Positions 1 to 64,000 of a DNA stretch of 64,000 nucleotides are shown here, piece after piece. The stretch is from contig CM055111.1 in the NCBI GenBank assembly GCA_029204225.1, positions 15,068,576 to 15,132,575 of the forward strand. Direction: 5' to 3'. Source of the stretch: Diphasiastrum complanatum (taxonomy: Eukaryota > Streptophyta > Lycopodiopsida > Lycopodiales > Lycopodiaceae). A model generated the notes under the pieces. The model saw nothing but the letters and a program-made list of their open reading frames with translations. It was not told the origin of the DNA and did no database searches. A program made the translations under genes and the position numbers. The stretch's first letter is position 1; each line of letters opens with the position of its first letter.

Positions 1-212
1 ACATAATATGGATCAGTCCTTTTCCAGCTCGGTGCCTTCAAGTACTCTTGTAGTTGCTCATATTATTTAACAACATTACAATCCTCTTTGATTCATTCCT
101 CACTTGTGCTAGCAAAGCTCTTGCGAATTTTTCCCGTGACCAAAGCCTTCCAAACTTCTTGAACTGCTTTTTGATATACTTTCGTGCATCTTACATTTCC
201 TTTCTGCTCATC
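1..212 (+). repeat. Gypsy element spacer upstream of extra ORF (copy A)
   Basis: This is the non-coding stretch that precedes the extra ORF of a gypsy element. From about position 93 it matches the stretch before the same ORF at 30690-30815 almost base for base, including the shared segment ending in GCAAAGCTCTTGCGAATTTT. The pol genes of this copy lie outside the window. An open frame starts at 54, but its first 53 codons have no counterpart as coding sequence in the other copy. I therefore treat it as spacer. Confidence 0.6.
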
Positions 213-3129
213 ATGCCTTACACAAATACTTTCCAGTCTTCGCGTTATACTATCTATCATGATGTCCCATCTGCAACGGACATCATGATCCTGCCTAGCA
301 CAAGCATGGTCACTCAGTGGATGACCCTTGTGGATCCTCTGCTCACTGTAATGGGTATTCATGAGAGAGCCTTTCCTGGCAGAATCAACATGGATTTCAT
401 CACTCTTGCCTTCAGTATGTGGAAGGAAGAGAAATCCAAATTTTATATCACCTTTTAGGGAGCCACACACAAGGTGCGCATCACTGAGGCCGCCCCTGCA
501 GCCATAGGTATTGCATCCAGTACACAGGCCTCACCCAATCATAAGTAGGCCAAACAGGCCATAAAGCCTTACATTGATCTCACCAATGATCTGCACTGGA
601 CTGACGACAAATACTTCCTTGATGCCATCACTGAGCCTTCCATCCATGCTGCTGCCCAACTACTGAACAACTTCCTGATGGTTGGCAACCTCAGGAAAGA
701 CCGCATCACTTTAGAAATCCTTCATAGGAAAGTTGAGTCCTATACCAAGTTGGCCAAATCCCCTCTTGAGCCATATAATTGGTTCAAGACTATTTCTGGT
801 GAGCTCAAACGAGCTATAAAGAGCAATACTAAGCAGCAGTTTGCTGCTAGTTCTTTGTTGTCTCTTCTAGCCGCCTCTCACCTAGAAACCAAAATCCATG
901 CCTTCCACCTGGATTCTGTGCTTTTGGTTTATGAAGAAGCACTGGCCGAGTCATCCCACTAGGCCTCAAGTTTCCATAGTCAATGTTGTCCACGCAGCGA
1001 GATCGTCATTCCTGACTCGCCTTCCACGTCACGACGTCGTACTATGCATACATCGTCAGCTGCGCTTCCGTCCCCTGCTGTTGTTCGCACTGAACTTTCT
1101 ATTCTTCCCACCTCTGATGCTTCCCTCGCCTCTGCTTCCACACAAGGGGATACCATTCTTATCACAGCTGCCCAGGCTGCCTCACCCTCGCACACCAAAG
1201 CCACTTCACCAAAAAACTAATTTTTCATGGATATGTTCGATGATTTCGACCCCCTTGGGGCCACCAAAATTTTTGAAATGCCCCAGAGCCCTATGCCCTT
1301 TGAACTTCAATCCTCAGGAAGAGGATTCGAACAAATCCATGACACTACTGTCGATGTTGAAGATTCAAGCCAGCAACCTCAAACTGAAGATGCCCCAGCC
1401 GCACTTCGGGTCGACCAAGCTGTGAAATCACTGAAGCAGTTCAATGCCACCGTGCCTGAGGGTTTCGAGGAAGAAGATATTTTTGAAGAAGAAGAAGTAC
1501 TGGCACCTATTCCACACCAACCAAGGACAGTACGATCAGGTCCTTCTGCTGTTGCCGCCTCCACGACACTAGATTCTGGTGATGTTCTCGGTTTGGTCTC
1601 AAGCCTTGTGCAAGTCATTCAATCTATGCTTGACAAAAAAAATGAAATGGAACAGAGAATTTCAGATTTGGGATCAAAGAACACTCTGATCATTCAAAGA
1701 AGATTGTCTAGCTGAATCGAGAGTTAAACATTGCCATGCAACATGAAGACAAATCTGAGGCTGAAAAGTGACTGGCACAACAACATGCTGATCGTCTTGA
1801 AGGATATGTCAGCTCCTTGCAAAACACCCTGACAACCACACAGAATCAGGTGGATAAGGTTGTGCAGGATGTAAAACAACAGGTGCAACTGCTGAAGGGT
1901 CAGTTGCAGATGGCGGAGCAGGATCGCACGCGCCTTCAAGGTGAATTGGATGCGACCACCCTTGAGCATGATGCGTATCTTTAGACACAATACCAGATCA
2001 TCCGGTCACTCCGACGGAGATTGCGTATTTGTCCAAGAAAGTGAAAACATACAAAGTGGCCCTTCAGAGATTCCAAGGCCGCTTTGACATGTTCAAAGGA
2101 GCAGCTTCAACTGAGTTGGCCAAGGCTAAAGAAACCATTAGCGCCTATGAAAAAGAAGTCGCTCAGGTGTTGGAAGCCAGACCACAAATCCCCGTACCGG
2201 TCCTCCTGCAATTCTTCCCTATGCACCAAGAAGATGTACCAATGGATATAGGGTTAGATTCGGGCATGGACCAGGGGGGAGCTCCAGGTATAGAAGAACA
2301 ACCGCCAATTTTACCGGCAGTGCAAGTGGGTACATCCTCATCAAGGACCACACCTCTATTCAAACGACCCATCAACGTTGAGGACCAGATCCAAGGCTTT
2401 TTATCACAACATCCGCATGAGTCCTCGCGTGGGGGTTGGGTTCTGAAGTTTAAGACCTCCGAGATAGAGGCCGGCAAAGAGTTGGACAAAATACCTACAT
2501 TGGGAGAGCAGTCGGCATGGAGAATTACTGTTTTTGAGAAAACCTTGGAATCAATTAGGAGTTACATTGCCAGATATTGCCAATTGCGGGTAGATCTCTA
2601 TTATGTGCCAATGCCGAGAAGAAATAAATGGAAAGATATGGGATTGGCTATGGAAAAGATCACAATCCATATGCCCAATTGGCCAACCATCCATCAACCC
2701 TATAGCTGGACAATTTCAGTGGACTTCCACCGAGCTTTACAAGCATACCAGAGAGAGTATGTCCACTCTCCAAATCCAACGGTGTGACAATCGGCACTAT
2801 TTGCAAAAGATCTAACTCTGTTGGTGTCAGTGGCAACCAGATGGAACGATTGCCTACCTCCTCTGGCATTCGATCCAAATAAGTTGATGGCCTCAAAGAA
2901 TATCAAAGATCATCTATCGGTTGCTCGTTTATACTTTTGTGCAACAATGATGGGAGGCTCTTGGGAATCACGCTTCACATCATGGACAACCTCAAAGTGG
3001 ATTGTCGGAGCCCATCGTTGTTTTCTACCACACAATTTAGATTTTAATACTGCACGCCTCAACTTTATGGAGAAGGTGCAGTATCATTTAATAAAGATTC
3101 GGTGCGAAGCCAATAAAAGTCCCCAATAA
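213..3129 (+). pseudogene. Gypsy extra ORF (ORF3), copy A, decayed
   Basis: This is a roughly 970-codon reading frame found just before the 3' LTR of a gypsy family. It is broken here by a TAG at 456, several frame changes (678-962, 1227-1715, 2029-2787, 2821-3129) and stops near 1768, 1981 and 2785. The N-terminal part (213-960) is globular and shared with the copy at 30816. A Ser/Pro-rich and acidic stretch follows (about 960-1620), then a long coiled coil (about 1640-2170, heptads rich in Gln, Glu, Lys and Leu), then a second globular part (2340-3129) with many Trp, Tyr and His, containing the string GGSWESRF. I see no signal peptide or membrane segment. The position matches that of env-like genes of Athila-type elements, but I recognise no family. 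The start at 213 was chosen because both copies have ATG there followed by similar sequence. Function is unknown. Confidence 0.6.
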
Positions 3130-3179
3130 CTGCATCTCATAGGTGTCATGAGACCGCCACCAGTTTTGGTGGGGGATAT

Positions 3180-3932
3180 CATTGGAGGGTTTGCGGATCC
3201 CAAGGCAATCCTAACCCTAGTTAATAAGTGAGAGGGATTTGGCACCCTACGTGTGTAAGTCCAGCCCGATGATCACATAGAGATTTGATTAATTAGAAAG
3301 TCAATAAAAGGACTTTAGGCCTTTTTGCGGGACTTTTAATGTCGCAGGGCCTAAATGTCAAGTTAGTAAATAAAGTTGGGTTTCCCTCCAAATTGAATGG
3401 TTCCCGCTCTTTTTTAGATTTGAATAACTAGAGAGGCAAAAATGGACCAATAGGATTCAGAGGCTAGGGTTCTCCTCTCTACTATAAAAAGGGACCAACT
3501 CGAGTTGCTCCTCATGTTCATTTTCTCATTTCAATAAAGCAGATTGGTTCTCTTCAGGAATGGATTGATGAATGTCCTTGATCTCTATCACTTTTCCTCC
3601 ATCTCTCATGCTTTCTTTGGTTTTTGATAATTGTTGGATCTAAATGTTATTGGGATTGTGTGGTACTATACTTTTTATGAGAGATAAAGGAAGAGAGAGA
3701 AAGGGTAAGTTATCTTTGTTGTGGATTGTAGAGTTAATGGATCATAGTGTTAATGGATCATAGGGTTAATGGATGTTAGAGTTAGATGTGAATCCTCCAT
3801 TCATGATTAAAATCTGAACTATACTATCGCTCTCATGGGAACAAACCTACATGTGACAACTAACTTCGTCTCTTTGATGCTAGATTGACTAGATCTTGGA
3901 TTCAGGTTAGGCAAGGAAAGAAACCCACCACA
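3180..3932 (+). repeat. Gypsy LTR, copy A (GyLTR-A), 3' LTR
   Basis: This LTR follows a short G-rich tract (about 3165-3178) that probably served as the polypurine tract. It matches the LTRs at 33745-34487 and 57094-57835 over its length. The usual TGTTGGAGGG start reads CATTGGAGGG here, so the terminal TG is lost; the end is CCCACCACA. A TATA box (TATAAAAA, 3483) and an AATAAA signal (3533) are visible. Near 3730-3790 a short unit containing GTTAATGGAT is repeated three times. It looks older than the other two full copies. Confidence 0.85.
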
Positions 3933-5190
3933 ATTGATCACTCTTGATCAAGATGGCAAAAGGTTGGTTAGAGAAGACTACATAGAGCAAATCGAGAGGC
4001 AATTGCTTCAAGGAAAGGGAGATCTCATTGGTGAGCTTATTGAGTTATGTTTTGAACTCAAGAAGGCTAGATTTATCAAGTTTGATACTCATCTTCACCT
4101 ACTCTTCTTCATGTTGGATGGATAGTTTGGAATCTATCTTTTGATTTATGATGGTGAAATTGGTGGCATTGTTTTCACTAACATTTGTGAAAGATCGAGA
4201 TCAAGCATTGATGAGATCTTGTTGGATCAAGATAATATGTTTCTTAGGGAGTATTTCCATATCTTTGATATATTTGATGATCAAGAGAAAGGTAAGCAAG
4301 TGGAAGTGACTCATGTTGCTTTACTCACACATTTTGGAGAATCTTCTTGTGTAGATGATGCTATGCAAGTAGATAGATGTTTTCATGATTTTTCAGCAAG
4401 TAATGGATTTGAAAAAGAGGTCTTAGTCAATGATGTTGATGGTCAAGAGGAAGATCAAGAGGTTGATCTCAGAGGGCTTCAACAAGTCAAAAGGGAAGTT
4501 GGCAATTTGAAGCTAGTCAAGAGCATCAAAGGAGAAAAGATGTTTTAGATCTATTTTTGTAGGTGTTTGAAGACTCGAGTAAGGTCAAAAGAAGGCAAGG
4601 AAGTGTTTTCAAGTTTACTTTACTTATTCTATCTCATGTTTGAGCTATGTGTTCAAATTGTCAAGATATGGTCAAACTAGCTACATTGTCTTGCAATTAT
4701 CTTATTGTTGGAGTTGTACTAGCATTCTTGGCTGGATTTGTTGATAGAAATGAAGCTATTGGAGGTTCATTATGTTAGTCATTCATGGCCAAGTCATCAA
4801 GTGTTGATGATATATTGTGGCAAGATGGCAATGGAGGCTCATTCATGGAGTTTTATGGTGGAGACATATCAAGAAAGGACAAAGTTGGAGGAGACAAGCA
4901 AGCAAAAGGTCATTACTCACGTTTATTGTTTGGTTGCTATAATTTTTTAGAGAGTTCAAAGTTTGAAGCATGGAAGAATCATTTCATTCACATTCTATTT
5001 GGTTCTTACATCTTGATGTGTAAAATTGATGTAAGAGATAATGAAACATCCAATTTGGACACTATGATCTATATCAATTATGGAAGCTACTTTAGAACAT
5101 TAGAGTGGAGATCTATACATAGGATGGAGATCATTAATTCGGATCAAACTTATATGGTTAAAACTATGCCAAAACTAGTTGAATAGGGAG
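3933..5190 (+). other. Unidentified element interior with open frames
   Basis: This stretch lies between the end of GyLTR-A and the start of a copia LTR. Open frames run 3934-4125, 4141-4548 and 4785-5186, all on the plus strand. The 4141-4548 frame encodes an acidic, Asp/Glu-rich 135-residue protein; the 4785-5186 frame begins MAKSSSVDDILWQDG. I recognise no domain, zinc knuckle, protease or polymerase motif. The purine-rich GAATAGGGAG immediately before the LTR suggests a polypurine tract. This would make the stretch the 3' interior of a copia-type or non-autonomous element. Codon use looks coding-like at 3934-4548, but no function can be proposed. Confidence 0.35.
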
Positions 5191-5499
5191 TGTGAGAGAT
5201 TTCAGCTAGTTTAGTTATATTTTGGTTAATTGTCAATATTAGGCCAATATGTATTTTATACTTAGAGATCAACTTTATGAAAGTTATTTTAGTCTACAAG
5301 CATTTGAATAAACACTTCTGGAAAGTGTGTAAAAGTTATTAGGTCAAATTTGGACACATTGAAAGTTGAATGTTAGATGCATTAAGGGTATTTGAACTAG
5401 AAGAGTTTTGGAGGGAAACCAAACTCATTAATGAGGCATGGATATGTAGTGTAAATTCAAGAGAAAATATATTCTTCTTCTTCTTCTTCTTCTTCTTCT

Positions 5500-5595
<96 letters not shown>

Positions 5596-5906
5596 TCACA
5601 TGCTTATACATGAGTTCTCTTGAGTTCATCTATGTTGATGATATCTTGCAATCTTGTGTGTAGAATGCTCATATTTTGCTATTTTTTGATCCACACATGA
5701 GAAATATAGTAGGGTACTGTTATTGTATGGACAACAACTTTATTTTATCATATATTTGATGTTTGATCAAATTCTTATTGAGTTTGCATCTCTTTCATCG
5801 AGTAGATGCTGATTTTTCTACATTGACAATGTTGTTGATTGTGTTGACTTTCTAACCAAAGATTAAGGGACACATTTTGGATCTTAATGATCTGAAATTA
5901 TTCTCA
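5191..5906 (+). repeat. Copia LTR1-A
   Basis: This LTR starts TGTGAGAGATTTCAGCTAG and ends near TTCTCA (5906). Related copies lie at 25986-26647 (-), 47845-48260 (+, partial) and 52082-52738 (+, partial). Shared landmarks are AATAAACACTTCTGGAAAG after the first 110 bases, a pyrimidine microsatellite in the middle, and TGTGTAGAATGCTCAT downstream of it. It sits in the 3' LTR position, after a purine tract. Confidence 0.8.
5473..5597. repeat. Compound microsatellite (TTC)n(CT)n(CA)n
   Basis: About 125 bases of TTC, then CT, then CA repeats lie inside LTR1-A. The same position in the other LTR1 copies also carries CT or GA repeats (52377-52455; 26310-26328 on the opposite strand), so the repeat is part of the LTR family. 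Confidence 0.95.
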
Positions 5907-5968
5907 ATATCTAGAAGTTGTAAAACCTAAAAAAATCAAATCCGATTTGTGTTATAAATAGAATTTGT

Positions 5969-7177
5969 TTAGAAAATAAATACTGCATGCATAAAAAACA
6001 AATATACAAAAATTACAAGTGATCTCATTTTATAGTCACCTGAACAATTGCCCAATCCTGCATAGTCCACATTAAAATCGCATGCAACAAACATATTTTT
6101 TACTTTATGTTTTCCAGGAATTAGAAGTGCTGGCATGAGATTTCCTTTTTTTATGCTTAGCCAAGGTGGAATGTTATAGTTGACCAACACCACTGGCCAA
6201 GTAGACCATGTGCTTGACATTTTTCCAAAGGGGTTAACCTCGTCTATTGCAAGTCCAAATCTTATATTTCTTATTTCACTTGCGAAACATGGATATTATT
6301 TGTCAATGTGTTTCCATGCACAAGAATCTGAGAGTACTCTCATGATCTCATCTGAAGAACGATGACTAGCATGCCAATTCACAAGTTCTGCAAGAGACTT
6401 GCAATGAAACAACCGTTGCAATCGTGGGATTATTGGAAAGTGTCGTAGCACCTTGCATTGTATAGTCCATTCCCATTGCACTCAACATTTTTCATGCCTC
6501 ACCTCTTGTCTCTAACATAGTGTTTCCTTCTAGGAGTAGTTTGCACAATAACTTGTACATAATCAAATGAATTTTCATGATATAAAATAAAAGATCATCT
6601 AGCCAACTAAAACTTTTGACTTGAACAACACATCTACTAAAATCTTAAAAAAAAATTCAATCTTATTTACCCAAATAAGGATGTAACACTTGTATCACTC
6701 CATTTATATTTTTCTTGGAGGTTCAATATAAGCAACAAAGTGGCCAAACGAGATGTCTTTGCTCCAGAATATAATGATGTGTTTGATTCTTCTCTCAATT
6801 TTTTTTTTCTCGGCACTAATAAATGATTCACTATCATGTTCAGTGCGTTCTTCCACGTCTTGATGCTCATAGACATTATTTATCAAGTTGTTCATGATTT
6901 CAACTTCATCTTGAATGCAAAAATCGTTTTCAGCACTTGACCTTGATCCTGAAGAAGAAGAAAAAGAAGAAGCTCGAGGCTGATTTGTTTTGGCACGTTG
7001 TTGTTCATATATTTTCATCATGGCTCTCAATTCCATATGCTCACTACATGATAGTTGATTTATGTGTGGCCCATCGTATGCCAATCTTGTTTTGGATATG
7101 GAGTGATTGTTGTCATCATCACTAGATCTAGACAACAATTCATAGTCTTTCAAACATGGGAAACAAATATTCATCAA
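5969..7177 (-). pseudogene. CACTA (En/Spm) Tnp2 transposase remnant
   Basis: Read on the minus strand, three separated frames follow the order of plant CACTA transposase Tnp2. 7177-6704 is an N-terminal part with little conserved sequence. 6876-6667 contains LYSGAKTSRLATLLLIL and KWSDTSVTSLF, matching the Tnp2 segment before its catalytic part. 6481-6296 contains VLRHFPIIPRLQRLF and WHASHRSSDEIMR. 6220-5969 contains STWPVVLVNYNIPPWLSIKK and LLIPG, the Tnp2 signature. The full protein is normally several hundred residues longer, and the C-terminal half is missing, cut near the LTR at 5906. Introns or decay could explain the frame changes. I did not find CACTA terminal repeats. A SET-domain ORF lies immediately upstream on the same strand. 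Confidence 0.8.
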
Positions 7178-7296
7178 TTAACATATAAGATTGTCATTCA
7201 TGAAAATTAAAACTAAAATTAAGACATGCAAATCAAACACCATATCTTAAATTAAGACATGCAATACGAGATATAAAAAAAACAATTACTTGACAT

Positions 7297-8220
7297 TCAA
7301 CATAACTTGTTCTCACTAAATAGATAAAATGTATTTTGATATTTACATGCTTGAGTTTGGCTCAAAGCCTTTTGTACGCATCTTGGAAGAGGATGATTGA
7401 AGATATATTTGATAAATAGCTCTTCACCACATTTAATGGGCCTTATCGCACATACCATTATGTATGTACCTTTTAAGTTCCTACAAAAGTCTTCTTTTTT
7501 TCCATTGGTGCATTTTTCAAAATCACAATTAGTTAATGAAGGGTGACCAATGGAACTATTTATATATGCAGCAATATTTGCTATGTTTTTCTGGATGCCC
7601 ATCAATATACATACGATGTGATTTCAAAACATTTTCTCCTTGCATAGGCCACTCTTTCAAAGAACAAGCATTAGCATTCAAGCCATAAACCTGCATTCTC
7701 CATTGGTGACGACACAGAGCATGTCAATCACCCCAATTGTATTAGGTCCTGCATAAGACATTAATGTGACAACACTACTCAAAGGGACATCAATGCTAGT
7801 CAAAGAAAATAAACCCAATCCCACGTTAGGAAAGTGCTCACTTGGCTTGATCATATACATATGACCCCAATATGAAAATGATGTTCCACATAATGATAAT
7901 GGTACTCTATCAGGCCAACGTTACATAAATAGTTATCCAATGAAATTGCTTTATCAACAACAAATGTAGATTTCAAAGCATCCCATTTCATTGTCTTGTC
8001 ATACAAAGTAATAAACACCATGGATCTTAAAGGTAAGAAACAAGTCACCCCATGTCTACTAATACTTTCCAAAAAGTATTCAAAGATAGTAGACTCTCCA
8101 ATGCTCACCACCCTTGCAAGATGCACACTTGAATGGACAATTTGCATGCAATTTGATGACTCGGCCATTGTCATTGAGGACTCCCTTGGAACTCTCATGC
8201 TTTGAGGCTGATCCTCAATA
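7297..8220 (-). pseudogene. SET-domain protein remnant beside Tnp2
   Basis: Minus-strand frames 8273-7851, 7860-7678 and 7605-7297 read as one broken protein. The middle frame has KPSEHFPNVGLGLFS, then a YAGP motif, like the N-terminal SET segment that opens with a G-x-G-L-F-x core. The last frame has NIAAYINSSIG, NC-F, then IRPIKCGEELFIKY, matching the SET C-terminal core (NxxxxIN and the RPI-GEEL-Y segment). SET domains use S-adenosylmethionine to methylate lysines, usually on histones. The first 140 residues are not recognisable. Frames change near 7850 and 7610-7680, so the ORF is dead or has introns. It shares strand and direction with the Tnp2 remnant 120 bases downstream, which suggests a captured gene within the CACTA element. 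The SET assignment is moderately sure; the capture is inference. Confidence 0.5.
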
Positions 8221-8289
8221 TCTTCCTCCTTTTGATGCTCCTCCTCAATGCAAGCAAGATCACACTTTGCCAAGATCTCCTTTTGAGTG

Positions 8290-9584
8290 ATCTCCTAATT
8301 TTCCAAGCTCATTCTTTCAAAAGCAACACTAGCTTCCAACTTAAACAATCTTCCATGCTTAAATCCCTTTGCAATGCAAACATCATTCTTCAAGATGAAA
8401 CAAACACCATGCTTAAAGTGGACATCCAAACCACTTTCTAAGAGTAAACGAACACTAAGCATATTCTTGGTGATTGATGGTACATAAAGGACATTTTCTA
8501 GATCCATGCATTTTGAGGATTCTAGACACAAAGAGATGGTGCCAACACCATCTATCCTACACTCTTCATCATTTGCAGTAAAGACAAACTTTTTAGCAGC
8601 ATTGAAAGAGTGTAAGGTTGAGAGAAAGTCCTTTTCACAAGACATGTGAGAGCTAGCCCCACTGTCGATCCACCAATTGTCTCTATAATTGCTATTGCTT
8701 GTTGGTGAGGATGTAGATGCCATCAAGAATACATCTACTTCATCCTCCTCCTCCTTTGCAAGGTTTCCTTGTTTGTCCTCCTCCACTTGTGCTCTTAGCC
8801 TCTTGTAGCATTCAGATGCATAATGCCCCTTCCTTCCACAAAAGAAGCATTTTTGCTTTGACTTGTCCTTTGAGCTTGATGCATCATCCTCTTCTTTGGC
8901 CTCCTTTGGATGCTTCTTCTTTCCATTGGTCTTCTTTTTGCCCTTGAATGAGAAATTGGCTTTCTCATCACCATCTTGCAATGACAAGGAACTCATCCTA
9001 GATTTTGCATGGAGCATCCTACACTCTTCAGCCACTAATACACTGTGAATTTTTTCTATAGTTGGCAAAGTGTCTTGGATGGCAAAACTTTGGACCAAAT
9101 TTGCAAAGTCATCTCCTAGACCATTAAGGACAATTTGTACAAGCTCTCCATTATGAATCTTCTCTCCAATGGAAGCCAACTCCCTATTTAAAGACTTGAT
9201 TCTGAGTACATAATCCTGTGCACTCTCCTCACTTCTCCTCGTGCTTTGCAAAATTTAATTTCTAAGCATAAGAACTCTAGAAGTGTTGCTAGACTCATAG
9301 ATTGATTTTAAAGACTCCCAAGCCTCTTTAGCATTAGTACAAGCTGATACTTCTCTCAACAAATCATTGCTCACATTCATCTTCACACAATGAAGTGCAA
9401 GCCTAGATCTCTTCTTGTATCTAGCTAACTCCTGTGCACCTAGAGGTTCATCTTCATCTTCAATCAAGAACTCATAAAGGTCTTGGAGCACCAAGAGTGA
9501 CTCCATTCTAACCTTCCAAATAGCATAATTTGTAGAATTCAACCTCTCACTAGCTTCTACAAGGTATGCTCCAGCAGATCCCAT
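8290..9584 (-). pseudogene. Copia-2 gag and protease
   Basis: This is the 5' coding part of a Ty1/copia element. The start ATG at 9584 was chosen over 9608 because the gag genes at 13022 and 36933 begin with the same M-(G/A)-S-x-G-x-Y-L-x-E-A-S-E pattern. The N-terminal UBN2-type gag domain is followed by a Lys-rich stretch, the zinc knuckle CFFCGRKGHYASEC, and the aspartic protease motif WWIDSGASSHM. The frame is interrupted once by TAA at 9254-9252, then stays open to about 8295. The integrase that should follow is absent. The sequence changes into the SET/CACTA remnant between 8290 and 8175, which I take as a rearrangement breakpoint. A linker-like acidic segment (around 8240) may also be copia. 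Confidence 0.85.
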
Positions 9585-10377
9585 CTTACTAGTGACTTCT
9601 ACAAACAAGAAATAGATCTGATTGACTTGAAACTCACAAAGGTCTCACACTTGCAGTGTTTCACTCAAATTTGATTTCTAATCCAACAAATGGACTTATA
9701 ATCACAGTTCTATCACTCCCTCACAAAGCTGGAATGAAGATAAGATGAAGTGAAAACTACTTTCAAACAAATCTTGCCAAGAAATGGATTTGATTGTCTC
9801 TAAAAACTCACTAAGGTCTCTCTCTTGTAGTTTTTAACTAAAATTAGATTTCTAGTCCAACAAATGGACTTATAATCTCAGTTCAAGCACTCCCTCACAA
9901 AGTTGGAATGAAGATAAGATGATGTGAAATCTACTTACAATCAAATCTTGCCAAATTTGGCTATTTTTGGACAAAAAAAATGACTTAATCTCTTTCTTCC
10001 TTCTTGGTGTACTTTCAAGATCTGTTTTTAACCTTAATAGGACCTGAACTCAGCCTAGATTAATTAGATTCCATGAAACAAATTCAAATCTAACCAATGG
10101 CAAATGATCTTGGTAGATTATCCTAGGATCTCCACCAAAAATTACACCAATAGCTCACAAATTGAATTTTTTTGAATCAAATGAATACCATGCATTAAAT
10201 GCATGTTCAGAGGTGCCCACACATGTGGACAGTGCAGATTTGGACCCCTACCAAGTTTGGGATCAAATCTCCTCACCAAAATCAAGATTCTAGCTTGCCC
10301 TCTCAATACTAGTTTTTAGCACCAAAACTTGCTAAAAATGGATTTGCATTAGATCAATGGCTTATGCTCTTGTACTT
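9585..10377 (-). repeat. Copia-2 untranslated leader
   Basis: This non-coding leader lies between the primer binding site at 10378 and the gag start. Two partly repeated blocks (about 9640-9760 and 9800-9960) share a run containing CCAACAAATGGACTTATAAT. No open frame of interest is present. Confidence 0.6.
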
Positions 10378-10390
10378 GGCTCTGATACCA
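10378..10390 (-). other. Primer binding site of Copia-2
   Basis: On the minus strand this reads TGGTATCAGAGCC, complementary to the 3' end of initiator tRNA-Met, and directly abuts the CACA end of the LTR at 10391. It sets the element's direction as leftward. Confidence 0.9.
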
Positions 10391-11039
10391 TGTGATAGTA
10401 CTGTACTTTAGGACCATAAATGGATCTACAAAAGATCTACAAGAGTGATTGGATGCTTGCTTAACAATCTATCAAAAAACTAGACACAAAAAAGTTGATC
10501 TAGATTGGCAATTTGACAAACAACAAGCATTAACAATCAAAAGCATTGATAAACATGAAATCCCCACAGGCTGTAGTACGGCCTTCAACCTGAGAAACAA
10601 GTAGAAATTGATTTGGTTTCATTTGGATCACAAAAACTCAATGTACATAGTGAACTAGCTTGAGATTGCCAATGAGCTCCAAAAATTTTCTATCTTCTCA
10701 CTATGGAGAGAGGGAATACATACCAAATTCGACTTCCTTCTTGAAGTTAGGTGGATTTCCAGCATGTAATAAGGAAATTAACTCACTCTCCTTGACCTAA
10801 AATGAAATCCTAGTCTATTTCCTAGAGTTATGCTTGGTAGGTAGCTAGTTGGTCAAATTTTCACGTTAAACTTAGGTGTAGGTCCTATAAAGTAGGGATT
10901 GACCTAACCTACATTAGTATGGGTTTCCCATGTGGCATCATGGCCTCACATGTGCGGGACCCACTTGTGTACACAATTTACACTATTCTACATGGTTTTT
11001 GATCAAGCTAGATTTGCCAATTTTTGGCAATTCTTCACA
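10391..11039 (-). repeat. Copia LTR2-A (5' LTR of Copia-2)
   Basis: On the minus strand this starts TGTGAAGAATTGCC at 11039 and ends ACTATCACA at 10391. It matches LTR2-B (25216-25916, +) throughout, apart from an extra block of about 40 bases in LTR2-B. The outer flank on the minus strand is ATACC, identical to the five bases following LTR2-B. Confidence 0.9.
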
Positions 11040-11449
11040 GGTATCAATACTAGAGCATGCTAGATTGATTTCTAACCAAAAATCGAGTTTCTTGCATATG
11101 TAGATTGGATCTTTTGTAGATCAAAACTCATGTTAGGCAATTGATAATCAATTTTTTGTGATTTTGTCAAAACCCTAATTTTGATTGGATCTCTAGATTG
11201 TGAGGTTACTGAACTTCATTTTGAGTGTGTTTGAATCTTAGGAAGTGGCAAGAATCATTATATTGAGGATATATCATAGGTTGATCAAGATTTCTACATT
11301 CTATGTGTTGATTTGCTAGATACAAGTGCTAGAAGAGAATTGAGAGGTTCCATATCTTTGTGATTTCTTCTTGGAAACATTTGTTGTATTTCAAAAGAAT
11401 GCTTTGTGCATTGGAAAAGGTTGAAAGAGAAGGATTAGGTCATTTCAAC
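11040..11449 (+). repeat. Copia-1 leader, second part
   Basis: This is non-coding sequence from the edge of LTR2-A to the gag start at 11450. It begins GGTATCAATACTAGAG; GGTAT is one copy of the Copia-2 target duplication. The part of the leader nearer to the LTR appears at 25922-25973 on the other strand. Together they would give a leader of about 470 bases. Confidence 0.45.
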
Positions 11450-11865
11450 ATGGCTACATCAAGCGGATACATGTTGGAAGGCAATGATAGGTTTACCTCA
11501 AGCAACTATTCATTGTGAAAAGTGAGGATGGAATCACTTCTTGATTTGAATGATGTTTTGGATACTTTTGTAGGTTTGGAGGAGAGGCCAGCAACACAAC
11601 AAGAACAATTGACGTATGACAAGAGGGCCAAAAGAGCTCTACACATGATCAAGATGAATGTTACCAATGAACTTCTCAAGGAACTTGGTAAGAGTACTTC
11701 ATCAAAGGATGCTTGGGATTCATTGAAGGAGCTTTATGAATCCAAGTCTACTTCTAGAGTGTTGACTTTAAGAAGGCAAATCTTTTAAATTTTTCAAAAG
11801 AATGAAGAGAGTCCAAATATTTTTGTTTTGAGAGTGAAGGCTTTGAATGATGAGTTAGCTGGTCC
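11450..11865 (+). pseudogene. Copia-1 gag fragment
   Basis: This is the N-terminal part of a UBN2-type copia gag. ATG at 11450 opens a frame like those of the other gags in the window (SSNYS, KVRMESLL, ALHMIKMNV, SRVLTLRRQ). A TGA at 11516 replaces the Trp of the usual IW/SLW motif, and a TAA ends the frame at 11786. Reading continues in the same frame (VLRVKALNDELAG) to about 11865. There it stops abruptly and becomes integrase sequence on the opposite strand. The zinc knuckle and protease are missing. Confidence 0.8.
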
Positions 11866-12387
11866 TTGGTGTCGTATACTCCATCTTGATCCCATGCTCA
11901 TCACAAAAATCCTTAAACTTGGTAGATATGTACTCTCCACCATTGTCGCTCCTTAAGCACTTGATCCTTGTGGAAATTGGTCCTCCCTTGCATTCATGAA
12001 CTTAATAAAGACATTATACGGTTCATCTTTGCTCTTTAGCAAATAGATCCAACAATACATCTTAGCTCCACTATTGCTGATTGTAGGAATTCCATGAATA
12101 TCCGAATGTACAACTTGAAAAGGCTTTGTAGATCTAGCATAAGGTAGTCTATGTGACTTTGACAAAGCACAAGAACATGATTGATGCTACTTAAGGATTT
12201 AAGAAGACCAATCACAACTTGCTTCTTAGCCATTACCTCCAATGGCTTGAGTTGAGGTGCCCCATCCTTCTATGCCAACCTCTTGAATAGGTATTTGCTC
12301 ACTTGCCACAAATCCAACTTGGTTAGCAATAACACAAGCATCTAATTTGAACAACTTCCCTTGTCTTTTCCCTTGCAATCAAGATAG
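11866..12387 (-). pseudogene. Copia integrase fragment, inverted
   Basis: The minus strand carries the end of the copia protease/integrase spacer (GKLFKLDACVIANQ) and then the integrase core. KPFQVVHSDIHG supplies the first catalytic Asp region, and SDNGGEYISTKFKDFC the second. It ends near KMEYTTP, before the catalytic Glu. Frames change near 11960 and 12200. Both ends join plus-strand copia: gag on the left (11865) and the integrase C-terminal part on the right (12388). Flipping this block restores the normal order gag, integrase N-part, integrase C-part on the plus strand. Confidence 0.8.
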
Positions 12388-12575
12388 GATGGAAGGACAC
12401 CTTTCGAGATGTTATTCAAGAGGAGGTCGAGTGTCAAGTCTCTTAGAAATTTTGGATGCACATGCTATGTCAACATAACTCCTGATGATAGGACCAAGGA
12501 GGATCCGTCTTCAAGAAAAGGTATATTTGTTGGATATAGTGAGGTGAGTAAAGCCTACAAGGTTTACATTATTTG
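12388..12575 (+). pseudogene. Copia integrase C-terminal fragment
   Basis: The plus strand reads TPFEMLFKRRSSVKSL, then RNFGCTCYV and RKGIFVGYSEVSKAYKV. This matches the copia segment linking the integrase core to the reverse transcriptase. It ends near 12575, where minus-strand gag begins, so another breakpoint lies there. The missing stretch between TTP in the inverted piece and TPFEM here contains the integrase catalytic Glu. Confidence 0.8.
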
Positions 12576-13022
12576 CACAAGCTCATCATCTTGTATTTTC
12601 TCACTTATGATGGAAAGTTCTTTATTGAGAGATTTTATCCTCAAGACATATTCTTGGGCACTCTCTTCACTACCTCTAATGCTTTGTAGAACCTTATTTC
12701 TAAGCATAAGCACTCTAGAGGTGTTCTTGGATTCATAAATCCCTCTCAAGGAGTCCCAAGCCTCCTTGGTTGAGGTACAAGATGCAACTTCTTTAAGAAG
12801 TTCATTACTAACATTCATTTTAAGACAATGCAATGCTAGCCTAGATCTCTTCTTGTACTTCACTAGATCTGGTCCTCCTTGAGGCTCTTCCTCTTCACCA
12901 AGAACAAGATGATACAAATCTTGGAGCACTAGAAATGACTCCATTCTTACTTTCCAAATTGAGTAGTTACTTGAACTGAACTTTTCACTAGCTTCAAGAA
13001 GATAGTCTCCAGTTGAACCCAT
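12576..13022 (-). pseudogene. Copia-4 gag fragment
   Basis: Open minus-strand frame from ATG at 13022 encoding about 148 residues of UBN2-type gag (GSTGDYLLEASEKFSSSNYS, then WKVRMESFLVLQDLY). It is close to Copia-2 gag. It runs to EKIQDDELVQI and is cut at 12576 by plus-strand integrase sequence. No in-frame stop lies before the break, so this copy may be relatively young. Confidence 0.85.
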
Positions 13023-13631
13023 TTTACTAGTAACAAGTACAACAAATGTACTATTTAAAGGTTCTCCCTTCTCTCTTTCTCAAAATTTAGCCACAAAGCT
13101 ACTCGCTTGAATCTCACAAAACTCAAGAAGTAAGATCTATAATTATCTTAAACTCAAAAAGACTTGGGAAATAATATTCTACACACACTATCCTCTTGGA
13201 AAATTTTGATTTGACTCTTGGAAGTGCCTATGCCTCCCTATGGTGTTAAGAATGGTCTTAGTCTCTTTCTAAAACTAAAAACATCAGCCTCAAAGCTCAC
13301 TCTCAATTATTTAGAGGTTGATCAAAGATCTAACACCATTTCACATCAATTCTACAATGAGATGATTGGATTTTTACAAAGCAAATCACTAGTTTCACTC
13401 TCACAATTTTGTTTGAAGCACAAATATGGAAAAATCACATAGATATGGTGAAAGTACAATTCCAGCAGCCTCTCACACGTGTGGGAAGTAAACCTGAACT
13501 TTACACACTCATTTGAACTTCAAATCTTCAAGTAAACTATTGGTTAGAGTCGCCCTCCTTCAAATTAATTTTAGCACCAATTCTTTGTGCAAAATAAAGA
13601 GTTTTGGATCATTATCAAAGCTCTTAGACTT
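13023..13631 (-). repeat. Copia-4 untranslated leader
   Basis: Non-coding leader between the PBS (13632) and the gag start. It contains a CACACGTGTG palindrome at 13474-13483. The plus-strand ORF in this stretch is not supported. Confidence 0.6.
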
Positions 13632-13644
13632 GGCTCTGATACCA
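13632..13644 (-). other. Primer binding site of Copia-4
   Basis: The minus strand reads TGGTATCAGAGCC, complementary to initiator tRNA-Met, directly after an LTR ending CACA. Confidence 0.9.
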
Positions 13645-14900
13645 TGTGAAATTTCAAAGTAATGGACTCCATTTGATCTACAAAAGATCAATAAGAGAGA
13701 TTGGAAACTTGGAATTTTGATCTATATCAAAACTAGCATCACATCTAGCTTCTACTTGACAATTTCTATAGATCCAAGCCATTAGAGGAGTTTTGAGCTC
13801 CAAAAAAGACCCTTTAAGAATTTGCAAGATGTAGTTTATATTATTAAAATATTATAACACTAATAGTTTTGACTTTCCAAAACTTTTTAATTGTAGCTCA
13901 AAAGTGTATCATGTAACATATCATTGGAAAGCCCTTGTTGAGCGCTTTTCCATGCACCAAACTCGGCTAAATTCGGACTTACCACTAAGAGGTTATGCCA
14001 TTTTTAGTGTGGAATCAAAATGTGGACTCAAAAAGTTACATTACGTAGATTTCAAATTTGAGTGTTTTGATTGGTCCATGTGTAAGAAAAAATATAAAAG
14101 AAATCTTTACAAAGGGTCTTTTTTGGATTTCGAACTCCTCTAATGAAGAACAACAAAAAATAATGATCCAAAGGCTTCACACGTGTGAATTACAACCACT
14201 ATATGGCCTGCTAAATAACATATGTTTACTTAACAGATCCTAAGCATACATTCAAAAAGAACATGCATAGAGAGTTGAAATCACCAAGATTGCTCCCAAA
14301 TCAATGTTTCTCATCATTGACCTCCAAATGGATCTCACATGGATGATATACAAAATCTTCATAGTCTCTCTCTAAGCTATATCCAGCACGTGTGAGACAT
14401 TTCATAGTGCTTATCCATCAACTTTGGCTAAGATTTCACTAATTTGCCACATCATCATTGGTGGCTAGTGTTGACCTTCTAGATTCATACAATCTAGGAG
14501 ATAACTCCTACAATTTAGGAGATTTGACATTTGACTCAAATGAAATATATATACAATTGATCTGAACTCTATGCTTGACATTTCACACGTGGGAGACCAC
14601 TCCTGCCCATGTGATATAGTATTTTCTACCACTAGAATGGTGCCAAGTGGCATGGTACTATTAAACTAGTTTTTGGCCAATTTAACCACTAGTTTCCAGA
14701 TCAAATGAGATGTACAACCTATATGATCTATCTAAATGACTTGGGCATAGATTTCACATGTGGAAAAAGGTTCGACACATGTCTAACGATGATAGGTACA
14801 AGTCATTATGGTATTACAAGATTTGATCAAGTTACCTTTTGCCAATTTTAACATTAAACACTGGACTTGCAATATTTTGTCAAAATTCACCTAGAGGACC
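13645..14900 (-). repeat. Copia LTR4-A (5' LTR of Copia-4)
   Basis: This is an AT-rich LTR read leftward; the inner edge at 13645 is firm, while the outer edge near 14.9 kb is approximate. It resembles 52871-53670 (shared landmark GCCAAGTGGCAT). It carries several CACGTG-core palindromes: TTCACACGTGTGAA at 14176-14189, CACGTGTGAG at 14389 and CACACGTGGG at 14584. I see no coding sequence. Confidence 0.65.
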
Positions 14901-15129
14901 TAGGGTTTGAGCCCGAAATCAGTGTTGCCTCTTCCTACATGCTATTATACTCATTGCTACACATTATAGCCCTTCATAATGCCATTCTAAGCTATTTCAA
15001 GTGAAGACACAAATTTGGACAAAAATAACATGCTCAAAGTGTGTACAAATGACTTGCTTTTGGACTTTGGTATAATAGAAAAGTACAACAAAACATATAA
15101 TCTTAATGAGCTCTGCTAGAGGAATTCAA
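14901..15129. other. Unassigned spacer
   Basis: AT-rich sequence between LTR4-A and the gypsy integrase scrap. I see nothing in it. Confidence 0.3.
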
Positions 15130-15580
15130 GCCCATTACATCATAGTGACAACAAATTATTTTACTAAATGGGCCATTAGAGTAGCTAATGTAGCCATCCG
15201 AAGCTAAGTTTCTCTATGAAATGTAATTATGTGCTTTTGATGTCATTTAGAGCTTGTGAGTGATCGTGGCACTAACTTTCTAAATGAAATAATACAAGTA
15301 CTCCTATTTGACTTTCTTGTGATCAATCACTAGAGTACATTTTACTACCCCCATTTATAAGCTTGCCACCGGTCACACCCCGTTCCAACTCATTTATGGT
15401 CTCGAGGTAGTTGTGCCTACCGAAATTGTTGTCTCCAGTCTCCAACTGGCCACAAAAGAATGGTTTGACAATATTAAGTCTACAAAATGACTTTTAGATT
15501 TACTTATGAATCTATGTAAAACTAGAACAACTGCCTTGCATGCCCTGCACACTGAAAAGAAATGATGTAAAGCTTGGCAA
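15130..15580 (+). pseudogene. Gypsy integrase fragment
   Basis: Plus-strand frames with several stops still read like the integrase core of the gypsy family at 28313-29974: TNYFTKWA around the first Asp, then LVSDRGTHFLNE around the second, followed by a decayed FYYPH segment. A short match to the basic tail (TEKK, CKAW) follows near 15550. It is isolated, with no RNase H before it. Confidence 0.7.
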
Positions 15581-15748
15581 TTTTCTACTCCATTGTCTTT
15601 GGTTTTTTTGACCATATTTGTAGGGCTCTCGCCTGTCACGACTTGTAGTAGTTGCGTTCCCAAGGGAGCATGACCTCACCTTCAAACTATTAGCAAGAAG
15701 TATGGAGAGTGAACCTGTGAGAGAGAAGAGAGAAACACCAAGAGAGAT

Positions 15749-15904
<156 letters not shown>

Positions 15905-16252
15905 CAATTGGAAAAATTGCTTTAGATTAGCAAGATTGATCTACAGTACCAAGGAAATGGCCTCCTTTTATAGTTGAGAGGTAGCCCTAATTTCCTACCT
16001 CCCTTGACTTTCAAATTCAAGTATTTGGTGGGAAAGGACCCTCCAATCACTAACTTGACTTTTAGGCCTCTAAACTTATTTACTTGTGTAAATAGCCTAA
16101 AAGTCTCTTTATTGCTATCTATTTGGTCAAATAAAAATGTGATCATTGGGTTGGACTTACAGACACAGGGTGCCAAATCTCTCTCACTTATTAACTACTA
16201 ATAAATGAATAATTTAATTAAGGTTGCCTCGGTATCCACAAACCCTCCAACA
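15905..16252 (-). repeat. Gypsy LTR fragment (GyLTR-D)
   Basis: Minus strand from 16252 (TGTTGGAGGGTTTGTGGAT) matches the first 350 or so bases of the gypsy LTRs, including the region around the TATA box, then stops at the GA repeat. It is the most diverged of the four copies. Confidence 0.75.
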
Positions 16253-17189
16253 ATATTTTTGTTTGTAGGGACACGGAGCATTATGGTAGATTAACTGGTC
16301 TGCACATTGTGAATGTGACAGTACCTAGAAAACTTGCAATGTTGGAAAGTGACATACTCGGTCCAGATATGACCATCAAATTTCGACTCCATTCTAGACA
16401 TTAAATGCTTGTCATCGGAGTCTGGCATTATAAGGAAATATTTCAGGACATGCTTTAAGTAGTTTGAAAAAAACAATCATATCTATGTGCATTTTTTATG
16501 ATTTTACTTGATATTATTTTGAAAAACATTTTGTTAATGGCAAAAATTCTTAAAGTTACAAATACACATAAGATAAGATATCCTTTATAACAAGTTTGTA
16601 GCCTTAAAGAGTTGAGATTAATGAGTCTAGAAGAAATGGGTGGATTGACATTTTCCGAGTAGAGTTTTGCGAGTTTGTAATTGCAAACAATACGAATTGT
16701 GGCTATTACCATTTTTTCTAAAAAGAAATCAAATATACATGGAATATTCCCTACATACCAAGGTACACGGAAAAACATCAATGTTGTATTTGACAGTATT
16801 GATGATGCAAGTTTCAAGATGCACAATTTTTTTTCAAATATCAATACATCATTGTACATGTTTGATATATATTAAAAATTTTCCAACTATTTGTAGCCTT
16901 TCAGAAGACATTTTCTATTTACCAGAACTTATCGGGTAAGCTCTAAGGGTCCAAAACATCAATAGTGCATCACATGTTAACTACATCATCATTCGAAAGC
17001 AATAACAAAAAGGACAAAAATACATCTCGAAATCGTACTGTAAAACGTAATGAGTTACATCCCGAAATTTGTTGCATCATGAAACTATTAGAAAGGCACC
17101 CCTTCGAGCAATTCCAAAATGAACATAAGATTTGTTCGAGACGTAAATCCAATACGTGCAAAAACCACAATCCTAGGAATCTATGTAAC
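16253..17189. other. Unassigned AT-rich stretch
   Basis: No convincing frame or repeat seen. It may be the 3' end of the Mutator-like remnant that follows on the minus strand. Confidence 0.3.
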
Positions 17190-19830
17190 TATCTATCTTC
17201 TAAAATGTTGCTATCAATCATGTCTTCGACAATACATGAAACAACTCTTGGTCATCCATAATGGGTTGATGAATGGACATGTTCTCAATCACATCCAATC
17301 CCTTCACATGCAAATGAATGGAGTACATATGTTTACATGGAATATATATTTTTATTGGCAATGGACTTTTGGAAATCCATGCACGTGCATGATGGCTCGG
17401 CAAAAATCACAACATTATATTTTGTACATGATTTGTTGCTATCAAAGCTTTCAATGACAAACAATTCTTTTTTCTATTGTGGTGTCCTTGTTATTTTTCG
17501 AACATCGACATCCAAAAGCAATGCTCTTGCTACTCTGTCCTTTGTCTCTTCAAAGAACCTGATCTCTGTCTCATTTTTTTACATGTATGCGACATTGGGT
17601 TTTTAGGATCCATGTCTTGGTTTGATACCTAAGGATTAAAATTGGGTATATTAGCAGTTCCAATAGTAGCGCCAATACCAGGATTTGTAGATCCCTCTGA
17701 TTCTTTCATTTTCCTTTCGCCACTAGATATCCACCCATAGTTAATATATCAAGTTCATTCTGTGTTAACGAACTGCCTTTCTGCACCATCCAACAATTTT
17801 TTACTCTAGCTAGAGCATCACAAATATTTTTATTTAAACTCCAGGTGCATCGCACATCGTTTTCACAAAACCACATGTCCTTATTGCACTCATCACAATT
17901 GTATTTTCATCTTCCATAAAAAGTAGGGCCTATAGATGTTGTGATTAACTTGTTGCAACGTCCTCTACCCTCTGCTTTCATTCCTTGACACCTTATTTGC
18001 TTTTTTGGGCTCAAACAACCCACTAGCTACTATTTATAACTCTCTCGATCTCATGTTTTTGCAAAATGTTGTCTGAATGAAATCTTGACACCACAGGATG
18101 CGGAACTAGACTTGCAAAAAAATTAGGAGGACAACTATTTCCATGATGTCCTTGATAACTCTTTCTATGATGCCTTGATATATATTCCATATCTGGGCGA
18201 CGAGATACAATATCTTTTTCATTGTTCCTTTATTGCATTGGACATTTTCTTCTCAATGTTTGCATGTTTTTTACATTGGCGTCTTCAGAAGTAAGGTCTC
18301 TTGTCTCCACGAAGCTGTTAACAGATTCTGAAAATGAGGCACCAACAAATGAAGCACGACGACCTGCACACACTCGAGCAAGCAAATCTTGTAGATTTAG
18401 ACCTTTGCCTATGAACATCCCAACCCGAAAATATTTTTCTCTTGAACCCTAAACTATGGCATTTGCCATATCACCCACCGATGCCTCGTATAGGGGTACT
18501 TTTGTGCCTTGATTGTCCATTATTTGCCAAAGACTAATATTGTACAACCTCCACCAAATTTGTTGTGGGTATCAAAGCCTCATCCACATCATTCATCATC
18601 TAACATACATGCAAACAACAAAAAGAGATTAGCTATTATCTTGTGTGTTCAATGATCATAACCACAATATGTTGAAGATGTACCTCACAAATGAACTTTT
18701 TCCATCGAAAGATCCTATTTCTCCACCATGCAAGCCAACTCTCCAACTCCTTGTAACTATTTTCATATGTGTGTCCAATTTCCCACCAAACAGATATTTT
18801 GTTGAAGACATCCGCATCTGATCTGATAACTACATTCCTCCACTGAAGACACAGTCCAATATGTTCATCTCTATAATCAATCTTGATATATTTCTTAGTG
18901 TTTTTTCTTACACTATCCATGAAATGAAAGAGACAAGATTCTTTTCCAACCAGGGGGACTTTTGGATCTTCTTCCATAGATAATGCATACTGCCAGCCAA
19001 TTTGCCTATGCTTCATCTGTCATAAATCCTCTAAACTATATTGGCTTATCCCAATGTCTAGCCATCACGTGGTTCATCAATTCCCAAAAGAGTACTTGTG
19101 CCTGAACGTCTTGTAGTTTCATTTCCCAAAAAATTGCAACTTCCTTTTAGACATCAAATATACAAAAAAAAAAGTGACTTAGGAGACTTTACAATATTAC
19201 CTTGTATCATATACATGGCATGCCATGGTCCCCTAGTCTCGTACACGATACACATGATCGAAACAACACCAAGCTTTTGTCAAATCTCCTCCTAGTTGCA
19301 TTCTTCTCACAAGATCTACCCCAGAAACAAGGCCCATAGTTGACATCTTGAACACATAACATCTGTCATTTTTGTCATGAAGTTGTCCAAGAAACATGGA
19401 TCCTTGAAAGAAATTGTATTTAGAATGTTCCTTTAAATAGATAAGTGAAGTAATATCTTGTGACAAATCCACTAGCTGCAGCTCCTTTCTAGCCGTAACA
19501 ATCCATCTTTTCAACCTGTATCAATCAAAACAACCAATCCACTCAAATAAAGAACTTAATCATAGGTTTAGTTATTGCAACATAAGGTTCTCTAAACCAA
19601 CAGTTTTTCCTATTTGGTTTTCCATATTCTTGAGCTGATCACTTGACTGTGCCCAATCTTGCAAATGGAAGTGTTTGCAGAACATTTGAAATGCTCCATT
19701 GATTAGATATGATACTTTTTGAAACAAAATCACTTCTTCTAATCTCCACTACACTATCTTCATCTCCAAAAATGGACTCCGTGCAATCCATTGGAGAGGC
19801 AGACATCTTTCTTATATTGATTGATTTCAT
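17190..19830 (-). pseudogene. Mutator-like transposase remnant with SWIM finger
   Basis: Minus-strand scraps follow the order of MULE/FAR1-type transposases. 19514-19233 ends in a DLVRRMQLGGDLTKAWCCF segment. Near 19030, FMTDEA and ANWLAV resemble the motif around a catalytic Asp. 19016-18636 has ESCLFHFMDSVRKN, like the (L)C-FH motif. Near 17400, PSCTCMDFQKS is followed, after a frame change, by IPCKHMYSIHLH, giving the CxC...CxH pattern of a SWIM zinc finger. Many stops and frame changes and a poorly conserved middle (17.6-18.6 kb) show it is dead. Terminal inverted repeats were not found. The family assignment rests on motif order and is moderate. Confidence 0.5.
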
Positions 19831-20464
19831 GAAATTCTCCTATCAAACAAGAAAACAATTCTCCTATCAAACAAGCCACAATATACTTCTACACTAGGCT
19901 ACTATGAAGCCAATGAAACATATGATCGTCTTATAATTTAACAATTCCTTTATTAACAATATTCCAATTTTAGTTGTGGAATTTTGGTTTTCTTCAAGGA
20001 CCAAAGGCAGATGGTCAAACTACACGAGAAATAATAGAGCACCTAATCTATTATGCATGTAACTTAATTTACAATTTATTAGCCGTAACTGTAATTAATG
20101 GCTGCAATTTGTTTATGTCAACTTCATTAAACCAATGACGACCTGTAATGATATTTCGGCTCACAAACCTAGTAGTATCTAATCCATATGTGCAAGGCTC
20201 GTTATTGAACATGGAAGGTTTAATAAATGACTTTTAATGAGCACCTAAAGAGATAGATGCCAATCCGGGAATAGGGTTTAGGATTTTAGACCACAATGTG
20301 AGAAGGTGAAGCAAGAGCTTGAGAGAGTAGGAGCAAACCCTAAACTCCAAAGAGAGAGCAAGCCAATGCCATTGAGAGAGAGAAGGGGAAGTCGTCCTCA
20401 AGCCCTCATTCACCACAATAACCAGTTGGAGTGCAGAGTGAGAAAGGAATGCAAGGAAGGCTAC
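19831..20464. other. Unassigned stretch
   Basis: AT-rich to about 20230, then a higher-GC, purine-rich part (20290-20400) with short frames on both strands. I recognise no gene. Confidence 0.3.
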
Positions 20465-20528
20465 AAATTTTTTTGCAGCAGGTGCAGCAGGGGTACTCGA
20501 TAGCCAAGTACCTGCTGCAAATTTTTTT
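20465..20528. repeat. Hairpin A with GCAGCAGGT arms
   Basis: Arms TTTGCAGCAGGT (about 20472-20483) and ACCTGCTGCAAA (20510-20521) flank a 26-base loop, and runs of T extend both ends. The same arm sequence forms a second hairpin at 21176-21207. Confidence 0.7.
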
Positions 20529-21175
20529 TGACAATGACCAGTCTATAAATCTGGGAAACAGCCCACTAGAAGAAGTTTTAAACTTTGATAAGGTTTTGAT
20601 AGAAATTTGTTCTCCTATCCCTACACGATAACGTCAACGCACATTAGTGCAGACGATCCAGCACTCATGCATCTTGTCACTGATGCTGGCAGGTCCTTGG
20701 AAAGATTTTAATGTTCTAAAGCATATTGAAGTTCTCAAGTGCCAAGAAAGTTGATGCGAACAAGTGCCATACCACTAGACAACTGCACCTAACTTCTGGT
20801 TTGCAAGTGTTACATATATAGCCAGTTGCTCTCCACCATAGCTCACATCAATTGTGATCATGTATCTTGATATCTGTAGAACGGGCAATGGGCCCATCTT
20901 TGTCATATCTGCTGGTATGATGTCTGTAGTGGCCTTGCCTTAATAGTATTTGCATTTGAAAGCTCTATCAGAAAATAGAGTATTATTCCCAATCAGTTAT
21001 AAAGAAAAATAATACATTAGGAAGGTGAAAGTCCTTGTTGAATTTGTTCAGTAGTGTTTTGTGACTGCAACCATACCATTGCCAAGGAAGCTTTATTAGG
21101 ATCTCTTTTCGGTTGATTCTCATGTGTGACTCATTGTTATATGCATTGAGAGCAGGCATCACTCCAACTATCAAC
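20529..21175. other. Stretch between the two related hairpins
   Basis: About 650 bases without a clear gene. Short frames include DDPALMHLVTDAGRSLERF near 20650-20710 (+). It could be the body of a small mobile element bounded by the hairpins. Confidence 0.3.
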
Positions 21176-21207
21176 TTTGCAGCAGAGGTCTCGCGACCTG
21201 CTGCAAA
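21176..21207. repeat. Hairpin B with GCAGCAGGT arms
   Basis: TTTGCAGCAG, one bulged A, then GGTC pair with GACC and CTGCTGCAAA around a TCGC loop. The arms are nearly the same as in hairpin A. Confidence 0.75.
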
Positions 21208-23265
21208 AAAAATTTGTTTGTAGAAAACTGATTGACAAACAATTATCTTTACAAGAAAATCAACAAAATTTTCTCTTTACACTGGTTGATTGATGTCCAA
21301 ACAGTTATCCTAGTTTGAGACAAGTGTATACTAGTCATCAATTTTCCATGCTTTACATAATGGTTGTCTGCAATATTTCATTTATAACTTGCTATTAGAC
21401 ATTTGCATTGTGGATGAGACAATTACCATGCATGGCTTTTTGCTTCTCATCACACTGCAAATTATGCTTTTTGCTTCTCATCATACTACTGCAGGTTGAG
21501 CATGGGATTATTTTCAATGTTACTGATATGAATCCCCATGCATTTGCAATCCAAATATTTTATATGAAAAGTAATATGTATACAAGAAGATCAGTTTATC
21601 TCTGACAATCAGTTTATTTTTAGCTTAACATTTTGAACTAATTTTGTTGATGGTCATCATGCACTAAACATTTTTTTTTATTGAGAATGTTGTTTATTGT
21701 GAAAATATGTTGTAGTATGGTGTGCACAAGATAGACAAAAAAAGCATCAATGATGGCTGAGGGATCACATGCAACAAGCACATCTGGCTTAGTTGAGAGT
21801 TCCGTTTTAGATATGGTTTGAATGCAAAAAACACATTTGATTGTAGTGAGTATTGTATCTTCAATTCATTACTAAAGAGATTTTGATACTTTTGCGTATA
21901 CAAAATAATCTATACTTATAATGGCATTCGTTGTCATGTGCAGGATTTTCACGTGCCTGCTACATCCAGTGGCACTGTAGTTGTTGAGCCTTTGGTGGTG
22001 GAGACAGTTCCTATTGAAGCTATTAGTATGGAGGGCGCTTTGCCTGATGCAGGTATGGATGAAATTGGGATTGAAGAGGGTGATGATGAGATTAAAAGAA
22101 ACAAGGGTTGAAAGAGACTAGATTTTGCTGGTGAGATGGGTGAAGTTTCCTTATCATTTCATTTGGATATGTTATCTGTCACTCTAGACAAATTGATTGT
22201 TAGGAGAGAGAGTTTGTCTTGTAAGCAATGGTACTTTTGCGATTTGGTACTACCGGTTGGTAATACTGGAATTTTTTAGGTTTGGTACTACTGGTACTTT
22301 TTGTAATGCTGGAATTTTTGCAGTTAATACTATCTGAACCTTTGACAATTTTGACAATGGATTTGAACTTCTAGTCTGTTTTGAACTTTTTCGCTATTAC
22401 TTGGTAGTTTCTACGTGTTGTTTAATAATTTTGGTGGTTTTGCACTTTTCACAAGTTCGTTAATTCGAAACATTTGAGATTGAGGTATTATTTTGAATCA
22501 AAACTATTGGCACTTTACTAACTAATGGTACAATTGGTAATTCTACAGTTTGGTACTAATGTAACCTTTCTAACAATTGATATTTTGCAGTTTGGTAGTT
22601 TTGACAAAAAATTTACTATTGGTTTTAATTTTTTTTGGTCTATTTGGAATTTTTAAGATTTTTTTTTGTACTTCCTGGTACTTTTGGATTCACTTTTTAA
22701 TACTGTTTGGCATTTTCTATGCTTGGTTTGGTAGTTTTAAGATTCTGTTTTGTACTTTTGGTACTTCTGGCTTCATTTTTTAGTAGTGTTTGGCACTTTT
22801 ATGCTTTGTTTGATAGTTTTTTGTAAATGCTTGATAGTTTTGAAGCTAATGTATAGTATATTCAGTGTTGGCTATTGTTCATTGTTTGGTGCTATTTTGT
22901 AATAATTCTATTTTGGATTTTCATTGCAGAGGAAATAGAAAAGCTGGAGTCAGATTGGAAAGATGCTCAAGGGCACACTGATTTTGTGAACTTCATGCAA
23001 GAGAGAATCAGCCAGGGGCACAAATTCACTTTGTTTTCGAGACTCACATGGTGGGTGGGGCAGACTATATCCACACCCTTGGGTTTCGCATTGCATGCGG
23101 CAAGTCTTTGGACTCCAGTTTTCTTCTCGGATCATTCATGTGTGCTTGCATGCATTCTTACCATCCATTATGTTTTGTTATGACCATAAGCATCAAAGAC
23201 TTTTGTGTGAAACCAGGGTGCAGTGAGAAGTGTTGGAGAAAGAGGGTGTGTGTCGTGCATGTGAA
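21208..23265 (+). other. Unassigned stretch with possible exon pieces
   Basis: No known gene is recognised. Two stretches look more coding than their surroundings and each follows an intron-like CAG: 21943-22107 (acidic, Val/Glu/Asp-rich, ending in TGA) and 22930-23130 (frame EEIEKLESDWKDAQGHTDFV). Between them, 22200-22870 is T-rich with dozens of degenerate TTTGGTACTTTT-like units. It could be a decayed host gene or another element. Confidence 0.25.
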
Positions 23266-23269
23266 ACGA

Positions 23270-24195
23270 AAATAGCTCAAAAAGAAAATAAACACGAAAA
23301 AAAAGCGAACTCGAAACTCGAACAAGAAACGAACTCGAATAGAAAGCGTTCGTGCGCAGCGGATTGAGCTATATTACTCTTTCTTTAAGCATGACTATGC
23401 CTATAAGAAACAAACAGATCATTAGTGATAGAAATCACAATCGTTCGGATTACGTAGCCAAACATTAATAAAACACCAAAAGAATAATTTGTTGCGAGTA
23501 GCTAGACAAATTATTTATTGTGAACGATTCACGAAGTGCTAGAATGAACTCAACTGATAATCAATCACGAACGATTCGTGAAAGGCAAGACTAAATATTA
23601 GTCATCAACAACTGACTAATAATCACTCGCTAAAAACTGATTACCAGATTGAGCAACAAGAAATTCAGACATAATGAAGAAAAACATAGCAATATCGACG
23701 CAAAATATGAACACAGAACAAAAGAGCTGTTATCAGATTAAGTATAGCAAAATATACATGTCAATAATGCGGTAGAGTACAAGACAATAGCGAACGAAAC
23801 CGCGTGCTCTACAAAGCGAATTCAATTTGTAAAGGAATGAATCTATTACTGATAATAAAAAATCAATGCACAAGGCATCTACTTCGTCTATCTCTGATAA
23901 GCTTCTGATGCTATATTTTACACACTTGATCTTCGATCTCTTAATCAACTGAATATGCAAGTGGTATTCAATATATGTACACAATGTTATAGGTGTGCAG
24001 ATGAAAAAAGTACAAAGTGGATGTGCTGTCTGTAGGAGATCGTGGGTGGCTGCAGTCGTTGTCAAGTATATTAGCGTAGTTGCATGGGGTGAGCATGAAA
24101 AGGACGTGACGTCAGCCTTTGCTGAAGTGAATGTTGGTGAAGATGCAGAAAAATACGTCACTCTGACAAAATGCCTTAGGATTTGATTTACACCC
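23270..24195 (-). repeat. Copia LTR5-B (probable 3' LTR)
   Basis: From about 23660 to 24180 it matches 48790-49500, including GTAGGAGATCGTGGGTGGCTG. The orientation follows the minus-strand RNase H beside it. Edges are approximate. It holds a TGACGTCA palindrome near 24106. Confidence 0.55.
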
Positions 24196-24510
24196 TCCTA
24201 GGGCACCTTTGGCATTTTGTAAGGCAGTGTCATCTTTTTTGCTTGTCACAAAACACAGTCTGATTATCACAAAATAAAATTGTAGGGCTGTACTGATACA
24301 GATTAATGTTTGACAATAAATTTCTCAACCAAAATGCTTCCTTAATAGATTGAGAAGCAGCAATGTATTCTGCTTTTGTAGAAGAAAGTGCGATAGAGGT
24401 TTGCTTACGACTGTTCCATGAGATAGGACCATCGTTCAAGAAGAATGTAAATCCAAATGTGGACTTATGATTGTCTACATCTCCTCCCCAGTTTGCATCA
24501 AAATATTAGC
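24196..24510 (-). pseudogene. Copia-5-type RNase H fragment
   Basis: Minus-strand frame with GGDVDNHKST, NDGPISWNSRKQTSIALSS and AEYIAASQS, the copia RNase H core. It is close to the copy at 50063-49599. It breaks at 24510, where plus-strand copia linker sequence starts, and the C-terminal part is deleted. Confidence 0.8.
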
Positions 24511-25215
24511 ATCTCCTCTTCTTTCTATCCCATCTAGAACATGACTTGGACGCATTTTGACAAGATTTGAAAATGAACAACCTAATTTACGTATTGTTGA
24601 CTTATCCAAGAATGTTTTAAATTCATTGACTGAGTCTCCCCTTCCTCCCTACCTAGAAGCATTGGTTAAGGTAGAATCTACTTGTTTTCAACCAAAGAAT
24701 TTGTCAATGGTGGAAATGTGATCTTTCAAGAGTGGAAGATTTGTAAACTTGAAGAAGCATCTTTGGATCAACACATTATTCAATTCATTGATGTTTTGGA
24801 GTCAAGTCAAGTGGAGGATCAAGCTCAAGACCCGAGGACTCCAAGAAGGATCTTGAGTATCAAGATGGAGCCATCTAGGCTCAATCATATGGATCAAGCA
24901 AGACAAGTTGTCTTTGGCAACATTATTTATGCACTTAATATTTTCATTGATGTATCTTCAAGTGCACAAAATGCCTTGGAATCCATGGCTTGGCATGATG
25001 TTTAGTTTTGAAGTGTGCTACATGTATATAGACACATTTATGGAACATCTTGTAAGGGATCCTCTAAGAGGTGGTGAAAGATCCTTCATGGACATCATTC
25101 TCTATTGGAGTCTCAAAAGTTCCTTCTTTGTAGCTGGATTTTTTAGAAACTTCTAAAAGCTTTCATTGATCTATCAAGAGAGTTGTAAATAGATCAAGCT
25201 AAATTTGAGGAGGAG
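24511..25215 (+). pseudogene. Copia-2 3' interior (pre-RT linker to 3' end)
   Basis: A plus-strand frame at 24682-25005 has an acidic run (VEDQAQDPRTPRR) and then VVFGNIIYALNIFIDVS, ending ALESMAWHDV. This resembles the linker and first residues before a copia reverse transcriptase. The RT and RNase H themselves are missing. The last bases before the LTR, GAGGAGGAG, are a likely polypurine tract. The position before LTR2-B makes this the 3' part of the element whose 5' part lies at 8290-11039. Confidence 0.5.
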
Positions 25216-25916
25216 TGTGAAGAATTGCCAAAAATTGGCAAATCTAGCTTGATCAAAAACCATGTAGAATAGTGTAAATTGTGTACACAAGTGGGTCCCG
25301 CACATGTGAGGCCATGATGCCACATGGGAAACCCATCCTAATATAGGTTAGGTCAAGTCCAGAGAGTTGGTCATGTCTATTTGGTGGTCATCCCTACTTT
25401 ATAGGACCTACACCTAAGTTTAAGGTGAAAATTTGACCAACTAGCTACCTACCAAGCATAACTCTAGGAAATAGACTAGGGTTTCATTTTAGGTCAAGGA
25501 GAGTGAGTTAACTTCCTTATTACATGCTGGAAATCCACCTAACTTCAAGAAGGAAGTCGAATTTGGTATGTATTCTCTCTCTCCATAGTGAGAAGATAGA
25601 AAATTTTTGGAGCTCATTGGCAATCTCAAGCTAGTTCACTATGTACATTGAGTTTTTGTGATCCAAATGAAACCAAATCAATTTCTACTTGTTTCTCAGG
25701 TTGAAGGCCGTACTACAGCCTGTAGTACACATGTGTGGGCTCGGATTTCAATGTTTATCAATGCTTTTGATTGTTAATGCTTGTTGTTTGTCAAATTGCC
25801 AATCTAGATCAACTTTTTTGTGTCTAGTTTTTTGATAGATTGTTAAGCGAGCATCCAATCACTCTTGTGGATCTTTTGTAGATCCATTTATGGTCCTAAA
25901 GTACAGTACTTTCACA
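25216..25916 (+). repeat. Copia LTR2-B (3' LTR of Copia-2)
   Basis: Starts TGTGAAGAATTGCC and ends TTTCACA, followed by ATACC. Opposite in orientation to LTR2-A, about 14 kb away, whose outer flank is also ATACC. Confidence 0.9.
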
Positions 25917-25973
25917 ATACCTTCACCAAATCCTTGATAGATGTGCTTGATCCTTTCACAACCTGCAACACAA
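25917..25973 (-). repeat. Copia-1 leader, first part
   Basis: This short non-coding stretch runs from the LTR1-B primer binding site to the ATACC target duplication of Copia-2. In the minus-strand sense it ends ...GGTAT, the same five bases that open the leader piece at 11040. Confidence 0.5.
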
Positions 25974-25985
25974 GCTTTGATATCA
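25974..25985 (-). other. Primer binding site of Copia-1
   Basis: The minus strand reads TGATATCAAAGC, a one-base variant of the initiator tRNA-Met site, directly after LTR1-B. Confidence 0.8.
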
Positions 25986-26647
25986 TGTGAAGAATTTCAA
26001 ATCATTTAAGATCCAATTCCATAACCCGATCTTTGGTTAGAAATAGATCAACTCTATCCATCTTGCCAATGTGGAAAAATCAATATCTACTTAAAGAAAA
26101 AGATGAAAACTGACTAAGAAATTGATCAGATATAAACATAAAATATGATATGAAGTTGTTGTACAAAAATAGTACCCTACTATATTTCACACTTGTGGAT
26201 CCGAAAGTAGCATAAGATAAGCATTCTACACACAAGATTGCAAGATATCACCAATATAGTGCACCAATGGATAGTAGAACCCAAAGAGAACCATGTATAA
26301 GCATGAATGAGATAAGAGAGAGAGAGAGAATATGTTCTCTCCCCATGAGTTACATCCTTTTATAATAGGTCCAAACCTAAATTTAAAGTTTGGTTTCCCT
26401 CCATAATAAAAACCCTACTATTTTCGTGAATAGATTCAATGTCTCTACTACTCAAACTGAATCTCGTCAAAACTCATGTTCTATAGTTTCCCACACTTTC
26501 CAAAAGTGTTTATTCATATGCTTTTAGACTAATATAGCTTTGGAAAAGTCAAACTCTACGTCTAATATGAAAATTGGCCTCAATTGTGTATTCGACAATT
26601 TATCAAACTATGACCAATCATGACTAAACTAGTTGAAATCTTTCATA
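25986..26647 (-). repeat. Copia LTR1-B (5' LTR of Copia-1)
   Basis: Minus strand from 26647 (TATGAAAGATTTCAACTAG, with the first TG changed to TA) to 25986 (CTTCACA). It matches LTR1-A, including the middle purine microsatellite. Its outer edge directly abuts copia RT sequence at 26648, so Copia-1 probably inserted into another copia element. Confidence 0.85.
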
Positions 26648-26925
26648 GTTCCATTCATAAGTATAAGGCTAGACTTGTAGCAAAAGGATTTTTGCAAGTC
26701 AAAGAAATAGATTATGATGAAACCTTTGCTCTTGTTGCAAAGCTTGTAACCATTAGATTGATCATATGTCTTGCTACTTCTTTCAAATGGGAGTTCTTTC
26801 AACTTGATGTGACAAATAATTTCTTGAATGGATTCTTGGAAGAGAAAATTTAGATGTGCCAACCCGAGGGATTCATCAAACATGGAGAAGAAGACAAAGT
26901 GTGCTTTTTGAAGAAGCACCGCATA
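26648..26925 (+). pseudogene. Copia-3 reverse transcriptase, 5' part
   Basis: Plus strand: SIHKYKARLVAKGF, then IDYDETFALVAK, FQLDVTNNFLNG, a TAG at 26851, and QPEGFIKHGEEDKVCFLKK. This is the first third of a copia RT. It ends within bases of 26925, where gypsy pol takes over without any LTR. The next part of such an RT, starting DGKIIILVLYVDD, lies on the minus strand at 54601, at the other junction with the gypsy element. Confidence 0.85.
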
Positions 26926-29900
26926 CAGAATTACTCATGAATATTTTGTCTAGCAAGATCAATATCTCATTGGGAGAGTTCCTAAAGTTGGTGCCAAAAA
27001 CAAAAGAAGTCTTAACGCAAAAGTTAGCTCAAGAAGAATCAGAAGACCATCAGGAGCCGCTTTTTTGTGCTGGATTTGAAGAATCTAACGATGTACTCCA
27101 TGTTGGAGCCGCTTGGGAAAGTGAACAAAAGAATATCACTCTGTCGATACAATATAGACAATTTTCTGAAGAAGCAGTCGTGATAGATGGCGGTTCAGGA
27201 GTTAACCTGATTTCTACAAAGCTATGTACAAAATGGGGCCTTACAAAGATTAAGCCTGCTACTTTTGCTATTAAACTAGCTAATCAAACGACAGTTCGTC
27301 CACGAGGAATGGTGGAAGATATACCTGTCAGGATTGTAGGAGTACAGTTCGTCATTACTTTCATCGTGATGGACTTACCAGAAGCACCAAATGTCTACCG
27401 AGTTCTCTTAGGACGTCCATGGTTACGAGTTGCACAAGTAATTCATAACTGGGGTACCGGCAAACTCACTTTTGAAAATCGTGAACGTGCAGTTAAAGTT
27501 GATCCTACAACTTGGACTATCAAGCTAGTGGTTGGAAAATTGCAAATCTGTGTGAATCTCAAAGCATTGAATAAAGTGACACGGAAGGATCACGTTCCGT
27601 TGCCTATTATTGAAAGCATTTTGGATCGCCTTGCTGGAACGGAAGCTTATAGTTTCCTGGATGGATTTAGTGGTTACAACCAGGTTAAGATTGCACCTGC
27701 CGATCGCCACAAAATTGCTTTTGCAACAAAATGGGACACCTATGCTTACAAAGTAATGTCATTTGGACTCTGTAATGCACCAAGTTCATTCCAAAGAGTA
27801 ATGCAATTTACCTTTAAAGATTATCTGCAGAAATTCCTTGAAATTTATTGGACGACTTGGGAGTTCATAGTACAGATACAGACCACCTGGATCGATTAGA
27901 GAAAGTCTTTGAAAGATGCCGCAAATATCAGATTTCTCTAAATCCAGAAAAATGCCAGATATGGATTTCTCATGGAGTGGTGCTTGGACATGTGATATCA
28001 AGACATGGTATTACCACCGATTATTCTAAGATCAAAGTTATTGTGGAATTTCCACTGCCAGCAACAATTCGAGGAGTTTATGTGTTTATGGGTCATGCGA
28101 ACTACTATTGAATTTTTATTGTCTTCTTTGCGAATTTAGCACGACCTATATACAAATTAACTACTGTTCCTATTTGGACAGTAGAGGCGTTAGAAGCCTT
28201 TGAAAAATAAAAAAAAGCATTATCTTCAGCACCAATTCTGCGTTCTCCAGATTGGACATTAGAGTTTCATGTTCATACGGATGTCTCAAAATACGCCATT
28301 GGATCATTTTTAATGCAGCCAGGTGACTATAAGAAGGATTATCCTATACGATTTGCAAGCAGACAACTTACAGATCCAAAGAAGAATTATTCAACAACAG
28401 AACGTGAAGCACTAGCCATGATTTTTTCTGTTCGGAAATTTCGTCACTACCTCATGGAAATGCACTTTGCATTTCATACGGATCATCAACCGTTACTTTA
28501 CTTGTTAAATAAGACATGTAATACTGGACGTATTGCAAGATGGTTATTATTATTGACTGAATTTGACTTTCGAATTGTGGTCAGAAAGGGAAAGCAACAT
28601 TATCTAGCCGATCACATTTCGCAAATTGAATCCGCACCAGTTAATACTGAAGTGGATGATGAACTGCCAGATGCTACGTTGTTCTATGTTGAAGCAATAC
28701 CTGAGTGGGCGGCAAATATTGTTGAGTACCTAATGCTAGGACAACCGAATGACTCTTTGACAAAAGTACAGAAAAGACAATTGATTCATAAGGCTCAACC
28801 TTATCAATTAATTGCAAGACAATTGTATTGTCGTGGATCAGATAATATTTTACGAAGATGTGTTTTACCGCATGAAGTACCAGATTTAATCATGTTTTCA
28901 CATGATGGCATGGGTGGAGGACACTTCTCTATAGATATTACTGTTTGCAAACTTTTGCAATTCGGTTGTTGGTGGCCTATGCTTCATAAGGACACAGAAA
29001 ATTTTATTCAGACATGTGATGTCTGCCAGCGAGCACGACGACCTACTCGACAGAATTATGAACCCTTACATCTGGTTTTATCGCAAGCATCGTTTGAAAA
29101 ATGGGAACTTGAATATGTTGGTCCTATTCATCCCGTTGTGCAAGGATCTCAGGCCCGATACATTATTGTCGCAGCTGATTATATGACCAAGTGGGTTGAA
29201 GCCAAAGTTGTCAAAGTGACTGATGTGAAATCTACGGCCAAGTTTCTATATGAAAATATTATAATCAGATTTGGATGTCCGATTGAAATTGTCAGTGATC
29301 GGGGTACACACTTTGTTAATCAAACAATAAATTGTTTATTGGAAGATTTTTTTGTTATACACAGATTTAGTACTCCCTATTATCCCAGAGGGAATGGCCA
29401 AGCTGAATTTTCCAATAAGATTCTCTGCACCATTATGACAAAGACAGTTGAAGCAAGTCGGTCTGATTGGGAACATAAACTGTATGCAACATTATGGGCA
29501 TTCAAAACCGCTTACAAAAATAGTACAAATCAAACACCTTTTCAATTGGTTTATGGTCAAGATGTTGTTATGCCAATTGAATTTTTAATCCCATCTTTAC
29601 GCATAGCAGCAATAGAACGATTAAATGATGATCAGTTTTTACAACTTCGTCATGAAGCGGTGCACAAATTATGTGAAACCCGATTGATGGCAGTTCATGC
29701 CTTAGCAGCAGAGAAAGCCCGCCGCAAGGCATGGCACGATTGTCGATTGCACAAGAAAGATCTGGAAGCAGGAGATCTTGCATTGATGTACAAAACCAAG
29801 CTAATTAAGGGTAAGTTGAAGTTTACTGGTGAAGGCCCGTATAAAATGAAGGAAATCCTGAACTATGACGAAGTAATTCTTGAGCACTTGGATGGAAAAC

Positions 29901-29974
29901 GATTTGATACTCGAATCAATGACAACCGATTACGCAAGTTTTGGCAGCCTGCTCTGCCAGTTCAGCAAGTCTGA
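26926..29974 (+). pseudogene. Gypsy pol: protease, RT, RNase H, integrase
   Basis: This is the polyprotein of a Ty3/gypsy element, in the normal gypsy order. The protease has VVIDGGSGVNLIS near 27178-27216. The RT has ICVNLKALN, FLDGFSGYNQV and MSFGLCNAPSSFQ. A one-base frameshift falls exactly at the catalytic Y-x-D-D (27847). A TGA at 28109 and a TAA at 28208 interrupt the RT/RNase H region, so no active polymerase can be made. RNase H and integrase are then open from 28313 to 29974. The integrase has an HHCC finger (28901-29030) and a complete D, D-35-E triad (codons at 29176, 29297 and 29405). No chromodomain was seen. The left edge is a breakpoint with copia RT; gag and the 5' LTR are found at 54602-57835 on the other strand. 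Confidence 0.9.
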
Positions 29975-30815
29975 TCTCAATATATATTTTTATTTTATTT
30001 GTTTTCAATTTTTTGTTCTCAGTATTTAATTTGCTGACTTTTTTTGGAAAAAGACAGTTAAAAAAAAAAAACAAGAAAAAGAGAAAAAAAATAAAATAAA
30101 AAAAGACTGATGAGCAAAAGTCAAGAAGTCATCAACATAAGGAAAAGGAAGCACAGTATTTTTTTTTTTTTAATGAAAAATGACTTAGAAAACCACTGTT
30201 TGGACAGAATTGGCCAATACAGTATTAGAAACCTGCGCTGAGCTCTCAGACTGTACATCCACCCTTCATTTATTTGAATTGAAGTGGGCGAAGGTTTTGA
30301 CAAGAGAAAAATCAATTTTTGAGTCAGGCGAATGTTCAGTGATATTTCATTTTGAGAATCTTTGTCGAGTATCATAACCTCATTATGAACCTTCGCCGAC
30401 CTGCTAGATGATTTTAAAATGTCAAAATTAGGTTGTCAATAGGTTCAGATTGTGGAAAAAAATATTTATGACAGTACCTGGGCGAAGGACCCTCCTGGGC
30501 GAAGGTTCATCCTTCGCCAGCTCTGGAAAACGTTCGCCTGATAGGTTCAGATCCCTAGAAACCTTCGCCAAGATTTCTATAGCCTATTTTTACAGTATTG
30601 TACATGCTTGCAAATTTTTGTTTAGAACTGATCAGCCCAACTACTATTCAGTGTAATGGACCCACCAAATTCACCTATAAGTTGGTTGAATTTGATTCAT
30701 TCCTCACCTATGCTAGCAAAGCTCTTGCGAATTTTTCTTGTGACCAAAGCCTTCCAGATTTCTTGCATTGCCTTCTGATACACTTTCACGCATTTATAAT
30801 TCCTTTCTGATCATC
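29975..30815 (+). repeat. Gypsy spacer between pol and extra ORF
   Basis: Non-coding. It starts with an A-rich run (30055-30105), then carries at least six forms of GGCGAAGGTTC or its reverse between 30285 and 30572. The same motif recurs in the 5' leader at 56130-56760. It may hold a second promoter or splice signals for the extra ORF; nothing decisive is visible. Confidence 0.6.
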
Positions 30816-33694
30816 ATGTCTTCTACCAATACTTCCCAGTCTCCACGCTATACTATCCATCGTGATGTCCCATCTGCAACGGACATCATGATTCTTCCTA
30901 GCACAAGCATGGTACTCAGTGGATGACCCTTGCGGAACCTCTACTTACTACAATAGGTATTCATGAGAGAGCCTTTTCGGGATGCATCAATATGGATTTC
31001 ATCACTCTTGCCTTTAGTACGTGGAAGGAAGAGAAATCCAAGTTTTATATCACCTTCCAAGGAGCCGCACACAAAGTGCGCATCACTGAGGCCGCACTTG
31101 CAGCTATAGGAATCTCATCTGGTACGCAAGCCTCACCCAATCACAAGCATGCCAAACAGGCCATCAAGCCATACATTGACCCACCAATGATCTGCACTGG
31201 ACTAATGATGGCTACCTTCTAGAAGCCATCACTGAGCCTTCCATCCACACCGCTGCCCAGTTGTTGAATCATTTCCAGATGGTTGGCAACCTCAGGAAAG
31301 ACCGCATCACATCTCAAATCCTTCACAAGATAGTGGAGTCTCACACTAAGTTGGCCAAAGCTCCTCTTGAACCATATAACTGGTTCAAGACTGTTTCTGG
31401 TGAGCTCAAGCGAGTTATTAAGGCCAATACAAAGCAGCAGTTCGCCGCTGGCTCTCTATTGTCCCTCTTAGCCGCTTCTCACTTAGAAAACAGAATCCAT
31501 GGCTTCCACCTGGATTCTGTGCTTTCGGTTTACGAAGAAGCACCGGCTGAGTCATCTCATCAGGCCTCAAATTCTCATAGTTGTCGTCGTCCACGCAGCG
31601 AGATCGTAATTCCTGACTTGCCTTCCACGTCACGACGTCGCACTAGGCATACCTCGTTAGCTGCGCTTCCACCTCTTGATGTTGTTCGCACTGAACTTCC
31701 CATTCCCCTCGCCTCTCATGTTTCCCTCACCTCTACTCCCATACAAGGACAAACTGTGACCATTGGGCCTACCATTCCCATCACATCTGCCTAGGCCGCC
31801 TCACCCCTGCACATCGAAGCAACCTCACCTAACACACAGTTCTTCATGGATATGTTCGATGATTCCGACCCCCTTGGGGCCACCGAAATCTTTGAAATGC
31901 TCCAGAGCCCAGTGCCCTTTGAACTCCAATCCCTTGGAAGAGAATTTGGGCATATCCATGAATCTACGGTTGGTGTCGAAGATGTCAGTCAGCAACCACC
32001 CACACAGGGTAGCCCAGCCACACTTCGAGTCGACACAGCTGTAAAGTCACCAAAGCAATTCGATGCCACAGTGCCTGAAGGGTTTGAAGAAGAGGATACT
32101 TTTGAAGAAGAAGAGACCTTGGCACCTAGTCCATGCCTACCAAGGACAGTACCATCAGGGTCTCCTGTTGCTGCCACCTCCACGACCGTTGATTCTGGTG
32201 ATGCTCTAGGGTTAGTTTTCAGTCTTGGGCAAGTGATCCAGTCTATGCTGGATAAGAAGAAGGAAATGGAGCAGAGGATCTCTGATCTAGGATCCGAAAA
32301 CACTCTGATCAGCTAGAAAATTGTCCAGCTGGATCGAGAGGTGAAGATAGCCAAGCAACATGAAGAAAAGGGCGAAAGTGAAAAGACATTGGCCCAGCAA
32401 CAAGCTGATCGCTTGGAAACCTACATCAGCTCCTTGCAAAACGCCTTGACAATCGCACAGGATCAGGTAGATAAGGCAGTGCAAGAGGCCAAGCAACAAG
32501 TGCAGCTGCTGAAGGGGCAATTACAGATGGCCGAACAAGATCGCACATGGCTTCAAGGTGAATTGGATGCGACCACCCTTGAGCGTGATGCCTATCTGCA
32601 AACACAAATACCCGATCATCTGGTCACACCGACGAAGATTGCATATTTGTTCAAGAAAATGGAAACATACAAAGTGGCCCTTCAGGGATTCCAAGGCCGC
32701 TTCAATAGGTTCAAAGGAGCAGCTTCAACCGAGCTGGCAAAGGCAAAAGAGACCATCAACGCCTATGAAAAAGCCGCCACTCAAGTGTTGGAAGCCGGAC
32801 CACAAATCCTTGTCCCAGTCATGCCGCAATTCTCCCCTTCACGCCAAGAAGCTGTACAAATGGATACAAGGGTTGATTCGAGCATGGACCAGGGAGGAGC
32901 TCCAGATCTAGCAGATCAACCGCCAATCATACAGGCAGTACAAGTGGGTCCATCCTCATCAAGGACAAGCCATTTATTCATAAGGCCCATCAGCGTTGAG
33001 GACTAGATCTAGACCTTCTTAAAGCAACATCCACATGAGTCCTCGCGTGGGGGATGGGTTCTCAAATTTAAGACCTTCGAGATCGAGGTCGGCAAAGAAT
33101 TGGACAAAATACCTGCACTGGGAGAGCAGTCGGCATGGAGAATCACAGTTGCGGGTAGATCCTTATTATGTGCCAATGCCACAAAGACATAAATGGAAAG
33201 AGTTGGGATTGGCTATGGACAAAATCACCATCCATACGCCCAATTGGCCAATCATCCATCAACCTTACAACTGGAACATTTCAGTGGACTTCCACCGGGC
33301 CTTACAAGCATATCAGAGAGAGTATGTCCACTCTCCGGATCCAACGGTGCGACAATCGGCAATGTTTGCAAAAGATCTAACTTTTTTGACATCAGTGGCA
33401 ACCAAATGGGACGATTGCCTTCCTACCCTGGCATTCGATCCAAATAAGCCGATGGCCTCAGAGCAAATCAAAGATCAGCTGTCGATTGTTCGACTGTATT
33501 TTTGTGCGGCTATGATGGGAGGCTCTTGGGAATCCCGCTTCACCTCATGGACAAGTTCCAAGTGGATTGTCGGAGCCCACCGTTGTTTCCTGCCGCATAA
33601 TTTGGATTTCAATACTACACACCTTGATTTTATGGAGAAGGTGCAGTATCATTTAATTAAGATTCGGCGCAAAGCCAATAAAAGTCCCCAATAA
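30816..33694 (+). pseudogene. Gypsy extra ORF (ORF3), copy B, decayed
   Basis: Second copy of the large ORF between integrase and 3' LTR. ATG at 30816. A one-base deletion near 30912 shifts the frame (reading resumes at 30923-31222, then 31261-31794 and 31846-32316). TAG codons occur near 31792, 32314 and 33004, and a deletion of about 53 bases near 33149 (relative to copy A 2530-2583) shifts the frame again. The order matches copy A: N-terminal globular part, Ser/Pro-rich and acidic stretch, long coiled coil (32220-32800), and C-terminal globular part to 33694. Lying on the same strand as pol and directly before the polypurine tract, it belongs to the element. No transmembrane segment, protease or polymerase motif is seen, so an envelope role is not supported by the sequence. 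An RNA-binding, structural or movement function cannot be told apart. Confidence 0.65.
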
Positions 33695-33744
33695 CTGCAT
33701 ATTGCAGGTGTCGTAGGACCGCCACCAGTTTTGGTGGGGGATAC

Positions 33745-34487
33745 TGTTGGAGGGTTTGCGGATCCCAAGCCAATCCTAACCCTAGTTAATAAGTGAGAGG
33801 GATTTGGCACCCTGCGTGTGTAAGTCCAACCCAATGATCACATAGTTATTTGATTAATTAGAAGTCAATAAAAGGACTTTAGTCCTTTTTGCGGGACTTT
33901 TAATGTCGCAGGGCCTAAATGTCAAGTTAGTGAATAAAGTTGGGTTTCCCTCCAATTTTGATGGTTCCCACACTTTTTTAAATCTGAATAAAAAGAGAGG
34001 CAAGACTGGACCAATAGGATTCAGAGGCCAGGGTCCTCCTCTCTACTATAAAAAGAGACCAACTCAAGTTGCTCCTGATGTTCATTTCCTCATTTCAATA
34101 AAGCAGATTGATTCTCTTTAGAAATGGATTGATGAATGTCCTTGCTCTTCCTCTCTTTTCCTCCATTTCTCATGCTTCCTTTGTATTTGCTAATTGTTGG
34201 ATTTGATCATTATTGGGATTGCTATTTCTTATGCTTTTTGTGAGAGAGAAAAGGAGAGAGAGAAGAGTAAGTTTCTATCATTGTTGTGGATTTAGGGTTA
34301 ATGGAAGTAGGGTTAATGGATGTAGTGTTAATGGAAGTTAGTGTTAGATCCTCCATTCATGTTGAAATCTGAACTATACTATCACTCTCATGGGAACAAA
34401 CCTCCGCGTGACAACTAACTTCGTCTCTTTGATGCTAGATTGACTAGATCTTGGATTCAGGTTAGGCAAGGAAAGAAACCCACTACA
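33745..34487 (+). repeat. Gypsy 3' LTR (GyLTR-B)
   Basis: 743 bases, TGTTGGAGGG...CCCACTACA, after a GGTGGGGG polypurine tract. TATA box near 34047 and AATAAA at 34097. It is very close to GyLTR-C (57094-57835, 742 bases): in the most conserved 219-base stretch the translations differ at only 3 of 72 positions. The five bases after it are AACAT, the same five that precede GyLTR-C in element orientation. Confidence 0.92.
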
Positions 34488-34509
34488 AACATTGTCCCCT
34501 AACAGTTTA

Positions 34510-35490
34510 TCTTTATTTTCTAATTCCTATGTCTCTAGCGAAGTCATGGTATGATAAGAGGAGATTGAAAATTGTAATGGGGACGAAATATTTTAGATGA
34601 GTAGAAAGTAATTGATCGTACTGTACATATTTATTAGAATCTACAAAAGTTAATGAAGGAGGGGCGGGAAAAGATACAAAAATATGGCTCAATGTATCAC
34701 TCAGGAAAAACGATTTAGAGAGTTGTGTGGACTGTTCAATAGATTTGGGAGGGGATTTAGAAACTGATTTATGTGTATTGGGAGGAGATTTGGAAGGGGA
34801 TTTAGAAACTGATTTTTGAGGAGATTTGGAAGGGGACTTGGATGGGTACTTGAATGGGGACTTGGGAAAAGATGATGAAGAGGAAGAAGAGGGGGGAGAA
34901 GGGGTTGGTGTTCAAGGAGAAGCTACTAACTTTAGAATAGCCCTCACTTTCTTTGGAGGGGCTAAGGATCTTTTCTTTTTGATAGCAACATGTTGAACGA
35001 TTCCTGGTAGCCTCTTTGGTTCAACCTACTTCATCTTCCTTGCTAAAGTGGTGGTAGCAATAGCTGAAGCAGGATGAGGTGGCCGAAAATTATGGGCAAA
35101 TGTCTCATATGCATCCATCATATGAAATATCAGCACAAAATCTTTGGGACTTATTGTTATCCTTCTTCCATGTATTGCAGCTACAACACAATCTGAAAAG
35201 AGTTTTATTTAAAAATTTTCATAAAATTTGTGCAGTGTTTCAACTGCAGTCACAGTCCATCTTACATCTGCTGAAATATCCTTGGTCACCTACTTGATAC
35301 ATCTTTGCATGTGAGCCTTGGGGATGAGGAGGTTCATCGTTTTTTGAAGCCTCTTAATATCTTTCAGCCATGCTGGATCTCTGGGCCAACCCACTCTCCT
35401 TGGTGCTACTTGTTGCCTTTGAGATGAAGGTGGAGGTGGAGATGGCTATGGAGATGCAACTACACTCACAAGATCTACATTTCAAGCCAA
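34510..35490 (-). pseudogene. Histone H3-like ORF with Lys-Ser-Pro tail
   Basis: A minus-strand frame reads without gaps against the complete histone H3 fold. The alpha-N/alpha-1 region has LKDIKRLQKTMNLLIPK (about 35365-35315). Alpha-2 is about 35260-35205. The loop-2/alpha-3 region has VVAAIHGRRITISPKDF (about 35190-35138). Loop 1 has the same length as in canonical H3, not the longer loop common in CENH3. In-frame stops (one in alpha-1, one in alpha-2, others before and after the fold) show this copy is dead. Ahead of the fold is a Pro/Ser-rich stretch; behind it is a basic stretch and then repeated K-S-P units (34740-34895), reminiscent of SPKK-type DNA-binding tails. Real H3 ends shortly after alpha-3, so this long tail is unusual. 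The frame starts about 50-120 bases downstream of a copia-like PBS and LTR, and GyLTR-B sits directly at its 3' end. Confidence 0.6.
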
Positions 35491-35531
35491 ATTTTTCATC
35501 ACTCTTGATGCATGGATTATTATCTTAGGTA

Positions 35532-35544
35532 GGTTCTGGTACCA
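35532..35544 (-). other. Degenerate primer binding site
   Basis: The minus strand reads TGGTACCAGAACC, two changes from the initiator tRNA-Met site, immediately after an LTR end (CTTCACA). It suggests that the H3-like ORF is interior sequence of an LTR element. Confidence 0.65.
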
Positions 35545-36478
35545 TGTGAAGTTTTCACACGTGTGGGGACAGTCTCCTAAGATGTGGGTGATTGCACAAA
35601 GATCAAGGACTTGGTGGATTTCAAGATCTATCGTCAAAAATCTAAGGCAAGCGCACATAGAATATGCATAAATCATTCACCAAAGTACATACACATGTAA
35701 AGGCAACTCATGATAAAAAAAAGTAAGTATAGAATACAAGGACTAGCTCTTGAGTAGAGAGAGAAAGCAACAAAATCTCTAAGTGTAAAATCTCACACAA
35801 TCTCCAAAAAACTAGGTGTAGAATGGTTCCCTCTCACATACTAGTAGTAACTCGAGGTAGGGAGAGTGAAATATGATTGGACCCCTTCTTTTCCTCATCC
35901 TAATTTGATTAGCTTAGTGACATAAGGGCCCTCAAATTTGATTGGACCAATTTCATGGATCTCTCTCTTTTGATTAGTCACATGATCTCAAGACAACTCA
36001 TAAGAGATTGCCACTCACCCTCTCTCATCATGACAAATGTAGAAAGCCTAAGCTAGCTCGAGCCACAACACGTTCCAAATTTGTGTATAAGGACTAAAAA
36101 ATTCTAGACACCCCTAAACTCAACATAGATTGATTTTACCAAATTTTCACAAGAATCACCTCCTACTTTGATTGGACCACTTACATGCCACATCTTACAT
36201 TGATTGGACCATTTTGGGCATCCTTCACTATGATTGGTCCATATTGACAAATAAGATTATGAGGTGCAATGTCACTAGCCCTCTACAATCAAGCCAAGTG
36301 TAAGTAACCTACACTACCATGAGCTAATCCAAGTCTAAATTTGGCCTAATCATATAATTACAAGTGTACAATGAGTGGTTTTGATAGAGGACCCCTAAAC
36401 CTCAACTTTAAGGCCTATTGACTATTCAAGCTCAAAATAAATGAACTAAAGTGATTATGCCTACCGTCCACATGTAAG

Positions 36479-36551
<73 letters not shown>

Positions 36552-36803
36552 CAACACCTTTGATGCAAACATCATGAGAATCAGTTAATTGGATGCTCTC
36601 AAATTTGGTGATACATTAATTGGTTCATTGTAGAAATGGAAAAACCTATGTAAGGAGCCCATAATGGACTAAGAAAAAGCTCACTTCAATGGACAACTTT
36701 CAATTTTTTTCAACTTGACCTTTTGAAGCTACTTCATAATACTCTATTTGAAACTTCAATAACTATCCTCTTTCAAAAAAGTTTCCTAATTTTATCAAGA
36801 TTC
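35545..36803 (-). repeat. Copia-type LTR6
   Basis: The inner edge at 35545 is set by the PBS. The outer edge near 36803 (TGTGAATCTTG on the minus strand) is inferred from the point where copia gag sequence stops. It carries a CACACGTGTG palindrome at 35556-35565 and a long TC repeat. No second copy was recognised in the window. Confidence 0.5.
36479..36548. repeat. (TC)n microsatellite
   Basis: About 70 bases of perfect TC repeat inside LTR6. Confidence 0.95.
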
Positions 36804-36814
36804 ACATACCAAGC

Positions 36815-36933
36815 ACAATATCCATAACATCTTGGAGTATCAAAATAGACTCCATTCTGAACTTCCAAATTGAGTAATTAGAAGTGTTTAGTCTTTCACT
36901 GGCTTCTAGAAGGTATCCTCCCTGAGATGCCAT
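36815..36933 (-). pseudogene. Copia-7 gag start, truncated
   Basis: The minus strand from ATG at 36933 reads GGYLLEASERLNTSNYSIWK, then FRMESILILQDV, the first 38 or so residues of a UBN2-type gag. It is cut near 36815, apparently by insertion of the LTR6 element. Confidence 0.75.
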
Positions 36934-37690
36934 TTTAATGAAGACTTCTTAGTTATTGGACTGAGATATGTTTGAGCTTGTTCCAATTAGACTTAAAGTT
37001 GTTGCTCTCTTTCACTATAGGTATTTTCAAGGATGTACTACCTTCCTATGTGAAACACTTGCAACTGTATTTGAGATGACTCTCAAATATTCCACAAAAC
37101 AAGTTATCTAGATCAGACACACAAAGTGGATTGAGACACTTTGGCTAGTTTGAATCCTACTTTTGGCACGAGTGAAATGCTTCAAAAGAAAACACAATTG
37201 ACTCTCAGAAGGCTCAAAAGGTGTTCATTACTTCAAACTCAGTCTTGATCTTCAGTTTCTTGTGTAGGATGCTCAAAACAATGGATTCAGAACAAAGCAA
37301 GATTGAATCAAATCAAAATGCTGTCACTCGGATTTTGGACCTATCCCTATCCTCTTTAAGAGCTTATAACTCTTGCTAGACACATCGGATTGATTTGGTT
37401 TCAATTTCTATGGAGAGAACAGATCATAAGCTTTCCATCAAGCTATAACACTGCTATCTTTGGATCTATAAGCAAGGAGAACAAAGGTACTGAAAATCTC
37501 TGATTTTCACACGTGAGAAATTCCAGAATTCCGTACTACCACATTTCAGGTCTGAAAATTCAGTTCCAATCCGATTTGATCCAAAATACACTTCAGAGAA
37601 GGGTGAGAAAAAGTGCAAAACTGTTTTTTTGCTTGATTTAGCTCTCAGTTTCTTGTACAATCAGAGATGTTAGCATGCAAAGCTTAATTT
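36934..37690 (-). repeat. Copia-7 untranslated leader
   Basis: Non-coding leader between the PBS at 37691 and the gag start. It contains CACACGTGAG at 37508. The short minus-strand frame at 37466-37660 is not supported. Confidence 0.55.
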
Positions 37691-37703
37691 GGCTCTGATA
37701 CCA
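37691..37703 (-). other. Primer binding site of Copia-7
   Basis: The minus strand reads TGGTATCAGAGCC, a perfect initiator tRNA-Met site. Confidence 0.88.
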
Positions 37704-38440
37704 TGACAAAATTTTCAGAATTCACACGTGTGGGGAATGTCCACAGTAACTTGATTCTAGATTGATTAGCAGGATCTAGTTCAGAAGAAATGGCTTAACC
37801 ACAATCTAGCATGATAAACATCTGAATATGATAGCAATGAATCAATAATGAGCAAAAGTACAAGATATTAGTGTATAAGCATTTGCTTCAACACGAGTTA
37901 GAGAGAGAAACATAGAGAGATAACAAGCAAAATTGTTTAGATCCAAAATGGCATGAGGTAGATACAAAACTTTGGTTCTTCATCATTGATTGTGAGAAGA
38001 GCTACACATATTTATGGAGTTTGAGGTAGCTCGAGGTAGAACCACATCCATTTATTACAAAATGACATCTAAAGTGACATCTAGAGTCTATGTGACATTT
38101 GTCACTTGCCATGCATGAAATTTTACCAACTTTTAACAAGTGTGCTAGTTCTAACTAACAAAGTACAAATCATCATGCATGTGTCCATTACACTTTGTGC
38201 ATGCCTTGCATGTCACTATGGATCACTTACAATTAATGCATGTGAATTGCCACGAGTTTCTACAAGCATGACTTTGTTAATTCTATGTCTACAAACTATA
38301 TGCAAGTTGTATTCTTCAATTTAGACATTACATAGCCATGTAGCTCGAGTTTTATCTAGGCCAAACTTGGCATTTTGCATTTATGAGCTACATACTTGCA
38401 TGGTACAACATTTGTAGCAAGCCAAGAAATCAATATGGAT
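37704..38440 (-). repeat. Copia LTR7 (5' LTR)
   Basis: The minus-strand LTR ends TTTTGTCA at 37704. The outer edge is uncertain, near the start of LINE sequence. It has CACACGTGTG at 37723-37732. Confidence 0.55.
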
Positions 38441-38479
38441 TGTTTTTCCAATTTTAACCCTTCCTAAGCTCCCTTTACC

Positions 38480-39477
38480 TACAGGATTCAATACTCCGGT
38501 TGATGAGATTCGAGCGTTTGGTATTCCTATAGGTTTCTCGGACTTTGTGGCTTCCTCTTTGCGGGACACTTTGGGCGCACATCTTCGTCACGCTGATTTG
38601 CTACCAAAGCTTGGCAATGCTCAAGTTGCTCTAGGGATTCTCACTCAATGCTTCGCTCAACGACCAAGTTATATTCTACGATGTGTTCCTCCCTCTCTTG
38701 ATGTTTTGGCTTTGCTACAAGATTTCGATAACACTTTATCAGATATTCTGGGTTGCTTGATGGGTTCAGAATCCTTTCGTATTCCCAATGGTCAGTTCGT
38801 TAAGCGACAAGTCTCTCTTCCCGCTTCGTCTGGAGGTGTTGGTCTTTCTTGCACAACTTCTATTGCTCCAGCTGCTTTTATGAGAAGTTGGGCCCTTGTT
38901 GCCTCTGCACTTATCTCTCGGTTTCAGCAGGACAACAAGCCCATTCTTCTTGATTCAGTAGCTCATGTGAAAACATACATTCTTCCTTTCCAACAACATC
39001 TTCGTGCTGCCAAGGATCACATCCCTCCACCTGTGCGAGCTTCCCTTTGAGACTTTGCTTAGCCATCAGCGTGCTCATTTTCAAAAGTATCTTTAGGAGC
39101 GCTTCCACTCAAATGCTTTCACTCAGCTTCTCAGTGATTCACCTTCCGATGAGACTCGGGCTTGCCTTCTGTCTTGTGCAGGCCCGGGTGCTGGTGCTTG
39201 TCTTGTTACGCGCCTTATTGTTCCACACTTGCGCCTTTCTTCAGAGCTGTTTTTCACCGCTCTTCGGGTTAGGTTGGGTCTCCCTCATCCAGTGCTGGCT
39301 GGTTTGACAAAATGTTCCTGTGGTCATCCTGTTGATCCTATTGGCACTCATCTCATGCGTTGCCCTTCTGGCGTAGAGCGCATTGTGACTCATGATTCCA
39401 TTCGTGACGTATTTGACGTATTGGCATCTATTGCACATGAGCTTTTATTAATAAAAATAAAAAGTTTCTTCTTCTAG
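38480..39477 (+). pseudogene. LINE-type retrotransposon, 3' end
   Basis: Plus strand, three frames. 38547-39050 matches the part after the RT core (FGIPIGFSDFV before it, QVALGILTQCFAQRPSYILR within it, PASSGGVGLS near 38830). Next comes a decayed frame with LLSCAGPGAGA. 39229-39477 has LRVRLGLPH, CSCGHPVDPIGTHLMRC (a C-x-C...H...C finger) and ERIVTHDSIRDV, typical of the C-terminus of a plant non-LTR element. A 5' truncated insertion is normal for LINEs. It ends in an A-rich run (39450-39470), about 180 bases before the riboflavin synthase start codon. Confidence 0.7.
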
Positions 39478-39507
39478 ATGTTGTAATGTGAATTGATTGT
39501 ATGGTAG

Positions 39508-39525
39508 TTTAGGGTTAGGGTTAAA
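39508..39525 (+). promoter_or_regulatory. Telobox-like element upstream of riboflavin synthase
   Basis: TTTAGGGTTAGGGTTAAA, two telomere-type units, lies 133-150 bases before the ATG. Teloboxes occur in promoters of many plant housekeeping genes. A regulatory role here is inference. Confidence 0.5.
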
Positions 39526-39531
39526 TTTTGA

Positions 39532-39538
39532 GCGAGCG

Positions 39539-39574
<36 letters not shown>

Positions 39575-39590
39575 CGAACGAACGAACGGG
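39532..39590 (+). repeat. GAGC/GA/GAAC repeat tract in the 5' region
   Basis: (GAGC)3, then (GA)n, then (GAAC)n just upstream of the coding region. It may lie in the 5' UTR or core promoter. GA tracts of this sort can bind BPC/GAGA factors; that role is inference. Confidence 0.7.
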
Positions 39591-39657
39591 GCGGGCAAGG
39601 AGGGGATTGAGGGGAGGAATCGCTGCTGTGGCATTGTCAGCAAAAGTGTGAGCGACT

Positions 39658-40545
39658 ATGCCTACGCTTCCAGGCATTTCTTCTGCAGCAGCATCTGTTG
39701 CTGTGCAGTTGCCATCTCAGGCAGAAGCAGAACCCCAACACTGTCCAACAGTTTACTCGCTCTCGCGCCCATTTCTCAGGCAAGATGCTTCCCTTTCCCT
39801 TGGGCTGCAGACATGGAGGGGACTCAGACCCATTGGGAAGAAGCCTTCCCAGCTTTTGAGACAAACAACAGCAGCAACACATTTTGTAGCTCGCAATAAC
39901 GACAGGGGACGATCCGAACAATTAGGGTTACGGGCTTTGTTCACAGGCATTGTGGAAGAGCTGGGAAATGTGCGAGAGGTGCGATTGACGGAAGATGGCG
40001 GCTATGAGATGAGGATAGACGCAAACATTGTTATTGAGGATGTGAAGCTTGGGGATAGCATCTCCGTGAACGGCACATGCCTCACTGTCACGCATTTTGA
40101 TTCCAAGGGTTTCACCGTCGGTTTGTCTCCAGAAACCCTTCGAAGAACTTCCTTAGGGGAGGCATTTGCTGGATCTCCGGTCAATCTGGAGCGGTCGCTG
40201 CAGCCAGTGTCCCGGATGGGGGGCCATTTCGTGCAGGGACATGTGGACGGCACAGGAACTATTGTATCCTTCAATCCAGAAGGGGATTCATTATGGGTTA
40301 AGATAAAAACATCGGCAGATCTACTGAGATACATTGTGCCGAAAGGCTACATATCTGTGGACGGGACCAGTTTGACAGTTGTTGGGGTTTATGATGAGGA
40401 GAGCAGTTTTACATTTATGCTGGTGGCTTACACACAGCAAAAGATTGTGATTCCAGTGAAGAAGCTTGGGAGCAAAGTCAACCTTGAAGTGGACATTGTG
40501 GGGAAGTATGTCGAGCGGCTACTCAAGGGTTATAGCAAAGCATAG
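39658..40545 (+). CDS. Riboflavin synthase, plastid-type
   Basis: This intact 295-residue protein converts two molecules of 6,7-dimethyl-8-ribityllumazine into riboflavin and a pyrimidinedione (EC 2.5.1.9), the last step of vitamin B2 synthesis. In plants this occurs in plastids. Residues 1 to about 93 are rich in Ser, Ala, Arg and Gln with few acids, as in a chloroplast transit peptide. Two lumazine-binding domains follow. Domain 1 starts FTGIVEE (95-101) with SVNGTCLTV at 136-144. Domain 2 has GHFVQGHVDGTG (189-200), SVDGTSLTV (233-241) and the C-terminal NLEVDIVGKYVERL (275-288). This is the internal duplication expected of the family, and the length is normal for plants. The ATG at 39658 is the only one giving a full transit peptide. 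There is no intron and no stop. A LINE end lies 180 bases upstream. This is the best-supported host gene here. Confidence 0.97.
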   Translation: MPTLPGISSAAASVAVQLPSQAEAEPQHCPTVYSLSRPFLRQDASLSLGLQTWRGLRPIGKKPSQLLRQTTAATHFVARNNDRGRSEQLGLRALFTGIVEELGNVREVRLTEDGGYEMRIDANIVIEDVKLGDSISVNGTCLTVTHFDSKGFTVGLSPETLRRTSLGEAFAGSPVNLERSLQPVSRMGGHFVQGHVDGTGTIVSFNPEGDSLWVKIKTSADLLRYIVPKGYISVDGTSLTVVGVYDEESSFTFMLVAYTQQKIVIPVKKLGSKVNLEVDIVGKYVERLLKGYSKA

Positions 40546-41896
40546 AGCCGTTTTTTGCGAGATGAGCATGGAGGATTTCTTGATTGAAAGTTGTGTTTGA
40601 GATTTCAGTCTTCACGTTGTATCTCAGTTCGCAACCAATGGAAACAAATAAGTTTTATTTATGTGTATACTAACTTCTGTCCATCAAGAGGTGCTGAAGC
40701 TATTGCACACATCTTAAATCCGCAATTCTCTTACTAATACTATTCAACTCTAACTTGTCTTCCCCGCAGCCATCTGGTTATCAACACTTTCTTTCAATCC
40801 CCTGGGTTTTAATTTCCTCCATTATTTTTTTGGGTGCTGATGCTATGTTGCTATTCACAAAAGAGATCATTATTGTTCAGCACATTAAAATATATCTGAT
40901 GTGATTGTTCAGTCACTAGAGTTAAGTCACATTGGTGCAATACTCAGAGGAACTTTCTAGCTCCTCCGTGCTATATAGCTTTCCATGGTGTCTAAGATGT
41001 TACGCCTATCCCTACAACGGCCGGATGGCCTTCTGCTGGCTTTCATTTTATTGCAACTTGTTTTAGTCTGTTTTTGTCAAAAGTGTTGAAAAATGTTTCT
41101 GTTGCTCAAATAAGATAACAAGGGGTTTCCATATGTATTTAATCAGAAATATGTCTGATTTTTCATATAGTACTGCTAAAATTAGAAGAGCATTATGGGC
41201 TCTCTTCTCTCCAAAGTGTTACTTTGACCCATGAATTCATGATTCAACTTTAATCAGATTTCCATCAAGTAGCTCATGTAAACAGACAGGTCATCTACTG
41301 CCAAATTGCAATCAATTTTTCACCTATGAAATGTCTTCCTTTTAATTTGTTCTTATGCCCGATGTCAGAGGAAGTGTATGAGGATGTGAGATGCATTTGA
41401 TCATTTGGTTCAAATAAGTGTCATTCATCAATAAGGTGATTAAATCTCATGGTGAAGAGTGTTCGTATTTAATGTATTGATCTTACTCTTCTATCAATTG
41501 TTAGTGAAGTGATACTTTCTGGAATAAGGGAAGACAATTTATCAATGAGAGATGATCAACTATCTTTATAAAGTCATTTCTTACATGACCTGCCTTTCTT
41601 ATTTTATATTCTTACATCTTTTCTCAAAAATATATGTTTGAAGCACATTAGGGCTACTTATATGATAAACCTTAGTCCTTAATTCCTTCCATATCAAGTG
41701 CCGATTTGGAGATCATACATTTCTTCGCTTTTGTTTTAAGCATGCTCTGTTTTCAATACCTGAATGTAGTCATAGGATGGTTGTGCAATTATTTTCAAGA
41801 ACCTGTACCAATTACACTTTTCACAGTCATTTTGGAAAAACTTTAGAGTCTGTTTTAGAATGTAAGATAGAACATTGCTTTCTACAATTTGTTGGC
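40546..41896. other. Intergenic sequence downstream of riboflavin synthase
   Basis: AT-rich, with short frames only. The 3' UTR probably ends within the first 150 bases (AACAAATAAG at 40643), but no canonical AATAAA is present there. I see no repeat or gene. Confidence 0.5.
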
Positions 41897-41908
41897 TAAA
41901 TAGTAATG

Positions 41909-41996
41909 CTTCTTGGTTTCCAAGGGGAGGCTTGAACTTGCGATCAAAGAAACTTTGGATGGCAATCTAACCAACAAAGCCAATCCCATTGGGTGT
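41909..41996 (-). mobile_element. tRNA-derived mini-retroposon (SINE-like), copy 1
   Basis: 88 bases on the minus strand, flanked by a perfect 12-base duplication TAAATAGTAATG (41897-41908 and 41997-42008). Read on the minus strand it has an A-box-like TGGCTTTGTTGG and a B-box-like AGTTCAAGCC, the internal pol III promoter pattern of tRNA-derived SINEs. It is closely related to the copy at 58542-58620. No poly-A or separate tail is seen. Confidence 0.7.
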
Positions 41997-42008
41997 TAAA
42001 TAGTAATG

Positions 42009-42940
42009 GAAGTTGTCAAACAAAATCACAAATAGAGCATCTAATATTACACAAGCAAACAATAAACAAAGAATAATATAACAGTTTGCTATTAGAATAT
42101 AATCTATGTTTTTTAATATCATGCATTGCATGTACGTAATTGTATATTATACTTTATAAATGTTTATAGAATCATATATCAAATACAAGAAAATGCTGTA
42201 GCTCAGATTAAGAGCAAACAGTCATTAATGTCTCTTTATAATAATAAATAGAAAAGATTTAGGTAAGAACCCCCCCTGCATTGTGAAGAGTCTGAGGTGG
42301 GACCTGTAACATCCTTCAACTTAGCAATGACTACCATATGCAGGGATCATCTAGAAAGTTCCATGATAGCATATAAGTAAATGCTCCCACCTTTGTATGT
42401 GAGTAATAATCTAGTATCCAATTATGAGGTTAGAGAATATTTTTGTTATTGTCGAATCTAGTGAGAGAATATGTCAAATAAACATATCAAAGGGAATCAT
42501 CATCCATTACATATGTAAGCACAAGTTTGCAAGGATGCTTGATCTTCGGAAACACTTTGTTTGGTACGACATAGCTCAAACATAATTCAAACTAGCAATT
42601 AAGAATGGTACAATTCACCATTCCAAATATGCATATGATATTCAAGAATCATAATTAATAACACGAGAATCAAATCTATTTCTAGCACGACATCAATTCA
42701 CTCGCCATAAGACATTATTCGATGGGGATGTCCCCATCTTTGGCAATTCCATCAACCTATAATGAGATAATAGGATGATGTCCTATCGATGAGTCTTACA
42801 CATGACTATCTTGATTTCTTAAACATATCAATAATTCAAAGTTATCTTTGGCATGAGAGGATGGACATCTGAAATGGAGCGAGAATGTCTTGTCAAAGGT
42901 GGAGTAGCTTCTTCTTCTGGAGAATCCTCATTGTTGTTAG
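42009..42940. other. Unassigned AT-rich stretch
   Basis: No frame, LTR or known repeat was recognised. Confidence 0.35.
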
Positions 42941-42944
42941 ATTT

Positions 42945-43430
42945 CTATCTTTGACTTGGAAATGTGGACTTCCGCTTCCTCAAAACCTTTTCCAGATTAA
43001 TGAAGTGCTGGGCTGAGGCTTGGGCCTCTGCCAGCAACATCTCGAAGGTTTCGGTAAAGTTCTTCATCAACAACAGCTGGTTCGATATCATCATCCTGCT
43101 CTTGCTGGACATTAAGATTTTCCTGTTGTGTTGGTTCTTCTTCAACATGCTGGATGTCATGGTGTGTCGTCTCTTCGTCTTGCTCAGCATCATGAAATCT
43201 GCTCTCCGTCTCCCTGTACTTGTGGGTTGAATCCATCCTATATTGTGGTGACGATGATGATGCCTTAATAGAACTGACATTCTTCAGAGTAGCCGATGAT
43301 GCCGCTATTTATGTGGCTGATGTGGTTGAAGTCTGCATTACTGAGTCAACAACTTTGATTGACGGAGTTACTTGCTGGTGTACTAGAGCTAACCGGATAT
43401 CTTCCTACACAGAGAGAACACCTGCATGAA
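42945..43430 (-). other. Possible retroelement interior
   Basis: Overlapping minus-strand frames at 43280-42945 (basic, His/Arg/Lys-rich) and 43236-42997 (acidic, Glu/Gln/Asp-rich). At most one is real. It follows the gypsy-type gag at 43763-44170 on the same strand with about 300 bases of undefined sequence between. I recognise no domain. Confidence 0.25.
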
Positions 43431-43745
43431 AGCATAATATTCCAAACTGGAAACCTAGTCAAGAAGACTATTTATCTTTAATCATTTTACAGAATTGCCT
43501 AAAAGCAATATGTCTGAAAGCAATTACCTCTCCATTTAGAGCTCTAAGAAAATATCCTATATTCTTATTGGATATTGTATACTCTTGCTCAGGTAGAAAT
43601 ATCGAAGCAAAAGCGAAGCGGACAAAACTTTTCAGATTAGAATCTTTGATATAGGATAGTCTGTACCCTTTCTTCTCAAGGTATGCTTCATCTTGGAAGA
43701 CTCCGCTTCGGGTAATATAATCAAGCTTGGTTTTTATATAATCAA

Positions 43746-43795
43746 GACCAAGATTGGCCTGATTATATAATAATATAATCAGGCCAATCTTGGTC
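43746..43795. repeat. Perfect 23-bp inverted repeat with 4-base loop
   Basis: 43746-43768 is the exact reverse complement of 43773-43795, with AATA between. The arm is part of the gag reading frame that continues at 43796, so the palindrome arose by copying the end of that frame backwards. Confidence 0.95.
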
Positions 43796-44170
43796 GTGAT
43801 TTTCTATGGTCTTGGACTCTACTTCTACCCTTTGGAATACCATGTCAGTGTTAGATTTAGATGGCGGCTCATCTTCTCTAGGTGTATTAACAAACTGCGG
43901 TTTAGATCGTGGTTGAGGACATTTGGCAGTTACATGTCCTATGCCTTTACAATTAGCACAAAGTGGCACATATCCTACTGACCTCCTAGGTTTGGGACAG
44001 TCAGGCGAATAGTGACCAGGGGCTCTGCAATTATAGCATGAATCCTTTAGTCTCGATGGTGGAGTGAAATCCCTTGTCCCTCTATGCTCTTGTTCAGATT
44101 CTGGCTCTAATGGTGGATCAGGGTCTTGTTCAGACTTGGATTTAGAACTAGAATCAAATCTATGTTCCAA
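43763..44170 (-). pseudogene. Gag-type protein with two zinc knuckles
   Basis: Minus strand, 135 residues: an acidic Ser/Glu/Pro-rich stretch, then CYNCRAPGHYSPDC and CANCKGIGHVTAKC, two CCHC knuckles as in retroelement nucleocapsid. The frame is cut at its end by the palindrome (43746-43795), after which the sequence no longer reads as gag. It differs from the other gags in this window (one knuckle in copia, three in the gypsy at 54.6 kb). It is a separate element family, probably gypsy-like. Confidence 0.65.
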
Positions 44171-44400
44171 AGATGAAAATTCAGATGGATTTGATAAACT
44201 AACAAGCTCTCATTCAAATGTATTTAGAAGTGCTATAGAGTGTTGTAAAGAGTATCAAACGCTTCAGGACTTAATCTAATCCTTATTGGTGAATTTTGTA
44301 GATTATGGAAATACAAATCACGTGCCTTTCTATAAGTTTCTAATCAATATGCTCATTCTAAATGTTTCTACTCAATAGTTGTCCATGGCTAGTCTCTTGG

Positions 44401-45693
44401 CATATATTTGAAGACACCTTTGCACCAGTTGCGAATATGGTAACAATTTGAATACTCATCTCTCTTGCATGTTTTCACAAATGGAGTATGTTCCAGCTTG
44501 ATGTTTCTAATGCATTTCTCAATGGTTACCTTGAGGAGGAGATTTATATGGAGCAGCCTCCAGGTTTTGTGAAGGAAGGTGATGAATCAAAAGTTTGTCT
44601 TTTGTTCAAAAGTCTGTATGAACTGAAACAGGCACCAAGGTCTTGGTATGCAAGGCTCAATTTCTATCTCATATCACTTGGATTTTGTCTAAGTGAATAT
44701 GACCCTTCTCTATATTATAAGTTTGTAGATAACTTTGTAATTATTCTTCTCATCTATGTAGATGATATCATTCTTTGTGGAAACAATGAGAAGTTAGTTG
44801 AAGAAACTAAGCATGCACTTGGTACTGAGTTTAAGATGCATGACTTAGGAGTTCTTCACTATATTCTAGGCCTTGAAATAGATTTTTGGAAAGGTCATAT
44901 ATTTATATGCCAAAGTAGATATGCACTTTCCATGCTCAGAAAATTCCATATGGAAAACTGTAAAGGCATAGATACACCTATGGAGCACACTGTAAAAGTT
45001 CCTATTAAAGATGATGAAAAATCCTTTGAGGACATCACTCTTTATAGGAGTCTTATTGGCTCACTTATTTGGTTAACAGTGACTAGGCCTGATCTAAGCT
45101 TTTGTGTTCATAAGCTAAGTCAACACATGTAGGATCCAAAGTTATATCATTGGAAGTTGGCTAAAAGAGTCTTGAGGTACATATACAAAGGAGAAGATCT
45201 GACTTTGATTGCCTTTTCAGATTCAAATTTTGCAGGAGACAGGTTGGATAGGAAATCCACAAGTGATTAGACTATATTTCTTGGAGGAAACTTGGTTTCT
45301 TGGCTATCAAAGAAGTAGGCAATTATTTCCTTATCATCCTATGAAGTTGAGTACAAATCTCTTACAACCACAACAAAGGAGGTTTTATGGATCAAAAGGC
45401 TACTTTTGGAGCTAAAGTGTTATGCATATGAAGATTTACCAATTATCAAGAATGATAACATTTCTACTCAGGCTCTTGCAAATAATCCAGTCTTTTATGC
45501 AAGGAGCAAGCATATTGAAGTGGCTCATTATTTTTTAAGAGAAAAAGTGATTGGGAGAGAGATCTCATTGGAGCATGTTTCATCTTCAGATTGTGTTGCA
45601 GATCTTCTCACCAAACCTCTACTCAAAAATGTGTTTATGAAGATGAGGTCTAACCTTGGCCTAATTTCAAAGTCTATGTTGATGGGAACATAA
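44401..45693 (+). pseudogene. Copia RT and RNase H (3' part of pol)
   Basis: Plus strand: FQLDVSNAFLNGYLEEEIY, the LKQAPRSWYARL segment and IYVDDIILCGNN (the Y-x-D-D catalytic motif, intact) in 44488-45132. A TAG at 45130, where Gln is usual, and further stops interrupt the RNase H, which continues with FSDSNFAGDRLDRKST, SWLSKK, ARSKHIEVAHYFLRE and ADLLTKPL to 45693. The LTR3 start follows 15 bases later. Integrase is absent; before 44440 the sequence is only partly recognisable as RT. Confidence 0.88.
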
Positions 45694-45707
45694 ATTTTAA
45701 GGAAGAG

Positions 45708-46730
45708 TGTGAAGATTATTAAAATATTATCTTCATATCTCGAGTTTGGGGCCATGTCCATGGTGATTTCCACTAAAATTCATGTTGTATATAAAAGGAG
45801 TGTGAATTGAGCACATATCCTTCTAGTGTAGCTCGGATTTGAGTTAGATAGGTTCAATTATGATGACATGCAAATGTTTAGATAGCATGCAAAGTCTTAC
45901 TGTATGCATGCAAGCCACATGCAACATGCAAAGTAGTTTCAGTGATCTACACATGTCTAGGCAGTTTTATGAGTTGACATGCAGTACATGCAACATACAT
46001 GCATGCAGTTACACATGTGGATCTCTGGTCGGTAAATTAGTTCAATTAAGTGGACTTTCCATGCAACTCCACTGTAGGAATTCGAGTCTCTCTCATGTAG
46101 GAAAAGCTGGGCATGTTTTGCCACATTGTGAATATTGAGATTTTGGTGTTTTGGACTCATTCTCTCTCTATCCGAGTTTAATATGCTTGATTTTCTCTCT
46201 CTACTCGAGAGCAGCCTCTTTTTCCCATACTGAACACTTAAAATTATTTCTGACATTCATTTCTCATAGTGAAGAGTTAGATTTTTTCAACTGATGTATG
46301 CCATTGTGCTCTTGCCTTAGATTTTTCAAGCATACTATTCTTTGATCAATCTTGTGCAATCACAACACCTCAGTAAGATCCTGTAGGGTGTGTGGTGAAG
46401 TTCACACGTGCTAAAAACTTCACATGCCATATTGTGAATATTGAGATTTTGGTGTTTTAGACTCATTCTCTCTCTATCTGAGTTTTCTATGCTTGATTTT
46501 CTCTCTCTACTCGAGAGCAGCCTCTTTTTCCCATACTGAACACTTAGAATTATTTCTGACATTCATTTCTCATAGTGAAGAGTTAGATTTTTTCATTAGA
46601 TGTATGCCATTGTGCTCTTGTCATAGATTTTTCAAGTATATTGTACTTTGATCAATCTTTTGCAATCACAACACCTCAGTAAGATCCTGTAGGGTGTGTG
46701 GTGAAGTTCACACATGCTAAAAACTTCACA
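45708..46730 (+). repeat. Copia LTR3 with internal tandem duplication
   Basis: Starts TGTGAAGATTATTAAAATA after an AAGGAAGAG purine tract and ends AAAACTTCACA. It follows RNase H (3' LTR position) yet is followed at once by a PBS (5' LTR position). A 306-base tandem duplication covers 46125-46430 and 46431-46736. Copy 1 carries a CACACGTG core at 46403; the equivalent in copy 2 is CACACATG. Confidence 0.85.
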
Positions 46731-46742
46731 TGGTATCAAAGC
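46731..46742 (+). other. Primer binding site after LTR3
   Basis: TGGTATCAAAGC directly after the CACA end of LTR3; an initiator tRNA-Met-type PBS on the plus strand. Confidence 0.85.
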
Positions 46743-47844
46743 TTCATGCTTTGAAGAGGTGAGGGTGCATACATCAGATTTTCAGTGCTTTTGCTTGCAG
46801 GAACTTGGATTTGGGAGAGAGATTCAAACTCGCTGAGAGACAAGATATTTGTGGAACATAAGTAGATCAAAACGAGCTTGATTTGCTCCAACAGAGCCCT
46901 GTACGAACAGAGAGCTCACACGTGTGAAATCATCCCTCATTAATTGAGTGCTACTTTTCTAGATTTGATCCAAATTTGATGTTCTATAGCTTGTTGGATA
47001 GGTATTGAAGAGTAGAATGTGTTGTCCACGTTTCTAAATCAATTTGATTTGTTCTGGAAAAGTTTTAGGCAATCAGAGAGTCTGAGAGGGTACTCAACTC
47101 GTGGGATATGCCAAAGTGAGCACACATCAGTTCTTTTCATCATTTTCATCAATTTCCATTAAACTGATCGTTGTCTTAGATAAGTTTGGATTGGAAAATT
47201 TATAGTCCACTTTTTGACTCGTGCATAATTTGGCCTTGCTTTCAAAGTTGAAAGAGCAAGAGGGATTAAAAAACATTACCTACATTAAGAAAGAGAAACA
47301 TATCCTCCCATATCCAAAAAAAGAAAAGAGAGTGAGCATTACCATTTCTAAACTGGAATTTGAAATTGGCTAGCTTTCAAAGTTGAAAGAACGAAGAATC
47401 TAAGAAAATGCAAAAATTAGCTACATTGAGAAAGAGAGAGAGACATCCCCTGAGTTCCATAGGGAAAGGAGAGAGAGTGCCCCCAACTCATCCCAGAATT
47501 ATAGTTTTTGCTAGATTAGCCTCACAATTGAGAAGGAATGCTATGAATTATGTAGGTACCAACATGTATTGATATACATGGATTTGAAAATTTTGGTATT
47601 TTGACATCATGGAGATTGCAATATGAAAATTTGATATATTATAAATAGTTTGATAAAGACTTTGTACATACTTTTACCATATGGGTATGATAAAGACCCA
47701 TATGGATACTTTGCACATTGTAGATATGCACTAGACACCTGATAGATATAAACATATACCTAAACTATTGCCAAACTAAAAATCCTAACCTCCAATCACC
47801 ACATTATTTATTTATTTACTTATTTAATTGAAAATGGCAGATTC
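46743..47844 (+). repeat. Copia leader downstream of LTR3
   Basis: Non-coding leader sequence with CACACGTGTG at 46917-46926. Around 47240-47480 two diverged tandem units of about 130 bases share TTCAAAGTTGAAAGA and a GAGAAAGAGA run. No gag start was found before LTR1-C interrupts it. Confidence 0.5.
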
Positions 47845-48260
47845 TGTGAAAGATTTCAACTAGTTTAGTCAAATTTGCTACATTTGTTTATTTGGCAATT
47901 GAGGCCAATTTCATATTAGACTTAGAGTTTGGCTTTTCAGAGTTATATTAGTCTAAAAGCATTTGAATAAACACTTTTGAAAAGTTTACACGAGTTTCTG
48001 GTAGATTCAATTTGCGTAGTAGAGACATTGAATCTAGTCACAAAAATAGTAGGGTTTTTCATTATGGAAAGAAACCAAAGCTTGAAATTAGGTCTGGACC
48101 TGCTATGGGAAGAGAAAATTTCTCTATCTCTTATCTCATTTCATGTCTATACATCGTTCTCTTTGGGTTATCTATCCATTGGTGCACTATATTGGTGATA
48201 TCTTGCAATTTTGTGTGTAGAATGCTCATAAAATGTTATATTCGGATCCACATGTGTGAG
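47845..48260 (+). repeat. Copia LTR1-C, partial
   Basis: Starts TGTGAAAGATTTCAACTAG and follows LTR1 to TAGAATGCTCAT and CGGATCCACA, then diverges near 48260. The CT repeat of the family is almost absent here. Confidence 0.7.
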
Positions 48261-48411
48261 GCCGCTCATGATGTTTATTGATGTTTACACGTGTTGATCT
48301 TGCTAAATAGTTAAGCATCTACATCTAGATCTTGATCTAATCAATAGAACTTGTTAGATCACTTGATTTGGCAATCAACACCTCTTGAAGATTGATTAGT
48401 ACAATCAATCA

Positions 48412-48759
48412 TTGTCCGAAAATCAAAAAATTCACAAATCTACATCAACATCGCAAGTTGGAGAGGAGGCTATGTTCATCAAGGGCAAATTCAAGGGCAA
48501 AAAGCAAGATCAAGGGGAGGCTTCTTCAAATGACAAAAAGAAAGATAGGTCAAAGCTCAAGTGCTTCTATTGTGGCATGAAAGGACACTTTGCAAGTGAG
48601 TGCTACAAGAAGAAGATGTCGGAGAAATTGGGGAGAGGAGGATTGATCAACCCCTTCAATTCTCTAGGTGCGTGGACTACTGGTGACTTAGTAGGCGAAC
48701 ATAAGAACATAATAATTTTAAAGCTTCTAATGCATGGTGGTAGTAGAAGCGGTGAGTAG
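48412..48759 (+). pseudogene. Copia gag C-terminal part with zinc knuckle
   Basis: Plus strand: a Lys-rich stretch, then CFYCGMKGHFASECYKKK, the single CCHC knuckle of copia gag. The upstream gag domain is missing; about 150 bases of undefined sequence (48262-48411) separate it from LTR1-C. After about 48640 the frame no longer resembles gag. The same knuckle, nearly base for base, recurs at 51612-51660. Confidence 0.7.
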
Positions 48760-49520
48760 ATAACTAGACAAATCAATTAGATAGTCAGACAGAACATGGA
48801 AAAGCATGGCAGTATTGACACAAATCTGAACGCAGAACCAAACAGAGCTGTAATCAGATCAAGTATAACAAAATATACAAGTCAATAATGTAGGTAAGCA
48901 CAAAACAATAGTGGATGTAACTATTTGCTTCACAAAGCTAATCACAATCTATGAGGGTTATGAACCTATTGCTAACAATCTGTTTGAAAGAAAGAATCGA
49001 TGTGTGAAAGCATCTACAATGTCTATCTCACATGTTACAAATCATGCTTCGTTCTCTATATATGTGATGAATCCTTGAAAGGTATTCAATATATATACAA
49101 ATGTTACATATGTGCAGATGAAGAATATACAAAAGTGATTGTGCTATCTGTAGGAGATCGTGGGTGGCTGTCGTCATTGTCAAATCTGATTGCACAGTGC
49201 ATAGAACGAGCGTGACGAGGCCGCAACATCGGGCTTCACTAGAATTGACGCTAGTGAAAATGCAAAAATTGCGACACCCTTCGGCCTTCAGCCTTGTCCT
49301 TACCTAAAGGCAACTTTTGCCCTTATAACAACAAGTGTCGCATTTTTCGCCTGTCTAATTTTACATGTAAAAATGCAGTGTCGCATTTTTCACATTTTTT
49401 GCCTATTCAAGTTTGCTTGTATTTATGCAGACTATGCGACAACATGAGTAGAAATGCAGTAGCATTGAATGGAGGCAGATTAACATAGGATTTAGGAGAA
49501 TAGAGAAAATAAATCCAACA
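48760..49520 (-). repeat. Copia LTR5-A (3' LTR of Copia-5)
   Basis: The minus strand starts TGTTGGATTTATTTTCTC at 49520, directly after the polypurine tract AAGAGGGGG. The far edge is approximate. It matches LTR5-B at 23.66-24.18 kb. Confidence 0.7.
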
Positions 49521-49598
49521 CCCCCTCTTAATCTGGATCCCTGAATGCCTTGATCTTCAGACTAAGCAATGCACAAAATTTGTTATGCGCATTAACAC

Positions 49599-51607
49599 TT
49601 AATGCTTTGTAAATATATTTGCAACCATGTCCTGTGTTCTACAATACGTTAAGCTTACCTCTTTGTTGAGAACCTTGCCCCTAATATAGTGACATCGAAT
49701 CTCAATGTGCTTACTCCTAGAGTGAAATCTAGGGTTGGTTGATAAGACAATAGCACTCTGATTATGACATAATATGATAGTAGGGCTGCACTGATTCAAA
49801 CTAATGTCTGACAGTAAATTTCTCAACCAAAATGCTCCTTTAATAGATTGAGAAGCAACAATGTATTCTGCTTCTATAGATGAAAGAGCGATTGAGGTTT
49901 GCTTACGACTGTTCCATGAGATAGGACCATCATTGAAGAAGAATGTAAATCCAGATGTGGACTTATGATTGTCTACATCTCCTCCCCAGCTTGCATCAGA
50001 ATATCCACTGAGTTGATGAAGAATGTCGTTGTTGACTTCTCCATAGCAGATGCACTGGTCCATGGTAGCTCAAATATACCTCATGACTCTTATGAGAGAC
50101 TTCCAGTGGGTAATGCCAATATTAGCCATAAATTGGCTGAGTGAGCAAACTACAAAAGAGATGTCAGGTCTTGTACAAACCATTGTGTACATGAGAGATC
50201 CAAGTATCAATCGATAAGGATACTCTCTCATCTGCTCCTCTTCCTGCTTGGTCTGAGGACATTGGTCCCTTGACAAACGTAGGCCTGGATCCATCGGTGA
50301 GTGAGCTAACTTACAATTCATCATATTATATCTGTCAAGAACATTGTGAAGATAACTTTGTTGAGTAATATAAATTAGTCTTCTCGCTCTGTCACGGTGG
50401 ATTTGAATGCCAAGAAAAAAGTGAGCTTCACCTAGATCAGTCATGTCAAACTCAAAAAACAATATCTGTTTAGCATCCTTAACCAAATTGGTATTGGTGC
50501 TGAAAAATGATAATGAAGGATTGTTGCACTGACTTGGAATAGATGTTGCAATCATCAGTGCTTGGTTGAAAACCTTGTTCGATGAAGAATGTGTTGATCC
50601 TCTGAAACCAAGCTCTGGCAGATTGTTTCAAGCCATAAAGTGCCTTATGGAGCTTACATACATGATTCTTCATACCTTCCAGAATATATCCTTCGGGCTG
50701 GATCATGTAGCTATCTTCTTCTATAACTTTATCCAGATAAGCTATTTGCACATCAAGTTGATGCACTTCAAGGTCGGCTGCTACAACATATGATAGGAGG
50801 GCTCAGATCGATAAATGCTTGACTACTGGACTGCAAGTCTCACTATAGTCAATATTGGAAATCTGAATAAATCTTCATGCTACCAGTCTTGCCTTCCTTC
50901 TATCAATCGTTCCATTGACATTGTACTTGATCTTAAAGATCCGTTTGCAATCGATGATATTGTAGCCACCCCCAAGAAGAGCTTCGCCTAATGACTATGT
51001 TTGGTTCTTGATCAGAGAGAAATATTATTTGTCCATGGCTTCTCTGCAGAGTTCAGAGTCTGGTTGGCTAAGTGCCTCTTCGACCATTGTCGGTTCTTGT
51101 ATCAAAAGATAGGTAGACTCAGGTTGGATGGTTTTGAGACCTTGAAAGTCAAATTTTTTCCTCGTCTCTTTCAGGATCTGCGCTTAGGCGATGCATCCGA
51201 ACACTTGTAGGTTCTTCACAGAAGGCTTAGAGCTTGTCCACATCTCATGGAGTGTTCTGCCTGAGAGGGCCTTGGTTGAACATCTGTTCTAGACATAAGC
51301 TACAGTGGAGATAGCCTTGGCCTAGAAGCTCTTGGGCAGTGATGCATGTGCCAGCATACTTTTAGTTGATTCAACTAGGGTATAGTTCTTTCTCTCGGCC
51401 AAGCCATTTGATTGAGGAGAATAAGGAGTGATAAATTGTTGCTCAATGTCTTGGCTTTGGCAGTACTCCTTAAATTCGGTAGAGATGTACTCTCCACCGT
51501 TGTCAGACTCAGGGCTTTGGTCATTCTCCCAGTCTCTTTTTCTGCACGCTCCTTGAAGATTTTGAAGCAACTAAAAGCTTCTGATTTCTTCTTGATAAAA
51601 TACACCA
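49599..51607 (-). pseudogene. Copia-5 pol: integrase to RNase H
   Basis: This is a nearly continuous copia pol read leftward. Integrase: SDNGGEYISTEFKEYC and PQSNGLAERKN with the catalytic Glu region (51570-51400). Linker: SVKNLQVFGC near 51240 and later an acidic part. RT first half 50766-50479 (HQLDVQIAYL, YGLKQSARAWFQR); the Y-x-D-D segment is disrupted by a deletion near 50490. RT second half 50555-50070 (DLGEAHFFLGIQIHRD, SLMYTMVCTRPDISF). RNase H 50063-49599 (GYSDASWGGDVDNHKST, ARSKHIE-type motif, VANIFTKH). Several frame changes and stops. LTR5-A follows. The upstream end breaks at 51607 against plus-strand gag, so its own gag and 5' LTR are absent. Confidence 0.85.
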
Positions 51608-51611
51608 TAGA

Positions 51612-52081
51612 GCTTCTATTGTGGCATCAAATGACACTTTGCAAGTGAGTGCTACAAGAAGGTGATGGAGCTATATCATGGATGTCGAAGAAACAAGCCA
51701 CTATCTCATTGTCATCTAGTGAGGCTGTGTACAAAGCCCTTACTCATTGCACAAAAGAGATGGTATGGATCAAGAGGATGATCAAGTCGGATATTCACTT
51801 GCTAGATTTTTCAGAGTGACCAATCATCTTTTGTGACAACCTATCAACCCAAAAGTTGGCAAGCAATCCTATATTTCATGCTAGGAGCAAGCATATTGAG
51901 ATGGCATATCACTTTGTGAGGGAGCAAGTCATGGCAAAGGAGGTGGAGCTTCAACATGTCTCCTCAAGAGAGTGTGGCGCTGATATCTTCACCACAACAT
52001 TGGTAAAAGGCTTGTTCATAAAGCATATGACCTCACTTGGAGTGTTTTCAATGTCTATGCTAAAGCTAGTTGAAGAGGGAG
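51612..52081 (+). pseudogene. Gag zinc knuckle fused to copia RNase H
   Basis: 51612-51660 encodes FYCGIK, a TGA in place of Gly, then HFASECYKK, the gag knuckle also seen at 48553. It is fused directly to RNase H: ISWMSKKQATISLSSSEA (51670-51730), ARSKHIEMAYHFVREQV and HVSSREC, ending LKLVEEGV. A GAGGGAG purine tract and LTR1-D follow. Everything between the knuckle and the RNase H core (protease, integrase, RT) is deleted, so this is a deletion derivative of a Copia-1-type element. Confidence 0.8.
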
Positions 52082-52375
52082 TGTGAGAAATTGTCAACTA
52101 GTTTAGTCATATTTGCTACATTTGTTTATTTGGCAATTGAGGCCAATTTTATATTAGACTTAGAGTTTTACTTTTCAAAGTTATATTAGTCTAAAATAAT
52201 TTGAATAAACACTTTTGGAAAGTTTAGTACACAAGTTTTTGGTAGATTCGATCTGAGTAGTAGAGACATTGAATCTAGTCACAAAAATAGTAAGATTTTT
52301 CATTATAGAGGGAAACCAAAGTTTGAAATTAGGTTTGGACCTGCTATGAAAGGATGTAACTCATGGAAAGAGAAG

Positions 52376-52458
<83 letters not shown>

Positions 52459-52738
52459 TCATTTCATGCTTATACATGTTTCTCTTTCGGTCATCTATCC
52501 ATTGGTGCACTATATTGGTGATATCTTGGAATTTTGTGCGTAGAATGCTCATTAAATGCTATATTCGGATCCACACATGTGAAATACAGTAGCTTATTAA
52601 TTTTGTATGGAAATCAACTTCATTTCCTGTTTTGATTGATGTTTGATCAAGATCTATTCGAGTTTGCATCCCATTCATAGAGTAGATATTGATTTTTCTA
52701 TATTGGCAAGGTTGGTGATTTGTTGACTTCTACTTTGG
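52082..52738 (+). repeat. Copia LTR1-D, truncated 3' LTR
   Basis: Starts TGTGAGAAATTGTCAACTAG after a purine tract. It follows LTR1-A closely, with the (CT)n tract at 52377-52455, and stops near 52738 before its normal end. Confidence 0.8.
52377..52455. repeat. (CT)n microsatellite
   Basis: About 79 bases of perfect CT repeat inside LTR1-D, at the same LTR position as in LTR1-A. Confidence 0.95.
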
Positions 52739-52870
52739 TCTATTCTCTCTCTACTCAAGAGCAACCAATTTTTCTCTCTCTACTTGAGAGCAAGGTGTTT
52801 GGTTGGGTCTCTCGTAATGAAAATTATGTAGTTTTTCATGTGGATGTAAGAAACTTGCTTGTCTTTGGAC

Positions 52871-53670
52871 GATCATGTGAAAATACAGAAAATGAGGACC
52901 AAGAATGGATCCAAATCAGATCCACAAGAGTGATTGGGTGTTAGATTAGATTGATCTACCAATCTACACAAGATTAGATCAATTCTACATCAACAAATCT
53001 AACAAGAACAATTAATTATAATTAAAACTATGACTTGCTGGTTTCACACGTGTGAAAACCTGTCAGAGTACGACTACCGACAGAGAATGAAGTACACAGA
53101 TTAGAATCCAATAGAAGCATAAAATCACAAGACAAATAGTGAAATTACTCAAGAAATGCTCCAAAACAAAGATTTCACTTGCGTGTTGATTATGGCCAAA
53201 TGAGGCTCTATATATACACAAGAGCTGCTAGTACTGAGTTGATTTGGCACGTGTGAGAGTGCCTAGTCATCATAGGATCCACCAATAATCATCAATATGG
53301 CACATAGTCCAAGATTCCTAACTTATAGCCACCTCCCCCTTGATTTGAGGCAATTTTCCTAATTTATAGGGACTTGCACAAATATCTACTACAAGTGGAA
53401 TCTCACCTAATACTAATGTTTTCACACGTGTGAGTAGGTTTACACACATGTGAGATCACTCCTACCCATGTGAAATAACTTTTTTTTACCAATAATATGA
53501 TGCCAAGTGGCATTTAGCTAGAAAACTAGATTTTGGCCATTTTAGCCACTAGATCTCAAATAAAATGATATGTAAAACCTACATGACTATTCTAAAGGAC
53601 AAGTGCATTTTCAAATTCTAGCTTGGTAAATCTAACATACATATATCTACAACTCCAAGTGCTAATATTA
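52871..53670 (-). repeat. Copia LTR4-B-like sequence
   Basis: Resembles LTR4-A (shared ATGCCAAGTGGCAT and downstream segments, plus several CACACGTGTG motifs at 53045 and 53423 and CACGTGTGAG at 53248). Edges are approximate. The expected PBS after CACA near 52870 is not intact. Confidence 0.55.
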
Positions 53671-53674
53671 ACTT

Positions 53675-53870
53675 TACACTAGACCAACTGTCTCAGTGAG
53701 CATGTGATGTGTCACATTTGACTGGTCAACACTTGGATTGTGGGCTGCTTGATTTCACAATAAATGCATGGAATTTCTCATACACTGGACCAAGTGTCTC
53801 AGTGAGCATGTGATGTGTCACGTTTGACCGGTCAACCCTTGATTTCACAATAAATGCATGGAATATCTTC
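53675..53870. repeat. Two-unit tandem duplication
   Basis: 53675-53780 (106 bases) and 53781-53870 (90 bases) are near copies, the second lacking about 16 bases. The last 30 bases of each unit are RNase H coding sequence of the adjacent copia (the segment around IYC), so the duplication spans the broken end of that gene. Confidence 0.85.
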
Positions 53871-53871
53871 A

Positions 53872-54601
53872 GCCTGGATCACATTAAGCTCCTCCAAAGT
53901 CTTCTTAGCCATAGGATCTCCTTTGTTGTTATTGTCATAGCTTTGTACTCGGATTCTGCTGATGAAAGAGAGATGGTATCTTGTTTTTTGGAAAGCCAAG
54001 ATATAACTCCTCCACATAAGAATGTAGCAAAGGCACTTGTGGATCTTCTATCCACTTTGTCACCTACAAAATATGAGTCCGAGTATGATCTCAGACAAAT
54101 ATTAGTCCCTTGATAAACAATGCCAAAGTTTCTTGTAGCCAAGATATATCTTAACACTCTTTTGGCACTTTTCCAATGACATATTAGTGGACTTTGCATG
54201 TATTGACTCAATTTGCCAACACAAAAGCTAAGATCTGGTCTAGTGATGTTCAAGTAGATCAAATAACCAATAAGCTTTCTATAGGTAGTTATGTCCTCAA
54301 AGGATGCTTCATCACTTTTCTTGAAAACTTTTACACTTAGTTTCAAGGGAGTTTCAACTGCTTTACAATCTTTCATGCAAAACTTTTCTAAGATGGATCT
54401 AGCATACTTACATTGACATATGAAAGTAAAATCATTACTTCTAGTGACTCCTATTCCAAGTATAACTTTTAGAAGTCCTAAATCTACCATCTTAAATTAA
54501 CTAGACGAGAAAATTTTTACATCTCTAATGCCATCAAGATCATTTCCTGTGAGAATTATATCATCAACATATAAAACCAAAATAATGATCTTCCCATCAC
54601 T
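53872..54601 (-). pseudogene. Copia-3 RT (3' part) and RNase H
   Basis: The minus strand from 54601 reads DGKIIILVLYVDDIILTGND (catalytic Y-x-D-D intact), a TAA near 54510, then DLGLLKVILGIGV, LNITRPDLSFCVGKL, SYSDSYFVGDKVDRRST and SWLSKKQDTISLSSAESEYKA. It ends near 53872 just before the IYCDN motif. It begins exactly where the copia fragment at 26648-26925 ends, allowing for about 120 lost bases, and abuts gypsy gag at 54602 without an LTR. Confidence 0.88.
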
Positions 54602-55874
54602 ACGCAACTCTGTGATTTTCTCCACATGAAAAGCATCCAAGTGGTGCTCTGGCCCAATTTCTCGAGGCTTGTTGTTGAGTGGCAGCATAAATGGCATACT
54701 GTTATGAAGATCCACCTTCTTGATCATTACCGTAGCTCCATTGCTCAGCACTTCCGTAAGGTTTTGGTTCCATCAAATTGGTAGGAGGAGCAGAGTGTTT
54801 TGGTGGGGCAAGCAAAGCTAGACATTCCGGGTATCCAAGAGTAGAGTGTCGTAGTCTTGCTGCTGGATTGCCTCCATACTGTGGATCTCGATATCCCATC
54901 TGGGCATACCATTGTTGAATTATCCGAGGGTTGAAATTGCAAAAGGCAGTCTCATGGTCAGGTGAATTACACAAATGGCAAATACTGATTTCCATTCGTT
55001 TTTTCAATTGAGGACACTCGTTCACTGTGTGATTTTCTGTACAAATAGAACACCAGACATTTTCCCTGGTAGGAAAAGTCTTTGCAAACTTCTCAAGTTC
55101 CTTGTTCGCTTCTCCATGGAAAATTTCTAATGCTTTGATCTTCTCATCAAATTGCAACTGCAACTTTTCCATCTGTTTCTGCTGGGTCTTCCCAAGTTTC
55201 TCGAACTCATTGAGCATCATTTCTGCAATAGCATTGGCATTCGTTGATGCAATAATGATGGATGTCGTAGTAATCTGTCCTACTGTATAAGGCAACATAC
55301 TGACATTCGGCTCATCATCTGAATCTTCATCCTCCTCCCGAATTGCATCGTCCATCGCATTTTGCAAAAGTGCATACTCATTATGGCGTTTCATCTCACG
55401 TCTGATGTGTTTAGGTAGACCTGACAAAAACCACATAACCATGGCATTGTCATTAATCAGCTCAGGCTCACATTCAGATATAAGACGTTTCACCCTTTCA
55501 ATGTAATCTCAAACCATTTCCCACTTTCCCATTTTAATTTTACTTAAAAGTAGGAAAGGGTCTTTCATAAACTTCCGCGGTTTGAACTGTGTGATAAGGG
55601 CTCGTTTAACAACCTCCCAATCTGTACGTTCAGTTTCATCTTGGTTATAGTACCAATCTTGTGCTACGCTTGTTAAGGCCATAGGAAACAACTTAAATCT
55701 ATCTTGAGGATAAATCTCACCATAGACCTCACAGGATTCAGCATAGATCTGAAGAAATCTAACTGGATCTTTTAATCCATTATATTTGGGTAGATCCAAT
55801 CGGGGTGCTCTTCTAACAATAATTGGATTGATTTCCTGTGGAGCACCTCCAGGAGCAGCTCCAGGGGCAGCCAT
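54602..55874 (-). pseudogene. Gypsy gag (5' half of split element)
   Basis: The ATG at 55874 starts an Ala/Pro/Gly-rich leader and then a capsid-type domain (LDLPKYNGLKDPVRFLQIY and FPMALTSVAQDWYYN). A TGA near 55510 sits where Arg is expected; the frame then stays open to 54702. A TAA follows there, with in-frame sequence continuing to 54602. Two unusual knuckles are complete (CSICTENHTVNEC and CHLCNSPDHETAFC), and a third begins (CFSCGENH) and is cut at the breakpoint. Protease should follow; it is found at 26926 on the plus strand. A short coiled coil lies near 55250-55080. Confidence 0.88.
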
Positions 55875-57071
55875 CTTTACAAATTTAGATCAAATCGATA
55901 ATGAGATTGGATATAGATTTTTCCAAAAAAACTATCTCAGATTACATCTGCTAGCTCTATTCCACTTTTCAAGAATCGGATTCTATATGATGAAAAACTA
56001 CCCAAAATTTGATCAATCGATACTTCTCAAAAATGTTAAATCTCTCAGAGTCCAATTCAGAATATATCAGATTTGATCCAAATTTTGACAGAGACTTGAT
56101 CTGGAAAATCAGAAACTAAAAATAGGACTGGCGAAGGTTGTCTCGGCAAAGGTTCAACAGTGCTATTTTGGAATAAAAACTCTCTGAACACTTTTCTAGC
56201 AATTTCTTGGGAAATAACCTTCGTCGACTTCTCAGATGAAAGATCTGACACAGATAAAACTATGGTCAACCGGATGAAGGTTTCTGACACAAGAAAAAAC
56301 AGTTTTTGTAAACTGACGAGGGTAAATATCAAATTTTTTTTTGATCTGATCAAGATGAATCTTCGTCGAACTCAAAAATAGTATTTTTTTATAAATAGAA
56401 TGTTCTGGAAAATCGGCGAAGGTTCTGGCGAAGGATCAAGAGTAATACTGGTAATTTTGCAAAAAAGTGACTTTTTTGGCAAAAATATGACAATATGACA
56501 ACTGATCCTCTGAAAACCTTTCTATTTTTGGTATTATTCTTCGCCGACCTGGCAACAGATAGATCTGAATCACATCTAAGCACATTGGATCAAGTGAAGG
56601 TTCTTTTTCTGTATTTTTTAGGGTTTTGATAAATTTTGGTATTTTTTTGGTGGTTTTTCTAATGTTTTTGGAAATCTGCTGGGAATTAATCTTCGCCCTT
56701 CAAACTGAAGGTTCTGTAAACAGAACCAAAGGTGTCTGAAACTCGGCGAAGGTTTCCTGAAAGAGGGTAAAAAGTTCTGAACTCTGATGACGCTTTTTGT
56801 CTCTTTTTGACTAAATTTGGTAGATTTGACCAGTTTTTGTTATTTTCTCTGATATCTCAGATCCAAGTGAATTTTAAGATTGGTGATCTGAATAGCCTTC
56901 CCTGTTTAATAATCAGATTAGATTTCAAACAAGCAAATCCACTCAAATCTAGCGAAATCAATCCCAAACTAACCCTACAATGTAGATTTAACACTATTCA
57001 TGCCATGACAAGATGCCTGATGCAAGCTAACCATCAACCAAACATGCTGCAAATTGAAAAATTGGAGTAGC
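55875..57071 (-). repeat. Gypsy 5' leader
   Basis: Non-coding stretch of about 1.2 kb between PBS and gag. At least eight forms of GGCGAAGGTTC or its reverse (for example 56130, 56413, 56426, 56744) recall those at 30285-30572. Plus-strand frames here are not supported. Confidence 0.7.
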
Positions 57072-57089
57072 TCCCCGACAACGGCGCCA
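57072..57089 (-). other. Gypsy primer binding site (tRNA-Asp type)
   Basis: The minus strand reads TGGCGCCGTTGTCGGGGA, four bases after the LTR end. It matches the site used by many plant Athila/Tat-type gypsy elements, taken to pair with tRNA-Asp. Confidence 0.9.
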
Positions 57090-57093
57090 AAAC

Positions 57094-57835
57094 TGTAGTG
57101 GGTTTCTTTCCTTGCCTAACCTGAATCCAAGATCTAGTCAATCTAGCATCAAAGAGACGGAGTTAGTTGTCACGCGGAGGTTCGTTCCCATGAGAGCAAT
57201 AATATAGTTCAGATTTCAACATGAATGGAGGATCTAACACTAACATCCATTAACACTAAGCATTAACACTACATCCATTAACCCTAAATCCACAACAAAG
57301 ATAGACACTTACTCTTCTCTCTCTCCTTTTCTCTCTCACAAAAAGCATAAGAAATAGCAATCGCAATAATGATCAAATCCAACAATTAGCAAATACAAAG
57401 GAATCATGAGAAATGGAGGAAAAGAGAGGAAGAGCAAGGACATTCATCAATCCATTTCTAAAGAGAACCAATCTGCTTTATTGAAATGAGGAAATGAACA
57501 TCAGGAGCAACTCGAGTTGGTCCCTTTTTATAGTAGAGAGGAGGACCCTGGCCTCTGAATCCTATTGGTCCAGTCTTGCCTCTCTTTTTATTCAAATTTA
57601 AAAAAGTGTGAGAACCATCAAAATTGGAGGGAAACCCAACTTTATTCACTAACTTGACATTTAGGCCTTGCGACATTAAAAGTCCTGCAAAAAGGCCTAA
57701 AGTCCTTTTATTAACATTCTAATTAATCAAATAACTATGTGATCATTGGGTTGGACTTACACACGCAGGGTGCCAAATCCCTCTCACTTATTAACTAGGG
57801 TTAGGGTTGCCTTGGGATCCGCTAACCCTCCAACA
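57094..57835 (-). repeat. Gypsy 5' LTR (GyLTR-C)
   Basis: 742 bases, minus strand from TGTTGGAGGG (57835) to CCCACTACA (57094), followed by the PBS. Very close to GyLTR-B (33745-34487). The five bases outside it are AACAT in element orientation. Confidence 0.93.
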
Positions 57836-58525
57836 ATGTTGGAGAGGGGTGTATTTGATTTTTCCTAGAATATCATCAGACACCAATTTTTGTAGATTTA
57901 GAACTATTGCCTATCCCTTTTTTTTTCTAGTATTCATTATCCTGATTTTCAAGACACTTATCTTAATGGATACATGAAAAATGTGAGAACAAAAGCACCA
58001 TTGATTATGGCGCCATATTTATACAAGTAATTGAGTTTTTTTCACAAATTAGCTGATGCTATATTTTTTGAGATATCATGTTTAGACTTTTATCCGGACT
58101 CACCTGCCAATTTGTCACTTTAGTGGCCATTGGTGTTTATATGTTTTGTCATTATATGTAAATATTGACGATATATGCAACCTGGTGTGCATAAAAATGA
58201 ATTCGATCACGCACACACACATGGATGCAAAATAACTTGTGGGAGCCCTTTTGCCCATGGGCTAGAGCCCAATGGCAAGGCCCAACACCTTAGGCCTTCA
58301 TTATGTAATGTGGACTTATGTTTTCCCCAAGTGAACTTGACATGCTCTTGGAAGAGATCTTCCACTTGACGGTATAACTTGTTCTAGTGAGTGATCTTCC
58401 ACTTGAAGGTATAACGTGCTCTAGTGAGTGACTAACTTTGGAAGGTCTATGTACATGGTTGTCTATTGCACAACTTCAAGGAGAAGGGTTAAGATTGTCA
58501 ATAGCAAAAACATAAGTGTTTGGTG
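57836..58525. other. Pre-insertion flank of the gypsy element; otherwise unassigned
   Basis: Begins ATGTTGGAGAGGGGTG. Joined to the flank at 34488 it would read GGGGACAATGTTGGAGAGG, which resembles a polypurine tract followed by an LTR start (TGTTGGAG). It could therefore be the other end of the element carrying the H3-like ORF. It does not resemble LTR6, so this is uncertain. The rest is AT-rich with no gene seen. Confidence 0.3.
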
Positions 58526-58541
58526 TGACCACGTACAAATG

Positions 58542-58620
58542 CTTCTTGGTTTCCAAGGGGAGGCCTGAGACCAAAGAAATTTTGGATGTCAAGCTAACCA
58601 ACTGAGCCAACCCCTCATGA
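58542..58620 (-). mobile_element. tRNA-derived mini-retroposon (SINE-like), copy 2
   Basis: 79 bases flanked by a perfect 16-base duplication TGACCACGTACAAATG (58526-58541 and 58621-58636). The minus strand begins near GGGGTTGGCTCAGTTGGTTA, a clear tRNA-like 5' end with A-box TGGCTCAGTTGG. The B-box is degenerate (GGTCTCAGGCC). It shares most positions with copy 1 at 41909-41996. Confidence 0.75.
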
Positions 58621-58636
58621 TGACCACGTACAAATG

Positions 58637-60451
58637 AAACAATGTCAATTGGCATCATATAAAAGTAAACTTTTTGTGTTGCATAGATAAATCTTTTATT
58701 TAATTTTATGGCTTGCGATGTTTAAGGGTATCGACGAAACTACAATCTCCAAAAATAAAGACAATGTCTAAAGTTCCTCCATGCCTTACAAAAGGATGTG
58801 CATGTAAACAATTCTTATGCCATAAGAATGTGCTCCTATACTAGAAAATTTACCATAAATGACTAGCTCATAAATTGAGACAACCTTGCTCATCCTTATG
58901 TAAAGAAATATAATTTCATGTGACCTTGATGTAACTCTACAATTAGCTTAGTAACAATTTCGCTACAAAAACCATTCTCCCATAGGTTGAGGTGAGGCAA
59001 GGAGCCATTTACCAACAACCGACATACTTTTAGGACATACATTTCCTATTAAAAAAAAGTCTAATAGACAAGCACTTTATGATCATCCCCACAATTGGTT
59101 TGCATGTTCAAACTCCTCGAAGGCCTTTAAAGTGTGAACAAGGGTCCACACTCCAATTCTAATCTATCAAATCATTGGTCGTCGCCCTCAAAAATTTGTC
59201 AAGCTATTAAAATTGCATGTACTATCGTGGAGATTCAAAAGGATGCATATTATCATATTGTTGAGATCGAGAGAGCTACTTTTTTAGAATGTTCATACAC
59301 TTTACTTGATCGCGTAAGGGTGGTTTCAATTTGGTTGCCTAGAAAGTATCTCGAATTTGCCAAGCAAGTTAGTATACTTTTAAGACCTAGTGAGGGTTGA
59401 GATACTACATAAGGATGATGGGTAGCAAGTGAGGAGGCATGAAGGAGAAGTTGTCAAATAGTGACTCCTTTTTAGCTAGTTCAAGGTAATTAGGAGGCAC
59501 ACAAAAAAATGGTTGGATCACTTTCCCCTACAAGGGCAAGCCCAAGGTGCCACCTCATGTAGCAAGTAGGGCCATCTGCATTGTAGTTTGAAGGGAAGGT
59601 GGTGGCTCTATTTTCCCATATGAACGAATAGAAGTTGATAAGTTCCACTTGGACTTGACGAGTAATCGGTATAAAATCAGCCCAATATTGCCTTTCTCTT
59701 GAGGTCTAGAAATGAGAAAGGGGTTCAATGTCACACCCTAATAGAACTCCACATTTATGATCACCTTTTGATCTTGGTATGACTTTATAAATGGTGTGCA
59801 AGAAATTTACCAATGATAAGGTTGTAGTCAAAGCGGGACAATAGGCAAAACAAAGAAAATCTTACAAAAGTAGTTGACTAACGTGTGTACTCCATGGTCT
59901 CAAAGCTTTGGAAAGAGCACGTTGTCCATGCTTTTGGAAGCATTTCTGAGCAAATCCATGTGCTTTTTAAAGTGTTAAAGTGTCAAAAAGAATATAACTT
60001 TTAAGTTTTTTAATCTATTTTTAACTTCCGATTGTGGAGTGAAATTGGTGTTAATTCAAGGCTTACATAAAAGATTTTGGCTACCATGATAGATAAATAA
60101 TGATCGTAAAACAGAAAAAAAAATATCAAGTGATCATGAAGGGAGATAATTTTTCCCATTCACGTTAGATTGAAATCATTTAATAGTAAGTGAAGAGTTG
60201 GCATGTTTAGCAGGTTCTAAGAGATAATGGCCGGTCTAGCTTGGAAAATGGTTTTATAGACAGATTTCTGGGAAGTGTTAGCCACGCGCACACAAATACA
60301 TACATATGTTTGCTTCGTGTGTATCATAAATAAACGTGTTTTTTTAAATGCTATCCAAAATAGTTAAAAATGGAATGTTACATGGAAATTAGACATATCC
60401 TAACAATCCGTTAACAAGCACAAACATCCACTACTGAATCTGTTTAGGAAA
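58637..60451. other. Unassigned AT-rich stretch
   Basis: One longer plus-strand frame (59134-59400, 88 codons) shows no recognisable motif. No repeats or RNA genes were seen. Confidence 0.3.
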
Positions 60452-60497
60452 CTATGTATTAGGATGACAAATGTAAACGACCAATGAGTTGACAAAC

Positions 60498-60618
60498 CTG
60501 AAATTTACCATTATTTGCCATGGATTCAATTCGGTCTTTATTTTGACACGATCTGCCACCGTATTTAATTCTAAAAGCGGATCAAAGGTCAACTCCTTGT
60601 TTGCAACAGCTTTTGAAT
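60498..60618 (-). other. Possible internal exon of an unidentified gene
   Basis: Minus strand, 121 bases open in one frame, with an AG before 60618 and CAG|GTTTG after 60498. Its predicted product contains DPLLELNTVADRVKI and looks protein-like rather than repeat-like. A second minus-strand frame at 60974-60732 might be another exon. I do not recognise the protein, and no start or end can be assigned. Confidence 0.2.
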
Positions 60619-60974
60619 CTGTGATGATTGTATCAAAGCGTGGGTGCATTAAAATATGCTTTATTTTCCAATCTCAAAAGGTTATAGTTGAAAGTTCAAA
60701 GCTCCAGCTAGAAATTATATTAGCAAAGCATTTAGCGATAATCAGAGATCAGGACTTTCAACGTTACTGTCAAAAACTTCTCCATTGTAAACTCAAATGC
60801 TATAGAACTAGATATTTCATCGTCTGAAGTAAGGGTGACGTTTTCACATATTCTTGTCACTTCTAAGAAGTACCGATTTCTAACAATCATGAGTTCCAAA
60901 CTGCAACTCGGAAAAAATGGAACATCACTACATAAACTTGGGAGTATGAACAAGCCGAATCTTTTAAAATTCAT

Positions 60975-61326
60975 GAAAGTTTATATTGTATATATATGAG
61001 AGAGGAAGGCCTTCATACTGTGACATTGAATAGTATGGCCACTGAAATAATGAGAAATCCTTTTGTTTTCTGGATTAATTTTATCTTTAGCCTCATTGAG
61101 ACTTTATTCTCAAGAGGCATGCAAGCCAGAAACGTAGCTTGTTCACATAAAATCATCTTCCATCTCGCTTTTCTGTATCATTTCTGAAGTGGAAGCCGTA
61201 AAGATTTATCTTGCAACGAAGAGTCTGCATCCCTTTGCAGCTTTGCCAATTTGTAATTGATCAGTCTCTCCTATATATTCTCTCGCATCCTTTACGTCAT
61301 CCGAAGTACGCTGTGACTCAAGGGCT
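60975..61326. other. Probable 3' UTR and downstream of the membrane-protein gene
   Basis: No independent gene is seen. The open minus-strand frame at 61403-61206 overlaps exon 3 in another phase and is not preferred. Confidence 0.35.
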
Positions 61327-62150
61327 TTAATGATGGGGAGGATGCCGTCTATCGAAGCCATCATAGATATAATCCACATGATCCTGTGCGGTATTATCAG
61401 CATGGACTAAAAGCTGCCGTTCGTTGTCTGAGGGAGGTATTACGTGTAGAAACTTCCTTGCCAAAGTTCCCTCCGCTTCATTCAGATGTGCCTGAATTCA
61501 ATTCATACAGAAAGGTAAATAATATTGGGAAATGAAAGATAAGCTCAGAAAAGAAGAAAGAATCGACAAATTTATTTCCTAGCCGGGGCAGATACCCGCA
61601 GGAACTGTGCAATTATATCTTACCGTAAGACGCTTCTGAGCTCCAGAATGCAAAGAATGGTTTGCGGTACCTGTAGCAGGAAAAAAACCGCACAGTAATT
61701 ACGATTTCAAGGAATTATAGACCACCGACCAAGATCTAAAAGCATGTCAAGGAAGACAGCTGACGGTGCTGATTTAAAAGCAAATTGACAACACCTACAT
61801 TTGAAGTAACGAGTACGTGCATTTAGACATTCTTTCAGATAAAGAGCCGAGTCCAATCAAGTAAACAACACGCTCATACCAGATCTTTAAAATAAAGACT
61901 TCCAGACGAATAACGACCATTACAGATTTTACTATTTACAGCATCAAAAGATCTAAAAACAAGACTGACCAGTAGAATCATCAGGCAAGTCTATCATGAG
62001 CCCGGGTGCAGTCGAAGCATGATAAGACGTGGGCAGCTGCCGGAACAAACCAAAGCCGCCGATGACGAGGAGGAAGGAAGCGAGGCTGCCTAGGAGTAGG
62101 CACGACCTCTTAGCAGCATTCCGCTTCGATCCAGAGAAGCGCATCGACAT
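61327..62150 (-). CDS. Small single-pass membrane protein, three exons
   Basis: Proposed coding exons are 62150-61970, 61670-61624 and 61491-61327 (stop TAA at 61329-61327), joined at GT...AG introns with frame kept: 181 + 47 + 165 bases, 130 residues. Donors are G|GTCAGT and ACG|GTAAGA; acceptors are CTACAG|GT and TTCAG|GC. The N-terminus is basic (RFSGSKRNAAKR) and is followed by one hydrophobic segment, CLLLGSLASFLLVIGGFGLF (about residues 17-36), suggesting a type II signal anchor with its N-terminus in the cytosol. The C-terminal domain is polar, with QDHVDYIYDGFDRRHPPHH just before the stop. The family is not recognised and no function is proposed. A CT-rich tract at 62172-62310 lies in the likely 5' UTR or promoter. 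It looks like a genuine host gene because splice sites, phase and codon use agree and no stops occur. Confidence 0.6.
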
Positions 62151-62171
62151 GGGGACTCGAAGAACAATCAG

Positions 62172-62276
62172 TCACCGTGCTCCCTCTCTCTCTGTCTCTC
62201 TGTCTCTCTCTCTGGGGGCGTGAAGGAGTACAGGTGATCGCTCTCTTTTCTCTTCTCGTGTGCTCTGAGCTCTCTC

Positions 62277-62310
<34 letters not shown>
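62172..62310 (-). promoter_or_regulatory. CT/GA-rich 5' region of the membrane-protein gene
   Basis: Two pyrimidine-rich blocks on the plus strand (62180-62215 and 62270-62308, (CT)n) lie 30-160 bases upstream of the ATG. GA/CT tracts are common in plant 5' UTRs and core promoters. No TATA box is obvious. Confidence 0.4.
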
Positions 62311-62312
<2 letters not shown>

Positions 62313-62399
62313 TTTCTTTTCTTCTCTTTGTTTCTTTGTTTTCGGCGTGACTTGAGTTTGGGTGCTCATCTTGAAGGCCTTTATGGAGCTGCGAGGATA

Positions 62400-64000
62400 T
62401 TGACTTTACAAGGAGTGAAATATGGGCCCCAGGCCAGGCCTCTTTGCTATGATTGATTATATATTATCCCATGGTGGGCCTTCCGATGCTTCTAGTCTAG
62501 GGCCTGTGAGATATTATCACACGCATTACCCACTATTCAAACTCATATATATGCTACCCACTTTCAGAATCCACAATGTTACTTTAATGTTACAAGTCAA
62601 ACTAGGATTTCTTTTTAGATGCTAGACACCCCAACATCATCATGAATCAGGACCATGATTCATGATTTCTAAACCAATCGAACCTTGCCACGTTGCTCGT
62701 ATTCACTAAAGGCTTTATTTTCAAGGTAAGCCTACCCCTTGCTATAGATGCAAGCACTTTATGCATTAAGTAATAAGCACATTCCTATTCCCTTTGAAGT
62801 GTTGGGGCATCACAAAAAGCACATTTTCATTCCCTCAGTGTAGGCCTTCTACTAAAATAAACCTACTAAGAAATAATTCAAGGACCACACTAGTCCTACT
62901 AATGCCCTAAAGCATATTGTTGCTAATGCAATACCTTCATCGTCACCTCTTCCTAATCATGAAGTACATTTCTCATCTAGTTTACCTTCATTGGTATCTC
63001 TTGTCGATTCCTCAAAAACTAATATGCTTCCTCATGCATAATTGCCTATGGTCCTTAATGTTACTATGGGGAATGACGAACTACAAAGCAAGTCAAATGA
63101 TCAAGGTGAATTATGAGATGAGCAAGTGACAAAATACACTATTAATAGACTCAATATACTCCACGATTGTTGGCGAGTTAGATTCCTTCAACAAAGGTTC
63201 CTATGCAATAGATGCATCACAAGGTGAATGAGGGTATTCAAATTAGCTCTGTGGAAGATACTAAGCATTCTGGCATTGAATATTAAAATAAATGATCAAT
63301 AGAAGTAAGGTAGATAAAGATCATATCATGAATATGCTTTTATAAGTTGACACCCAGAATTCTAAAACATGTTTGTGTGGCCTCCCTACGTGGTGCATGC
63401 CTTTTGCTTATGTTAGAAGTTGTTGATTTGATTGAATGAAGCAGGGTTTTCAATCTCAAAATATAAAATAGCTAAATTATCACACACTAGTAATCTATTT
63501 CTTGTTGAAATTTGTATATATAGAAAAGTTAGGCGAATGAGATTTTATATATAGTCTATATTTGCTTTAATGAAATTAAAATTTAAGATCTACAAAAGGA
63601 AAGCATCTTGTTTTGAAGGACTTGATATGACCCATGAGGTTCTTAGAAGCATTGGTAGACTAGCCATGAAAGCAATACAAATTGCAATCATTATATTCTA
63701 GATTGATGTTTAGTTTTATCACGATGGTGGTAAGCTGTCATGATGATTTTCTCAAAGTTGACATCTCTTTTTAGGCAAGTTTGAATGAAAAAGGCTTTAC
63801 TTTAAACCTTTTAAGTTTTTTCATTTTCAACATGCATGATAAACTTTGAGCTACTCACGATCTTTCAAATAACCTTATGCACAACAAAACACAAAGGTAC
63901 ATATCTCTATGAAATCTCCTCATCTCATTAGGAGGTTTCCAATCAATAAAACCCAAAAATTTCATGTAAGTAGCAAATTTAGAGAGTATATGAACACATA
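62400..64000. other. Unassigned AT-rich end of window
   Basis: Short frames only. A small inverted repeat around CATGATTCATG occurs near 62640-62670. No gene or known element was recognised. Confidence 0.35.

Follow-up and report, generated by a model that had tools for sequence, protein, structure and literature searches.

Inversions in repeat-rich plant genomes are attributed, in the sections of a Triticeae review drawn on here, to paired breaks with end joining, beside recombination between inverted repeats (PMC13393857). A table in these sections also includes inversions whose breakpoints fall within inverted repeats, with minimal loss of sequence (PMC13393857). Large inversions are reported in maize, in an excerpt of a second source (PMC2773423). 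At the lycopod locus described here, a gypsy and a copia retrotransposon are both interrupted at the same two positions, and a single inversion of ~27.7 kb, with ends near 26922 and 54602, is very probably the explanation. The window, i.e. the whole 64-kb stretch of DNA analysed, has 38% G+C and zero N. The junctions and the copia features are as follows.

26656..26919, plus strand: 5′ part of copia reverse transcriptase (RVT_2), interrupted by a single in-frame stop and lying beyond the inverted block
26919..26928, no strand: left junction of the proposed inversion, where copia gives way to gypsy, located to within ~10 bp
52939..53637, minus strand: probable copia 3′ LTR, 699 bp, TGTTAGA...TCTAACA, with boundaries inferred from the terminal inverted repeat
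53879..54601, minus strand: 3′ portion of the copia reverse transcriptase plus RNase H, within the inverted block
54595..54605, no strand: right junction of the proposed inversion, between copia and gypsy, located to within ~10 bp from reading frames

On the left side, copia reverse transcriptase (...KVCFLKKH) is readable on the plus strand to ~26919, and from ~26925 onwards there is an open gypsy frame (PHTELLMNILSSKINIS...). In the 26925 frame, gypsy similarity to reference proteins P0141 and P0084 begins with the second residue. On the minus strand of the right side, CFSCGENHRVA is the end of gypsy gag at ~54603, and copia restarts at SDGKIIILVLYVDD. The sequence runs unbroken through both junctions. 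The first-pass annotation had copia reverse transcriptase change to gypsy pol at 26925 and gypsy gag change to copia reverse transcriptase near 54602 on the minus strand; the frames change at ~26919 to ~26925 and at ~54603, and both placements stand. At each junction the partners are swapped and the orientations opposite, as judged from Pfam profiles, reading frames and reference alignments, which is the pattern of a small inversion. Gypsy and copia belong to different superfamilies. The same two breakpoints divide both of them into complementary, non-overlapping and oppositely facing halves. One inversion accounts for all of these features.

Copia 26656–26853 (plus) matches Pfam RVT_2 positions 33–96 (E 6.9e-17, 62.3 bits, cut-off 31.6). 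The 21 copia residues after the in-frame stop have no Pfam match alone, and would extend the 5′ part to about RVT_2 position 118. The 3′ part matches RVT_2 positions 160–185 (E 2.8e-4, 21.0 bits) and 192–242 (E 3.7e-6, 27.2 bits), each alone below the 31.6-bit cut-off. The parts do not overlap, and flipping the block rejoins them collinearly on RVT_2 (33–96, then 160–242), as had been proposed. The gap between them was sized with six references: two copia frames of the window and four proteins that match the 26656–26853 piece at E <= 1, drawn from the results of the copia and gypsy protease/reverse transcriptase searches. The residues between the parts number 37 (window 44452–45129), 38 (P0008), 36 (P0018) and 37 (P0073, a weak alignment), so four of the six references give a loss of 36–38 codons (108–114 bp). 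The other two hold no usable gap: P0041 gives −8, i.e. an 8-residue overlap, and seems to be without that stretch, and window 50482–50802 gives −43, a meaningless value, since its alignment to the 3′ part covers just 10 residues. Of the earlier claim that ~120 bases of reverse transcriptase were lost, the loss holds and the size becomes ~110 bases.

The best relative of copia 53882–54496 is Diphasiastrum complanatum protein P0001 (88% identity, with 94% of the query covered), and 7 of the 10 best matches in the copia reverse transcriptase/RNase H search are from Diphasiastrum complanatum, a lycopod. This one transposon protein, as opposed to a host gene, points to that species or a close relative as the probable source of the window. 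Ty1/copia features comprise RVT_2 and one probable LTR, the 3′ copy only, recognised by its terminal motif. No copia 5′ LTR is seen in the window, because another LTR, in reverse orientation, truncates the remnant at ~26645; the start of this LTR was placed by comparison with 47846. What links the copia halves is consequently just the complementarity of their domains and their comparable levels of relatedness. Compared with window copia 44452–45129, 32 of 53 and 45 of 97 residues of the two parts are identical, which is compatible with one element and does not prove it. Copia remnants of several kinds are common in the window.

Junction regions 26400–27500 and 54000–55200 were compared. Among the 15 matches listed, the longest exact match is 10 bp (E 1.0), and one match of 13 bp has one mismatch (E 3.9). 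Within ~40 bp of the junctions the longest words in common are four of 7 bp. No inverted duplication of breakpoint sequence occurs within ~0.5–0.6 kb of either junction among the same 15 matches. An assembly artefact, with the block reversed in the assembly and the chromosome collinear, is unlikely. A repeat, R, near both junctions (~25856–26645 and 52933–52080) is inverted between the sides and speaks for such an error; however, the junctions are ~275 bp and 1.7 kb outside the R repeats, which are 67% identical overall and 80–81% in the better parts. The window is also without N gaps, both junctions are continuous, and a plain contig flip would leave the ~110 bp of copia that are missing.

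The gypsy halves are opposite in orientation, and each retains a proper element end. Their features are given below.

26925..27896, plus strand: gypsy protease and start of reverse transcriptase (RVT_1 E 1.5e-11, above cut-off)
28211..29971, plus strand: gypsy RNase H and integrase (RT_RNaseH, RT_RNaseH_2, Integrase_H2C2 and rve, all above cut-off)
31180..33691, plus strand: long open frames between gypsy integrase and 3′ LTR
33745..34487, plus strand: gypsy 3′ LTR, 743 bp, with polypurine-like GGTGGGGGATAC and pol before it and AACAT after it
34488..34492, plus strand: target-site duplication AACAT beside the 3′ LTR
~54603..55889, minus strand: gypsy gag, containing two in-frame stops and truncated within the third of its zinc knuckles (frames and translation)
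57835..57094, minus strand: gypsy 5′ LTR, 742 bp, with AACAT before it and primer-binding-like TGGCGCCGTTGTCGGGGA after it
57836..57840, minus strand: target-site duplication AACAT beside the 5′ LTR

Both LTRs start with TGTTGGAGGG and end with CCCACTACA, and TTTTGGCGCCGTTGTCGGGGAG and then gag are found downstream of the 5′ LTR (57835–57094, minus). By its sequence the element is a Ty3/gypsy LTR element, with an LTR pair, a 5-bp duplication, gag, protease, reverse transcriptase, RNase H and integrase in the order of that group; the gag and protease matches are under the Pfam cut-offs and the rest above. Gag matches Retrotrans_gag at E 0.009, and the protease region matches RVP_2 at E 0.0033 and gag-asp_proteas at E 0.0044. 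The gag had been described as cut in its third zinc knuckle, and its translation does stop there, at CFSCGENHRVA near 54603. The first and third knuckles are spaced CX2CX3H, and CX2CX4HX4C is fitted by the second only. The gag protein search found no homologue at E <= 0.001 among 426 candidates, and the gag pieces had no match at E <= 1 to proteins from the copia and gypsy protease/reverse transcriptase searches. The gypsy protease/reverse transcriptase search matched 78 proteins, none of which is listed as Diphasiastrum (many are without a name). The two post-integrase frames searched with Pfam, 31180–31791 and 32317–33003, gave no match. This element may be akin to Athila/Tat-like gypsy elements, which carry open frames after the integrase. 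Primer-binding-like TGGCGCCGTTG and the extra frames between integrase and 3′ LTR are alike; the gag without a homologue at E <= 0.001 differs.

In element orientation, the outer flanks of both LTRs read AACAT, the duplication first noted at 57836–57840 and 34488–34492. The chance of such a 5-mer flank match is 0.0013 by composition, 13 of 3721 nearby offset pairs match, and the overall chance is ~0.1–0.4%. The LTR pair differs at 25 of 741 aligned bases (14 transitions and 11 transversions), plus 4 gap columns, in a pairwise alignment into which the 5′ LTR was entered with one extra base. This corresponds to 96.6% identity (716/741) and a K2P distance of 0.035; blastn gives 96.1% over 744 columns. 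The lengths of 742 and 743 bp agree with the first-pass annotation, and its "nearly identical" is in practice ~96–97% identity. A second copy, noted for the 31180–33691 frames, lies at 87–3935 (82.7% identity), and the third long family LTR in the window (near 3182–3935) is 90.8% and 91.4% identical to the members of the pair. The matching duplication, and an LTR pair mutually closer than to this third long copy within the window, indicate at the sequence level that the gypsy halves derive from one insertion. Undoing the inversion thus pairs both the duplication and the LTRs, which were checked independently. The LTR divergence (K2P 0.035) gives a maximum age of 1.3, 2.5 or 4.3 million years at assumed rates, not clubmoss-derived, of 1.3e-8, 7e-9 or 4e-9 per site per year.

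The same comparisons bear on the explanation that two gypsy family copies and two copia copies were truncated separately and are complementary by chance. The gypsy family is also found elsewhere in the window (87–3935), various copia remnants are common there, and the copia halves are not joined by LTR evidence, all of which would suit separate copies. This explanation is nonetheless very unlikely: the same 5-bp flank would arise by chance in ~0.1–0.4% of cases, the two LTRs resemble each other more than either resembles the third window copy, and accident would also have to account for the complementary ends of the elements and for two junctions whose partners match.

A motif family common to the two sides had also been pointed out. 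With at most one mismatch allowed and both strands included, the motif GGCGAAGGTTC occurs 10 times in the 64 kb, every time within the two gypsy parts: five in 30287–30569, five in 56130–56755 and zero elsewhere in the window. In 30 first-order Markov sequences the mean was 0.43 sites and the maximum 3. Both clusters sit outside the recognised gag/pol frames of the gypsy element. The repeated motif was also checked for a spacing like that of heat-shock elements (GAAnnTTC); this reading was dropped, as the window has a single three-box site.

The inverted block includes riboflavin synthase, in accordance with the first-pass annotation.

39652..40542, plus strand: riboflavin synthase, uninterrupted frame, inside the inverted block

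The frame has two Lum_binding (lumazine-binding) stretches (E 6.8e-47) and matches the NCBIfam riboflavin synthase equivalog NF006767 at full length (E 1.6e-63). It is uncut; ~12.7 kb separate it from one junction and ~14 kb from the other. It is possible, if doubtful, that the inversion is young, perhaps still polymorphic, and carries riboflavin synthase in a clubmoss lineage whose gene order has reportedly been kept for hundreds of millions of years. If so, local reversals do happen in this lineage and are datable via split retrotransposons.

The claim of one ~27.7-kb inversion splitting both elements is supported by the complementary, opposite-facing halves, the matching duplication and the LTR pair. 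It is clearly the best of the explanations weighed, and its category is ordinary turnover of a repeat-rich plant genome. The gypsy element would have inserted first, on the minus strand near the copia remnant, and the inversion would have followed. The turned part is presumably the inner segment and not the flanks. One double-strand break would lie inside copia reverse transcriptase, with ~110 bp lost, and the other in the gypsy element, past the gag zinc knuckles and ahead of the protease; the two were probably simultaneous. The segment would have been turned round as the ends were joined again, most likely by non-homologous or microhomology-mediated end joining. Two-break end joining is favoured because neither extended homology nor an inverted duplication connects the junction regions. 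Staggered breaks were discarded as the source of the inversion, as no inverted duplication is found at the junctions among the 15 matches listed. Ectopic recombination (NAHR) between the inverted R repeats on both sides is extremely unlikely and was rejected, since the junctions are outside the repeats and no exact match above 10 bp is common to the junction regions among the 15 listed.

Split elements with a matching target-site duplication are strong evidence of an inversion without an outgroup. Among the papers searched, the phrase "interrupted by an inversion" together with "LTR retrotransposon" was found in no paper. Homosporous lycophytes are said to show extraordinary gene collinearity, reportedly after Li et al. 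2024, a paper cited in PMC12868710, and counting such scars in this group would be useful for that reason. One 27.7-kb case alone changes nothing.

Compared with the paired-break inversions in the sections of the Triticeae review drawn on (PMC13393857), the inversion proposed here is alike in its reversed segment, its breakpoints in repeats and its probable end joining without long homology. Nothing differs in kind from what these sections describe (PMC13393857); here the junctions are outside inverted repeats and ~110 bp are missing. At this locus a single sequence suffices to read both junctions, because two elements of different superfamilies were cut.

One repeat adjoins the copia remnant, the split reverse transcriptase piece and its probable 3′ LTR, at each outer end (window 25856-26645 and 52933-52080). 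The copies are inverted relative to each other across the two sides, share 67% identity over 986 columns (80–81% in the better parts) and begin with a copia-LTR-like start (TGTGA...). They would become direct repeats once the proposed ~27.7-kb inversion is undone.

A further copia-like element occupies window 47845-52933, and a tandem duplication lies at lower coordinates. Features of this region are as follows:
46119-46732, tandem duplication of ~308 bp, 94.5% identity
47845-48107 and 52082-52348, LTR stretches of the copia-like element, 90% identical
48400-48756, plus strand, gag zinc knuckle of the copia-like element
51820-52083, plus strand, RNase H-like frame of the copia-like element, judged by eye
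A Pfam search with the RNase H-like frame returned no match. Copia pieces on the minus strand (49602-51570) appear to interrupt the copia-like element; of three frames tested in them, two gave Pfam matches to RVT_2 and rve.

At window 87-3935 the 3′ part of the gypsy element is present a second time, its long open frames after integrase included; this copy is 82.7% identical to 30691-34488. The sole frame tested in this copy (1972-2784) had no Pfam match. Within the gypsy element, clusters of a CCTTCGCC-type motif recur on both strands (30287-30569 and 56130-56755), outside gag and pol. Two features share a strand, with the SET-domain fragment downstream of the gag:
7300-7623, minus strand, SET-domain fragment (E 3.3e-5)
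8298-9254, minus strand, copia gag
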